A program made the translations under genes and the position numbers. Source: Tomocerus qinae (taxonomy: Eukaryota > Arthropoda > Collembola > Entomobryomorpha > Tomoceridae). Taken from it: a DNA stretch of 64,000 bases. The stretch is taken from NCBI GenBank assembly GCA_020055645.1, contig CM034547.1, forward strand, positions 59,336,909 to 59,400,908, in the 5' to 3' direction. Shown here in pieces: positions 1-64,000 of this stretch (within the stretch, counting starts at the first letter, position 1; each line of letters begins with the position of its first letter). Below the pieces are notes generated by a model. The model saw nothing but the letters and a program-made list of their open reading frames with translations, did no database searches and was not told where the DNA came from.

Positions 1-3000
1 GCTATTATTCAGTCTGTCTTGATTAACACTTGTCTTTGTTTCAAATACTGTAAAGCGAATCGCAACTTGACAAAAGACTGAACCTCACGAACCAATTGAC
101 CTCTACCTTCATGTACTACTCTTCAAATGCAGTCGGGAAATTGACCGGACGACTCAGGACTTCCTTTCGGCTATCTTTTCGTGAACAATAAAATATGCAG
201 CTGATAGTCATAAATGTAGAAATGTGAATTAAAATGTCATACTGATCACTAACGCAATGACTTGCAAGGAAACCGACCATTGCTTAATTCTTTAAAAGAT
301 TTAGTGAAGATGGAAATGTGGACGTGTCATGAACATGAACTGCAAAATAATCATAGTATAAATCTTATAATCTTTCTTCACGCGGAAATAATGCTTCTTA
401 GAGCAAAGTCCACCAGCAAAACCAGCAAGGCCAGCTAGGAAAATTGGCAGTGACAATGTAAAATGCTCTTTCATGTTCGTTAAGTTAATTCACTCTACTT
501 AGTTTTCTGTAGGAGGATTTTGAATTATGAATCTTGTTCATATCAGTAATGTTCAGCTTTCTATTAGTCTGGCAAGATGAAAAATGCATGAAAATGATAT
601 TAAACATGACGGTTCGCAGTACGTAGCAAAGAATGATATATTTTAATGGTATTGTGGGTCTGGTATGGAGGTGGACTCTAGGTGGACAGTTAACTTGAGA
701 ATTTAAAATATGGGTTTTTTGGAATTGTAAGCGTAATAAGATAAAAGTGTAATAATTGATGTATAGTTGTATAATGTGTGGTCACTTAATGCTGTCCTTG
801 TATAGCTATTTGTATTACGTGACTCATAATAAGAGCCATAATAATTTACAGATTTCGTAATTCATCGTAATGTAGGTAGTAATGACATTACACTAACAGC
901 CGTTCGGCCACCGCTCGATCATAAAAAGCCATAGAGAATACGTTTCAACTTAGTTGCAAGCCAAAAGATAATCTATCTTGCTTTGTCATGTGTTGACTTG
1001 AGTGAAGCTAACTTTGTAATCTAAGAAGATTATCAAACCGATTAGGTACATCAGCCAAGTCATGATGTGTCCGTCTCTTTTTATTACTCCTTTCATAGCT
1101 CTGAGACTACAAGCTTGCTGTATTATCTATGTAGTACAGATATTTGGTATTCTAAATGCGAAGATACTATTAGTAAACATAAACCATAGTACATTTCTAT
1201 TTCCTATACATAAAACAAATAGGACGGGATGAGGATGATAGGAGGAGGAACCCGATATCATAAGAAATGCAATCACGTAACAATAACATGGAGTCAAAGG
1301 AAGAAGCCAATGCAATTGTAATGCAATACGTATGCTAAGCAAATACAATGAACATCCGCAAAGCAAGGATTTACGAATGATTAATGAATCAGTTTTGTAT
1401 TGTTTGATGGATTACTTTGATTTTTAGACAGTTGCAGCGTGATAAGTACAGTTACAATTGGGAATTAAGTAGAATTAGTGACTTGTTCAACTGTCTTGTC
1501 TATGCATATGCGGAAAAATAAATTAAGTTACAGGATGTGTCTTGCAATTTGTAATGTGATTGTATGCTCACGATTAAGTCCAGTCACCTGAACTGTACTA
1601 AACTCGCAAGAACTGAACTCATTGTCATAATTTGTACTGGTAATTAGTTTCAGTCATCTAATAGCACCTTAATACCCCATTCAAGACACTAAGTAACATG
1701 CACTGATGTGGTACAGGCGAATTTGCACTAAACAAACAGAAGCAGCGCATAATAAAAGAAAACTGCATTTTACAATTACACATTATACAAGATACTTGAA
1801 ATTCTTCAGCTTCTTGTTGGTTGTAATCGCGTTTTATGGACATTGTAATGTTACTATTATGTTTCGTTGTTACGTGATGCATCACTATGACTCGGCGTGC
1901 ATTGTACAATTAGTATTTCTAGTACAAAAGTATACTTTTCTGCAATTAGTACATTCTGTAAACCAGGTGTAAATAGGAAAGTAAAAATAGACTGTTTTTT
2001 TATAGTGAAGCTACCAAGAATAGACAATTGGAGGATTCAGACTTAAAAAATGTTGAGTAATATGTGAATAATTGTCCTGTGGCTTGGGCTGGTTTGTTAA
2101 ACATTGGATTGCCCCAGTCATGCTTTACTGACATATAGACAGGCAATCACTAATATGGTGCACATGAACTGTGGAATATTTTCTTCAACGAACACTGGAT
2201 TAGTAGGCAGGGAAAGAAAACAGGATGGAAGGGGAAATGAAAATGAGTTAAAAAGTTTATTAGGCGAGAAGTGAATTGTGTTCATTACAGAAAAATTCAG
2301 AATCCCATACATTTCTATGTGTAAAAAGGAGGAAACAGTCCGTTGCGGTTTGGTTGGAGACTTATTGTTGCTTCCCCACAGTCCGCGGTTTTTAGAAACA
2401 GATGAATTTTACGATGAGAAAATTCCTAACGACGCTTTTGAAAAATTATGACAAGCACTCAACCGGAAAGAGAGCGACCATGACTTGATTTTATGGTTTA
2501 TGTCATATCTTCTAGTAGAGTATAATATTTTCCTACATGTATTACTATGAATCTCGATCAAGGAGGTAACTAACATATTCATAATGCATTAAAACACCTT
2601 CATCTCTACTAAAAATCTTTTTCAAGAAACTTTAGCTACATCTTTCTAACCCTTTATTGGTAAATAACCTACCCATGTTGAACCTACCATACATGGATAG
2701 TAATTTTGTAGTTGCAAGATAAAAGTACCTACACTTAAACAAACTGAAGGCATGACATGTCACAGAATGTATTATTTTCGTTTACGGCGACGTTAAATAC
2801 ACAGCACTACTGAGAAAATGCATTTCTTCATTCATTTCTCGAATGAAAATGAACATGGAATTTTTTGCTCGAAGGCTGACATGACAGAAAATGGGAGCGA
2901 CAATAATTTAAGAAGTTAAGAGCTGATGTGATGTCTGCTCTGTGTGGCGGCTGCTCTTTTTCCTTCACGCCGGTGATCATGAACATGAAGCTTGTCGGAA

Positions 3001-6000
3001 CATCGCATTATATTACAGTTGCACATTGCACACACTAAATTGCAGATACGAGTTGAGATAGAAGGTGTGGAGAAAACAAGATGTTATGTGACTACACACT
3101 CGGATCATTTACTCTGTACACAAGAAAATTAGCATACTATCAACTTTATCTCGTGTTCATATGAAATGGATGCAGAACATAACTTATAGAGCACGTAAGA
3201 GACATGTCGTCGACAGTCTAAAAGATAATGGGACAATACGCTGGAGGAGGTCTATCTTTATCATAAAAATATCTGACTGCTAGATAGTAATGAAAAGGTT
3301 TACATCGTGCTTATTATTACACAAAGACACTTGTGTGGTATTCTTATGTAGAGAATAGTTATTATTGTATATGTTGGTATATGCTAATAATAAATGCGTT
3401 TTCGTGTGCACACTTCTTATTATGTAACATGAAGCGGAAACCTTGTCGCTGTCCTGTCACGTCACGATCTTCCGATCTTCCATCACAATCCCAATCACTA
3501 ACATGTATTACAACCGTACATTTTATTTTCATAGCTTTTTCTGCTTAGCTTGGTTAAAATGACAAAGAACGCTAGTTAGTTATACTCTCCTTTGTCCATA
3601 ACATTATTTTTTGTCCGTGTACTGTTGCATTCTGTGTTTTGTAATAGAGTTTTTTGCTCTTGTCTCAAGTCCCGGTACAATAGTACAAAGAAAATTCAAT
3701 CTTTTATCCAATCAAATATCTCATCTTGCCAATCAATACATTGGCACATGCTTGTTTTTATAGTTCTGAAATAATGCATTAGCAAGTCTGTACATTTTTA
3801 TATAATTTTAGGATGTGCATATTAAATTGTGTTGGGATAGAGTTGTATATTCACGATGCAATGTTGATGAGATGAGCAGAAAGGATTTAAAGCATGGTTT
3901 TCTGAAGTGAACCATGCCATTCCACGTAGTTCCACGCAATGCAGTGCAATTTGTAATGCAGGCCGAGGCGAGGCAGACCATTTCCTTTTCATTTGGTTTT
4001 TTCGCAACTTCATTTCAGCGTATCGCATTCGTATTCCTTCTTTCTTTAGCATGACCATCATCATGTTATACAAACCTTAGTCAGTATACATACCACCGGC
4101 AGAAATTCAATTCAAGTTTTATTAAAGTATACGTTTACCTTGTCAGTCACAGCATACGAGTACATGCATGATATGCCTAAACACAGAAATGCATATGTAG
4201 TAAGTAATACCAAATGAGATGCTCTTTACATCTCAACTTTTTCTAGTCCTTTCAATTACCCGTGGAATGCAGAATAGAAACAGACAAGACATCCAACAAA
4301 GCAATAAATAATGGACGAGAGGGCAGTGCCTTTGTCCGGAAGAATCTTTATATGTCATGATGCTACTTCACTTATAACTACAGCTATATCTTCCCTTGCC
4401 TTATATCCCTAAAAACTAAACATTCGGGAGTATAAACATTACCTATGCGTTTTTTAAAGCTTACCTTGGCAGTTTTTATTCCTGAATTGTTTTCTTTACA
4501 TTTTCCTTGTTGCAAATTCCTTGTTTACAATAGCAAAATGATTGTTGCTACATCTCAAACTGCAAATCATGAGACGAAAGTCATTTTTAATATTGAATTA
4601 TTATTTACGCTTTGGACCACTTTATTTCCATTCTGTGTTACTTGAATTATCGTCGAATCATTGAAACTCGTTTTCATGCGAATTTACTCTAAAATCTACA
4701 CTATCCGCATTTTCTTACATCTGCATATGCAAGCCAACATTATTTTTCATTATCTTTAGTTATTGTTAGTGGTATGGTGGTAATAAACACAATTAATATA
4801 AAAGTTATTACATCTGCCATTCTGTTTCGCAAAAAAAAAACTTTTAATAAGACCTAAATATATCGAACGTGTAGAAATACTGATAAGTGCATCGAGATTT
4901 CTGCACCTGACAATCCTACTTGATAAGTTTGATTGCAAATTGCAAAAGAGGTTCCGCTCCATTCATTTCGGCATTTTAATTTGGGATTTTATGTGGGATA
5001 GTAAAGATGTAACTAGTAGATAACGGAGTGCTTACTGAACAACAAAATTGAGTTTGTATGTAACTTGAGTTTATTAGTTGAGTAAAGAACGAAGAGAATT
5101 TCCTTTAACTATGCAAACGCACTCTCCTGTCAAGATTGCAAAGTTGGGGAAAAGTAAATATGTAAATGAGCACAAGTAAAGTCAACCACAGAGAGTTTGT
5201 TTTGTGCGAGGCATAATGCAGTCCATCCACTCTTCTGCTGTAAACTTGTCTAAAGATTGTGATTTATTTGCTGCAACGCAAATTCTGAACATTTAGCTGC
5301 TGGTTGTAAAGTAGGAGTATTTGTACTACCTATAAGAATCGGAATGAATGGGCATACCTGCATACTTAAGCAGACTTTATATAACTCGTTGTAAAAGTGT
5401 GCAGAAGTTTTGAGACAGATGAGCTATGTTTGTAGTCAGTGCATCATCTTTTTCTATATAAGTTTCACTTTTACTTGTGCTTAAGCCATGTACGTTTTCT
5501 TGACAAAGTTGAGGAAACGGTCATGCTAATCTGACTCTTCTTCCATTATTGTCTTCCCTTCCTCTTTTCTTTCCTTTATATGACTAGAGATAACTTGATG
5601 TCAGCATAAAGTAACATTTGTAGGAAGGCGTGCGTTTAATGATCATCAAATTCAAATCTTAGTGCAGACTGACATATTTCTAATACTCATTCAACCCAAT
5701 TCGTCAATCGAATCTAATTTTCTTTGGAAAGCAACTGAAATTAGAGAGGATAAGAATCAAATTAAGTCAGAGCACTAAACTCTAATTTTTCTGTAGGGAT
5801 GTATAGAATTTCCATCAAGTTAATCGCCTTCTCTTGCATGTTTAGTTTGACTTCAATCTAGCTCAAAGTAATCACTAGCAGTTTAACTTGCGTTTCCTTT
5901 CGTTATGTGCGAAAGGATCTTTTTGGCGTGATAAAATGACTTCTTTGCTTTAGCTACCTTTACTTACGTGTTTATCTCTTCTCAGATGCACATGCAATTT

Positions 6001-9000
6001 TCAGCAATCAAACTCTTTAGCTTAACCAACTCATTTGACGTATAGCTATCTATAATACGCACATTTAGTGACTCTCAATAAAATTATATATGAACTCCTT
6101 TCCTAAAAGTAAACATGCATATCCGTTTGATACAAACTCACAGCCATTACTGATTACTATATAAATACATCTGTGACTACCTTTTACTTACATTTACAAT
6201 GCAAATATACGATGCACAACTACAGCTATTTAGAAACTGCTCTTATGGTATGTTTATTTAATAGTGTAACGTAATATATTTTGGTACAATATAGAAAGGA
6301 GTATTATTAGTAGCAAGCACAGCATAGTTGTGTATGCACTCTTGGTGAATGACACAATATCAGTGAAATAGCTAACCTCATTCCATTTTATTTGTATGAA
6401 AGTTTTTTCAATCCGTGTTAAGCTGAGCCCCTCATCAAATGAAATGTAAAGCAAAAAAAGCAAAGCTGGGCACAAACAGAGTCTGTGATTATGTCATTCT
6501 ATTTAACTTCTTCATTCCGTTGTGATTGCATCAAATTACATTTGATTGTGTGCTGGGTGAAGTTAGTGAGTGAGTGAGTGAATTAACTCCATTAATGTTT
6601 AGTACAGCGTAGCAAAGATTACAATCATAAAATTAAAAGAGCTTGTGTGTCAAGTCAACTTCCAATTATTAGCAAAGGTAACGTAACGTCTGTGCACGTA
6701 CCTTTATAAGTAATATACTACGTAGGATGCGCACATTCCTTTTTATAGATACCATATTTAATATAGAAATGCTCTATCTGCTGGCTTTATTATGTTCAGA
6801 ATTCTTTTCAATAAATTGCACGTCAGTAGTAGTGTGTAAGTTAGTTTGCTATCTCCCTATTACTGCTCAGGATGATACACATAACTATTCGCAGGAGAAT
6901 GGAAATAACTTGTGTATTTTATTGCTACACACAGTATCGTTGTTGTATCTGTTCTCCACGTAGGTATTTAGGCATTAAGAAGGCTGAAGATAAGAGGACT
7001 TTCACTCGATATATTTCTAGTATGGTTAGCTTTGCTTCATCATTGTATCGTGTTACGAAGGATAAATACAATAATCTGAGTCTGTCTAACTATGCCTATA
7101 ATAAATGTGAGATGTTCGCAAGAGATTTTATTCCTTGCTTACTGGGCTACGCTTTTACGAAACTCATTGACTTCAGTTGAGTTAACTTGAAACGACATGA
7201 CATGACATGATTGAGTTCGATGATTGTTCTCTTCAGAGTGCGAAAACTATCCATTCATCTCGGAAAACCATTGTGTAGCAATGGCATTGTATTATTTGCA
7301 GTAGGTATTTATACGCGTATTGTATTCGAGAGATACATGAATACAGCATCTCATTGTTTCCCTCACCAACTGATGTACATCAGTTCAACTCAAAATGCAA
7401 TGTATAGAAATAGGAAAGTAAACGTATGAATGTGATAGTTTAAGCCGGTTCAATTGTCAATTGTGATTGCGAGTGAGCTCTCATTGTTCTATATTGAATC
7501 TTTGCTCCAGAACTCATTCAGCTCGCAATACATGACTTGACGTACCTGTTCAACTTTTTCAAAGATTCACGAATCATGGAAACAATGATAATTTGGGGAT
7601 AATAAATGTACAGTACAAACTAGAGGTAAACAAAAGAATGGCGTGGGTGGGTGCTGTTTTTGTTTTTTTCCTTATCTGTTTTTTGCAACAGGCTATTTAC
7701 CTAGCACCATCCACTACCAAGCCACTGCTATCCTTGTTACAGAATAGAGACACAAAATCATAACAGATATTGTACGTGTAATTATGAATTTTATGAATAT
7801 TTCTTGTAAAAATGAAATTTAATGTTAGCTTAGGTATTTCTGTTTATGTTTATAATAATATGTAATTACACTGCCAATAATAATCGTAAGTAAGTCTAGG
7901 ACTCGACTAGTAGGGCGGTAGTAGGTACAACAAGGAAAATGTAATGTACATTAAATTTATTATCGATATAACATTGCTAAACTGGCACTTACGCTTTAGA
8001 TTACGCAGCAGCACAGACAGTTTGTTCATTACAATCTTGGCTATTGTACCTATTTGCATGTACTTAGAGTATTTAGCACTCTTATAAAGCCTCTCTACAT
8101 TGAGTTGAGAAAAAGATGCGATGCTGAATTGAATGTAAGAGGTGGATGTAGAAATGGAGATAATAAGAGGTTAAATGAGTTCGGAGTTCGTGATGTGGAA
8201 CATTCATTTGTTAATTGTATAGTTGGTTCATTATTGCACTCCTGCACTCTGACTGTGCTGTTGTTCACGTGAATAAGTGTACTTAATATTAGTATAGCTG
8301 TACTATTAGGGTCTGTATTAGTATAGCAGGGTATAAAGTATAGTAAAGTGTGCATAGAAGATCGGTTTGACTAAGGGATACTTTCGGCACCAAAGTCTAT
8401 GATTAGACAGATTTCGTCTCTTGGTTTCATTTGGTCTACTAGTCATATACTATTTAGTGCATTGCCCACACTAAATGCAACATAGCATTTATATGGATCC
8501 GTAGCCGTGATAGAGAATATTATGCCAATCCTTTTCGCAATAAACTTCAAGTGTTACCCTTTTCTTTGTTTTTAAGACCTATAACTTATAGGAGTAGAAA
8601 TGTGAAGTGAATTGAACATTTTTTATAGAGAAGATAAGTACCTATACCTACAGATAGTTATAAAAAATATAGAGCATCGCTATATCCTATATATTTAATG
8701 TCTTGTCTAATTACAAACTGTCTTTCGTAGTGTATATTTTTTACATAGGGATTTGAATGAAAAGCTTTCGATTTATTACTATTGAATTTTGTATAGGGAA
8801 TGATTGCATTGTAAGATAAGTAAAGAGTGTCACTTTATATAGGTTGTGGTACATGTAGTGTTGTATATCTCACGCCCTATTATTTATTTTCGTGGCCCAC
8901 AAAGCCAACAATACTGACAATGAGGAGTCTTCACGATTTTTCTACTTCTTTTCAATAATAAATGTACTAAGATTGCAATTGTATTTAACAAAAAGTGTTG

Positions 9001-9153
9001 AGCAAACAAAGCAGAAAATCAATAACTATAATATTAAAGGGGTTAATAGAAGTACTTAGTAGATATATATAATTTGCTATATGAAATGTTCTGATAGGGA
9101 ATGTATACTTCAATAAATATCTAATAAATTGTATTATGTTTTCTTTTTTGCAG
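1..9153. other. AT-rich tract without a resolved gene
   Basis: I see no exon here that I can support. The open frames are short (under about 105 codons), of AT-driven composition, and often open on both strands at once. The tract is either intergenic or holds 5' untranslated exons of the RhoGEF gene, because the first RhoGEF exon I can place (9154) begins at a splice acceptor in phase 0. Small simple repeats occur, including a GTGA run near 6565–6582 and a CATGA run at 7194–7211. A short Arg/Cys/Ser-rich frame near 3430–3520 was considered but has no support. Confidence 0.5.
6565..6582. repeat. GTGA simple repeat
   Basis: About four tandem copies of the tetramer GTGA lie in noncoding sequence. 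Confidence 0.8.
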
Positions 9154-12100
9154 AGTAAGGGATTGATACAGAATGCAATGCGTGTGGCTCACGGCTCTTC
9201 TTCCTGTAATTCCGATGGAGGTAAGCGTTACACGTTATAACTTACAACTTGATTGAGATCAGAGTCAAATTTTCACTTCTACTATCTACGCCTGAGTGTA
9301 TCAATTCATTGTGTGAACGTATACTATCAATTGGAGGAATGATTAATGGGTCTGAGTTATTTGCCAGATTTATTGTATTCCTACCGTGTGTAGTCCATAA
9401 TATATAAATGGGAATGAATCCACTCTGCGGGCGGCGGCAAGAAAATAGACAGACTGCATAGAAAAAGTCTATCTATAGATGTTCTAATTTGTTTTTTCCT
9501 GTAGTAATTAGCATTTCTGGTCTGATTTGATTTGTATACTAAAGTACTCCTCCAGAACTGATTTGTAAGACCACATCGTGTTCTTTTGTCGTTTTCACAG
9601 ATTTTATTAGATCTTTTTCTACGTATTTTACAGTGAGACATGTCACAAAAAAGATTTGCATATTGGTACAGATTAGTGCCTTAGACAGAAAAAGCATGTC
9701 CACAACAGAGATAGTAATGCTGCAAGTAGTAATGCGAAACGGAAACGGAAAGTTGAGCCATAAAGTCAACCTACTCTCACGTTCTGTTTCCACACTACTA
9801 GGAAAGAAAAACTCGTTGCATTGCTAACTTGCACCACAATAACACCTGCGTGCAAGCTATTTCTCTATGGCTTTTCCTAATATTTGTGTTTGTATGACAA
9901 GTCTGATAAATGAAATGTGCAATTGAGTCAGAGTACTCTGTGCTAAATCCTTCGTGAATAGTCCATCCATTTATAGCAATGTCCACTCTACATCTCTTCT
10001 GTAAATAGCCAGACAGGTCAAATAGTCAAATCGTGACCAAGTTTCAGTTTTGGGGGTGGAAATCTGTATTTGTACCATTTAAGTGTCATTTATAGTGCTC
10101 GCTAAACCAAAGTGACAAGTCGTTTCTGACAAATTTTTTCACTCGTACTATACTTGCTCAATGGATTTAATTTTGTTGGATAGACATGCTGCGCTGACTG
10201 AGCTCATTCTCATTATGTATGCATATTAGGTATATTTAATAGAACAAGCATTTTATTGCCGTGAATTAAGCATGATGACAAAATGACAACCACAGACTAA
10301 AAGATTGAGATGTACTAGGTATTCAGTTTCTGAACAGTACAGAATCAAACAGTTGGTGCTAAATATGTGTACTTTGACAATAGATAGACATTGTGCATAG
10401 ACAGGCTGATTAGGAGCTAACATGTAAAACAGTGACAGTTTTATGTGTAGAAAACCTATCCTAACATAAAACAGAGAGATTTGCCGTCTAACTGCTATGC
10501 TGTATGCAAATGGAAACGAGTTTTTACAGCTAGATCTATACAAATGCGTACGGTGTACAAAAATACGGTTTTATAGTTTTACACACGTGAGATGTAATTG
10601 TTCACTAAGTACATGTACTTAAAATATAATGCTGTGCAAACAGAGGATAGTAAGAATAAGAGTTTGACAACCGTTGTTCCTCCTGTACACTTACGTGCTG
10701 TGGGTAACTCTGTATACATAGAAAGTAGTTGCAAAACAAAGTTTTTGTATTTATTTTGCATATGATTTGAGAGTTGATATGTTGTCTTGTTGTGGTGTGG
10801 TTAGCTCACAATTAGAGACTGTGACTGACTGTTTGTTGTTAGCAGCACTGTGATGTGACGTGACTAACAACAAGTATCTGTTAGGACTAACGACGTACGA
10901 CCTACTGTTTGAAGTAGTAAATAGCATATTAGGAGGGAGAGTCAGCCAGGCCAGTCCCACAGCAAGTTCTGCTCTAATAGTCGTTTTCAAGTGCAAGAAT
11001 ATCTTATTAGTCCTAAAAAGTAATGTAAAATGAGTTAACTAGTACGATCTATGGTTTGATTATGGCTGATGTATCTTTGCAGAAATGGGGACTGACAACA
11101 ACAATGGACAGATAAGTTTCAAGGAAAATCAGAGGCTGAAAGTGGCCAAAGAGCTCGTGGAAACTGAAAGGAAGTACTGTCAAACTCTAAGAACAATTCA
11201 AGACACGTTTGCTCAGCCGTTGAAATCCTCCGGAATCCTTACCATCAGAGATATCAAGTACGACTAACAACCAAACCAACCACTTCACTATACTCCTCTC
11301 TCACCACTTTAAATCTTATTATGTCTCTTTTTATCTATTTTCCTTTTATTCCAAATAGACATGCTTTTATCATAACTATAGACTAGAATAAAATATTCTC
11401 ATCTTGCTTGAATGTTTGTGACTTTTCAGTTCTGATGAAAGAGTGAGTGATTCTTGTCATGATTGTAGACTTATACAGTATACATAGTTAGCAGGCAATT
11501 TAGTACTTTACGAAGAACATCAACCTTAAAAAATTCCAAATATATATTTAATACCGTCACTGACATTTTGTCGGGCTTTGCGATTTAAATTCGCTTAGCG
11601 TTGACGCAAATTACGAGATTACAGTCAAATTCCGTGAAAACTTTAAACCTAATGCCACAATCGTTAAAGTCAAGTTATTAGACTCATAAAGATTTTCCTG
11701 TCAGTCAGTATTATGCTGATTTTTTGTCAATGAAAATTATACACTTGCGCCTACTTGCTTAGTCTACTCGTAGGCGACGGGGAGCAAGTATGCAGATTAT
11801 GTTGTATGTATAGAAGCAATTTAACTTTATAGACACGATAATTGTCATCCAAGTACAGGTAGGTAGTATTTATATGTAATTAGGGGCAATCCTTCAAAAA
11901 ATGAAGATTTCGGTCTCATTGGATTGGAGATGATTGCTAAACATCCTTGAGAAGATTAACTTTAAGATAGCAATGTAAATGTAGCTGTCAATAATTATGA
12001 TTATTCTCGGTAGGAATCCACGAGCAAATTCCATTTCTAGTTAACTATATTATAGTACCTATATAAAGTTAATGACTATAGTTGCTGCTAATAATAAGAA

Positions 12101-15100
12101 GGCTATAAAGATGTATATGATAGGAGGTGATAATGTTGTCTTTAATTGAATCTTATTGTCCCTTCCTTTTCTATATGGGTGAATAAGGGAACATTTTCTA
12201 CAATGTTTACTTTAATATTCACTGACAAAGCGTAGGCCAGCAGATTATTTATGGTACGGCTCGTGCTAAGTTTGTTTTGTAGTGGAAGGAAAGCTGTAGA
12301 TGGTTAGGTAGTTAGGAAATTCCCTTAGAAATGTCTAGTACATGGGAATGTATTATAGGAACAGAACAATCAGCATCTTTCTCTTTCCTTAGATGAAATA
12401 GCTAAATGCTATGTGTATATACAGGGATTATTAATGATTCTGAGACAGGGTGCACTAAATAAATAGTACACAAGTGTAATTTGAATGCATACAACTTTGC
12501 TCCCTTCATTTCCAATGATGAAATAGTAGCTATTCAGCTGTTAAGCTTTGTTTGAAGACGAAGATTCGAATGCAAAGCTATTTTGCAAAGTCATCCTCAT
12601 TTTATATACAAGTGTAGAGAATAAAAGGTAACTTAACTACTGTATACAATCAGAGAAAAAAGTTAATAATCAGAGTCTAAGCACACACATAACGTAATGT
12701 TGGTATTTTCAAACACATGCAACGCAATGCAAATGCAACAATGATAATTGTTGACCATCTCTTCATATCACATCATTTTTCAATTCTTGAATCGAACAAA
12801 GAGTTATTATTACTTAAAGAGAAAGGGGCAAGTCGTTACATCTTACAAATCATAATAATAATGCACTTACCAAGGTGTGCATGACAGCTATAGCTAGATT
12901 TTCTTCTACTTACTTGTGTGATATGTGAAAACGATGAAACTACTTTGCTCAACTGAATCAACATAATTTAATGTAAGGCAGCAGTTGCTGTATAGCCATT
13001 TACTAATTGCACAGGCACTTACTTTGGAGTAAATAAGTACCTCCATCGATGGCTAACGTCATTTCTTATCTTAGCGCGTCGGCAAATGCTACTTATTTAT
13101 AACTTGTAATTACAGAACAATTATTGCAAATTGCTGGATTGCTACTGGCAGCACATGCACATGTCTAGAGGAATAAATCTTTGTTACACCAAGTAAACTG
13201 AGTGAGCAATTCACATGCGACCAAAGGTAATATAGTGCACTACGTATAGGCATTTACTTTCGCTAGGATCGAGATAAAGATATACCATTGGTTTTACAAG
13301 CAAATCCCTTACATTCAGTTTTCATGCGTATGAAAAATGAGTAATTGTACGGTATACTTCAGAAAAGAAACTTTATAATTTGGTCCTACAATTACAGTAC
13401 CTATAATGCTCATTCATCCAAATTTAATAGCATTTAATGATTCGCAGAGATAATTAATGATATTCGTGGAAAAATGATAAGAAAAAATAGTTAGGTATGC
13501 TGTACATTGATAAAAATGGCATAGTCACCTTTCCTTTAACTTACAACCTCTGATTTGATATGCGTGGACCATTCTAAGTGCAATTTGATTAAGAACTGAT
13601 ATCATTTGCATGCTGCTGTATAGCACATTAGATGATTTTATATTATAAAGTAGGTGAATAAGGTGAAACGAAATGTGAGATTCTGTTTTACTTATCTGAA
13701 CAATGGTAATAACTGATTGTAGGTTTTTATTTGTTTTGCAGTTCGCATTCTATTGCTGTAATCTGTAATTAAGCATGCAGAGCTCTATATGCTGCAATAT
13801 AAATATGTAAATATCTTCTATCAAGCATATTACAGAAAGTTGCATATTTGTGATTGTAAGAGTATCCGTACAGCAGTACTTCACAAACTTCACAAATGTA
13901 CGAAAGAACAGTATGGAAATATTCCAACGTAAATCCTCACTAAGCTAGAGATAATAGTATTTAATGAGCTTTATTTTTTGCTTTCTTTCTCAGGATATTT
14001 GAATATGAATTAGCTACACATTTGTATTCTTCAAACTACAGCTATGCTGCATTTTTATATGTTAAGCATGAAAGCATGAAAATCTATTAGACTGTGCTGT
14101 TGTAGGACAGTCGCAAAAATCAGAATGAGATTTTGCGAATAGTGTAATTTCATTTGGTGGGAGGTATCTGCTCTAGTTAACGATAACAATAACCTATTGA
14201 TGTGCAATATAGCAGTATAATTGTAGTGCATGGAGGTATTTAGTAGAGGTTCAGGTAGATAATTATTAGGATTTAGTATTTGGATTGGATGTATGTAAAA
14301 GGATGCGTGTGGATTTGCATGCACTTGGGTACTTAAATAAATAGTTGAAGGAGTGACATAGTACCGTATGTGTTGGTATACGGATAAATTGTGTGGAAGG
14401 ATTGCTGTGTGATTGGTAAGAATGTGAAGTATTGCTGTTGATTTAGATAGGAGCGTCCTGTCCTGTTTAACATTCTAGTGCAATCTAGATAATTTGATTT
14501 ATGTACAAACTGTTTTGTGTATGTGGTTGCAGCACGCTTTTCCCTGAGGAGGTATTCGATTTGTATGAGAAACACTGCGGACTTTTGGCGCAATTAGAGG
14601 AGCGGATCTCTTCCTGGAAAAGTCAACCGACCGTGGGCGACCTACTCGAGCGGTAACTCTTTTACATATTTTATTTGTCTGAATGAGTAATGACTTATCG
14701 TGGCACACATCTAATGTCAACTGTATATTTATTACATTGTATATGCTCTATTATACTGTTATATCTTAGGATAAGTAAAGTTTTAGCCACAAAAAGTATG
14801 CTGCAGATTGATATAAATTAAATGCATATCTTACAGCAGGTATATAGTAGTATACTTAAGTACTATAATGACGAAAGAAACCGTTATAGTTTACAAATAT
14901 GGGAGATAGTAAGGAGTATGTATATTATGTTTGGAAGGCATAAGGATAAATTAATGGGAGCTGCTATCATGTTTACACGTTTGATTTGATTGGGATGACA
15001 GGTTCACAAACGCAGAAGGATCGGATGTCCTCCGCCTGTACACGAGCTACGTGAACGACTTCCCAGAAGTGTTAAAGACCTTTCACAAGCTGTGCAGAAG

Positions 15101-17640
15101 TTGTGGGGAATTCACGCGATTTCTGAAATCAAGTCTTGAACATCCGACATGTGGAGGATTAGATTTAGGAGCATTTCTGTTGACGCCTGTTCAACGGATG
15201 CCACGATACATCCTCCTGCTGAAACAAATGATAAAATACACAGATGTGTCTCACCCAGACTACAAGGACATTACTTTGTGTCTGGATCGGCTACGGGATT
15301 ATTTGAAGAGGTTGAATGATTCTATGGAGCATTCTTTCCAACTAGTCACAGCTCAGATTACACCGCAGCCTCATGAAAACATGGATAAAATGGTGGGTTT
15401 CTCCGGGAAGAATTGTTTTCCTAGAGCAAGTATATCCAGTCACAGCAGTACGGGAGAAGAAATCGTGCATAAGGTGAGATACAAAAGGTCGACATCGGTA
15501 CCTAGGAATCAAGTGGATTCGACAACGAATAAAGACGGGAAGGGGAAGTTGAAATCCAGGTCAAAGAGTGACTGGACTGTTTGCAGTAATGATGGGAAGA
15601 GATGTGCAGGTTGCAATTGTAATCACCACCAACATCAACACCAAGCAGGGACAAACGGGAGTTCTTCTTCTGCAAGCAAGTCATCAAGGTATAACACTTG
15701 CAAGAAATCTTTCGAGAGAGCGATGAGCGACTCGGATATTAATTCTGATGGCGAGGAAGGATCTTTGGAAGAGAAAGACAGAAAATTCCCCACGTCGAAA
15801 AGTCTTCACGATTTTAACCAAGCGGAGACAGAGACACACGGATCGAACCTTGATTGGACGATTAGTGAGCCTAGTTTGTGTGACCCTAAATTACTGTCGC
15901 ATGCACCAACTGGATCCAACGAGTCTTGTAGCAGCACAATCGTTCGGAATAATGTTCTTCTTCGTCCTTTGACTACAGCACAGCCTGGGCGATATGTTGC
16001 CCGCATTCAGCGAGGAACCGAGTCCGAGATAAATCTGAGTAGTATGACTGACGGCGACAAGGACAAGGAGAGGAAGAAACGAAACTCGATCCGCACATCT
16101 TTAAAGAATATTTTCTCGCTCAAGAAAAGGTACAGTGGGACAGGCTCTCGGAGCGACAATCATTTTCGAGTTGTCTACGCGGAAAATACTAATAAGGACC
16201 GGGTTGCACTTAGTGGCACAAATCCCTGCACCGCCACCACAACCACCACCAGTGAAATGAGAGCTATCAGCATTTCACCGCTCATTCAGTATTTGCACCG
16301 TATGCCAAGCTATCTTGAACTCATTATGTTTAGTGTTCGTGAGACGACAGTTTGACTTTGTTTTCTCCTATAGAGCCAAGCCAAATGCCATGTCCCCCTT
16401 TTCTCCGTAATTGCACGCTATTACTAGTGTGCTACTTCAATTGACCTTTATTGACACGATTTTCGTTCCGCTACACTTTGCTCTGTATATTATGTGATAC
16501 CACGTTAGATGTACTTTGCAGTTGCACATTAGGTGTCTTTATACCAACCACTAAGTATCTATATCTACCATATAGTACGATAATATTTCCATTCCACACA
16601 AGCACTGCTCCTAAAAATAGTTACACATACATTAATAGCCCACACGTATATAAAACATAGTTTGCCTCTTAGTTACATTTATCATCACTACTATTATGTA
16701 GATCTATTACAGTATGCCCTACTTATGTTTACTGTACGAGTGCACGTTACATTGATGCGATGTTTTCTCACAAAATTATCAAGATGTCGATATTACCTAT
16801 TCTAGATGGAATTGTTGCTATCACCCAAAAATTCAGTTTCAGTGCACGCTTTACCATTTTTGTATTACATCTAAATGTACAGTACAACTCTAACTTAAAC
16901 TACAAAAACTACAAACGATTATTTTCTGTTTGTTACCGATAAGCCCAGTTGGTCACACAACATTCACTTACTGAATCAGTAGACAATCCCGTAAAATTCC
17001 ATAGTAAATTATCGCATGTTCTGCCGCTCTGATCCCCTTGCCACTTTTCCTGTCAGCACAGTGACAATGTTTTCCTCCTCTGCTTCTTTGGCAGACCCGA
17101 TTCCAAATTCAAAGGTAACGTTTTAAACTGTAAATTTTAGTTTACTATCCTTTTCACCTCTACAGTTGAATGACTCTTTTTAATGGTGGTAGAACTTACT
17201 TCTTTTATTTACTTACACTTAAAAATGTAGTTATAATGCGAATGGCTTAGTATACTAGTGCATGGCAATTCAATACCTAAATGTAGACAAGTAGAAGAAT
17301 CCTTAAAAGTAATGTACACTATTTGATACAGTTTTTATGGAGAGTGATTAAATGTCGGATTTCCTGTCCTTTCAGGAGCACCAGAACGCTACAAATCAGT
17401 CATCCTGTTCCAGCTATGAGTACAACTTCAACGACACCATTATTGGCCTCGTCAAATTTCTCCCAAGATGGTCATCGGAGTCCTGTGGTTATGACGAGCT
17501 ACGAGCCATCTGCCCCGTCTTCAATGGCAATAAGTAACCGTCTGTCTGTTCACATACCCAAGGCTCCGAAAGAGGCTCACGTTACCAAATATGGGGCTCA
17601 TTTTGTGGACGAAGAAGGGAAGCCTTGCACGAATGTCTAG
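9154..17640 (+). CDS. DH-domain Rho guanine nucleotide exchange factor, PH-less (ARHGEF33-like?)
   Basis: This is a five-exon gene: 9154–9220, 11083–11257, 14533–14652, 15002–16129 and 17376–17640. Phases 1, 2, 2 and 2 match at every junction, and the total is 585 codons including the TAG stop. DH proteins load GTP onto Rho-family GTPases at membranes or the cytoskeleton. The DH domain spans roughly residues 33–230 counted from the ATG at 9178. It opens with RLKVAKELVETERKYC (conserved region 1) and carries the hallmark LLTPVQRMPRYILLLKQM of conserved region 3 near residues 172–190. No PH domain follows. The tail is Ser/Thr-rich and low-complexity, with a His/Gln/Cys patch and a basic RTSLKNIFSLKKR segment just before the last intron. 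Exon 9154 starts at an acceptor in phase 0, so either the ATG at 9178 is the start or more coding exons lie upstream. The DH-only layout recalls ARHGEF33, but I cannot confirm orthology. An AATAAA lies at 17679, and SDCCAG8 lies tail to tail downstream. Confidence 0.85.
11083..15354 (+). other. DH (RhoGEF) domain, split over three exons
   Basis: The catalytic domain is encoded by 11083–11257, 14533–14652 and the first part of the exon at 15002. Introns of 3.3 kb and 349 bases interrupt it, both in phase 2. Conserved region 1 (the ETERKYC helix) is in the first exon. The LFPEEVFDLYEKH helix, typical of the second DH segment, is in the next. The TPVQRMPRYILLLK helix plus the following HPDYKDI and RLNDSMEH helix are in the third. 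The 3.3 kb intron contains no frame that I can support as a gene. Confidence 0.85.
16130..16355 (+). other. Alternative C-terminal read-through of the RhoGEF exon
   Basis: The reading frame of the exon starting at 15002 does not stop at the AG|GTACAG donor at 16129/16130. It stays open for 75 more codons and stops at 16353–16355. If the donor is skipped, the protein ends with this Thr-rich tail instead of the exon at 17376. Splicing is preferred because the donor and the 17376 acceptor (TTTCAG) match in phase, and because an AATAAA follows the downstream stop. Both isoforms may exist. Confidence 0.4.
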
Positions 17641-17678
17641 TACCCTTACTTACGTACTTACGCCCTACCAAACATACA

Positions 17679-17684
17679 AATAAA
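17679..17684 (+). terminator. Polyadenylation signal of the RhoGEF gene
   Basis: A canonical AATAAA lies 39 bases after the TAG stop of the RhoGEF last exon. It implies a very short 3' untranslated region and supports 17376–17640 as the terminal exon. Confidence 0.6.
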
Positions 17685-18563
17685 GATTATCCCTTGTGAA
17701 GAGGGGAAACAACTTTCCATTTCAACTTATATGTACTAACTTTGTATTGTATAGATATTAAAACACTTTTGAAACCAAATGAAAGCTAGGGATTTACAGA
17801 CGTTCCGTTCGTGTGTCTAATGTATACTATACACATGTAATTTCATAAATGTACCGAAACAACTAAACGTCCAAATTATTCCATTAATAAATCGTGTATA
17901 CAAATATAGCACTCTCCGTCTGATTGTTTATCAAAACCAATGATAGAGTTAAGTTTATTCATTAAAGATAGAAATAATCATTTGTGTCGCTTTCTACTTT
18001 TACATAATTTTTTATAGGTACAACAAATGAGATATTGTTAACAACTGATTAAAAACCATTACAGATAAATGCTAACACAACGTATTTAAAAATTAATTAA
18101 ATTCGTTATCTTGCCAAAATAAAGAGGATGAATTACATTGTACGAAAATAAACTTATAATTGATCAGCTTTGCGAAGGCACAGTTCATACAACAGTAATT
18201 ACATAGATGAGATCCCAAGTGAACGAAGATTACGTTTCAATTTTTAACCTATAATAAATATGTATTGAGATATTGCGAGATAATATGTAACAGTAATAAC
18301 AACAATACGACTACTTACATTTACATACGGTGAATATAGACTAGATATTTTTTCATCATAAATACTATGTTACTGTGCTGGACGGATTTACCGACAGACG
18401 GACTAGATGAAGATACACCTTACAGGTAATGTTGAAAAAAGTCAATCAATATTGACTAGAATTCGATTATACCCGGACGGATGTCGTCAGGCAGGACTTC
18501 ATGATACTGACGGAGGAATGAATAAGTTCTTGATGATGAAAAAAGTCTTCGTGCAAAATTACT
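17685..18563. other. Convergent intergenic spacer
   Basis: This short AT-rich spacer lies between the 3' ends of the plus-strand RhoGEF gene and minus-strand SDCCAG8. It should hold the 3' untranslated region of SDCCAG8. A TTTATT on the plus strand at 17954–17959 reads AATAAA on the minus strand and is a candidate polyadenylation signal, about 605 bases past the SDCCAG8 stop. I see no gene in it. Confidence 0.45.
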
Positions 18564-21500
18564 TTACATATTACGGTTTGAATTCCCTGAAGAATAATCC
18601 CCCATTTTTTTCTTTAGTTGGGCCATTTCACTTTGTAAAGTCTGGTTTTCTTTTAGGAGCCCGCTTTGTTTAGAAAGAAGCTGGAAAATCTGCAAGGAGT
18701 AAATAATGAGAGGTCCTGGTCAGTGAGTGTTACTTAAGGTCGTTCAGTGCACTTAAAATACGCTAAACAGCAATCAGCATGCACATGCAGTGTGAGTACT
18801 ACAAAAATGAAATCGGGTTGCAGAGTTGCGCACCTTTCTATCACATTCTCAATCCTCTTCGCCCAATCTTGCAAATGACTGTTCAACTCCATTACTTGTT
18901 CCTTCCACTCATCATTACTGATTTTGGCACTTGAATCTTCTTCCGTTGTTGTAGGCAATTTTTCCTCTGTTTCTCCTTCAGGCTTTTCGTCTTTGCCAGT
19001 TTCTTCCGTGGTAACAGCACCAGTTTCCGGCTCGGCAGCGCCACTTTCCTCCTTCTCCTCTTTTTCTGGACCCTCGTCTTTTTCCTTTTGGTCATCTTTT
19101 GCTATTTCAGCTTCATCGACAGGCTTTTCGGCTTCTTCGGCCGACTTTTCGGCTTCTTCAACAGGCTTTTCAACTTCCTCGGCAGGCTTTTCAATATCCT
19201 CAGCCCGTTTTTCTTGTTCCCCTTCTCCGGTAATAGATGTGGTCGTTTCGCTTACTTGCGAAGGTTTCGTTTCAATTGAACTTTCTTCCGTTTTTGTTTG
19301 GGCAAGCCATTCGTTCATTTCTGTAAAAATGTCTACTAGTTCTTCCATTAGCAAACGTTGTTGCTCCAAAAATTCTTCATTTTCTGGGATTGAGGAAGTG
19401 AGATTATTTTGCAATGAGGCGACACAACTCTGCAACCCGTTCATCAAATCCTCCCTGAAAAAAACAAGACAAATAGCACAAGTAGTACCCTATCAGAGCG
19501 AGTTTTGTCATCTTCTTCTAATTTATGAAGACGGGAAGTCATCTGCTCGTGGCTGTTGGAATAAAATTGTACCCTCTGCTCCAATTCAACGCATTTTTCT
19601 TGAGCTACCTTATTGAATTGAGCTAGTTTATCTCGCTCCCCTTCCAATACAGTACGCTCTTTTCTGATGTAGCAGTAATTTATAACAAATCAGTCATTAA
19701 TTCACAAAAATTATTAAGTACATGTTCAATGTAATAATAAAATAAAATATGTTCATGAGCATGTTTTTCATTTGCATTATTGTTTGTAAAATGTAATAAT
19801 AGTTTGATTGTTTTGAAAATATGAATGTATCACACCACCAATTAGGTATAAATATGGAATTTACTTATATTGACGGGAGGTCTCTTCCAATTTATCAGTT
19901 AACATTTTACACTCGCTTCGCAATTTCTCCAGCAGATTGTTTTGGACTTGAATGAGATGTTCTAAGTCGGTCATATCTCGTGCTGAAATTAATTATTTTA
20001 ATAAATAATGTTAAATTAAACATAGTTTGCAGAAAACGTTACTAACTGAAATAGAAATATTTAACCTACAGATAAATAATAAATAATAAAATAAACCTTG
20101 AATCTACCACTTACAGTGCTTGTCTTCCATGTTTTGTATAATATTTACAACACTTGTATCCTGCATTTCAGGATTAGCCCCAATGTGTCCCTCCAAACGA
20201 ATCTTTGCTAGCGAAGCCTAATAATAGGTTTAAAAGTATTAATTTTCTGTAGTAGGTTGCAATTAATTGGATTTTTAGAAAAATCAGGGTATAATATAAA
20301 CTAAATATTTACTTCACGCTGGAGTTGTGACAAGTTTTCATTGAGCTTCACAATGATTTCTTGATTTTTTACCGCATCAACGTCCATCTGCTCTAATCGT
20401 CTGCGAAGTCCACTAATTTCAGCCTTTAAAACATAATGAAAAATAGCATCAACTGCACTTCCGGGAAAATTGTTTTGACATATTTGACAGCAGAACAGCT
20501 TATACATTGACAACGTTTGGTCAACACTTAATACAAAACTGCATCGACAATAGCAGAAATATTAAAGATGAAAAAATAATAAAACATTTAAAAGAAACCT
20601 GCAGGCGAACAGCTTCCTGTTTTCCATCTCTTTCCACTTTTTCGGAATTTAATCTTGCATTGATCAATTCTTGCTCTACGCTGCTCTTTTGACCGAGTGT
20701 GTGACTTAGCTCATTTTGTAAATGACCTGTAATAAAATTTTGTAATTCAAAATTATGAATCATCTTTTATGTTGTAGGTCAAACTACACTACTAGTCTTC
20801 AATAAATTGATTAGGAAATTACCCATTTTGATTTGCATTTCTTGCCTAAGATCTTCAATAGTACTTGATTTCTGTTGAAGCTCGCGTTTTAAATCTAATT
20901 CTACGCGTTTTTGCCTCTCCAGATCAAGACGAGCTTTAGTCAGTGAATCCATTTCTTGGTTCATCTCGTTATTCAAATGATCAATTTCCTGCCTGAACTT
21001 CTTTTCAACTTGCATTTTTTCTTCATGAAGTCTTCTTGAATGCTCTTGAATCATATCTCGAACTCGCTTCTGATGCCTGTCCAATTCCTCTTTTAAACGA
21101 CGTGTCTCCATATCGCTCTTTTAGATTAAGAAGATAATATAATTATTAGAGTTCGCTAAAGGAACTTACAATTTACATATTATTCCAAAGAGAGAGAGAG
21201 AGCTATAAAATATGAAAATAAGAAATATGTTGCTTGCCTGAGCCTTTTCCATTTGCATTTGTTCAACAATCTCTAAGCTGCTTTTTACTTTCTTAGCTGC
21301 ATCAGACTCTCTATCTCTGAGGTCACTGACCATGTGTTTTAGTTTGGACATTGTATCCAGCAAGTCATCCTTCTCTCTAAAAGGTAGTTAAATAATTAGT
21401 TGTTGAGAAAAACGATAACTTGTATTAAAAAGGAATCCACATAATAGAAGAAAATAACCACCTGACTAGTTTTTCGATCTCTGAGCGATGAAGATCGCAA

Positions 21501-24500
21501 TTAGCGTACATATTGCTGATAGAATCAGAATGAGAAGTAATATTACAATCAGCCGTTCCGATTGCCTTTCCCTTTCTGATCTCAAGAACTTCTTCTTGGG
21601 CTAAACGCAGGTTCCGTTTGGCCTGACTTAATTGAGCTTCCAATTCAGCAACTCGGGATTCCATGATAACATTGCCATTGCTGTTGATATTAGATTTAGG
21701 TTTATTTTTCTTCTGATCCAAACCATACCCATCAGTTTTTTCATCCAATTGTTCGATCATAGAAGTCAATAAGTCACGCTTTTGTTTTTCATGAAGAGCT
21801 TCATTTTCAGAAATCACATCTCGAACTTTATCTAGCATAGTGGACAGCTCATTTCGACTATACTTTGTTTCTTTTTCCAATTGGGCAATATATTCCCCCT
21901 GTTTTTCGATGAATCCGAACAAGTCATCCTCGCATGATTCCGATGATCCAAATGTTTGAGTAATGGGCATGTATGACGAATAATTTTGATTATTGAGAGC
22001 TTTCAGAGGCGCAGGAGTACTTAGTGAAGGATCTTTAGAAAACATTGACCGAAAACCAGAAGTAAATCGATCCTTTTTGGTGGGAGTAGGATCATAAAAA
22101 TTAACAGAAGGTTTTGATGGTAAAGTCCTCGGTGAAGAAGAAAGCACATCTGCAACTTTAGACGCCTGAAAGAAAAAACGGAAATGCTGCTAATTGATTT
22201 GTCAATAACTGGCATAGCCCAAGAAAGAATAACCTTGAAGATAAGTAATCAATACCTTTGTCGGTGATCCAAGAAGCGAATTTTGAGATTGAGGACGAGG
22301 ACTCAATATGGTCCGCAGACGGGAAACAGCTTCCCTGTACGCCACATCCGTATGGTCAGTCGTAATTTTCTTTTTCCAATCCATGTTGTTGCCAGTTCCA
22401 GGTGTAAAGGAAACAGCTTTCCTAAATTCATACTAACTTTTCAGTCTGGGACAATAAAATTCTGCTCTAAATCCAAAATAGTAGAGCAATTTTTGGCACC
22501 ATTCTATTTGATGTATATCCTAATTGTTTTGAACTTGACAAAGATGTACTAGCACTGTTGTAATAAAACTGTAATATGTTTGTATTTATCCTTTGCCGTT
22601 TCACGATCTAGATTAGCTTAGCGTTTACATTTTCATAATATCCGGCTCATTAACTATATATCTAATCAATGAATATTTGGCACACAGCATTGAATTTTAC
22701 GTTTTTATTTAGCTCTGGAACAGGACCATTTTATTTACTTTGTATTTTGATAACGTGTAAGCTACTATAATAATATTATGTGTGTATGTGTAACTACATT
22801 GTGGTGTGTATAGAATCTATCTTTTGTATTGTCCATCTTACAAAGATGGACACATAATGCGTGAAAGCCTGGCTTTTGGTTTAAAAAAATCGGAGAATGT
22901 TTGTAAACAAATCAGACAAAACAGAAACCGAATCGATGATTGAGCTGTCTTCCTAAAAATAAGTTGATCATAACAGAGCAGAAATCAGTAGCGGGCAACG
23001 GTTAAACGACAGTAGATGAGCATGGAGCGAAGTTTAGTCACCTAGATTGAAATTCGGAAGAACTAGGATCATACCATTGAAAAAATTCCGTTTAACCTTT
23101 GTACAGTCCATAATTTATGTAGTTTCTTGCTCATGAATTTTTTAGTGATCCGGAATCTGGTGTAAACATAGGTAAGTGTTAGCTCGTTCGAATTCCGATA
23201 CAAAACCTTGGTGTAAACCAATCAGACAGCATAAATGTAAGAACTCAACATGTGATTCTGCTTAGGACTTCTTTTCTATATCAATACTCAAGATCTCTGT
23301 TTGAGCTCCTTTCGTTCTACACATCTTCCTATAATATAGCTTTACTCATAGTTCGTATAGTAATATACTACTTAATTAGCTTTTACCACCACCACCACCC
23401 TTTCACTACTATAATATTACAGTTCACTCATCTCGCATGTCTTGAGTGCTGTACTGCTTTGTGAATTTTGGTCGGATGTTGTGGTAGTGCATGCATAGTG
23501 GTTTCGTTACTACTACAACTAGAAGTATATAAACAGTATATTATGGCCAAGGATGAATAGAATACTTTTTACTGACAATTACTAGTGAGTTTACGTCTTG
23601 AGTTGAGTATCCATTCAGGCAGTGCAGTGTTTTAGTTCAGTCAGTCAGATCAGTGTTGAGAATTGTGTTCTTTGCAGACATGCATATAGCTAATACTTTT
23701 ATTTGTTTCGTATTGCAGATCTCGAACTAACTAATAAGAAAGTTTCCCAGCCCCATTCATATATACTTCAAAGATTTGAAAATTTGCACATCACCTAAAG
23801 GAAAGATAATTGCTCATCTCACTGCTCGAATACTGAACAGGCTAAATACATTTCACAAACACGTACAGTCTGTTGTTGAATTTTAATTGCTACCTACTTA
23901 CATAAATATTGCCAAAGTTTTATGTACACAAGAATTTCAACCGATACCAACCGACCGAACAATTGGAAACTAGCAAACTATTTACCACCCTTTATTTACT
24001 AAACATTGTAGATTAGATTTTATGACTGAATTGAACTAAATTCCTTCATCAAAGACCTTCGTTTCACATTTAGCTCAACAGTAACAATAATACAGCTGGC
24101 TGCAGATGGGGATTACTACACTAATCTCTGTCTGCTAACTTAAAATTGTATCTGTACAATACAACGGTACAACTTTTGTTCTGGGATTTATTCGTTTTCA
24201 TTATTGCTAAATATTTTATTGATTTATTGTGCTTTAGATAAGTGTTGTGCATTTTTATTAGTTATAGAAATTATTCTCACTACTGTTTCCTTTAGGTTTC
24301 AGCAATATTTTAACTTACAAGATTCGACTATTTGTTGTTGTAGATTTTTGAAGCGGTCTGGGAGCAAGGATCTAACGAGGATTGCAAGATATCAAAATAA
24401 TTTTATTGGAACTGTGATCGATGTTTGTAAAATGTAGGACACAAATCTTGTCCTACTATAAAGACAGGTACTTCTTAGCACTGTTACTGTCACTCTTATC

Positions 24501-27500
24501 TTAAATGATAGTATTATTGTTATTGTTCTCATTACTTTAAGCATCTACTTAATTATCTCCATTTACTTGTTTACTTAGCTGGGCCTTTATGCATTGTGGG
24601 TGATCAACTGATCAGTGGGTTGGTTTTTAATCAGTAGATATGTTTTTTGCAACTATAGTGTCGAGATTACTATTGTGATAAGGTATTTGTATATGTATAA
24701 GTGCACAGTAATAAATGCATAGATAAACGTATAATATAAACATTTTTAAAGCCTTTCGTTCAAATACGTTTAGGTAAATTGAAAAGTCCTTATAGTTTAT
24801 AGCAATCAATGAAATCGTAATCTCTGTAAACAAAACACATTCTTTAGTGATTACTTGTGACGTAATTAATTTATTGATATTCCTTGATCCTATAATATTG
24901 TTGATTAGTTAATGCACCTTTGATAATGTTTCGTTACCAAATAAAGCCATTTTAGCGTTTAAATACTTTGTATACAGCTCTGTGATGTCATCGTTATATT
25001 CAATGGTAATCCAACTGGATACAGAAATAATATAATTCCCTTGTCTCTTCCCACCAACTGATACTATAAAAATATTTTTGACAAGTATAAGCTTAAAGTT
25101 CAATGTAATGGGTACATATACTAATTTTTCACATGAATAATAATTTTTGTTATTTAGAAATTAATAGTCGTTCAATGCTTAACAATATACGGATATTGGA
25201 GACAAAATAATTACCTCTCAAATTTAATGCTAATCATGTATTCGTGAACACGTAAATAACTATAAAGTGAACTGGGGCAAGTAGAATAGCTCTTTGATAT
25301 TGGACAAGAAGTTGTGATTTGTGAAGAGGTGGTAATCAAGTGGAGCTAAACATACTTTTAATTACTATCATTTGATCGATAAGATCAAATATTTGTATAC
25401 TTATTTGTTTAGGTTGTACATTACATCAATGCTTAAAAGAAAGTAAACTGCTTCTGTCCACAGCTCCACTCCACATATTGTGGGAGGTTCCTAAATGATC
25501 TAATAGGTTATGTCTATAAGGTTACGTACGTATAGATTTTTCTTTATATGCAGCCTAGGTTGTAGATTACTATATGCACAATATGCACCGATTCAATTTT
25601 ATGTTGAGTTTAGGTAAATATTTGATAAATTCGAAGTATGTATGTAGTATGTGTATAATGTAGTTTTTTTTATCTTTTACAGAAATTCGAAGCTTTAAGC
25701 GTCAGAGAATAGAAAATGATAAGCTATATTTCAAGACTACCTGAATCCATTTGTGCTGAAGATCCAAGGAGTTTTGTGCAGAAGTGTCAGTCAAATAATT
25801 AAATGAGTTGCTTGCATCAAGGAAAGAATCGATGTGCACACACTCCATAAACTCAAAATTTTGGTTATGACACTTCAAAATTGTATTCACCGTGGATAAA
25901 TTATAAGAATCGTATTTAGTGATGTGCTAATATTATTTTACATTAACAATAGACTATACACCTCTGATAGTAGAGCCAAACTACATTTTATCGTTTTGAC
26001 ATTAACATTTACGCTAAAAGTAAAATGCGCAGCAATCTATTACTTAGTTTGCAAGCAAGTTTGTGATAATTTACTAAAATCAGGAAACACGTCTTTCTGG
26101 AAACGCAAAAGACATCTTAATGCAAGAGGAAATGTATAAAAGGTAAGAGTAATTTTAATATTTACCACTATTACTAGATTACCACTATTAAGCAATAAAT
26201 ATCTAAGTATGGTCACTCTTGGCGTCATCGCAGATTGCATGTAGAGAATAGCTTACTTATATTATAGGGACACTGTCCTGATATTTATCCTATCGTATTG
26301 AGAAACTACTTTCAACACGAGTCTAATTTGTGTATTTGTCTTTGTAAACGTTTTTGTTCTTGTCTTTTGGATAAGTATCCTATTGCAAATAATTAGCAAT
26401 TATATCAAATTAAGCGGTAAGGTCAGCTTTACTTAAAAGTAAAACCTCTGTATGTACAGAATGTACACATACATCATTGATAAGTGCAAATTACCACCAT
26501 GTACACAACTCTGCTTGAATATAATGTGTTATTTGTATGCAACAACATAAATATTCTGACTTCTAACATGCATTTGTGCATATTCGGTGTTAGAGCGTGT
26601 ATCATTAATCACCTGTACAGGAAAATTAGTCCATAATGTAGCACAATCGCTATCTTTCAGTAAAGATTTGGCGAAGAAGGCTATCAAATACGTAGAGAAT
26701 TAAAAGTTAGAATTTAATTGATGAATTTTATCGTGTTAGCCGTTTTCTTTTCCTACTTTAACCTAGTGGAATGTGAGACATAACTAGCGTTGAGTACGTT
26801 GTATATCTCCTATCTATATGTTTAACTTATTGGAAGTACAGATGTCTGTAGCGTTTGAAGGTAGCAGTACAAAGCATTATTTTGCCTCTACCCAAATGCT
26901 TTTGTGAAAGCCTACACAGAAAAATGTGGCTTTAGAGAATGTAATTCGCAGAATTAGCAAAATATCAAAGATTCGCTAATGTAGATTAGAACTATGGAAT
27001 ATAAAATGTATTGATTGTGTAAAATTTTGTCTCTCCACTATTGTTTTTTCCACGAGTTTAGTTTTCTGCAGCATTCTTTACACAGATCCCAGTACTAGGC
27101 AATATGTTGTTGAATATGTATAGATGTGTTCTTAAATATCAACATTAACTTAACCTATTGATGCATATGGATCAGGTACAACTGAAAATAGTTAAATTAT
27201 TACCATTCTTGGTGCAATACGGTAACTTAAAATCCCGACTTAAGTTATGTGGTAAACGGTAATTGTTAAGGTTATTGTACCTTCCCACTATACTGCATTT
27301 GTGATTAGTATTTCTTACAGCCTTTCATGGATTTAAACAGTTATTGCTAATTGTTGATAATATCGATACATTTTTATTACTAAGAATATATATTCTTTGA
27401 AAAATGTGAACTAGGAATTCTGCAATTACTTACATGTAGAATTTTCTTATACCATCTTAAAAAAGATCAGGGACTTAGGATTTTTTTCATTTTAATATTA

Positions 27501-28600
27501 TGCTCTTTTAATTTAAACTAAGCTATACATACAGTAGTATGTGACAGTCCGTGAGTAAAGTAAAATATAAATTGATTCAATTGAATTAGGCTACATTCTC
27601 GGAGTTTTCCCACTATTTAAATGTAATTTACACCTCAGTTCGTCATCCTGGGGCATTTCGGGGGTGACAAATATACGTTATTAAGTCAAAAATACGGAAC
27701 AAATCGTGTGTAAAATAGGTACAAAAGCCTGAAAAACACTATGTAGAGTTTCTACTTTACTTGTTTTGCATAATATGTACATACAGTATACTAAGTATAC
27801 AATTGAATAGCACATTGATTTGCAAAGAACCTAACCGGTAGGAATGGAATCCCACTTATGGCTCTATGGTTTTTGAGACCAACAAAACTAAAAGTTTCGG
27901 CTTTGTATTCATTTAAAATAAAATATTGGACATTCCTCCTTATCCATTTTTAGATTCATGTTAGACCTTGATTCAGTTTACTATGCTACTTTAGGGCAAT
28001 GCATTTTTCTGTCTTTGCAAAAAAACTAATCTATTCCTTCACTATCTTTACTAAATTGCTGTGAATTAGTTAATGTGAGGATAGATTGGAATTTGAGAGT
28101 GTAGGTTGGCTATGTAGAAAAGTTATAGTTAATTGTAGTAATTCTAGTTGTACAAGAGTTCATGCACTTTGTAGATATTGACTACGTTGAGAAGGCATTT
28201 GCCATGACGCAAATCAAAAGGCTGAACTAAATGTAAGTAATTTACAGTTACTGCTAATCTCTGTATCTATTTAAGCTACATATTATTATAAATATTGTAT
28301 ATACTTAGTAGTATTAATAGTAATCTAAATCGCCTGTATAAACATGTAGGTAAAGGTTGTTATCATTTGGGGTTAGTGTGATATTTAATATGAATGAAGA
28401 GAACTTTACCTTTGCTGATTGAGGATAGGTGTAGACGGTTTGGAGCCGAGCTTGCGAAGGTTAAAAAATCCGTGAGGAGTAGATGTAGGAGATGTATTAA
28501 TTGGCAAGGCTGATTTTTGTTTGAAAGGAAATCGAAATCGTGTTGGTTTAGTTGGCAGAACAGTTTTCGTAGCTAATTTAGGAGATTCTTGATTTTTCAT
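18564..28600 (-). CDS. SDCCAG8: SDCCAG8 orthologue: centrosomal / basal-body coiled-coil protein
   Basis: Eleven minus-strand exons: 28600–28410, 22421–22256, 22165–21462, 21376–21238, 21117–20823, 20726–20599, 20423–20313, 20217–20115, 19982–19865, 19663–19489 and 18689–18564. All junction phases agree and sum to 752 codons with the TAA stop; human SDCCAG8 has about 713. The protein is almost entirely coiled coil after a basic Ser/Thr/Pro N-terminus. Family matches recalled from the human protein are the block GEYIAQLEKETKYSRNELST, IEKLVREKDDLLDTM (human IERLVKERDDLM), LLEKLRSECKMLTDKLEE (human FLTKLKEECCTLAKKLEQ) and the C-terminal IFQLLSKQSGLLKENQTL (human VQLLSKQNQLLLERQSL). Vertebrate SDCCAG8 works at the centrosome and ciliary base and is a ciliopathy gene (NPHP10/BBS16). 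The first exon is joined across a 6 kb intron on the basis of phase, a good donor, and the open frame between the acceptor and the ATG at 22384. That ATG is an alternative start. CEP170 lies head to head upstream. Confidence 0.9.
18734..19450 (-). CDS. Glu/Lys-rich heptad-repeat frame inside the last SDCCAG8 intron
   Basis: This frame of 236 codons from the ATG at 19444 (stop 18734–18736) lies on the SDCCAG8 strand, between its last two exons. It encodes a helical start (LVDIFTEMNEWLAQTK), then a strongly acidic middle with four 7-residue repeats of the type EKPVEEA, then a second helix (VMELNSHLQDWAKRIENVIE). The length without a stop and the biased composition argue for real coding. The human protein runs straight from the part matching exon 19489 to the QLLSKQ part with the same spacing, so this segment is not part of the ancestral protein. 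It could be a lineage-specific cassette or alternative terminal exon, joined in phase 0 through a 38-base intron. It could also be a nested gene. I do not recognise a family. Confidence 0.5.
   Translation of the reverse strand, partial: DLMNGLQSCVASLQNNLTSSIPENEEFLEQQRLLMEELVDIFTEMNEWLAQTKTEESSIETKPSQVSETTTSITGEGEQEKRAEDIEKPAEEVEKPVEEAEKSAEEAEKPVDEAEIAKDDQKEKDEGPEKEEKEESGAAEPETGAVTTEETGKDEKPEGETEEKLPTTTEEDSSAKISNDEWKEQVMELNSHLQDWAKRIENVIERCATLQPDFIFVVLTLHVHADCCLAYFKCTERP
19107..19196 (-). repeat. 21-base tandem repeat encoding acidic heptads
   Basis: About four imperfect 21-base units lie in tandem. On the minus strand they encode EKPAEEV, EKPVEEA, EKSAEEA and EKPVDEA. The unit equals one coiled-coil heptad, and the copies differ mostly by single substitutions, which suggests growth by unit duplication under coding constraint. 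Confidence 0.75.
21118..21237 (-). other. SDCCAG8: GC–AG intron of SDCCAG8
   Basis: The exon ending at 21238 is followed on the minus strand by GCAAGC instead of GT, and no usable GT lies nearby. The intron ends at AAAAG before 21117. Both sides are in phase 0 and the protein alignment is continuous (MEKAQ then SDMETRR). GC–AG introns are a known minority class that needs an otherwise strong donor, as here (CAG|GCAAG). The intron also holds a short AG run at 21189–21202. Confidence 0.65.
22422..28409 (-). other. SDCCAG8: First SDCCAG8 intron, about 6 kb
   Basis: This long intron runs between the N-terminal coding exon (28600–28410) and the exon at 22421. It starts with a good GTAAAG donor and ends with TTTAG. 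It holds AT-rich sequence, a short ACC run at 23385–23399, and only small frames of no recognisable content. It may carry regulatory sequence for the divergent gene pair. Confidence 0.5.
28410..28600 (-). other. SDCCAG8: First coding exon of SDCCAG8
   Basis: The exon starts at the ATG at 28600 and encodes 63 codons of basic Ser/Thr/Pro-rich sequence (for example LATKTVLPTKPTRFRFPFKQ). It ends at AG|GTAAAG in phase 2. The acceptor at 22421 supplies the missing base, and the frame then runs without a stop into MDWKKK. Vertebrate N-termini are poorly conserved in this family, so this link rests on splice phase and coding character rather than homology. Confidence 0.65.
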
Positions 28601-31139
28601 TTTCTAGTTGAGGAGCGAGAGACGTAGAAGCGTAGTTGGGAGTGGAATTCTTAAATTTCTGTTCGGAGCGGATTATAATAAAGCACAGTAAAAATTTTTC
28701 GCTAGTTTGGCTGTCCTCTGTGTATGTGGTCAAAATCTGGGAACAGTTGCTTTTATAAAGTTCTGACTATCGATCATGTAGAGTTTGTAAGTCTGCATGT
28801 AGTTGGTTAGTTTCATGTTTCTATCTTCTCCTTTGGTTACTGACGTTGTTAAAACTTATTTGATTACCTATAGTCCAGGACTGAATATATTGGAAGTTGT
28901 TATCATGTGAGCGTGTGATTTCTAGCTCTGCCATTGTCTAATCAGAAAATGCGGAGGAAGGTAACAAGCAACTGCTCAGGAGCATCGTTAGATACCTTCC
29001 TTGTACAATACCATATAATTTAACGTACAGATATATTTTTAGTGTTATGACTATGCTCTACGGTTGGATTTACAAGAAAAAGATTTTTTACGCGCACCGA
29101 GGATATAAATCGTCTACGATAAGTTTAAAAGATTTCAGAGATTTTGTTCAGTGTAAGGACAGAAGAGAAACGGAAGGACATAGGCTTAAGGTTTTCTGTA
29201 CCAGCCATTGCCCATCTCGAAACGGTTTTGTCGGCTAATTTACTACGTAGGTATTTGCATGGCACTTTAGTTGGCTGTCTGTTTCTTGTTAAACGATGGG
29301 TCAGTTTATTCGGTTTCTTATTACCCTGCCATAGTTTAAGTCATTTGATATTCATGAGAAAGAGAAGGACAGTGTGTGCTGAAGTTTTCGATGCAAATGC
29401 CGAGATGAAGCCAAATCACGTCCGTGTCCCATTCCCATTGATTATTGCTAATGGAATACCGGTGGCACGGTTTCTCACCATACAATTTCCTTCGACTCAC
29501 GCACTTTCATCTGCAAATATCACCACCTAAATGGAACAAAATAATGAGCTGATGATAGTTACTTTTGTCGATTACCAGATAGCTCACGAACTAACTGTGA
29601 GCAATGAGACAATGCAAAATCCTAACTACTACAATACATGTCATCTTCTCAGGGGATTTCTTAGACTTTTCTGCTCTTTTCTTGTCACTACTAAGACTTG
29701 TCTTGTCATAAAGACTTGATAAGTACTGCGGGCTCAGTGGACATATCGCACCGCATCTGCAACGACTTCGTGACGGGGCTTTTATGCATATTAGGAGACA
29801 CAGACTGTCCTTTTTATAGTGCAGATTTTCTAGATTAAAGACATAAATGGGATGAGCAAAAAACAGACTATTTATTAGTATGCATGTATGCATTTAATGG
29901 GACATGTCCAGTTTCTATAAAGTAGGATTGTAGATATCTACGTTGTGTACATACTAGATTGACTTACCTTGAGTAAAACCGATTGTTAGTTGACTTACTT
30001 AAGCAATGATTTGCAAAAGAGACATTTGTACGATATCAGAATGAAAAGAATTATTCTCAAGAACGTGAACGTGAGAGTTATAAATTGTCCTTCTTCAAGC
30101 TGACATTCTTGCCTCATAAAAACTAACTTCATGAAATATAATTGGCAATGAAAAGTTTTAAAAAGAGAAATAAAAGGAGAGAGTTAAAATTGCTTAAACA
30201 ACCAGTAGTGCTCGTAGTAAATTAGAAAATTGCACCTGCATCTACTATAAAGAGTGTAGGTTGAGTTTTTTTGAATATATTAATTGGAAACTTTTTCAAA
30301 TTGCATTGTGCATTCGTGATAAATATTATGGCTCACCTTTTCTGCCAGTGCAGTTCAATTTAACTGAAATAAATAGCAGCTTAGGAATGAAAAGAGTAAC
30401 AATTATGGATATTTAAGCACATAAATGGTTAAGTGCATACTATAATAGATTACTTAGAATAGGACTTAGCGTGCTATAATTATGATAACAACTTTTGAAG
30501 GTAGTGTTAGTAGGGTCATAAATGTAGACACACCATAAAAAGTGCACTGAATAAAATAATATTTGCCACTTTGCAATTTTGAACTATAATGCATGACTTA
30601 ATTGCACGTAGGCATAATGTATAAATGTAGTGGTGGCTAGGATTGGACCGTTCCTTTTTTAGCTTTCATGTTCATGGTGTTTTTCCAAATGAAAATAGTT
30701 TTAATCATTGTCAGCATTTATTTTGGGCTAATAACTCATCTAAGACCGTAGAAAGATATGAGCCTAGTATAGGCATGTGTTTATGTATGTAATATGGCAT
30801 GCCTGACACAATTAATATTTATGGATTTATGTGTTATTACGTGTATAATTATGGGAGGGAGTACTACTTGTTTAGTGTAGACCACTTGGCATATCATCAA
30901 GTATAAAATGTAATCCGATTTTTATTTAATCAAAAATTGACAATGATCTTAAATCATTCGTTTATCTCTAGTCTTTGTAAATGAGTTCTCTCACGCGACT
31001 TTACAAGCTTTACAATTTTTTATGACAGACAAACACAAGGAAGGATATTTTTATTTGTTCTAGCGTAAACTAGTCTGAAGTCATATAAGGCAAGAAAGGT
31101 ACGTCCTCTTAAGACACTTTGTAGTGATATATTTAAATT
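28601..31139. promoter_or_regulatory. Divergent promoter interval between SDCCAG8 and CEP170
   Basis: This spacer separates the SDCCAG8 start codon from the CpG-rich block that may begin CEP170. It should contain the promoters of both genes and the SDCCAG8 5' untranslated region. A plus-strand frame of 128 codons at 29144–29530 has a non-ATG beginning. Its later part (MRKRRTVCAEVFDANAEMKP) looks protein-like, but I recognise nothing in it and the opposite strand is also largely open. No TATA box or other motif can be assigned with confidence. Confidence 0.4.
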
Positions 31140-31302
31140 GTCGAATTCTAGAATCGCGAAAGCGAGTCAGTCGTCAGCCGCGCTCAATATGACACTCAAC
31201 GATATCATTGCCAAGTACTTGCAGAAAAAAGATATCGATACCTTTGCCCTTTAAACAGAGTTAGGCAGTCAGAGTGAATTATAGTAAAATGAATTTGTTA
31301 AG
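31140..31302 (+). promoter_or_regulatory. CpG-rich block, candidate CEP170 5' untranslated exon
   Basis: The block is dense in CG dinucleotides (for instance ATCGCGAAAGCGAGTCAG) within a CG-poor genome. It ends near AAG|GTAATT at 31302/31303, a possible donor. The first CEP170 coding exon has an acceptor (TTCTTTCAG, ending 31759), so a noncoding first exon upstream is expected. A 21-codon frame, ATG at 31189 to TAA at 31254, would then be an upstream open reading frame. Position and base composition support this; no transcript evidence is available. Confidence 0.35.
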
Positions 31303-31924
31303 GTAATTGTAAAGATTTACGACGAGTGGTTGCGCTTGTTAGCTCTCTGCATGTATAATCTATGTGTATACTTTTGTAACTTGCACACTGTGCAGCCTTT
31401 TCCATCTCTGCACTTTGCAAACTTTGCGTTTCCATCGTCGTTACTATAATAATTCTCTGCCACTAGTTTAAAGCCCATAGTAGGCAAAAGCAACTGACAA
31501 TGAGATATATGGAATCAAATAAGGTGTTTCGACTCAATGTCATTTTTCCTCTTACTTTATACTTGTTACTCCATGTACAAAACTACAAATTGTATTTTGT
31601 TATATGGTAAAACTTCATCGAATACAATTTGAACGTGTTTTTGACTATAGGCTAAAGGTAGAGGCTCAATGAACACCTGTATAGTGATTTAAGTCTATGT
31701 AAAAATAAAAATGAATGATATCCTCACAATTAAGTCAACTTGTCCTTTGCTTCTTTCAGGTCTTTTTACGTTCGTGGTGCTTGCATAACTGGCATTCTTA
31801 ATTCTGTGCTCCTCTGATTGTGAATCTGTGATGTCTGTTTCAACTTTGGTGTTTCAACATACGTTCAATCCTCCTCGCTCTTTCCCTGCTCACGTTGGAA
31901 AGCTTTTCCACAATAACTTTTACA

Positions 31925-34900
31925 ATGATTCAAAGCCAAAGTCAACCGAATTCCTGGAACAAAGGTGGCCAAAGTTCCTCTCGTCCATATCTTCCAGAGT
32001 GGTTCCTACTTCAGAAGACCGGCACTATATCTTTTCGACTGACTACCTCTGATTTGATTTTAATTGGAAGAGAAAAATGTGATATTAACATTCAGGTACC
32101 TACTCTTCTCTCATTAAACATTCGCTGCACCCAAATCAATTTCTTGCGCCTTCACCTCGTTTAAGTCGTAAATCATACTTTATTATTATTTTAGTGTACT
32201 AGTCCAAATTCACATGCTCAGAGCGAGAATGTTTCAAATTGTGAAACTTATTTCAATGATACTCTCACTAGTATCGTTGACATACTTACCTACCTAGCTC
32301 CGCATAACTTATACATACTTGCCCTAATACGGATATATGATTGCAATTTCTTTTTATCCTTTAATCTCCGAATTAAAGGCTCCATCCCAAATCTTCTACT
32401 AACAATAATATATTGACATTACATTTCTTTAGTTGCTATTAATGAACCTATATCATTTTTAAAAGTTATTATTTTGCTGTGTAAATTTATTCTATAAGGT
32501 CTATTAATCTATATTTATTGACCCTTTTGGGTCAACTTGACATTTGTGTAAAAGTGAATTTAGCAATACTCTGTGTTCTGAAAGTACTGCAGTATATTAG
32601 GGTATTACCTACTTATGTTTATTCCACACATTACAAGTTGTAAGGGTACTAACAGTAAAAGTTAAACATTCCGTCCATGAGATTATCTTGAAAGAATTTG
32701 CGTTTGCAGATTTTTTTATCTGGTTAACCTGAGACCTGAGAAAAATAATAGAGTATAATGTTGATACCCACAACTACGGTGATATCTTGATAATATACCA
32801 ATTACAATTCCTATGATGTAACAGTAACTGTAAAATTATTGCAGGCTAGTGCCAGATTTCTCAGTTCAGACTTCAGATTTCGATTAAATATCAGAAAACG
32901 TGATGTGATTTATTGTGCAACATGATTGGCAAGTTTAAAGCAAATTAAAAATTTGTCAAGACCTTATTTTTAAGCTTTTAGCTCGTACCCAACCGTACTA
33001 GAGTAGCTATGGCATGTCTCATTGTACCCTCTTTCAACATTTACGATATAAAGGCCCTTACATTTAATCGTCGTTTTATGCATGAGTACTTTTATTGCTC
33101 GTTAATTCAGTAATCACGGTTATTATTTCTTGGGCTTGTAAAATAAAAGGATAAAATGAGAAAAACAAAAGTGAATAAATACAGATGCATTAGTATGGAA
33201 TTGGATGTTAGAGCGAAACGTATAAAATGATAGTAAATATTACTTGCATTATCTGTAATGACGATATTCCTGCAACCCAAAGAATATGGTTAATAAGCAT
33301 TTTTCCTTAGCCAGTGGGAAAATTTGTGCATGCTAGAGAAGTAAAATTGAAATGTTGAAAAGAAGAACAGTTGTGATTGTACCCATAGATGCCAACAACC
33401 AAGGAACCAATTACTGATATAAATCATAAGGGTTCATGCAAACTTTTGTCGGTTGATGCGTTTGTGGTACATTACATATTATTGCTTTTGGGAATGTAGT
33501 AGTTGCACTTGTATGGGTTGTGATGTGAGAGAGTATGACATGCCATGAGGCATTAAAAGTTTGAAATGAGCTGTGTCACATTATGGTTTAACTAGGTATA
33601 GTTATATATCGATTGCACGTTTTATTTAAATGATTTTGTGCCTTCCCTAGGATAGGCGTATATAGTTTGTCTGCCGTAAATTTCGGTTGTGGTTTGCAGT
33701 TGTAGACTACTGCATAATATGTAATTGATAATAATCCATGATGATGAGTATACCTCATGGTGTGCTTTTATGTTTTTTAAGTGCAAGGTCACAGTCAGTC
33801 AAACGAAATTGGCGAAAGTAATGCCTGCTAATAGATTTGCTCTTATATAGTATAATGAATACATAATAATAAGAAACCTTAAAAGAAATGTTTTTGTGGA
33901 TTGCTTGCGTACGATAGAATTCTCTGTAGAAGCAAGCAGTTGACGTACGTAAATATGTCCTGCATGATTTAGTAGTTTGCTTCCCTTTGACCGTATAAGG
34001 AGTCATTCGATCCTAGACTTTACAAAAGATAGTAATCTTGACATTATTTCATTTGGTATTCATTATACTACAGCCACATCGCAACATCCAGCTGCAGCTT
34101 CAGTTTTTTTTAATTTAACACAAACATACCTTAGTTATTTTAATGACTATCACATGAGTAACCACTAAGTATTATTGCAAAGTATGAAAAAAGAAGAATG
34201 AAAGATTTTTTCACAGAGCCAAGCTCCATAATTAAAATGGTTAGATACCCTTGCCTATACTATGCGTAAATAAATTAGTGTAAAATGCAATGTACATTGT
34301 CCACAATGTCAAATGCATTTATACCTGTTCTCGCCATACTGTCTGCTCTTGTATTTTAAATTCAAACACAATTGCATTTGTATTCATTTGCATACAATAT
34401 TATTTACTCAATAAAAACTAATGTGAATTAAAGGAGAGATAGTTGGAGAGTTGAATTCAATAGATAGTAAAATAATACAATGTAGATAGTACTAGTTAAT
34501 TTCACTAGATTATTATTTCATTTAAATACACAATTGGTTTGTAGAGCTAGGGATAGTATTGAACTATAATAATATTATGGCCACAAAAATGTATAGGTAA
34601 AAGTAATAGCAGGATTCGTGGGATTGTTATTATATAATGTAACAAAGTAGTGGCAAGATCCTTGTGTTCCTAAGCAAAAGCAATTTAATGAAGTATTGAA
34701 TTCCATGCTTCCTTTCCATTCTTCTCAAGTAATGAATCGTAATTACAAACAACAATTTGTCGTGTCAGCCCTCCTAATTAATATAATGGGTAGGTGGTTT
34801 CAGATTATGGCTTTAGGGAATATGAAGCAAAGTACGGAGGTGTTCTCCTATACCATATCTAACACCGCAATAAACATTATGAAACCTTGACCTAATCCCA

Positions 34901-37900
34901 GTGGGATAACACGACAGGACATAATGTTAATCTATATTTATCCTCTGGTAAATACAAGTTGGCATTTTGTCATCTAGAGTAAACGTAGAAGCAGGAGCTG
35001 CAAACTGCAATGCAATGCGAAATGTAGTGCAAAACTAAAGAATCCATTTTATTATAGAAAGTGTAAACACCGTATTTAATAGTTTATACAGCTTCTATTA
35101 TCTTTTGTCTATATTTCACTGCAGTATTTGTTTAGCTTGGTTTCAGGCATTAGGCCATTTAATGTAATTGCGTACTTACTACAACGGAGTAGAAATTCCA
35201 TTTAATCTTTAAGGTTGGCTCGTTATTTTGCTGTGATGTGCAGTAATGTTGATAGCATAAGACATTAAAGTTGTGTTCCGTTCCTATTCTGTCAGTGAAG
35301 TGTGTGGATTATACAATGCAATTTGTTGTCCTTATAAAACTCGATTAATTGTGAGATTTTTGGGTATCGTATTTTACATACGTAAGTACTATAAAATATT
35401 AAACGTATTAAGCTGTTACGTTAGAGAAGTCAGCAATTCTTAGCTAATGGCTTATCGGGGTGGCGAAATTGGAGACGTAGAGAGGTCATGACCGTACACC
35501 TACAACATTACCTATTGAGTAAAATAACTAGGACTTTATAGGTCTTATATTAATATATTTCTTATTATTATTCTGTTTGTAAAGCATTAGCAACCGTGGG
35601 ATGTGCTTTTGGAGCTTTGAAATATCTGTCCGTGAGCACCCAGAGTATACGCAACCTTCTTTAGGAAAGCAAAGCACTTGTTGTTAATATTCATAAGACA
35701 TGTCATAATCATAGTTATCTGTCTGTACTACGTAGTAGAAATTCTTAGGCTTTTTTTGTGAATTTATCCGACCCACTGGGTACATTTTTAAAGAAAGCTA
35801 ACTAAGCCTAGCCAATAGAAAGATTAGGACATGTGTTGTTTTCGGGAATCCGGTTTTGTCATCCCTACAGACGGGCGTGTTCTACTTTCTATAGCTCTTA
35901 GTTGGACTAATGGAAGATATGTACTTTATTGACACATGAGACCCAATTGTTAGCATTATGGAGATTACAAATTGCCAAATTGTAAATAGAATTGCACAAG
36001 GAAAGACCTTGCCTGTTGATTTGCAAATTACAGTCTGTGTCTTGTGCCTTGTCTCATATGCAGCTGTAATATTGCTCTATGTACATGACATGGTGCTTGT
36101 GAGTTACATGTCGGTAGTAAGTACCTGTATGTAGTTAGCAAGTTGAAGAAGTGCTAGTACCTATATTTATATGGAAGCAAAGGTAGTACTACATTTACAT
36201 GTTGTCTATTGCATTCTAATAGTATTTGTGAATAGAGATCTGCTTGCTATTTGTCTGTAAGAAGGATTTATTTGTTGTTAAGGATGGGTGTCCCACTCAA
36301 TTACTTCAACCAACCACTCATTTTGTTTTTTTGATCATGTAAAGAACTTGGTCGACTGGTCTGCATTCTTTTAGGTTTGCTGTTAGTTTTGTGCGACGAA
36401 GCTTACACCTCACATCTTTAATCAGTCTTTGCTTAATCTTAATCCGTTGGACTGTTATCTCAGTTTAATGTTTTTGTAGCAGTAAACCAGAGTTTTATTT
36501 AAATTATCAAAGGAAAACGTTGACGTTTTGTAATTGACTATACTCGAGGATAGTCTTAGTCAAATTAAGTTTTCAACAGTTTGAGTTGTCACTTCGGGTG
36601 ATCAGTATACTTTTGTTACAACATTCATTAGTGTCATCAGCGTTATCATGGGTCTGAGACGCGGCAATAAATTTATGGAAGACCAGTTGGAGTTTTTATC
36701 AGAAGGGTATACACAGGAGATAGCTGTTATACCTAGAAATATAGTGCAAGAGAGGAGGAAACGTCTTGAGAAATTGTTCGGAGGAGCAGCCCCTATCAAA
36801 GCATCTGAGGCTGACACTGATATTCCACATAAATCAGAGGCTGAAACTTCCTTACCTGATAAAGTTACGAATGTTCTATTTATTGCTATCCTGAAATCAG
36901 GAAACACTTACGTTTCCTTTTAATATACATATAAAATTCATATAGTACCTATATATAGACTATAGACACATATAGGTTGATGGGTGATGTTTATATTAGC
37001 ATGTGAATGTTTTCCCAGCCACACTTACAGTCCATAGAGTGTATAAATAGCTCATTTTGTGACCACAGACAGATAGCAGATAGTCATACTTAACTTGTGT
37101 GTAAAGGTATGTGATGCAAATATGCAATGTGCGATTGTAGTGTAATGAGTCATTGAAGATTAGATAGAGCAGATGTAGTTTGGAGAATACTTTTAAAAGT
37201 AGTACGTAACACACCAGAATAAACATCAAAAATACCAAAGTGCTTATGCTTGCTCCTGTATGTAATTATATCATAATTATATGAAACGACTACATGAAAT
37301 GGCAAAGGATTATGAAAAGGAACAGATAGGGTATTGTGGCTTTGCTACAGATTGGGTATACAGATTAGGATAGGATCTATGCTAAAATTGTTAATTAAAT
37401 TACCTTTACTACCTGCTTATGTATTTGCTATCTACCCAGGTTTTTAACTGATATATTTGAATAGTTTATATTATGTAGTACAAATATATAACTTACGTAG
37501 GTATAATAATAATGTAGGAAATAGCGCACAACCCATAAAATGTGAAGTGTGTTCTTTACGTTGTGAACAGCAGTAGCAGTGTATTACTTATGTTGTAGGA
37601 TATACCAACATTGCCTTTTTATGAGATTATGAGACTTGTTCCTCTTGAGTGAGTACTCATTCATAATAAGTTAACATACACGTCCTCAAGTCATGAATTC
37701 ACATTAGTATGCTTACACAGACACATTTCACTGTAAACTAAAGGATTAAAAGCTCTTGAGTCAGAATGCACATCTAATCTCCACGCGTTTTTATGCAACA
37801 AGTATAAAAATTTGTGTAATTTTTTAATTGTGTTGCACCATTTTACACGGAAAAATTCGACGGGCGAGTGAAGGGTTGATGTTTTGCAATTATAATATTA

Positions 37901-40900
37901 AATGTTGGTAATATTTTTTGGTTTCAGTCTCCAAGTGTGGAAAAGCGACACGCAGTCTTGTGCTTTGATCCGCAGTCGGAGTGTTTCACAGTTAGAGACC
38001 TGAAAACAACAAATGGGGTAAGCAGTCTAATTTTTTTGCGATGTGTGTTTTACTTGTCGTGTTCTGTTTGTCTGCACTAAAATATCTATTTAACTTTGCA
38101 AAGAGATGATAGTAACACTCTACGGCGTGATTCTGAGTTCAGTGCCAAGTTTGTAGTCTCTATATAAAACCACGTCGGAACTGAAGGGAAATTGAGGAAA
38201 GCTTTCAAGTCATAATGTATATACATGTTAAGCTAGCGTAAATGAAGCCTTGAATGAGTTCCAGCAAATATTTTGGTTAAAGTGAGTTTTAACTGAATGA
38301 GAGTATCTCACGAGGCTGACCTGGTTTTCTTGTCTTTGCAGACTTTTCTCAACAACCAACGAATAGGAGCAGATCGTCCCGAAAAGCTGGGCAACATGGA
38401 TCTTCTACGTTTTGGTTATGATATCCTTTTGTGCGTTTAATTCTGCGGTTTGTCTGCGTTGACATAATTTAATTTAAGATGTTGCATACAGGGCAAAGCA
38501 ACAAGTTCTGCTAAATAGATAAGTTCAACAGTTGAGTGTCAGGGAGCATTTAACAGCTTTATTTAAAGCGAGATTCGCTTAGAGATTATAATAATATTTA
38601 GGCTCAATTACAAATTACAGTGTGCAGAAAACTTGTGTGTTCCCTATTGTGTTGAGTTGAGTGATTCAGTTATGCAAGTCTATTTCTATAGTGAGGCAAA
38701 GGAAGAGGGAACCCATTAGGTTATTTATGATACATTGCAAGGAATTCTTCTAGTGTCGAGTCGAGTGTTGAGGCGATTAGTAGTTGTGTGTAATTTGTTT
38801 GGGGTTGTCGAACGAACAACGACGAGCTGTAGAAAATCTGTGTCTTAGGGTTGGAAAAGGAGACTCGTCGAGATTTTTGAGAGGTTTTCTTAAAGATTTC
38901 TGAAGCAATTGATTTTCTTTATTTACGCATAGAATTTTACAGTACGTTACGACAGAAGTTTTACTGTCTGTGGCTCTTATTGTTCCCCTCTCACTTGACA
39001 TTATTCTTTCTCGTGTGGCTAGCTCTTTAAGTGCTCATTTCATTGGATTGTATTGTATATTGTTAGTGGAGAGAATTGTGTGTTGGCTGTGAATTTTGAA
39101 TGCATGAGTTAATTTCCTGTATCATTTGGAGGGGATTTTTTCTAGCTGCACTCACCTTACTCTCCTTCTATTTTTTGTTCGCTACTCGTTTAGTCCGTAA
39201 CACAGACAGACCGTACTTACACATACTTTGTCAGTGCTCTGTTCAGTTTGCTATCTGCACTAATGGTAATCGTACTAAAGCTAAGTCGAGTGTCTGTCTG
39301 TAGTACTTTAGATAATATTTTGCTGGTAAATAGTAGTGCACTATAGAAGAGTAAGTATGCCGTAACGTAATAAGTTAAGGGCTCTGAATAACTTACTGAT
39401 TGCAAGTTGCAGCAAGATGCTTATGCTTACTACTTACTATATAGTGTATATTATAGTAGTGAGTGAGTTAAGTATATAACTTCATTACTTACGGTCCCTC
39501 AAACATTCTTACTAACTTCACCGCTTTATATAATACAGCATAGCATGACTTGCTGGCTACACACAGAAAGAACAAGAGTCATTTCAATTGCCTGGCTTAT
39601 TTTAAAAGACAAGTTAGTGGAACCATTTCCAGTTATGAGCAACATACCATTGTAGCGTACAGCTGAATCTTGAATCAGACTTTTAATTAAAGCACAGAGA
39701 GAGACAACTGAAAAGTTTACTCAAATCATCAACATTTGCAGTTTATATTCAAAAATATACCAATTGAAAAGTGATTGTGTTTGTTTACATATTATTCTGA
39801 GTCCGTTATCTCTTTGTGGTTTACGTTTAATTGCCCATGTTATTGTGTACCAGACTCATTGCAAATCTATTTGTTTTAGACAGGGTGTTTTTTGTGTTTA
39901 CATATTACGTAACGTTTACACTCGATTCTGTATAATTCAAATCAACAGGCTGATAGATTTAGTGAGAATGAGAACTAGACATGTATTTTTAAACTGTGTA
40001 GATAGTATTTACAAGAGTGCAGGTGACAGGAGGAGATAAAAATCAACGAGATAAAATAAATATATGGTAATGCAACCAAAAGTTTCCAAAAATTTTCCTT
40101 AACTGGTACATACATCCCAACTTGTATGAAATTCGTTCTGGGATTGGCAATCGTCCGGCAGCTGGGGCCGCGGCCTATGATAACTTTGAAAAAGTGACCA
40201 GTGCGGCTTGTGCAAGTGTCAACTCCTCTCCCATTAGTGATCACGACTCGAACATCATACCTGAACGTTTCTCTCATGTGATGCAGGTCAGTTAAAATTT
40301 ATCGTAGATATTAACTCCGTGTTCTTAATGCTAGATTTCTTACGTCAGTAAAGAAAAATACTTACGTACACGAAAGCAAGTAATACGTAAATTTTAGTGT
40401 GTGGGAGGATTACTCTTACTCGTTTCTCTGCTCATCCTCTATCCCACTCCCACATTCCTTTTGGTAGGTAAGAATTCGTTAGCGACGAGACGACACAAAG
40501 CTAACTCATAAATCCTGAGAGCCAACAAGGTTTGCAATTTCTTTTATTAGTTTTTCATGGTTTGGAATTGTGTCGAATCTGCTCGTTTAAATTGGATTCT
40601 TCAGACTCCTACCTCCCTGTCTCGGTTTACGCGTGTATTTTTTACTGTAATGCAATGAATTTAGAGCGATTGCTCTTTGTTGATAATGTGAATATTTCCT
40701 TATGTAAAAGACCATAAAATATTTCGGTTTCACTCATATGAGGCATCAAACATTGTAAACTAACGGAAATAAATGTAGCCAGCCAACCGGAAGTTACTCA
40801 GAGGATGTCACGCTAAGCTCTGTTTGCTCACTTACTTAGAAGCCAGTATATTTTACGTGTTGTGTGTATACATGGTAGTAGTAGTAGTGTGCAGTGGGTG

Positions 40901-43900
40901 AACAAACTAGGAGCACAACAACGGATGAGCGAACGAAGAAGCGTACAATAATCATAATAGGACATGTACAGATACCTTCACATAATCATATACCCTCTAA
41001 CAAGCATGCAGGTTATATATCAGTTCACGGAATTGTACAAAGGTGAGTTTTGCGTTGGTGGAGAGTAAGGAATAAGCAGAAGAGGGATGGCAGTGACAGC
41101 AATTGTGTTATTAAAGCAAGTGGTGATACTAGAAAAATTAGTATTAATACAGAGATACGTATTGTTAATTCCCATTCCGTCTTGAACGTCTTATCGCTGC
41201 GTAGAATCCTTCCTTCTCCTGTTAAGTAGAGTGATTTGGTTCGATATTCCCATAATGTAAATGAATTGTTTTTTTTATTTACTGTTGACTGTGGCAAGTT
41301 TATTACGAAAATGATAGTTTTATACCGCTAATTAGTTGTTCTACATTTATTTGTTTACAGAGTCATCGAGGGAACAGTTTGGGAGGAAGTCGAGTTTCAT
41401 CACCGTCATTGACCTTGGACAGTGGACACGGTTCCAGTTCTGCTCCTTCCAGTCCCGCCAAAGAAATGAGTCCTGTTCCGAATTCAACGTCTTCCAATAG
41501 CTCTCCCCAGTTTCACAGACGAATGAAACAGACTGACATTTACCGGAGAAATTCCCACAAGTTAAATAGTGAAGTGGTGAATAGTGTTTTGTTAGATGTT
41601 AATGGTGAGAATGATGGAGCGACGACAATAAGAAAAGATTCCCTGGAAGATGAGACTGAGGATAATAATGTGCTTCCTAAAACAGCCAAAGACCGTGAAG
41701 CGTTTCTCGGTAGTTTGGAACCTGACATAAGTGTGCCAAATGAAGTTTTCCAGCCTCAGTTAGTAGAACAGATCAAAACCGGTACAAGTACGAGTACGAG
41801 TTCGACAAAAACATCATGCATTTCAAACGCATCAGGTACACTATAAAATAACAATTATTTTATAAATAGCTAGATTTTGTTATGTACCTAAACGTGTCTG
41901 CCTTGAATCAACCTTAGAAACTTTTGTGTAGTAGATACCTAAATATAAGTGGTGCTAGTTGTTTTCTAGTATTCTAGTTATTTATTCCGCTTTAGAGCTT
42001 TTGGTGGCTTATCTAGTTAGGTTCTTATAATTCTGAAGTAATTACAAGGCTGGATGCTATTTTCTCATACAAAAGAAACGGGAGTTGAGTAGTTTGGTTA
42101 TCTTCGCTTCCTTTGCTTACGTTCTGCCTCCTTACTCAATGATAAATCGTAAACATTTCTTGACGTAAATGCCCCTTTTCAACTTGACTCTTGCAACTGA
42201 TTTTAAGCTGTCTTGCAATGGTTTATGTACACGTTGTGAAACTACTTAGGTATACTCTGTCTGACCTAACACACTCTAATAATGTGCATTTTCAAGGAAC
42301 TTGAATTTGAGATGCAGCCAGTGTGCACTAACTTACCTGGTTTTGTAAATGAATGTTTGAAAATGCTTAGGATATGGTCTGAGACTGGTATGGAATGCAA
42401 GTTGCAACTGCTGGTTGAGTGGAGTTTGTTTTGACTATTTAGGACTCTGACACGTGTACAAAAGGCTTCCTTATGAGTTTTCTCGTTCTGTTCTAAAGCA
42501 GATACGTCTTGTCGTTATTCTTATCTGCAGTTATTCTGGTGCGGGTTTCAGCGCTTTTTTGACTTACCAACCCCAGCACTCATTGCCTCGTGATTAGTGG
42601 TTACTTTTTACTTGATGTACAATGTTTGAGAAATGATCATTTCAACTCTTCACTTCTTTCTAAGTAGTTTTTCCAGTTTTATATTTCCGTCGAGCTCCAT
42701 TTGCAATATTAAGTATTGACGTAATGAATTGAACTTTTTCCCCATTTTCTAACAGCTTAGCCACAGTAATTTGCTCTACAGCTAGTTTTTTTGTATCTTT
42801 CACCATTTTATGATCCTTTATTACTTTATGATGCTTGTGCTGTAAAAATGTTTCTAACTAATCCGCAACCGCAAGCCAATAATAGTGTAATTGCTCGCAC
42901 TTTGCAACAAATGTCAAGACAGATAAATGCACTTTTTGCACTGGTTTGGTTTTATTTCAGAGAATTCAGAAGTGATGTCACGATCACGCTCATTTAGTGG
43001 TGGTGGGTCAAGTGCACTCTCTCCTTTATATGGTACACCCCATTGGTGGCCTGATGAAGAAAAGTTTTCTTTAGATGATGACAACCATAGTCACTTGAGT
43101 CATATTGGGAAATCTCGCTCTGAACCTAAAGGTAAAGTTAATAATATTTTGGCATACAAGAAGCGTCATCAAATATCTCTTGTCAGCGCATCTAACAATA
43201 AGTGCTAAGTACATGCTGTGTGATACAATAACAGTGGATGTGTATTATAGTGTGATGTGTGTACATTTGTCATTTTCACTAACCAGAGTTCTTTGCCCTT
43301 TGTTTAGTGGATGTATCTATTAAAGTATATATATATAGTGTACAGTTGCAATTTATCTTCATTTAGTATCTAAAGAGATATAAAAGTGACGGAGAGCATG
43401 GCGTGTAGTAGGAAAGTAGCAATCAGCATTCACGATGTATCTAGCTATACATACACTGTCGCATGTTTTCTTTCACCCTAGTTTCTTCTTCTAGGTGGGA
43501 CGCTCATAGTTCACAATAGACCGTCAGTAAGCAATTTCTGACGATAAATCGTGTCCATTTTAAAAAATTGTTTTTGCTAATGGAATTTAACCATGTGCTC
43601 TGATGAATGAAATTGGAAGGGACTGACAGGACATGATTCGTAGGTATACTACGTAATTTATAACATATTATCAAAGATTACTAATATTCCTACTTGTTGA
43701 TGATGATAGATATATCATGTACAATTGTTGATTTTAATGATGAAGAAAACTCAATTTTCTTATCAGATAGGCCTTTGTTAACAACTCAGTTGAACGTATT
43801 ACGCTCACTCTGGCGAATTCCTATTATGATTGTGCAAAATGAATTAATGAATGGGTGCAATTACTACAGAAAAGCGATGATCATTAGATAGAAGATACCC

Positions 43901-46900
43901 GATGCAAGTAAATAAGCTATGCTATAATATTAGTCTGTTATTAACCTATAGTAGATAGAGATAGTTAAACCCAGTAGTAGTATTTGGTGTTATGTTTACA
44001 GTGAGAAGATGAATTGACATGAAACAGCCACCTAAAGCAACAGCCAGCGTGTAATCACGTCCACAATTTTTGTAGTTACTAACTCGTAGTATCTGAAGAA
44101 CATGAAGTTTTTATAAGCTTTTAGTGGTGATAAGACTATTTGCCTAACATAAGTACCTATGTTAGAATTGTTAGAAAAAGATCGCTGTTAAGAGTTAGAT
44201 GTTCCGATCTAGCAGCGATAAAATTGTTAGCGCAATGCCTTAATGGTTAAGTAGAACTTTAAAAAGCGAATAATGCAATCATCTGTTTGTGATTTAGTGT
44301 ATTTTCTTGGATTCTGTCTGTAGGGTTTATTTGTAATGTATGTGTTATTATTTTGTATGCGTGAACCAATTAGATGAGGTAGATGTAGTTAGAAGGGAGG
44401 TAAATAAGTTTGTGTCGTTCTTTGGTTGAATGTATAATGTGGGAGATACGTTTGAAATTTTGTACATTGAGTTTGTTTATTTATACTAATGTTTCGCATG
44501 CGAATACAGAATAGTGTCTGAGTATCTGTAAAAAAAGTTTGTGTACTTAAAATATGCTTAGAAACATGTTCGATAACATGAAAAGGTGAGTGTGAGAGCA
44601 ATTTTGTAAGTTTAGTAGAGTTTTATATGAAGTTTGGATGAAAGAGCTGAACCTTATCATCCAGTCATGCCAGAGAGTGCATAATTTAACGAGGTATATA
44701 TAACTATAGGTTGTATTTGTGTACTTACATGTCTCTATCACATCTCATAAGAGTTAACGTTGCAATTCACGTAGTTATTACATTCTCTTGTTAGAGAGGT
44801 TATCTAATGTAAGTCAGTGTGATATGTTGTGGTCTTGTGTTGGATACAGAATACAAAACTGTGAGTGTGAGCTGTTGTTTTCATGCTTCTCGTTACTTTT
44901 GATTAGAAACTCCACCCTGAAATTAAAACTTTCGTTTTTACTTGCACTGAAACAAAGTTTTGGTGTTCTTCTGTGGTATTCACTCATTTTCATTGAGGGA
45001 AGTGTCAAGAGTAGATGTCTGTAGATTAGGCTCTGGTCGTAATTGGGAAAATGTGAGGTGAACAGAAAAACTCTGGTTTTGACATGTCTAAATCCACAAG
45101 GTGTATCGCAGTTGGTGGTCACAAAAGTTTGGGTGACAGTCGTGTTGAAAAGTTGAATTCAGGAGTTCGTAATAAATCATCTGTAGTGAGTAGCAGTAGA
45201 GTGAGGAAACTCAGTCGCGGGGCAAGCCGAGTCCTTCTCAATGTTGTCTTAGATAGCAACAACAACAATGAAAGTAAAAAAAGGATTACCTCGGTTTCTG
45301 CTGGTCATTCATTTAATTTGTTGACTAATGTAATGCGTGTTATTGGTTTCTTGCAGATGTCCTCCAGACTGAGATTGTACAAGAGAAGTTGGACGGCGAA
45401 AGCAGCATAAGTTCGGAGAAGGAACAGAGTTTAAAAAGTGATTCGGATTCTGTGGGAAGCAAAAAAATGTCTCCCATGGCTTTCACGGTTGATTTTGGAG
45501 CGACGAATACGAGTACAAGTTGCACAAAGAAAATGTTTGGTATCACCGACAGTATTAGCAAATTTGCCCCCAGGCATCGACGGAACTTCAGCTTAACGAA
45601 AGTAGAAGAGTTATCAGGGAAGGAAAAAGAGAATCCAGCCCCACCACCAGCTGATAAGAAAGAAACTACTCCGACACCAGCTCCAGCCCTAAATACACAA
45701 CCGAAATCTCATCAGAGAAAGCCTAGTCTAGGAACTGAAAGCACGATCCCTAGGCTTTGTCCTCCGGCATCTGTAAATAAATCGTCAGTTGATAACTCAA
45801 CTCCTCCTAGTGTTAGTAATTCGACGACTCCTCCTGCTAGAAGACCGCTTCATGAATTACCCAGTCGGAAACTGAAATCTGTCAAACCAAGACCCACTAG
45901 TATGCCTAGCTGCTCAGTTTCTCCGCCGAAACTGCAACAAGTTTCGAAGGTTGTGACAACTACTGAGGTTGTGAAAGATATTTGCAACAACGATCTTTCC
46001 ATTGATATTAAATCCTTAGCACTGGATCTGCCTGTAGTCCAAGAATGTAAGCAGCTAATAAACGACGTTAGTGAAGTGAGTCCTGTGACTGTAGATGTAG
46101 ACGATACAACGAGTGAAACAGGGACATATACCATTGAAAAAGATGCTCCTGAAGTTCAAACTGCGAGAAAGAATATAGACAATGTTTTCGGGATGGAAGT
46201 TACCAACAATGTCAAACCTACAAAGCTACCTATTCCGGAAAAGTGTAACAATAGTCTTGGAACTGGAACCCCTGGTTGGGTCAGGGAATGGGCTGAGTTG
46301 GCAGCTCAACAGCATCAACAAGAGGAATGTGTGGGTAACAGTGGTAAGTTAAAAATGACGTACTTGGTGTTTTGTAATGATGTCATAAAAGTTGAGTACT
46401 TACTGTGGGTTTTAATTTATAGAACTGCATCCGGTTTCTGAGACGCAATTCTTCCTTCGCGAAACGGAGAATGTAGTGTCGGCTATGCAAGAACGTGTGA
46501 CTCAGCGATTAAGCAACAACAACAGTACCCACAACTCAGACTCCGATGATGAAGCTACATTGTCATACAGTCCTCCAAAACCTTTAGCCCAAACCAAACC
46601 TGTGGATAAGAAACGTACTTTAATTAGAACAAGTCCTATGCCAAGGGAAGCATCTGTACTCTCGGATTCAGGATATGCTTTGGGATACCAATCTGATAGT
46701 TCCAATGAAGGATCCCACGAATTCAAAAATACTACTATGCCAGTGAAATACAATAAAGCATTCAGGTAGTTCACCATTCAGATTCGTTGTTCCATATTGT
46801 ACATTGTAATCATGATGGTATCTTGTGAACTTATGAAGTAATACAATATTGTAGAAGGGTGTAGGTTGTGTTGATATTATTTGATTGGAGATTACATTAT

Positions 46901-48618
46901 GGTTATGTGATGATGGTTTGTATAGCATCAGAAGAACTCGAGTTGTTGGATACGAGTCAGATGGATGTGCAACCGTAATGAATCGGCAGAGCATGACGTT
47001 ACCTGTGAGAGGAGTCTCTCCAAGACCGCAGCCAGGGAGCATGAACATTCCTACCCCAGCATCCCTCTTCATGAGGAGTGATGGTGGTAGGTTTAGCTTG
47101 CGAATGCCCAAGTCAAAATCCCCCGTGAATCAGGTGAGTCGTCGGTGGCATGACTACACTTTGCAAACTTACTCTATTCTTAGACTCTTCTTTCTGACTT
47201 CTATCAAGTGGTGAAGGAATCTTGACGATTTATTTTACTCGAGAATCATTTTGTATTGAATGTATTTCATCGCGCATTTTTGTAAATTTTATCTATTTTG
47301 ATCCCTTTTTTAGATGGCTCCTCCACCACAGGGAAATGTGTCCTCGAATAAAGCAAATGCAAGCAAAAGTGACCATCCTGTTAACAAGAAACAACAAACA
47401 CCGCCTGGAATGAACAGGAAACCTCCAGTGGGTAGCAGAAGTAATTCTAGTTTGACTGCAAAAGAAGTGGAGCTAGCTAATTGGAAACGTAGAAAGAATT
47501 ATGATCCTATGAAAGCAGCTGCTGAGGCAAAGAAAGGTGGGAAAAAGGCACAATCTGGAACAGAAAGTGCGGCGGAAGAAAATAATGTTTCGATGTCAAG
47601 GTAAATAGATTCCCTTGTTGCATTAAGATACAACTTAAACTTTACAAGTTTACATCGCACGGAGTATTAGAATATTAATCAGTAAGTAACTTAATTGAAA
47701 TTCAGATTTGTCCCTAGTAGAGTCGGTCAAGGAGATATGTCGTCAATGATCAAGTCAACATCATTCCATGGTGGCTACAACGGAATAAATTCTGAAGAAG
47801 ATGATATTATGTACGTTGTTGATGAGATGGAAAGCTCGCATTCTAATTCTCCCAATCATCTCGTGATGAGTCGATCTCTTCATGAAGATGGCATATATTA
47901 TGGGATTTCTCATCCGAGTTTGCGTCCAAAGAATAAACTCGAGGTACTTGCATCTGAACTTGCTATTATTAGAGCTCTAAAAAGTAAATGTTATGTTGCA
48001 GTTTTTCTTAATTTGTGTCATGATTTTATTTTAGGCTTTGGACAATTTGGTGATAGCTACCATTCACAGTTTGTCTGTCAAAGTGAGAACTGCGTCTCGT
48101 CAACTTTTAGAAAAACTGCAGTACGTACTATAAATATTTTTTTACCCCCAGAATGTAAATGTAAACAAATTACACGATGATAGTACTGTTTGTTATACTA
48201 CGGGCAACATTTATTTTGCAGAGTGCAGCATTCAAACGATGAAAATGGTGCTCTGTTAGAAGAAATGGTATCTCAAATTAAAGATTTGGAAGCTTTAAGC
48301 AATGCTTCATCTCCGAACAAAAGCCCATCCCGTGAGTTATCTGGCACATTAAAAAATCTCAAGAAAATGGAGCAAGTTATTTTGGGTGAGCTATTATTTA
48401 TAAATAAAGCTATAGGTATCTCCTGCAGCATGTGTATGAATTAATCTCATTTATGATGCAGTCCAAGCATCGGTCTTAGTTTTATTACCAGGCTTACTTA
48501 CTTTTTATTTCCTTATTGAAGAATTTCGTTAAAATTGTAATTACAGAAAGCTATTAATTTTTTTACAGTTTTGGATCGTGTTTTATGTGATGACTTGGGA
48601 TCTGATATGAACGCTTAA
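31925..48618 (+). CDS. CEP170: CEP170-family centrosomal protein (FHA domain, mother-centriole appendage)
   Basis: Fourteen exons: 31925–32095, 37928–38017, 38342–38430, 40202–40286 (start uncertain), 41361–41835, 42961–43131, 45357–46343, 46423–46765, 46926–47133, 47314–47600, 47706–47943, 48035–48120, 48222–48385 and 48569–48618. Phases close to about 1148 codons including TAA; human CEP170 has about 1584 residues. An FHA domain fills residues 20–117 (GREKCD, SVEKRHAVL, TTNG then TFLNNQRI, LRFGYD). LYGTPHWWPDEE near residue 326 matches human LYGQPSWWGDDE. GTYTIEKDAPEVQTARKNID near residue 615 matches human [38 protein letters not shown] near residue 1050 matches human DNLLLSSVFQFSKKIR. The remainder is Ser-rich and probably disordered. 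Vertebrate CEP170 is a subdistal-appendage, microtubule-associated protein. The start is the first in-frame ATG of the FHA exon. An AATAAA follows at 48934. Confidence 0.92.
32096..37927 (+). other. CEP170: First CEP170 intron, 5.8 kb
   Basis: This is a phase-0 intron with donor GTACCT and acceptor GGTTTCAG. It is AT-rich and carries one unusual frame at 36648–36923, described separately. Apart from that frame I see no gene, RNA or repeat that I can support. Confidence 0.6.
36648..36923 (+). CDS. 91-codon frame of unknown function in CEP170 intron 1
   Basis: The ATG at 36648 has an ideal start context (A at −3, G at +4). The frame encodes a charged, helix-prone peptide: MGLRRGNKFMEDQLEFLSE, then NIVQERRKRLEKLFGG, then an acidic Ser/Ala stretch and a hydrophobic end. 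Composition is less AT-driven than in the surrounding intron. A weak donor (GATAAA|GTTACG, phase 0) inside it would be in phase with the CEP170 exon at 37928, giving an alternative N-terminus lacking the first FHA strands. It could instead be a nested one-exon gene. I do not recognise a family. Confidence 0.35.
   Translation: MGLRRGNKFMEDQLEFLSEGYTQEIAVIPRNIVQERRKRLEKLFGGAAPIKASEADTDIPHKSEAETSLPDKVTNVLFIAILKSGNTYVSF
38777..39001 (-). CDS. 74-codon antisense frame with KEN box in CEP170 intron 3
   Basis: This minus-strand frame starts at the ATG at 39001 (A at −3) and stops at 38777. It encodes a basic Ser/Thr peptide with NKENQLLQKSLRKPLKNLDE followed by SPFPTLRHRFSTARRCSFDN. A KEN box followed by RxxL-like elements is the usual degron arrangement of proteins destroyed by the anaphase-promoting complex, such as securins and cyclins. 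Human securin also starts with VDKENGE. The match is too short to claim homology. A minus-strand AATAAA (TTTATT at 38558–38563 on plus) lies about 215 bases past the stop, and CCAAT occurs upstream near 39045. It may be a nested gene, or one exon of a longer gene. Confidence 0.35.
   Translation of the reverse strand: MSSERGTIRATDSKTSVVTYCKILCVNKENQLLQKSLRKPLKNLDESPFPTLRHRFSTARRCSFDNPKQITHNY
40080..40286 (+). other. CEP170: CEP170 exon 4, uncertain 5' boundary
   Basis: The 3' boundary (ATGCAG|GTCAGT, phase 0) is firm, and PERFSHVMQ resembles human KHEKFTIQLQ just after the FHA domain. Two 5' boundaries are possible. The acceptor at 40201 fits the phase-2 end of exon 3. An acceptor near 40080 would add a segment with NLYEIRSGIG, which recalls human NLFTVVQGE, but its phase does not match. 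I used 40202 in the gene model on phase alone. Confidence 0.6.
40874..40888. repeat. GTA trinucleotide repeat
   Basis: A short run of GTA triplets lies in CEP170 intron 4. No other feature is attached to it. Confidence 0.75.
43132..45356 (+). other. CEP170: CEP170 intron 6 with a Ser/Arg-rich frame near its end
   Basis: This 2.2 kb phase-1 intron is mostly AT-rich, with a short TA run near 43325–43338. From the ATG at 45084 a Ser/Arg/Val-rich frame (SSVVSSSRVRKLSRGASRVL) runs through the acceptor at 45356 into the next exon, in a different reading frame from CEP170. It has no other support and may be chance or an alternative 5' exon. Confidence 0.3.
47706..48618 (+). other. CEP170: C-terminal helical region of CEP170
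   Basis: The last four exons encode the conserved C-terminus. After LRPKNKLE comes [20 protein letters not shown], then a helix with MVSQIKDLEAL and LKNLKKMEQVIL, and finally VLDRVLCDDLGSDMNA. Human CEP170 has SSVFQFSKKIRQSIDKT and ILQELKRVEKQLQAINAMI at the equivalent place. In the human protein the C-terminal region is linked to microtubule and centrosome binding. The donor after KLE (GAG|GTACTT) was preferred to a later GTAAAT because only it keeps the homologous frame. Confidence 0.85.
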
Positions 48619-48933
48619 GAGCATAACGAGTGATTTGCTACTTACTGGTATACACGTACCACACGTTCTACCGCTTCTTACCTGCCGAAGCTTATGTAGT
48701 CATATTCTATATACTAATAAGCATCTACTATTCCTATACATTTAACTACTTTTTTATACTATACGATGAATAGAACATTTATGTTGTGAAACTTATTGTT
48801 AGTAAAGATTTAGCATATATTATTAGTTAGGTACGTACGTATAATCATATTATAATGAGCGCAATTATGTTAGTTGCTCTCATTCAATTGTCGATGCTGT
48901 CCTTAATCATGTACGAGCAAATAATAAGAAACG

Positions 48934-48939
48934 AATAAA
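48934..48939 (+). terminator. CEP170: Polyadenylation signal of CEP170
   Basis: AATAAA lies 316 bases after the CEP170 stop, with a second overlapping copy four bases later. It marks a likely 3' end near 48955–48965. Confidence 0.55.
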
Positions 48940-48964
48940 TAAACGATTGTTTTAAGCACTTTAA

Positions 48965-51540
48965 TCAGATGGGTGCATAAAGGCAGTTTCGATTTTATCT
49001 GCCATAATTACAGTACTCTGAAATTGTTGTCTATTTTAGTACCATTGGTAAACATACATACAAAAACATTGATAATGATACTGATAGGAAAAACAGTTCC
49101 AAGAAATATATTTGATTTATGTGGTGTCTTTTAACTATCTTGGAAATTGTAATTAGGACAGATTCGGGTAGATACAAATAGCACTACACGACTTGGTTTC
49201 ATTCTGAAATTGAATATCTGTTTCGAGCAAGCCAAGCTGCTTCAGGCACAGGAAGGTCAATATTTAGCGTTGTTTATACCAAAACATTTCTCTCTCAGAA
49301 TCTCGCAAGATTGCTTCTTGGAATCACAGAATTACTTCACTCTACGACGTTTTGTATGTACATAGTAGCATTTTAAGTCGGCGTAATTGGTTCTTTTAGG
49401 AAAGGAAATGATGCAATAGAAAAGAGTATGCCATGCTTTATTATTGAAAATGGGAATTCTGTTATTTCGCTGGTTGCCAAAATGCTTCTGTTCGTAATTG
49501 TATTCCTTGAAGCACCAAGCAATGCATCAACATCATTTATTAGTAAACTTCATGAAAAAGGTCTTTAGGATTTAAAATCGGAGAATATGTATTCATGTCT
49601 CAATATGGGACTCGTGCTGTTATGTTTGCTACTAAACTATGATGTGTTGTGTAATAACATCGGCATATGTCTCAAAGAAAGATATGAAAATTGAAATGTG
49701 ATAAAACATGTAAATGCAATTTATATTCATTCCATTTTGTAACACTTGTTAGCGATTGGTGAGGTGTTTTTATTCCTACCAATTTACCATTACCATAAAA
49801 ACTTTGTCCTTGGCAAGGAAAAACTCTCCTGATGATCACAGATTAAATAGTCAGAAGTCAACAACATCCGAGAATCATCGTGGTTAATTTTTGAGAAAAA
49901 TAGCAATAAGTGTCTCCAGAAGTAAAGAATGTCAATACGTTGTAGAGTAGCCATGAAGGGAAAGTCGGCCAACGTGATAGTGATCCCTGAAATTAGTTGG
50001 CTTTTCTTCTTCTCTTATTGAAATAATGATGCAGTATCAATCAAGAAAGTGTAACAATTTGCATAAAGGCCTTCACCCATACGAAGTGAAATATTTAGTA
50101 GGTAGCGGTTTTTGATTGTTGTTAACGCAAGTTGAACCTTTCTGTTGTTACTAGAACTTACCAAATGCCAATCAGTTGCACAAAACCGCAGCGTGTAAGA
50201 GAAAGTCATTGAAAGTCACCACAAAGCAAAAGCAAAAATAGAAACACTCGCCATAAATAATATCTGCGTGCTCAATTCATCTGTAAGCACCTTTACTAAC
50301 TGTCTACCAAGCCTGCCTGGCCTTTGTACCAATCTATTGCAAATAATGTAGTTCCAAATAGTTCACTAAATGAATGCCTATGGATGTACCAAGTCCAACT
50401 TTCACAATCGATGTATCAAAGAAATACATTTAATTTATTCTACTATAACGCTAATTGAAGGTATACCCTTTCCTGTCACACACCTCAGTATTGACGAATG
50501 TATTTGGGTAGTGATAATTACACATTATTTCATTAAAACTAAAACTACAATATAGTTTAGAATATCAATTCGCATCTTTAGTAATCGTATGAAAATTTGC
50601 CACGTTATAATAATTGGAATACATAGTCCATAAACTGAATAGGGAGTTACATGTATAAAATAAAATGAAGTAAAGAAGATAGCGAATAGGAAAGGCTTTA
50701 GACATACAATACTACACGAATTTGTGCCAATCAGCATTGACAATGAAGCTCCAAATAACCCAACCAAAGGGAGATATAATTATATCTATCGTAGCCAATT
50801 ATGGTTCTATATTTATTGCTTTGTTGTGCATCATCCATTGGATTAAACCATTTCCAAGCTAAAATAGTGTCGAAATCAAGTTAAAAATATTATTGCAGAC
50901 ATAAGAATGATCCTAACTTTAGATCATAGTTGAGCTTTGAGTCATCACTGAGATGCCACAAGACATGCCTCTGAGTCATCAAATGGAAGCTTCCGCTAGA
51001 GCTTCAACGTTTTGTTATATAAGCAAAAACACTTCTTGTCTCAATGTAAATCGCAGTGGAGAATACTATAATCTCATGTAAGACGTAATACTAAAATACT
51101 AACTAGTTAATAGATATACACAAAGCAATGGATGTGAATAAGACTAACAAAAGACCTACGCCTACGCCTAACAAATATAATGATCCGTAGAGAAGAGACT
51201 GAAAATGGAAATATATAGACGTCAAATATTCCTACTATTTTCGCATAGGCGGAAAATAACCGAAATGTTTTGACATAGGATGTTGACATGTTAATTATAA
51301 ATTATAAGTAAGTGATAAGCCCTATAATCTCGAAGTTTTAGAATTTAGCCTTCCTTCCAGTCACTGATTGATATAGAAGTCAGAACAATTTCTTTCACTG
51401 AGTACAGTTCAGTAATAAATACATACACATAGAAAATCCTATTATATCATAAAATGTCAAAGTATTATGTCTCATATTATACTTAATTACTCTATACGAT
51501 GCCAGTCTCGTAGAACAATTTTACCTGCCTAATATTATGT
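48965..51540. other. Unresolved tract with locally coding-like sequence
   Basis: From about 49150 to 50250 the base composition is less AT-biased, and several frames on both strands stay open for 40–65 codons with protein-like content. The plus strand has, for example, IEYLFRASQAASGTGRSIF and the minus strand SLRMGEGLYANCYTF. No consistent gene model emerges: frames change or end and splice phases do not close. It may be an old degraded gene or mobile-element copy, or exons I cannot assemble. The rest is plain AT-rich sequence. Confidence 0.3.
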
Positions 51541-51615
51541 ATGTAACGATGTGTGGTAGGCGTTAGGGCGAGTGCCGAGTGGTAGATTAGGTTCAAGGAC
51601 TTCGATGTAACCGTA

Positions 51616-51697
51616 AGACTAAATAGGGTGAGACTGAGACTAAATTGGACTAATTGGGACTAAATTGGACTGAATTGATCTAAGTTGGACGAAATTA
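51616..51697. repeat. Degenerate tandem repeat of GACTAAATTGGACT-like units
   Basis: About five imperfect copies of a 13–15 base unit, best read as GACTAAATTGGACT, lie in a row, with variants such as GACTAATTGGGACT and GAATTGATCTAAGTTGGAC. No coding potential is seen. It looks like a minor satellite. Confidence 0.6.
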
Positions 51698-53742
51698 TAT
51701 AAAACTGATGACTAACTCAGTCTTATTTATACAAATAGTACAAAGCATAGTAAGAGTTGTTTAAAACAACGAAATCAATACACAGGACACAGATCAGCAT
51801 ATTATAAATAGGTTACTAATTAATTTAAAAATGGGATAGGATTACTACTTAAATTATGGTGAACACAGTGTACAGTATAAAATATGTATTCATGTAATTT
51901 ACCCGTGTCCGTAAGGAGTTGTATGAGAGTGCGTGTAGGTATATACTGTAGTGTAGACACTTTAGTTACTATTGGGGTAATGGCAGAATAAGTAAATATA
52001 AAGTGCCTTGTAATATGTTAGAGAAACGACAGATATTTACTGGAGATCTGATCTGAGGTTGAGTCATGACATGAAGAGCAGCCTAATAATAATAAGTCAA
52101 AGGATGGAGAACATGCATTAGGCAGGTCCACTCTTTTATTCCTCACTGATCATGTGCTATATATACAATTTGCTGTATTGTTTGTTTGACCATTTGGTAG
52201 GATATATTGCTTGGAGTCCACAGCAGAAGATTCGGAGTTGGGGGGTTGTTAGACTTAGATATGCCGAAGTTTTAGAGTAAGAGTATCGTTGAGATCGATT
52301 TTTGCCAGAACGCCGGTGCGGAAGAACGAAGGGAAAACAACTGTTAAACTAACGAACGGTGAATCACGTTTGCTGGCTATAATGTTATGTTAGGTACTTT
52401 TGTAAACTGTAAGTGTGTCTACAATGCTACGAGAATAATGATAAATCCCGAGAAAATACATACATAGAAGGGATATTCTCAATTGTAAAGCTTTCAACTA
52501 AAGTGACCCATACAATAGTTTTGACTTCCTTATATACTTTAAGTAGGAGTAGATAGCTCCCTATCACCACAGGCAATAAAATAGACTTATGTCATATATT
52601 CTAGGTAGGTATATTTTAATATCATGGTAATAATACGTAAGAACTTCGCATATGGCCATGTTGAATGAGGAGAAAGCAGAAACTTCAACGTTATTCAAAC
52701 AATATAGTAAGCTATAGGAAAAAGAGCCAACTTTGTGACAACTTTTTATATCAAAAATCAAAAGTGGGGCATGGAAGACGAGTGAAGGAACTGGAGTCGA
52801 TGTACTAGTAGTTTTGCGATTACGAAGTACACATACTACAAAATGCATACGATGTCTGGATGGAACCTAAAGCTCAATAGCAAAAGCGTATGCAGAGCCG
52901 AAGCAATACTTACTAATGAAGTAATTGATGACTCAGAAAGCAAATGCCTACAAGTTATCCATGGAGAAATCCAGTGATCCAGAGTTCCTTTACTCATTTA
53001 TATAGCGTTAGTTACACTGCCTGTACGTAGCAGAGCAGAAAAGAATTAGGTATTAGTGATAACCTTGTGCTTTCTCAGTTTTCACTCTTCTCTGATATGG
53101 AAAGGTATTTTCCCACTCTGTATGTACAGAATGGAGATATCAAAGAGCAAGAAGAAAGTGAATGAATCTCAACTTACACACAGCAAGTAGAGAATGCCGA
53201 ACAACTCTGGAAATTGCAACAGCGAGAAGGGGGATATGCCGATGTCCTGCTTCGGCCTGGAAAATGACAGTGAGACCTGCGGTGTGCTACTTCATAATAC
53301 TTCTGCTAGTGTGTAGAGCTAAATTCCCGATTCTGCTTTTCCTGCCATTCCAGTAGTTTTTGTCTGGTTGGCTGGACGGACTGTGCTGAGCTCGCTGCTG
53401 TGTGCTGCTGAGTAGGAGGCTGAGTCTGGCTGGAGACTTGACTTCATTCTTGCTGGATTCCTGGAGAGAAAACTAAAGTGACTCAGTACTGATAGTGTCT
53501 TGTCGGTGAACAGCTGATTCACTAACCGGGTCGCCGTTGTCGCCACCGCCAGTCACCAACCCAATTCTTGCTTTAGTGTCACCTTATTGGGTAATGTCAG
53601 TTTTTTATCATTCTAATTCTAGATTTAAATTTTTAAGGTATTATTATTAAAATATTTATCCGATTTTATCGTTTTTATTTATAATTTGTACAGTTATGCT
53701 GGAATCCTGTTTGTGTCCATCCGACCCTTTTTTTAAGTAACG
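51698..53742. other. Intergenic tract with an unresolved coding-like block at its end
   Basis: To about 52600 this is AT-rich with no feature. Between 52640 and 53580 the sequence is richer in G and C and open in several frames. On plus, SDNLVLSQFSLFSDMERYF near 53060 and QVENAEQLWKLQQREGGYAD near 53184 read as plausible protein. On minus, QSVQPTRQKLLEWQEKQNRE near 53370 does too, next to a good acceptor (TTTTCTCTCCAG). These may be terminal exons of convergent genes or an old decayed copy. I could not connect them to each other or to neighbours. Confidence 0.25.
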
Positions 53743-53952
53743 TTATGCACGGACTTGAGTGGGCTTTCGTGCCCACAAAAGGGTGGTGGTGGGACTTTCG
53801 TCAACTCTGACTCCGTTTTTCAGCTCTAAACTTCCAGACTTTAATTTAGCCTGTTTTTTCATTGTTCCTGTAGGACTTTTATATTTTGTCATTTGCATAT
53901 GACCTTGTACATTGTACTGCAATCGCTGGAATGGATTGATTGATGTTGACAT
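53743..53952 (-). CDS. Small hypothetical protein, 69 codons
   Basis: This minus-strand frame runs from the ATG at 53952 to TAA at 53743. It encodes a basic, hydrophilic peptide (NPFQRLQYNVQGHMQMTKYK, later LKSGSLELKNGVRVDESPTT) without a signal peptide or membrane segment. The plus-strand TTTATTTATAA near 53676–53690 supplies an AATAAA on the minus strand about 60 bases past the stop, as expected of a terminal exon. It may be a complete small gene or the last exon of one. I recognise no family. A plus-strand first exon starts 325 bases away in the opposite direction. Confidence 0.4.
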   Translation of the reverse strand: MSTSINPFQRLQYNVQGHMQMTKYKSPTGTMKKQAKLKSGSLELKNGVRVDESPTTTLLWARKPTQVRA

Positions 53953-54276
53953 GTCTTGTATTGATTTTCTACGTTACGTTATACGCCGTGCTCAGTCGTC
54001 TATTTAAATCATTTTGTTCCTGCCAGTCTCAACATTATCGTATTTGTCCGTTGCAATTGGTGGCAATCAAACTTTGACTTCTACATAATAATATGACAAG
54101 TTTTTTGTTGTCCACAATTCATTTTCATGGTGTTATCAGTGTGCGTTGTCCAGTGTCACTGTCTTAATATTTTGACTTTTGAGTAAATCCTCTTCAATTA
54201 AAAGCTACTGCAAAAGAAGTCATCAGTCGTTGCAACGTGCAAAGCACACCATCTTCAAAATAATCATCTAACAAAT

Positions 54277-54342
54277 ATGGCTTCAGCGGATTCGTGTTAC
54301 CCTCCAAGACCTATATTTTTAGCCCAAATGGACGACGAATTC
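54277..54342 (+). CDS. Candidate first coding exon of a plus-strand gene
   Basis: The ATG at 54277 starts 22 codons (ASADSCYPPRPIFLAQMDDE follows the Met) that end exactly at a consensus donor, TTC|GTGAGT, in phase 0. The composition is unlike its AT-rich surroundings. I found no convincing second exon before 64000, so the intron would be long or the gene would end beyond the window. Only the exon is proposed; the product is unknown. Confidence 0.4.
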
Positions 54343-57300
54343 GTGAGTACCTTTAACATTTTATTAATGTAGTAATCTTAAAATGTTTATAGGAAATTAG
54401 GAAACTTGACAAATGGCTTTGACGATTTGCTTGTAAAAAATAAATGCCTTAATTCATCTTCTGGATTTTTGCAAGCACGCATGCTGTGTTGGCCTTGCCT
54501 TGTGCAACGTATAATAAATGCCCATACAAAATTAATGACTTTGCTCTGATTACGGAAATTTTTTGCCAAAAATAATGACATTTTAATATATGTTCTCATG
54601 CACAGTCACGTTAGGTTTTATCTTTTAGTCTAACTTTTAGTGGAAAATCTACAGATATCCTGCCATCTCGCTCAATAGACCCTTTCCGCACCAGCGTCTA
54701 GCGTCAATTGATTTGGCTCTTAGCTTTATCTAATTCGATTAAATTCACAGAAAAGGGAAAGCGTGGGTGAGATTGCAATTAAGATCCGACGTAATTAATT
54801 TAATAATGTATAAATGTAAACCTCTATAGACTATGTAGCGGCAGATATGCCTTCGTTTTTGCATATTCTTAATTAAACAAAATTTTGAAAATACATCATA
54901 TCGTGCATGCTATTTAACTGACATGCCATATTACAATTTACGGTACTCAATGTCTCATAAAATTATTATGAAATTACTTATACAGCACACTTAAGCAAAG
55001 CTCATTCTAATCTTTTAGTCCATCTACATAATCCCTGTCAATAACTTGTAATTTTCTGCTTGGAAGATAATGCAGTCTCTTTCTCGTCATCAGAGAGAAA
55101 GTGTTATTTAAATTGTAGGGCAGTACATAATAATGATAATACATTGATAACGGACCACTGAGCACATTCAAGTCGAGGGTAACTCTAAAAATGTCGCATT
55201 TAATATGAAGACGGTGTGAGGATGATCAATAAGAAGAAACTGCTAGGTTTACGCTCTATTGAACACAGAGTGTAGTACAGAGTACAGGGTATTAGTAATC
55301 TTTCCTAGTACCCCACGCCCAATGCCACCAAAATTATAGGTTTTGACGATATGGACGCAATTTCTGTCTTTTCATAAATTTTCCTCAACTTTTTGAAGTC
55401 ACATTACATATAGATCAATTTGCTGTTATTAAGTGTTCGTCTACTCTATATATTATATAATAATCAATCTTCCATGGTTCGACGAGGGCATTACCATATT
55501 ATGTAATTAATCTTGTTTAAAGACCCTTCTAAATTCCAGCTGAGATGCAAATTTTCTCCAAGCATCAGTAGTCCCAGAGTCCCACCGAAACGAAACTAAG
55601 ATTTCAGATTGATTAAGTAATTATTTTATACATGCAATTTTCATGGGATGAATTGCAAAACTGAAGTTGCAACGTAGAACTAAGCAATACTTTGTGAACA
55701 TCCTGTATTGTTAAATTTATTACATAGCTGTGGGCTACCTAGATGAAGATACCTTTTCAAAGAAAATGAATTACTATGTGACAAATACTTTGACTTTGTA
55801 TCTTGATGGATTTGAATCTAGATAGATTGTGTTCTATCCTAGAGGATAATAAGGGGCAATGCTCGATGCTCTAATCTAGCTGTGTACCTCTGCGTTTGTT
55901 TAGCAGTCAAGTCACAATGTAGCGACACATACATAAGAACATAATGAAGAATGTCTTGTAGTAATTGGTATACCTATAATATAACAATGGCTACAGAACA
56001 GGCTTTTAAAGATTTTTTGACATCCACTATACATAATATATAAACTGAAATGATGTTCGATTGAATTTTATCGAGCAGTTGAATGATGCATATATAGTTC
56101 AGAAATATCTATGCAAATAGGATGATAAGTAATCAATTTCAGAATCTATGAATAACAAGTAGTGTCCTAAATTAAAGCAAAGGTTTAAAAACATTGCCTT
56201 TAGCTATTTATGATCAAATCATGTTTTCATAAACTGTCAGGATCAAGTTAGATCAGAGTGAAAATTAGCTTGTATGCGGTGGTATAAAATCCTAATCTAG
56301 TTTTAGTAAATGAGTGGTTCTTGGTTTTTGGTATTATTAATAGTATGTAATATGCAAACCATTGCTTATTAACACATCTCCAAACTCTAAATCTTCATTC
56401 ATCATTTTCTGATTAATATTTCCATTACTCCAATCTCAATTTTAATTAAACAATCAAAATCATGCTTTGACGTGCTTAAGAATAACTAAGACTCGACTAC
56501 ACTAGCACACAAAAACACATTTTGACTTTTAATCTTTAATATTTATTATGTCATTGCTAATACATAAGGAGTATCTGTTTGTCATTTATACATTTATCTA
56601 TTCACTTTCTGACTTTCTAAGGACATCAACGCAGCGCAATTGAGTAGACGCAATAAAATAAAGTCAGTAAGGAAACTTTTTCTGATGTTTTGCAAAAAAG
56701 AATGATTAATAAGGCAGACCCGGCGATTTATAGCAATATTGAAGTCATATTTTGCAGCCCAGACAGAAGTTCCTTTAATCTTGACCCTTTTTAATAGAAC
56801 AGGGACCTCAAATCTTTTAAAACGTTTGGATTGCTGCAAAATGACTACTTGGAGCGGTTGGTTCTAAAGAAGAGTTCATTTACTTTTATTCAATAGACAG
56901 GGTGGCTCCAATCTCACTACCTCTCAATCCTATTCGGATAGCAACTAGGACTACTGCAACATTACTTTACCTACTTTTGCCCTACCGCTGTCTGCATATT
57001 GCATACAAAGTAGGTATATTCTATCCTCTACAATGCTTTACATGCTATCTTGCTATTTTAATGCATAAGTAATAGCAAAATGGTAGAAAATCATGAGTTA
57101 TAATAAAGTAATTGCTAAAGGATCTAGACACTCTTTTACTTGGAGTAATTGTAGAATGGTTAGTGCCTGAAGGGAATCACCTGCTTGTGATTGTTTGATT
57201 TAATTCTTTTCAACTGTCTGTCTGTACTTTAGATTGATAAGTTGTTTGCACATTAATAACAATATTGTTTATAATTATTATTGACCCAAGTTGATGAAAT

Positions 57301-57622
57301 CAATATTATGCAGGCAGACAGTACTGAATAGTTGAGAAATTCAGAAATTGAAGAAGTTTTTAGTGTCTCCTTCAGATTTCACATGTACACACACATATAC
57401 TGCTATGTTAAACATAGATAGTAATAGAATGGATCAATAGATCAATGATCTATCGAATTTAACTTCGCTGATTGCCAAGCACAATATATCATGTATATTT
57501 GGAATGAATTATGTTATAATGGTAGTAGATTACCTTAGTCAGATAACTGTACTTATATAAATTTCATAAGTAGTTTATATTGATTGGGGGTGTTAATAGA
57601 TCTCCGTAAGTTTATTTGTAAT

Positions 57623-57649
57623 TATAGGTACTTGGCCAAAGTACCTATA
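57623..57649. repeat. Perfect inverted repeat with TAGGTACTT arms
   Basis: Eleven-base arms (TATAGGTACTT and AAGTACCTATA) flank a five-base loop, GGCCA. The arm contains the AGTACCTA octamer that recurs in noncoding parts of this window. Function unknown; it could form a hairpin or be a short palindromic element. Confidence 0.7.
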
Positions 57650-60600
57650 TTTACTATATAAGGTACCTTATGCCCCGCATAACTCGCAGCCATACTTCAT
57701 ACAAATTTATAAGATGTGCTTTGATACAAACATTTACATATTTTAAACTTACATTTTCTAATCGTACCAGATTAAGTTATTGCCCTTCTTGCAGTGGGAC
57801 AAGTGATGAAGAAATTAATTAAAAAGAATCATTAATTTGGTGGATCCTTACACTAAAGCTTTGTTATGTCGTACGTCAAATAAATACGTTAAGCTAATGT
57901 AATTGGTGCTTTGGTACTTATTGGAGCCGATAAACCTGTTAAGCAGTACTCTTACTCCTTAAAACCAGGACCAGTAGTTACTGCTAATGGTCATATTTTA
58001 CTGCGGCTATTAAATGGCTCCTGTATTCTATATGGAAATGTTGTTTTTGAAATTTCTTTAATAAGACAGTATGATGTTAGTAACTCAGTAGTCATCAGTA
58101 TAATATAGTTTATAAAGCAATATCAATTACTAACTTTACCACTGACCACTACTAAAATACATCGCACATTCGCACATCAATAATGTCATACAATCACCCA
58201 AGTCCATATTTAAGTATTGTGCAGGATACCCCAGATAATTGGAGAAAGAAAGCGCATTTAAAAAAATTGTTATTAATTGCTAGTACTACGCAGAGCGATA
58301 GGTACTTACTAGTTACTACGTAGATATGTTAATTATTGTGCTTATTTGCAGATTAGAAAAATCAGGGTGTGAGTGAAGTAAAGTACTTGTAAATGTCCAC
58401 ATTCATAATGTGTGAATACACTTACAAATACTGAATTCTTTACATCATTCATTCCGAATGGCTAGAACAAGAACCTTATGAAATTACACTAAGAAAGGTA
58501 AAGCGAATTCTATTACTCTTCTGATCTGATTGGATATGATGTAATCTATTCACGCTTTATTATCATACTTTTCATGATCAGAGAACAAAAAACATCGGGA
58601 TTTTTGTCAAATTGCAGCTTGGGGTGATCAGTGATGGCAATGATGTATGGACCCGAGGCTGATTTTCGTATATGCGTCGCGTATAGGAGTAGTTTAAATG
58701 ATTGTCTATATTATGTGTATAGATAATTAAAAGGTAGAGAATAATATTCTAGCATGAAGGAAGCTACGTGGTCAGCTGGTTATTAAAACGAAATGAACTA
58801 TGAAGAAGATGATCATGCTTTTGTGACGTGACTAATACATGTCAGACGAGATGAAACACCTTTTTATTGTATGAATTCTCATCTGTATGTTTCTCTTATT
58901 CTGCTCCCTATTGTCTCTTGCTCTGGGATGCTATCCTCCTTTCTAATTCTAAAGCTTCTCCTCAGGATTCCCTGTGGTCAAGAAAAACTAACTACCAAAA
59001 CTACATACGATGATACCTGTATTATGTTTAAAGATTGTCTTATCTACTACAATATGTAATTGCCGTTTCAAATAGCAAATAATGATGGAGCATGTTCTTC
59101 TATTCCTTAGCATACATAATGTCCGTTTACTATACTTAATACACTAAACTTCTGAGTGTAACTGCTAAAAGATTAACGTTGGCTGCGTGTATCCACGTTG
59201 TTATCCGAGTAATTTGCTAATACAAATGGTAGTGTTTTAATGCGGAATGAACCGTGAAGTATGTATGTGTATGATTGGGTGTGAGAGTGTGTTACATTTA
59301 TTGCGTGTAGAAATCTCAGTTCTTGTATCAGGTGGACTGTTCTATTACATGTATTTGTCGTGACCATGCGTGTATGCATTATGCATGTGGATAAGCTAGC
59401 GCTAGCCATTATGTGTGCAGATGGTTTGTTTGATGTAGTTTGCACAAAGCAGGTATTTTTTCTATACGTCACAAAGTTGGATTGGTTTGGAGATTGTAAG
59501 TGCAATTGAAGGAACGAAGATCAAAACCTGCATAGCAACAGATGCAATGAAGATAGAAAGACAAGTGAACTAACCTTTGGCTACCTTTCTCAACTTACGT
59601 TAGTGTAGTTTGCCAGCGAGAGTTATTCTGTTTGTAACCCTTTTAGTAGTTATAGGTCAATTTCTCTATACTGCACAGGTGACAGCATGACGCTAACAAT
59701 TCATTCATTCACACAGTTCATCAATACTCAAATCATAAATGTAACTTGAATAATAAATTGGCCCAGGCTTGGAGTATAGGGTTGGGCCAAATAGGTAGGG
59801 TCAAGTCTACTGGTTAAGTAGTAAATGAAACAACTCTTGTGTGTCTTATGCTTGTGCCGTACCGTGCCAAGACACGATACCTCAGTCACTTATACTTTAG
59901 TTGTTACTCAAGCACTATTGCACTGCATCCAATGCAAGTTCGCCGAATTACTCCTTGTTACAAATCTACATACATATATGCATCATAAAGCACCTGAGTA
60001 CTTGTGTGCATAATTTTATTATGCGTTCCTGTTCTTAATTCTGGTGCATGCCTACTTTGCCATTTCTTTGACTTCATTTCTGTTGTTGCCGGTATTGAGT
60101 TGCCCATTAGTGTTCATCAAAATTTAGTAGTATTAAAGTTACTACAAGAGAATCTTTGTTCTTTTAGCCTGAAACATGATACTAAGCTTAAACTATTAAT
60201 TTTACTTACTTGCCCTGCTTGTATGTACTCAGTACTCATTAAATAGTAAATTGGTATTCTTTTTTTACAGTTTGTCTAGTGCAGTAAGTGGACATCTTGT
60301 AAGCTCGTAATGTTATAGTAGAAGCAAGTTGCATTATAGTTACTTCGATGTTCCTTAACTTTAGCTCCTTCGTTTATACCTTAGTTTTATACCTTTTTTG
60401 GAAGTAGCTCTGTTATTTAAAAGTTCCTTCTTTCGCAATGCTAGTATTAACATTGTATAAGAGGATAAAATTTGAAACTAGAAAGTTACCTGCCTTGCCT
60501 GAATAAGACACCAAGAAAGAAGCCTAAAAGCTTATTGCACAGCATTAAATTTCAGTCCTTCCTACTTAATTAAAGCAGAAAATACTTTCTCGAGAGTTGA

Positions 60601-60984
60601 AGGATTAATTCCAAGTTCTCCGTGCTGAAGTCAGAGCCAAAGTCAGTGATTAAATTCATTTATGACGAGGGTTTGGTAACATTGCAGCTTATATGTGACC
60701 TTTGAAATTGAAACTTTTATGACATCATACAAAGTATTTGGGTACATTTCGTAACACGTTTTCGGAAAATAGGTGGGTCGTCAAGTATGTAAAACCCTAA
60801 TAATTTAGTTCGGTTAACACGAAAATTATAGTAGTTATAATTATTAATATGTCATAAACATAAAGGAGAGTATAGGCTTTATATATTTATTATACTAAGA
60901 GAAAGTGTAGCATTGTAACAAGTTTGTCTTAACAATTGTTAGACAAATACTTGACTGGGCTTAAAATGAATAACATAAATACCA

Positions 60985-61014
60985 CATTTGACATTTCTGT
61001 CAAAATGTCAAATG
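60985..61014. repeat. Perfect inverted repeat with CATTTGACATTT arms
   Basis: Twelve-base arms (CATTTGACATTT and AAATGTCAAATG) flank a six-base loop, CTGTCA. It lies in noncoding AT-rich sequence. It could be a hairpin remnant of a miniature inverted-repeat element, but no flanking target-site duplication was identified. Confidence 0.7.
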
Positions 61015-64000
61015 CAGACTAATTTTAATTAATTCAAAACAACTTTTATGCAGTCATCGTTTATTTTTTGCCATCACTATTTATATAAATGCTAACGCTT
61101 GACTAATAATTACCAAAATAGAGTATTGGCAGTGCTAATACATTTTTAGTGGCCAAGTATGATAACCACAAATCCCGAGCGCATTAATATTGGCAATAAA
61201 CTTTTCATGTGCTTGAGTTGTTGTTTCATGTCCTTTTATGGATTGATTCGAGTGAGTTATGCTGAGTTGAGTTTAGTAAATAAAAAGTTTAATTTTAATT
61301 TGCACACACTTGGAAGAGTTGGAGGACAAGCTGAGGACCACAACATACAGGGACGCTGACAGTGAAGGGAGAAATATAATTTATGCAATAGGTTCTTTAT
61401 CAGTAATCTAGAGAGGAGAGGTGTTAAGTAAGCTGTCTTGTGTATGATTGTGTTTTTATGGCACAACTTCAATCAGGCAGAGTGATATCATTAACATTTG
61501 CAATATAACGGACATGTATAATTTATAAACTTTTGGCCAACGTAGCTCAGTTTTTATTAGACACTCTAGATTTCCATTGGCAGAAATACAAAATGCAATG
61601 TATTAATAAATCATGACTAGTTGTGTTGACGTCGTTATAAGTATCGTTATCTGTGCTAACTCCACTCAATCAACATTCGATACTCAATAGGCGACTATAA
61701 AAGTGGTAAACTCTTGCATTGCATTACATCATTACTATTATCTTTTTATATTTATGTTATCATTTTTTATGTTCTGTAAGAAAGAAATCCGATCCGGACG
61801 GACCATGAATTGAATATCGACAGATCTATCTATTATTAATGTCTCCTTTTATTAAATCCTTTTGTGAAGTGTGTAAAAATTGGTTATGCATATTGAATTA
61901 GAATTCGAGGTATAAAAACAAGTATTCTTTAGATTGAATCATAAAACCTGCTAACTAAAAAGTAAAATTAAATATTGCACTTCACGCTACCAGTCTTGCC
62001 TTTGAGATACGTTTAACTTGGGTCTTGCTTTACACCATAAGCGCATTTCGGAAAATGATCATTTTCTTGGTATAAAATGTGATATGAGATTGAAATTCCA
62101 GCTCTGGTTCTTTGGGTTATTCACAGAGGTGTGGCTATAAAATATGACCTTTACGATATATCTATATCTATAATTTCTGTAAGTGTCTTATAAATAGTGT
62201 TCAGGTATACTTAATACTGCACTCGAAGTTAGATTTTGGATTGGAACAGAATCAAAGGAGGTTTATTTTTTGTAAGGGATTTTAGCATTTTCTTTTATAG
62301 AAAATTAAGTAGAATTGAACCAGTTTTTCGCATAGGACTCCCATTTCGTTGAATTTTCTGTACACCATCATTCATCCTGATTGTAAATTGCAACATTAGT
62401 ATAGTTACGTAACATCTACATCTGCCTAGTCTGCTAAAGACTTTGACATCATAATAATGGCCTCAAGAAATTAAGGATGTCCAACTAAGTAAGCATAAAA
62501 ATAATGTCGCAAAATAGTATGCAAAATGGCAAACTGTGACGGAATTATTGATAGAAACTGTTAATGAGAATAATAAATTACTACTATATTATTACATAAT
62601 CGCTTAATCAAAACACTGAATTGGACCGAATTGGAAAACTAATCTTTCCAAATTGCTGCACCATACCGACCCAGCTCCTTATAAAACCTAATGACCCTAA
62701 TTAGCATATTAATCAATGGATTCATTTGTTTAACATGTATTTAATGTAATTTGGAATTTACAAAGTTTCTGTGCATAGGTGAAAAGTGCAACGATCTTAT
62801 GTATAACGAAACAATTAATGGTGCAGCTGGGTTTGATATTTTGTAAAATAATTTCATTTAAGTCATGCCAAGTTTGCCAAGGCATTTGTGTCTGTGAAGG
62901 CCTTGTTAAATTAAGTGCAAAAGCCACGAAAACCCACGGCGCACCAGAAAGCATGATTACTATGTGTATTAGAGTGAATGAAGATCGGCGCACTTGGAAT
63001 TAAATGACAAGAACATACAATTATCAGTTCCCATTTCGTTAGGGCGATTACATGGAAAACAATTGAGTTTAAAAGGCCCCATAGTGGTTGACGTGAGTTA
63101 GGAGGAGTGCTAATTGTAATTATGATGTGGTATCCAGTGTAAGTGAGGTACCAGACTACTACAACAACAAAGTTGGAGTTGCAGTTGTTGTGAGTATATA
63201 AGTATAGAGTGGATGGATAGATAGTGGAGTGACGTTTGTGCTAACCGGTTGCATGCAAAAAGGTTTTGAGTGTTTATTAGTACATGCTGATATTGAATCT
63301 TGCCGAGTATGTAGATGCGGTTAATTTGGTTTTAATGTCCAAACCCGTAGACTGTAGAGCAAAGTTCAGTTAGCGTAAATAGGCAAAATAACAGAAGAGT
63401 ATTTTGTTTACTAATCAGGTGATTTTTGAGTTTTCTTATCTCTTGCGTAATTGTCTTTATGTTGACCTCAAACAATAAGCTTCTATATCTGTCTCTAGAG
63501 AAAAACGTAATTCTGTATTTTGTAAGTGGTAGAGAATTCTATGGCAGTGGTTAATAGGGTACGTCATGCTCCATATTATTCATTAGTGGTAAACAAATTG
63601 GGTTTGAAGTTGATTAACGATTACTGGAGTAGTAAACAGGTAGTTCAAAGTTCAGTATTTAGAAATGCACTCTGCAAAGTCGTGAGATGGAGAAAACTAG
63701 GAACTTAATATCTATAAGAGGGTGTCGGTCTGCATATATTTATGTAACTATTTAGTAATATGTTTTCTGCAGTATTACATCATGCTGTATTTTTGCAGTG
63801 AAACCCAAGATGCAGCCATCATGCTCTAGTTGGTACATATATATAATGGTTAGCTCGTGAGAACCGCAATGAGACTGAACAGAAATGAAAAACAGTTGTA
63901 GTGCTCTAATGAAAAGTTTCTCTGTTGTGCTATTTCCCTTTGTATATACTTTCCTCATTTCCTACTGGATACAGCGATAAGTATTATGTTCACGTGAAGA

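Follow-up and report, generated by a model that had tools for sequence, protein, structure and literature searches.

In human, SDCCAG8 is a coiled-coil scaffold of the centrosome, the satellites and the ciliary base, and CEP170 is an FHA protein of the subdistal appendages of the mother centriole. The two human genes are divergent, with starts within about 1 kb of each other; ADSS lies near this locus at 1q43-q44, and a second human gene, CEP170B, is not known to have an SDCCAG8 partner. In a human copy-number table the genes are listed in the order PLD5, LOC731275, CEP170, SDCCAG8, AKT3 (PMC6395382), and the description of one deleted human region names PLD5, CEP170, SDCCAG8 and AKT3 together (PMC9528098). 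For rainbow trout Omy20, a variant table puts akt3a first, at 28.045 Mb, followed by sdccag8, with entries at 28.206 and 28.224 Mb, and then by cep170aa at 28.270 Mb (PMC12058032). The Drosophila gene CG45105 has been described as orthologous to SDCCAG8 (PMC9552441). In a comparison of 49 animal genomes, dense ancient blocks of three or more genes were described as more coexpressed (PMC8851819). No account of the conservation of the SDCCAG8-CEP170 pair, or of a shared promoter, was found in the open-access literature searched. The Irimia 2012 study of microsynteny may list the pair.

In the window, by which is meant the whole stretch of 64,000 nucleotides of Tomocerus qinae DNA that was analysed, SDCCAG8 on the minus strand and a CEP170-type gene on the plus strand adjoin head to head. 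Both genes were rebuilt from splice signals and reading phase, using a splice matrix built on approximate frequencies, and the rebuilt models returned the loci and strands given in the first-pass annotation. The bounds assigned there also coincide with the models, 18564 and 48618 being the final bases of the SDCCAG8 and CEP170 stop codons, respectively, and the divergent first coding exons, previously placed 3.3 kb apart, were found to have 3,324 bases between their start codons. The features of the locus are as follows.

28601..31924, no strand: 3,324-base gap from one start codon to the other, longest open frame 133 codons
18564..28600, minus: SDCCAG8 gene, 11 coding exons, 751 aa, phases closed, CCCAP match, single locus in the genome
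28600-28410, 22421-22256, 22165-21462, 21376-21238, 21117-20823, 20726-20599, minus: SDCCAG8 exons 1-6, phase-closed model
20423-20313, 20217-20115, 19982-19865, 19663-19489, 18689-18564, minus: SDCCAG8 exons 7-11, phase-closed model
28410..28600, minus: SDCCAG8 first coding exon, 191 bases, with an in-frame stop just upstream of the ATG
31925..48618, plus: CEP170-type gene, 14 coding exons, 1171 aa, all phases closed, one terminal stop, single locus
31925-32095, 37928-38017, 38342-38420, 40114-40286, 41361-41835, 42961-43131, 45357-46343, plus: exons 1-7 of the CEP170-type gene, phase-closed model
46423-46765, 46932-47133, 47314-47600, 47706-47943, 48035-48120, 48222-48385, 48569-48618, plus: exons 8-14 of the CEP170-type gene, phase-closed model
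31925..40286, plus: exons 1-4 of the CEP170-type gene, encoding its FHA domain at the N terminus (matched by Pfam over residues 46-112)
38421..40113, plus: intron of the CEP170-type gene that reads as U12-type AT-AC, inside the FHA domain, between exons 3 and 4

No other gene was recognised between the two starts. The gap contained no tRNA and no Rfam match at the gathering score, and neither of its two frames of at least 100 codons gave a Pfam match over the cut-off; the 133-codon open frame (29129-29527, plus), itself without a Pfam match, is of a length reached by 6 of 300 base shuffles. Repeats around the gap amounted to weak pairs only. Beyond the other end of SDCCAG8, an exon of a RhoGEF-domain gene (14985-16355, plus; RhoGEF E 5.5e-26) lies tail to tail with it, the best PDB matches of this exon being intersectin 2, and a 117-codon open frame without a Pfam match (17287-17637, plus) stands between the two.

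The identity of the minus-strand gene as SDCCAG8 is regarded as firm on the basis of its predicted protein. When spliced, this protein matched Pfam CCCAP, the SDCCAG8 family, with an E value of 3.6e-38 and 131.8 bits (cut-off 27). The match fell in two stretches, the best of which covered profile positions 238-701 of 703, so that the identification made in the first-pass annotation is upheld by a curated cut-off passed over most of the profile. Among the four families listed for this model, the next came at an E value of only 0.065. A search of the 334 Mb genome (115 contigs) with CCCAP exon by exon gave one match, to the large exon of SDCCAG8 (profile positions 109-160, E 2.5e-6; three candidates scored), and all 11 matches of the SDCCAG8 protein to the genome fell inside this gene. 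Further agreement was seen with three stretches of human SDCCAG8, their letters approximate, each of which aligned better than all 500 shuffles. No PDB relative of the model was found at E values up to 0.01.

The first coding exon is the least certain part of the SDCCAG8 model. Its donor scores 7.2; the junction with 22421 is in phase, though the acceptor there is weak (3.0), and its frame has no Pfam match of its own; it is also the exon implied by the 3.3-kb spacing reported previously. Elsewhere in the gene, the intron at 21237-21118 (minus) is of the GC-AG kind, with the donor GCAAGC following the exon that ends at 21238. In the last intron, a glutamate-rich frame of 251 codons (18737-19489, minus) with a 21-base tandem repeat inside it lies between an acceptor scoring 10.2 and a donor scoring 9.1. 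This frame does not share the phase of the exons on either side and gave no Pfam match over the cut-off; it is possibly an alternative exon of SDCCAG8.

The plus-strand gene is probably the orthologue of CEP170, as judged from its predicted protein. An FHA domain was recognised by Pfam with an E value of 1.8e-16, and the PDB comparison, which returned seven sequences at E values up to 0.001, placed human CEP170 (4jon) at the top with 1.7e-18 and the second match at 3.7e-10, a lead of eight orders of magnitude among these seven. Outside the FHA domain, the whole model was aligned to stretches of human CEP170, the human letters being in part approximate, and the scores were compared with 500 shuffles made from the residues after position 130. 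Four of the five stretches beat all 500 shuffles: three of the four from the middle of the protein, and the C-tail, which aligned at a score of 62 against a shuffle maximum of 56. The remaining middle stretch was reached by 399 of the 500. The motifs PLYGxPxWW, GTYTIE..ARKxIDxVFG and WVxxWAxLAA of the model are collinear with those of human CEP170. A further landmark, the Pfam family CEP170_C (PF15308), was dropped, as it gave no match here in the exon-by-exon search (in which 14 control genomes were equally silent), none in the spliced model at E values up to 0.1 and none in the last 342 residues at E values up to 10. The earlier identification as CEP170 thus finds good support in the FHA domain and the collinear motifs, and none in CEP170_C; for this reason, the gene is labelled CEP170-type and treated, with reserve, as a probable orthologue.

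Failure to find CEP170_C, together with 25 FHA exon matches found elsewhere in this genome, would also fit a gene for some FHA protein other than CEP170. We consider this very improbable, however, given the wide margin by which human CEP170 leads the PDB matches, the motif stretches that match human CEP170 in order, and the presence of SDCCAG8 as the neighbour. Confusion between paralogues is likewise unlikely for either gene of the pair, since each protein has one matching locus (13 of 13 genome matches inside the CEP170-type gene and 11 of 11 inside SDCCAG8). As all 13 were at one gene, no second CEP170 was seen; this search gives Tomocerus qinae one CEP170 locus, in contrast to the two genes, CEP170 and CEP170B, of human. 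Within intron 1 of the CEP170-type gene, an open frame of 112 codons was noticed (36585-36920, plus), which has the protein-like start MGLRRGNKFMEDQLEFL and no Pfam match.

U12-type introns are marked by a 5' site of the form ATATCCTTT and by a branch site, TTCCTTRAC, close to a 3' end in AC. The intron at 38421-40113 begins with ATATCCTTTT, carries the branch-site-like TTCCTTAAC at 40095, about 11 bases before its 3' end, and finishes in AC, and it resembles the minor introns in its AT-AC ends, its ATATCCTTT donor and its TTCCTTAAC branch site. Counted on both strands of the window, the donor pattern and the branch pattern each occurred twice, and just this one pair stood in the right order. 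The junction of exons 3 and 4 is in frame and reads FGYDPNLYEI, aligned to human FGYDTNLFTV. A weak GT donor (1.9) was also tried as the end of exon 3; this left exon 4 with no acceptor, and the AT-AC reading closed the frame. With donor, branch site, AC end and in-frame junction all found, the intron reads as U12-type AT-AC, set against GT-AG alternatives that were enumerated in part. A U12 snRNA match is present in the genome, on another contig (C4:24100530; 84.7 bits, cut-off 53).

Conservation of a wider block around the pair was considered and rejected, the matches of ADSS, AKT and PLDc_3 not being local; the pair stands without them. AKT (PDB match human AKT2, 2.7e-47) was located at C2:65.42 Mb, on the same contig as the pair and 6 Mb from it, and ADSS at C2:46.99 Mb, 12 Mb away (eight matches, all in one place). 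Of three PLDc_3 matches, two were at C4:27.6 Mb and one at C2:69.66 Mb, 10 Mb from the pair. Because C2 makes up 21.5% of the assembly, linkage of AKT and ADSS on it is weak evidence. Two kinases lie closer to the pair on C2, namely S6K, at 60.00 Mb, and one at 59.81 Mb that looks NDR/LATS-like by eye. Among the genes looked at, just SDCCAG8 and CEP170 are kept locally. In the wider genome, at least 114 matches were obtained for the cuticle domain Chitin_bind_4, which point to an arthropod, and one weak match for the odorant-receptor type 7tm_6 (E 8.6e-6), a faint hint that the lineage has few insect odorant receptors. No telomere-like array was found in the first 1,500 bases of the five contigs examined (140, 72, 52, 34 and 24 Mb).

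The arrangement in Tomocerus qinae is like that at human 1q43-q44, where CEP170 adjoins SDCCAG8 too, and it differs in what follows SDCCAG8, namely AKT3 in the human table and the RhoGEF gene here, with AKT 6 Mb off. As to the prior claim that the two are divergent neighbours in human, the adjacency, as distinct from the orientation, is documented by a table in which their entries are consecutive (PMC6395382). Conservation across animals, as claimed in the first-pass annotation, is a wider statement than Tomocerus qinae, human and trout can carry. In the Omy20 table, sdccag8 and cep170aa are likewise consecutive entries, in a listing that may skip genes between them; it gives no orientation, and akt3a, unlike AKT here, is still beside sdccag8 (PMC12058032). 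Neighbours kept between a protostome and vertebrates are also the substance of the ancient metazoan microsyntenic pairs and blocks (PMC8851819), from which the present case differs in that those blocks are of three or more genes and SDCCAG8-CEP170 is unnamed among them in the accessible part of that source.

Taken with the papers on human and trout, the identities, strands, spacing and single loci found here make it probable that SDCCAG8-CEP170 is an ancestral microsyntenic pair, inherited from the common ancestor of arthropods and vertebrates. SDCCAG8 and the probable CEP170 orthologue would already have been divergent neighbours in that ancestor, and no rearrangement would have become fixed between them since. 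The other possibility is that the pair was assembled independently in this lineage and in vertebrates, and a comparison of this genome with human and trout leaves some room for it. Two events would then be needed, however, each giving the same adjacency and orientation, for which we infer a chance of about 1 in 30,000 for two given genes in one orientation (an estimate based on 15,000-20,000 genes, somewhat weakened by the fact that the pair was picked after being seen). That one divergent adjacency should have arisen twice is therefore highly unlikely, which makes common descent the best reading.

Why an ancestral pair should have stayed together is less clear-cut. The adjacency may have remained unbroken by luck alone, without shared control, an explanation compatible with common descent and one to which we give slightly less than an even chance. 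It is in keeping with the 3.3 kb between the starts, with X-box matches that are not above chance, and with the scattering of the other relatives of the human locus along the same contig, as drift within a chromosome would produce. Against luck stands the loss of AKT, which is beside SDCCAG8 in the human and trout tables, from its side while the pair stayed. With one locus only, constraint and luck are indistinguishable. The first-pass annotation had instead proposed a shared promoter or co-regulation. On such a reading, which is equally compatible with common descent, both genes would be driven by a bidirectional promoter in the gap, active in cells that divide or carry cilia. Such a promoter would suit the divergent orientation, the related cell-biological roles and the distance of no more than about 1 kb between the human starts, and the higher coexpression reported for dense ancient blocks of at least three genes (PMC8851819) points the same way, although that result is background and does not bear on SDCCAG8-CEP170 itself. 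We nevertheless regard it as rather unlikely, as the start codons are 3,324 bases apart and neither the CpG pattern in the gap nor the X-box matches favour it. The CpG observed/expected ratio in 500-base bins was 1.11 at 29000 and 0.99 at 31000 and 0.55-0.63 in the three bins between, with a window mean of 0.72; raised bins at 29000 and 31000 with low values between would, if anything, indicate two promoters. The RFX X-box was rejected as a sign of ciliary co-regulation. Allowing one mismatch at most, the form with a 2-base spacer was found nowhere in the window (3.1 expected) and the form with a 3-base spacer twice (3.3 expected), at 31480, in the gap and with one mismatch, and at 44027. For a stricter pattern that was allowed up to three mismatches, the count was 23 where 41 were expected, and the gap had none.

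A compact bidirectional or shared core promoter is thus not indicated, and the proposal of co-regulation is so far unsupported. Retention of the ancestral pair would then come down to regulatory sequence, whether in the gap or within the long first introns, or else to luck. Should a cause other than luck be at work, it is most likely that breaks between the two starts are eliminated for cutting one or both genes off from regulatory sequence. From the roles of the human proteins, SDCCAG8 and CEP170 would be expected together in cells that divide or bear cilia. A more elaborate proposal is that a regulatory region common to both genes has kept the pair together from the bilaterian ancestor onwards, matching the supply of a scaffold of the ciliary base to that of an appendage protein of the mother centriole, and that CEP170 output is in addition adjusted when the minor spliceosome removes a U12 intron of equal age from the FHA domain; we hold this conjunction to be unlikely.

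The meaning of the pair depends on which of these accounts holds. If it is both ancient and constrained, CEP170 and SDCCAG8 could both be disturbed by human 1q43-q44 variants that touch the stretch separating them, and the pair would offer a test case for whether parts of centriole and cilium are co-regulated by way of gene order. A pair that has simply escaped breakage would serve as a marker of slow rearrangement.
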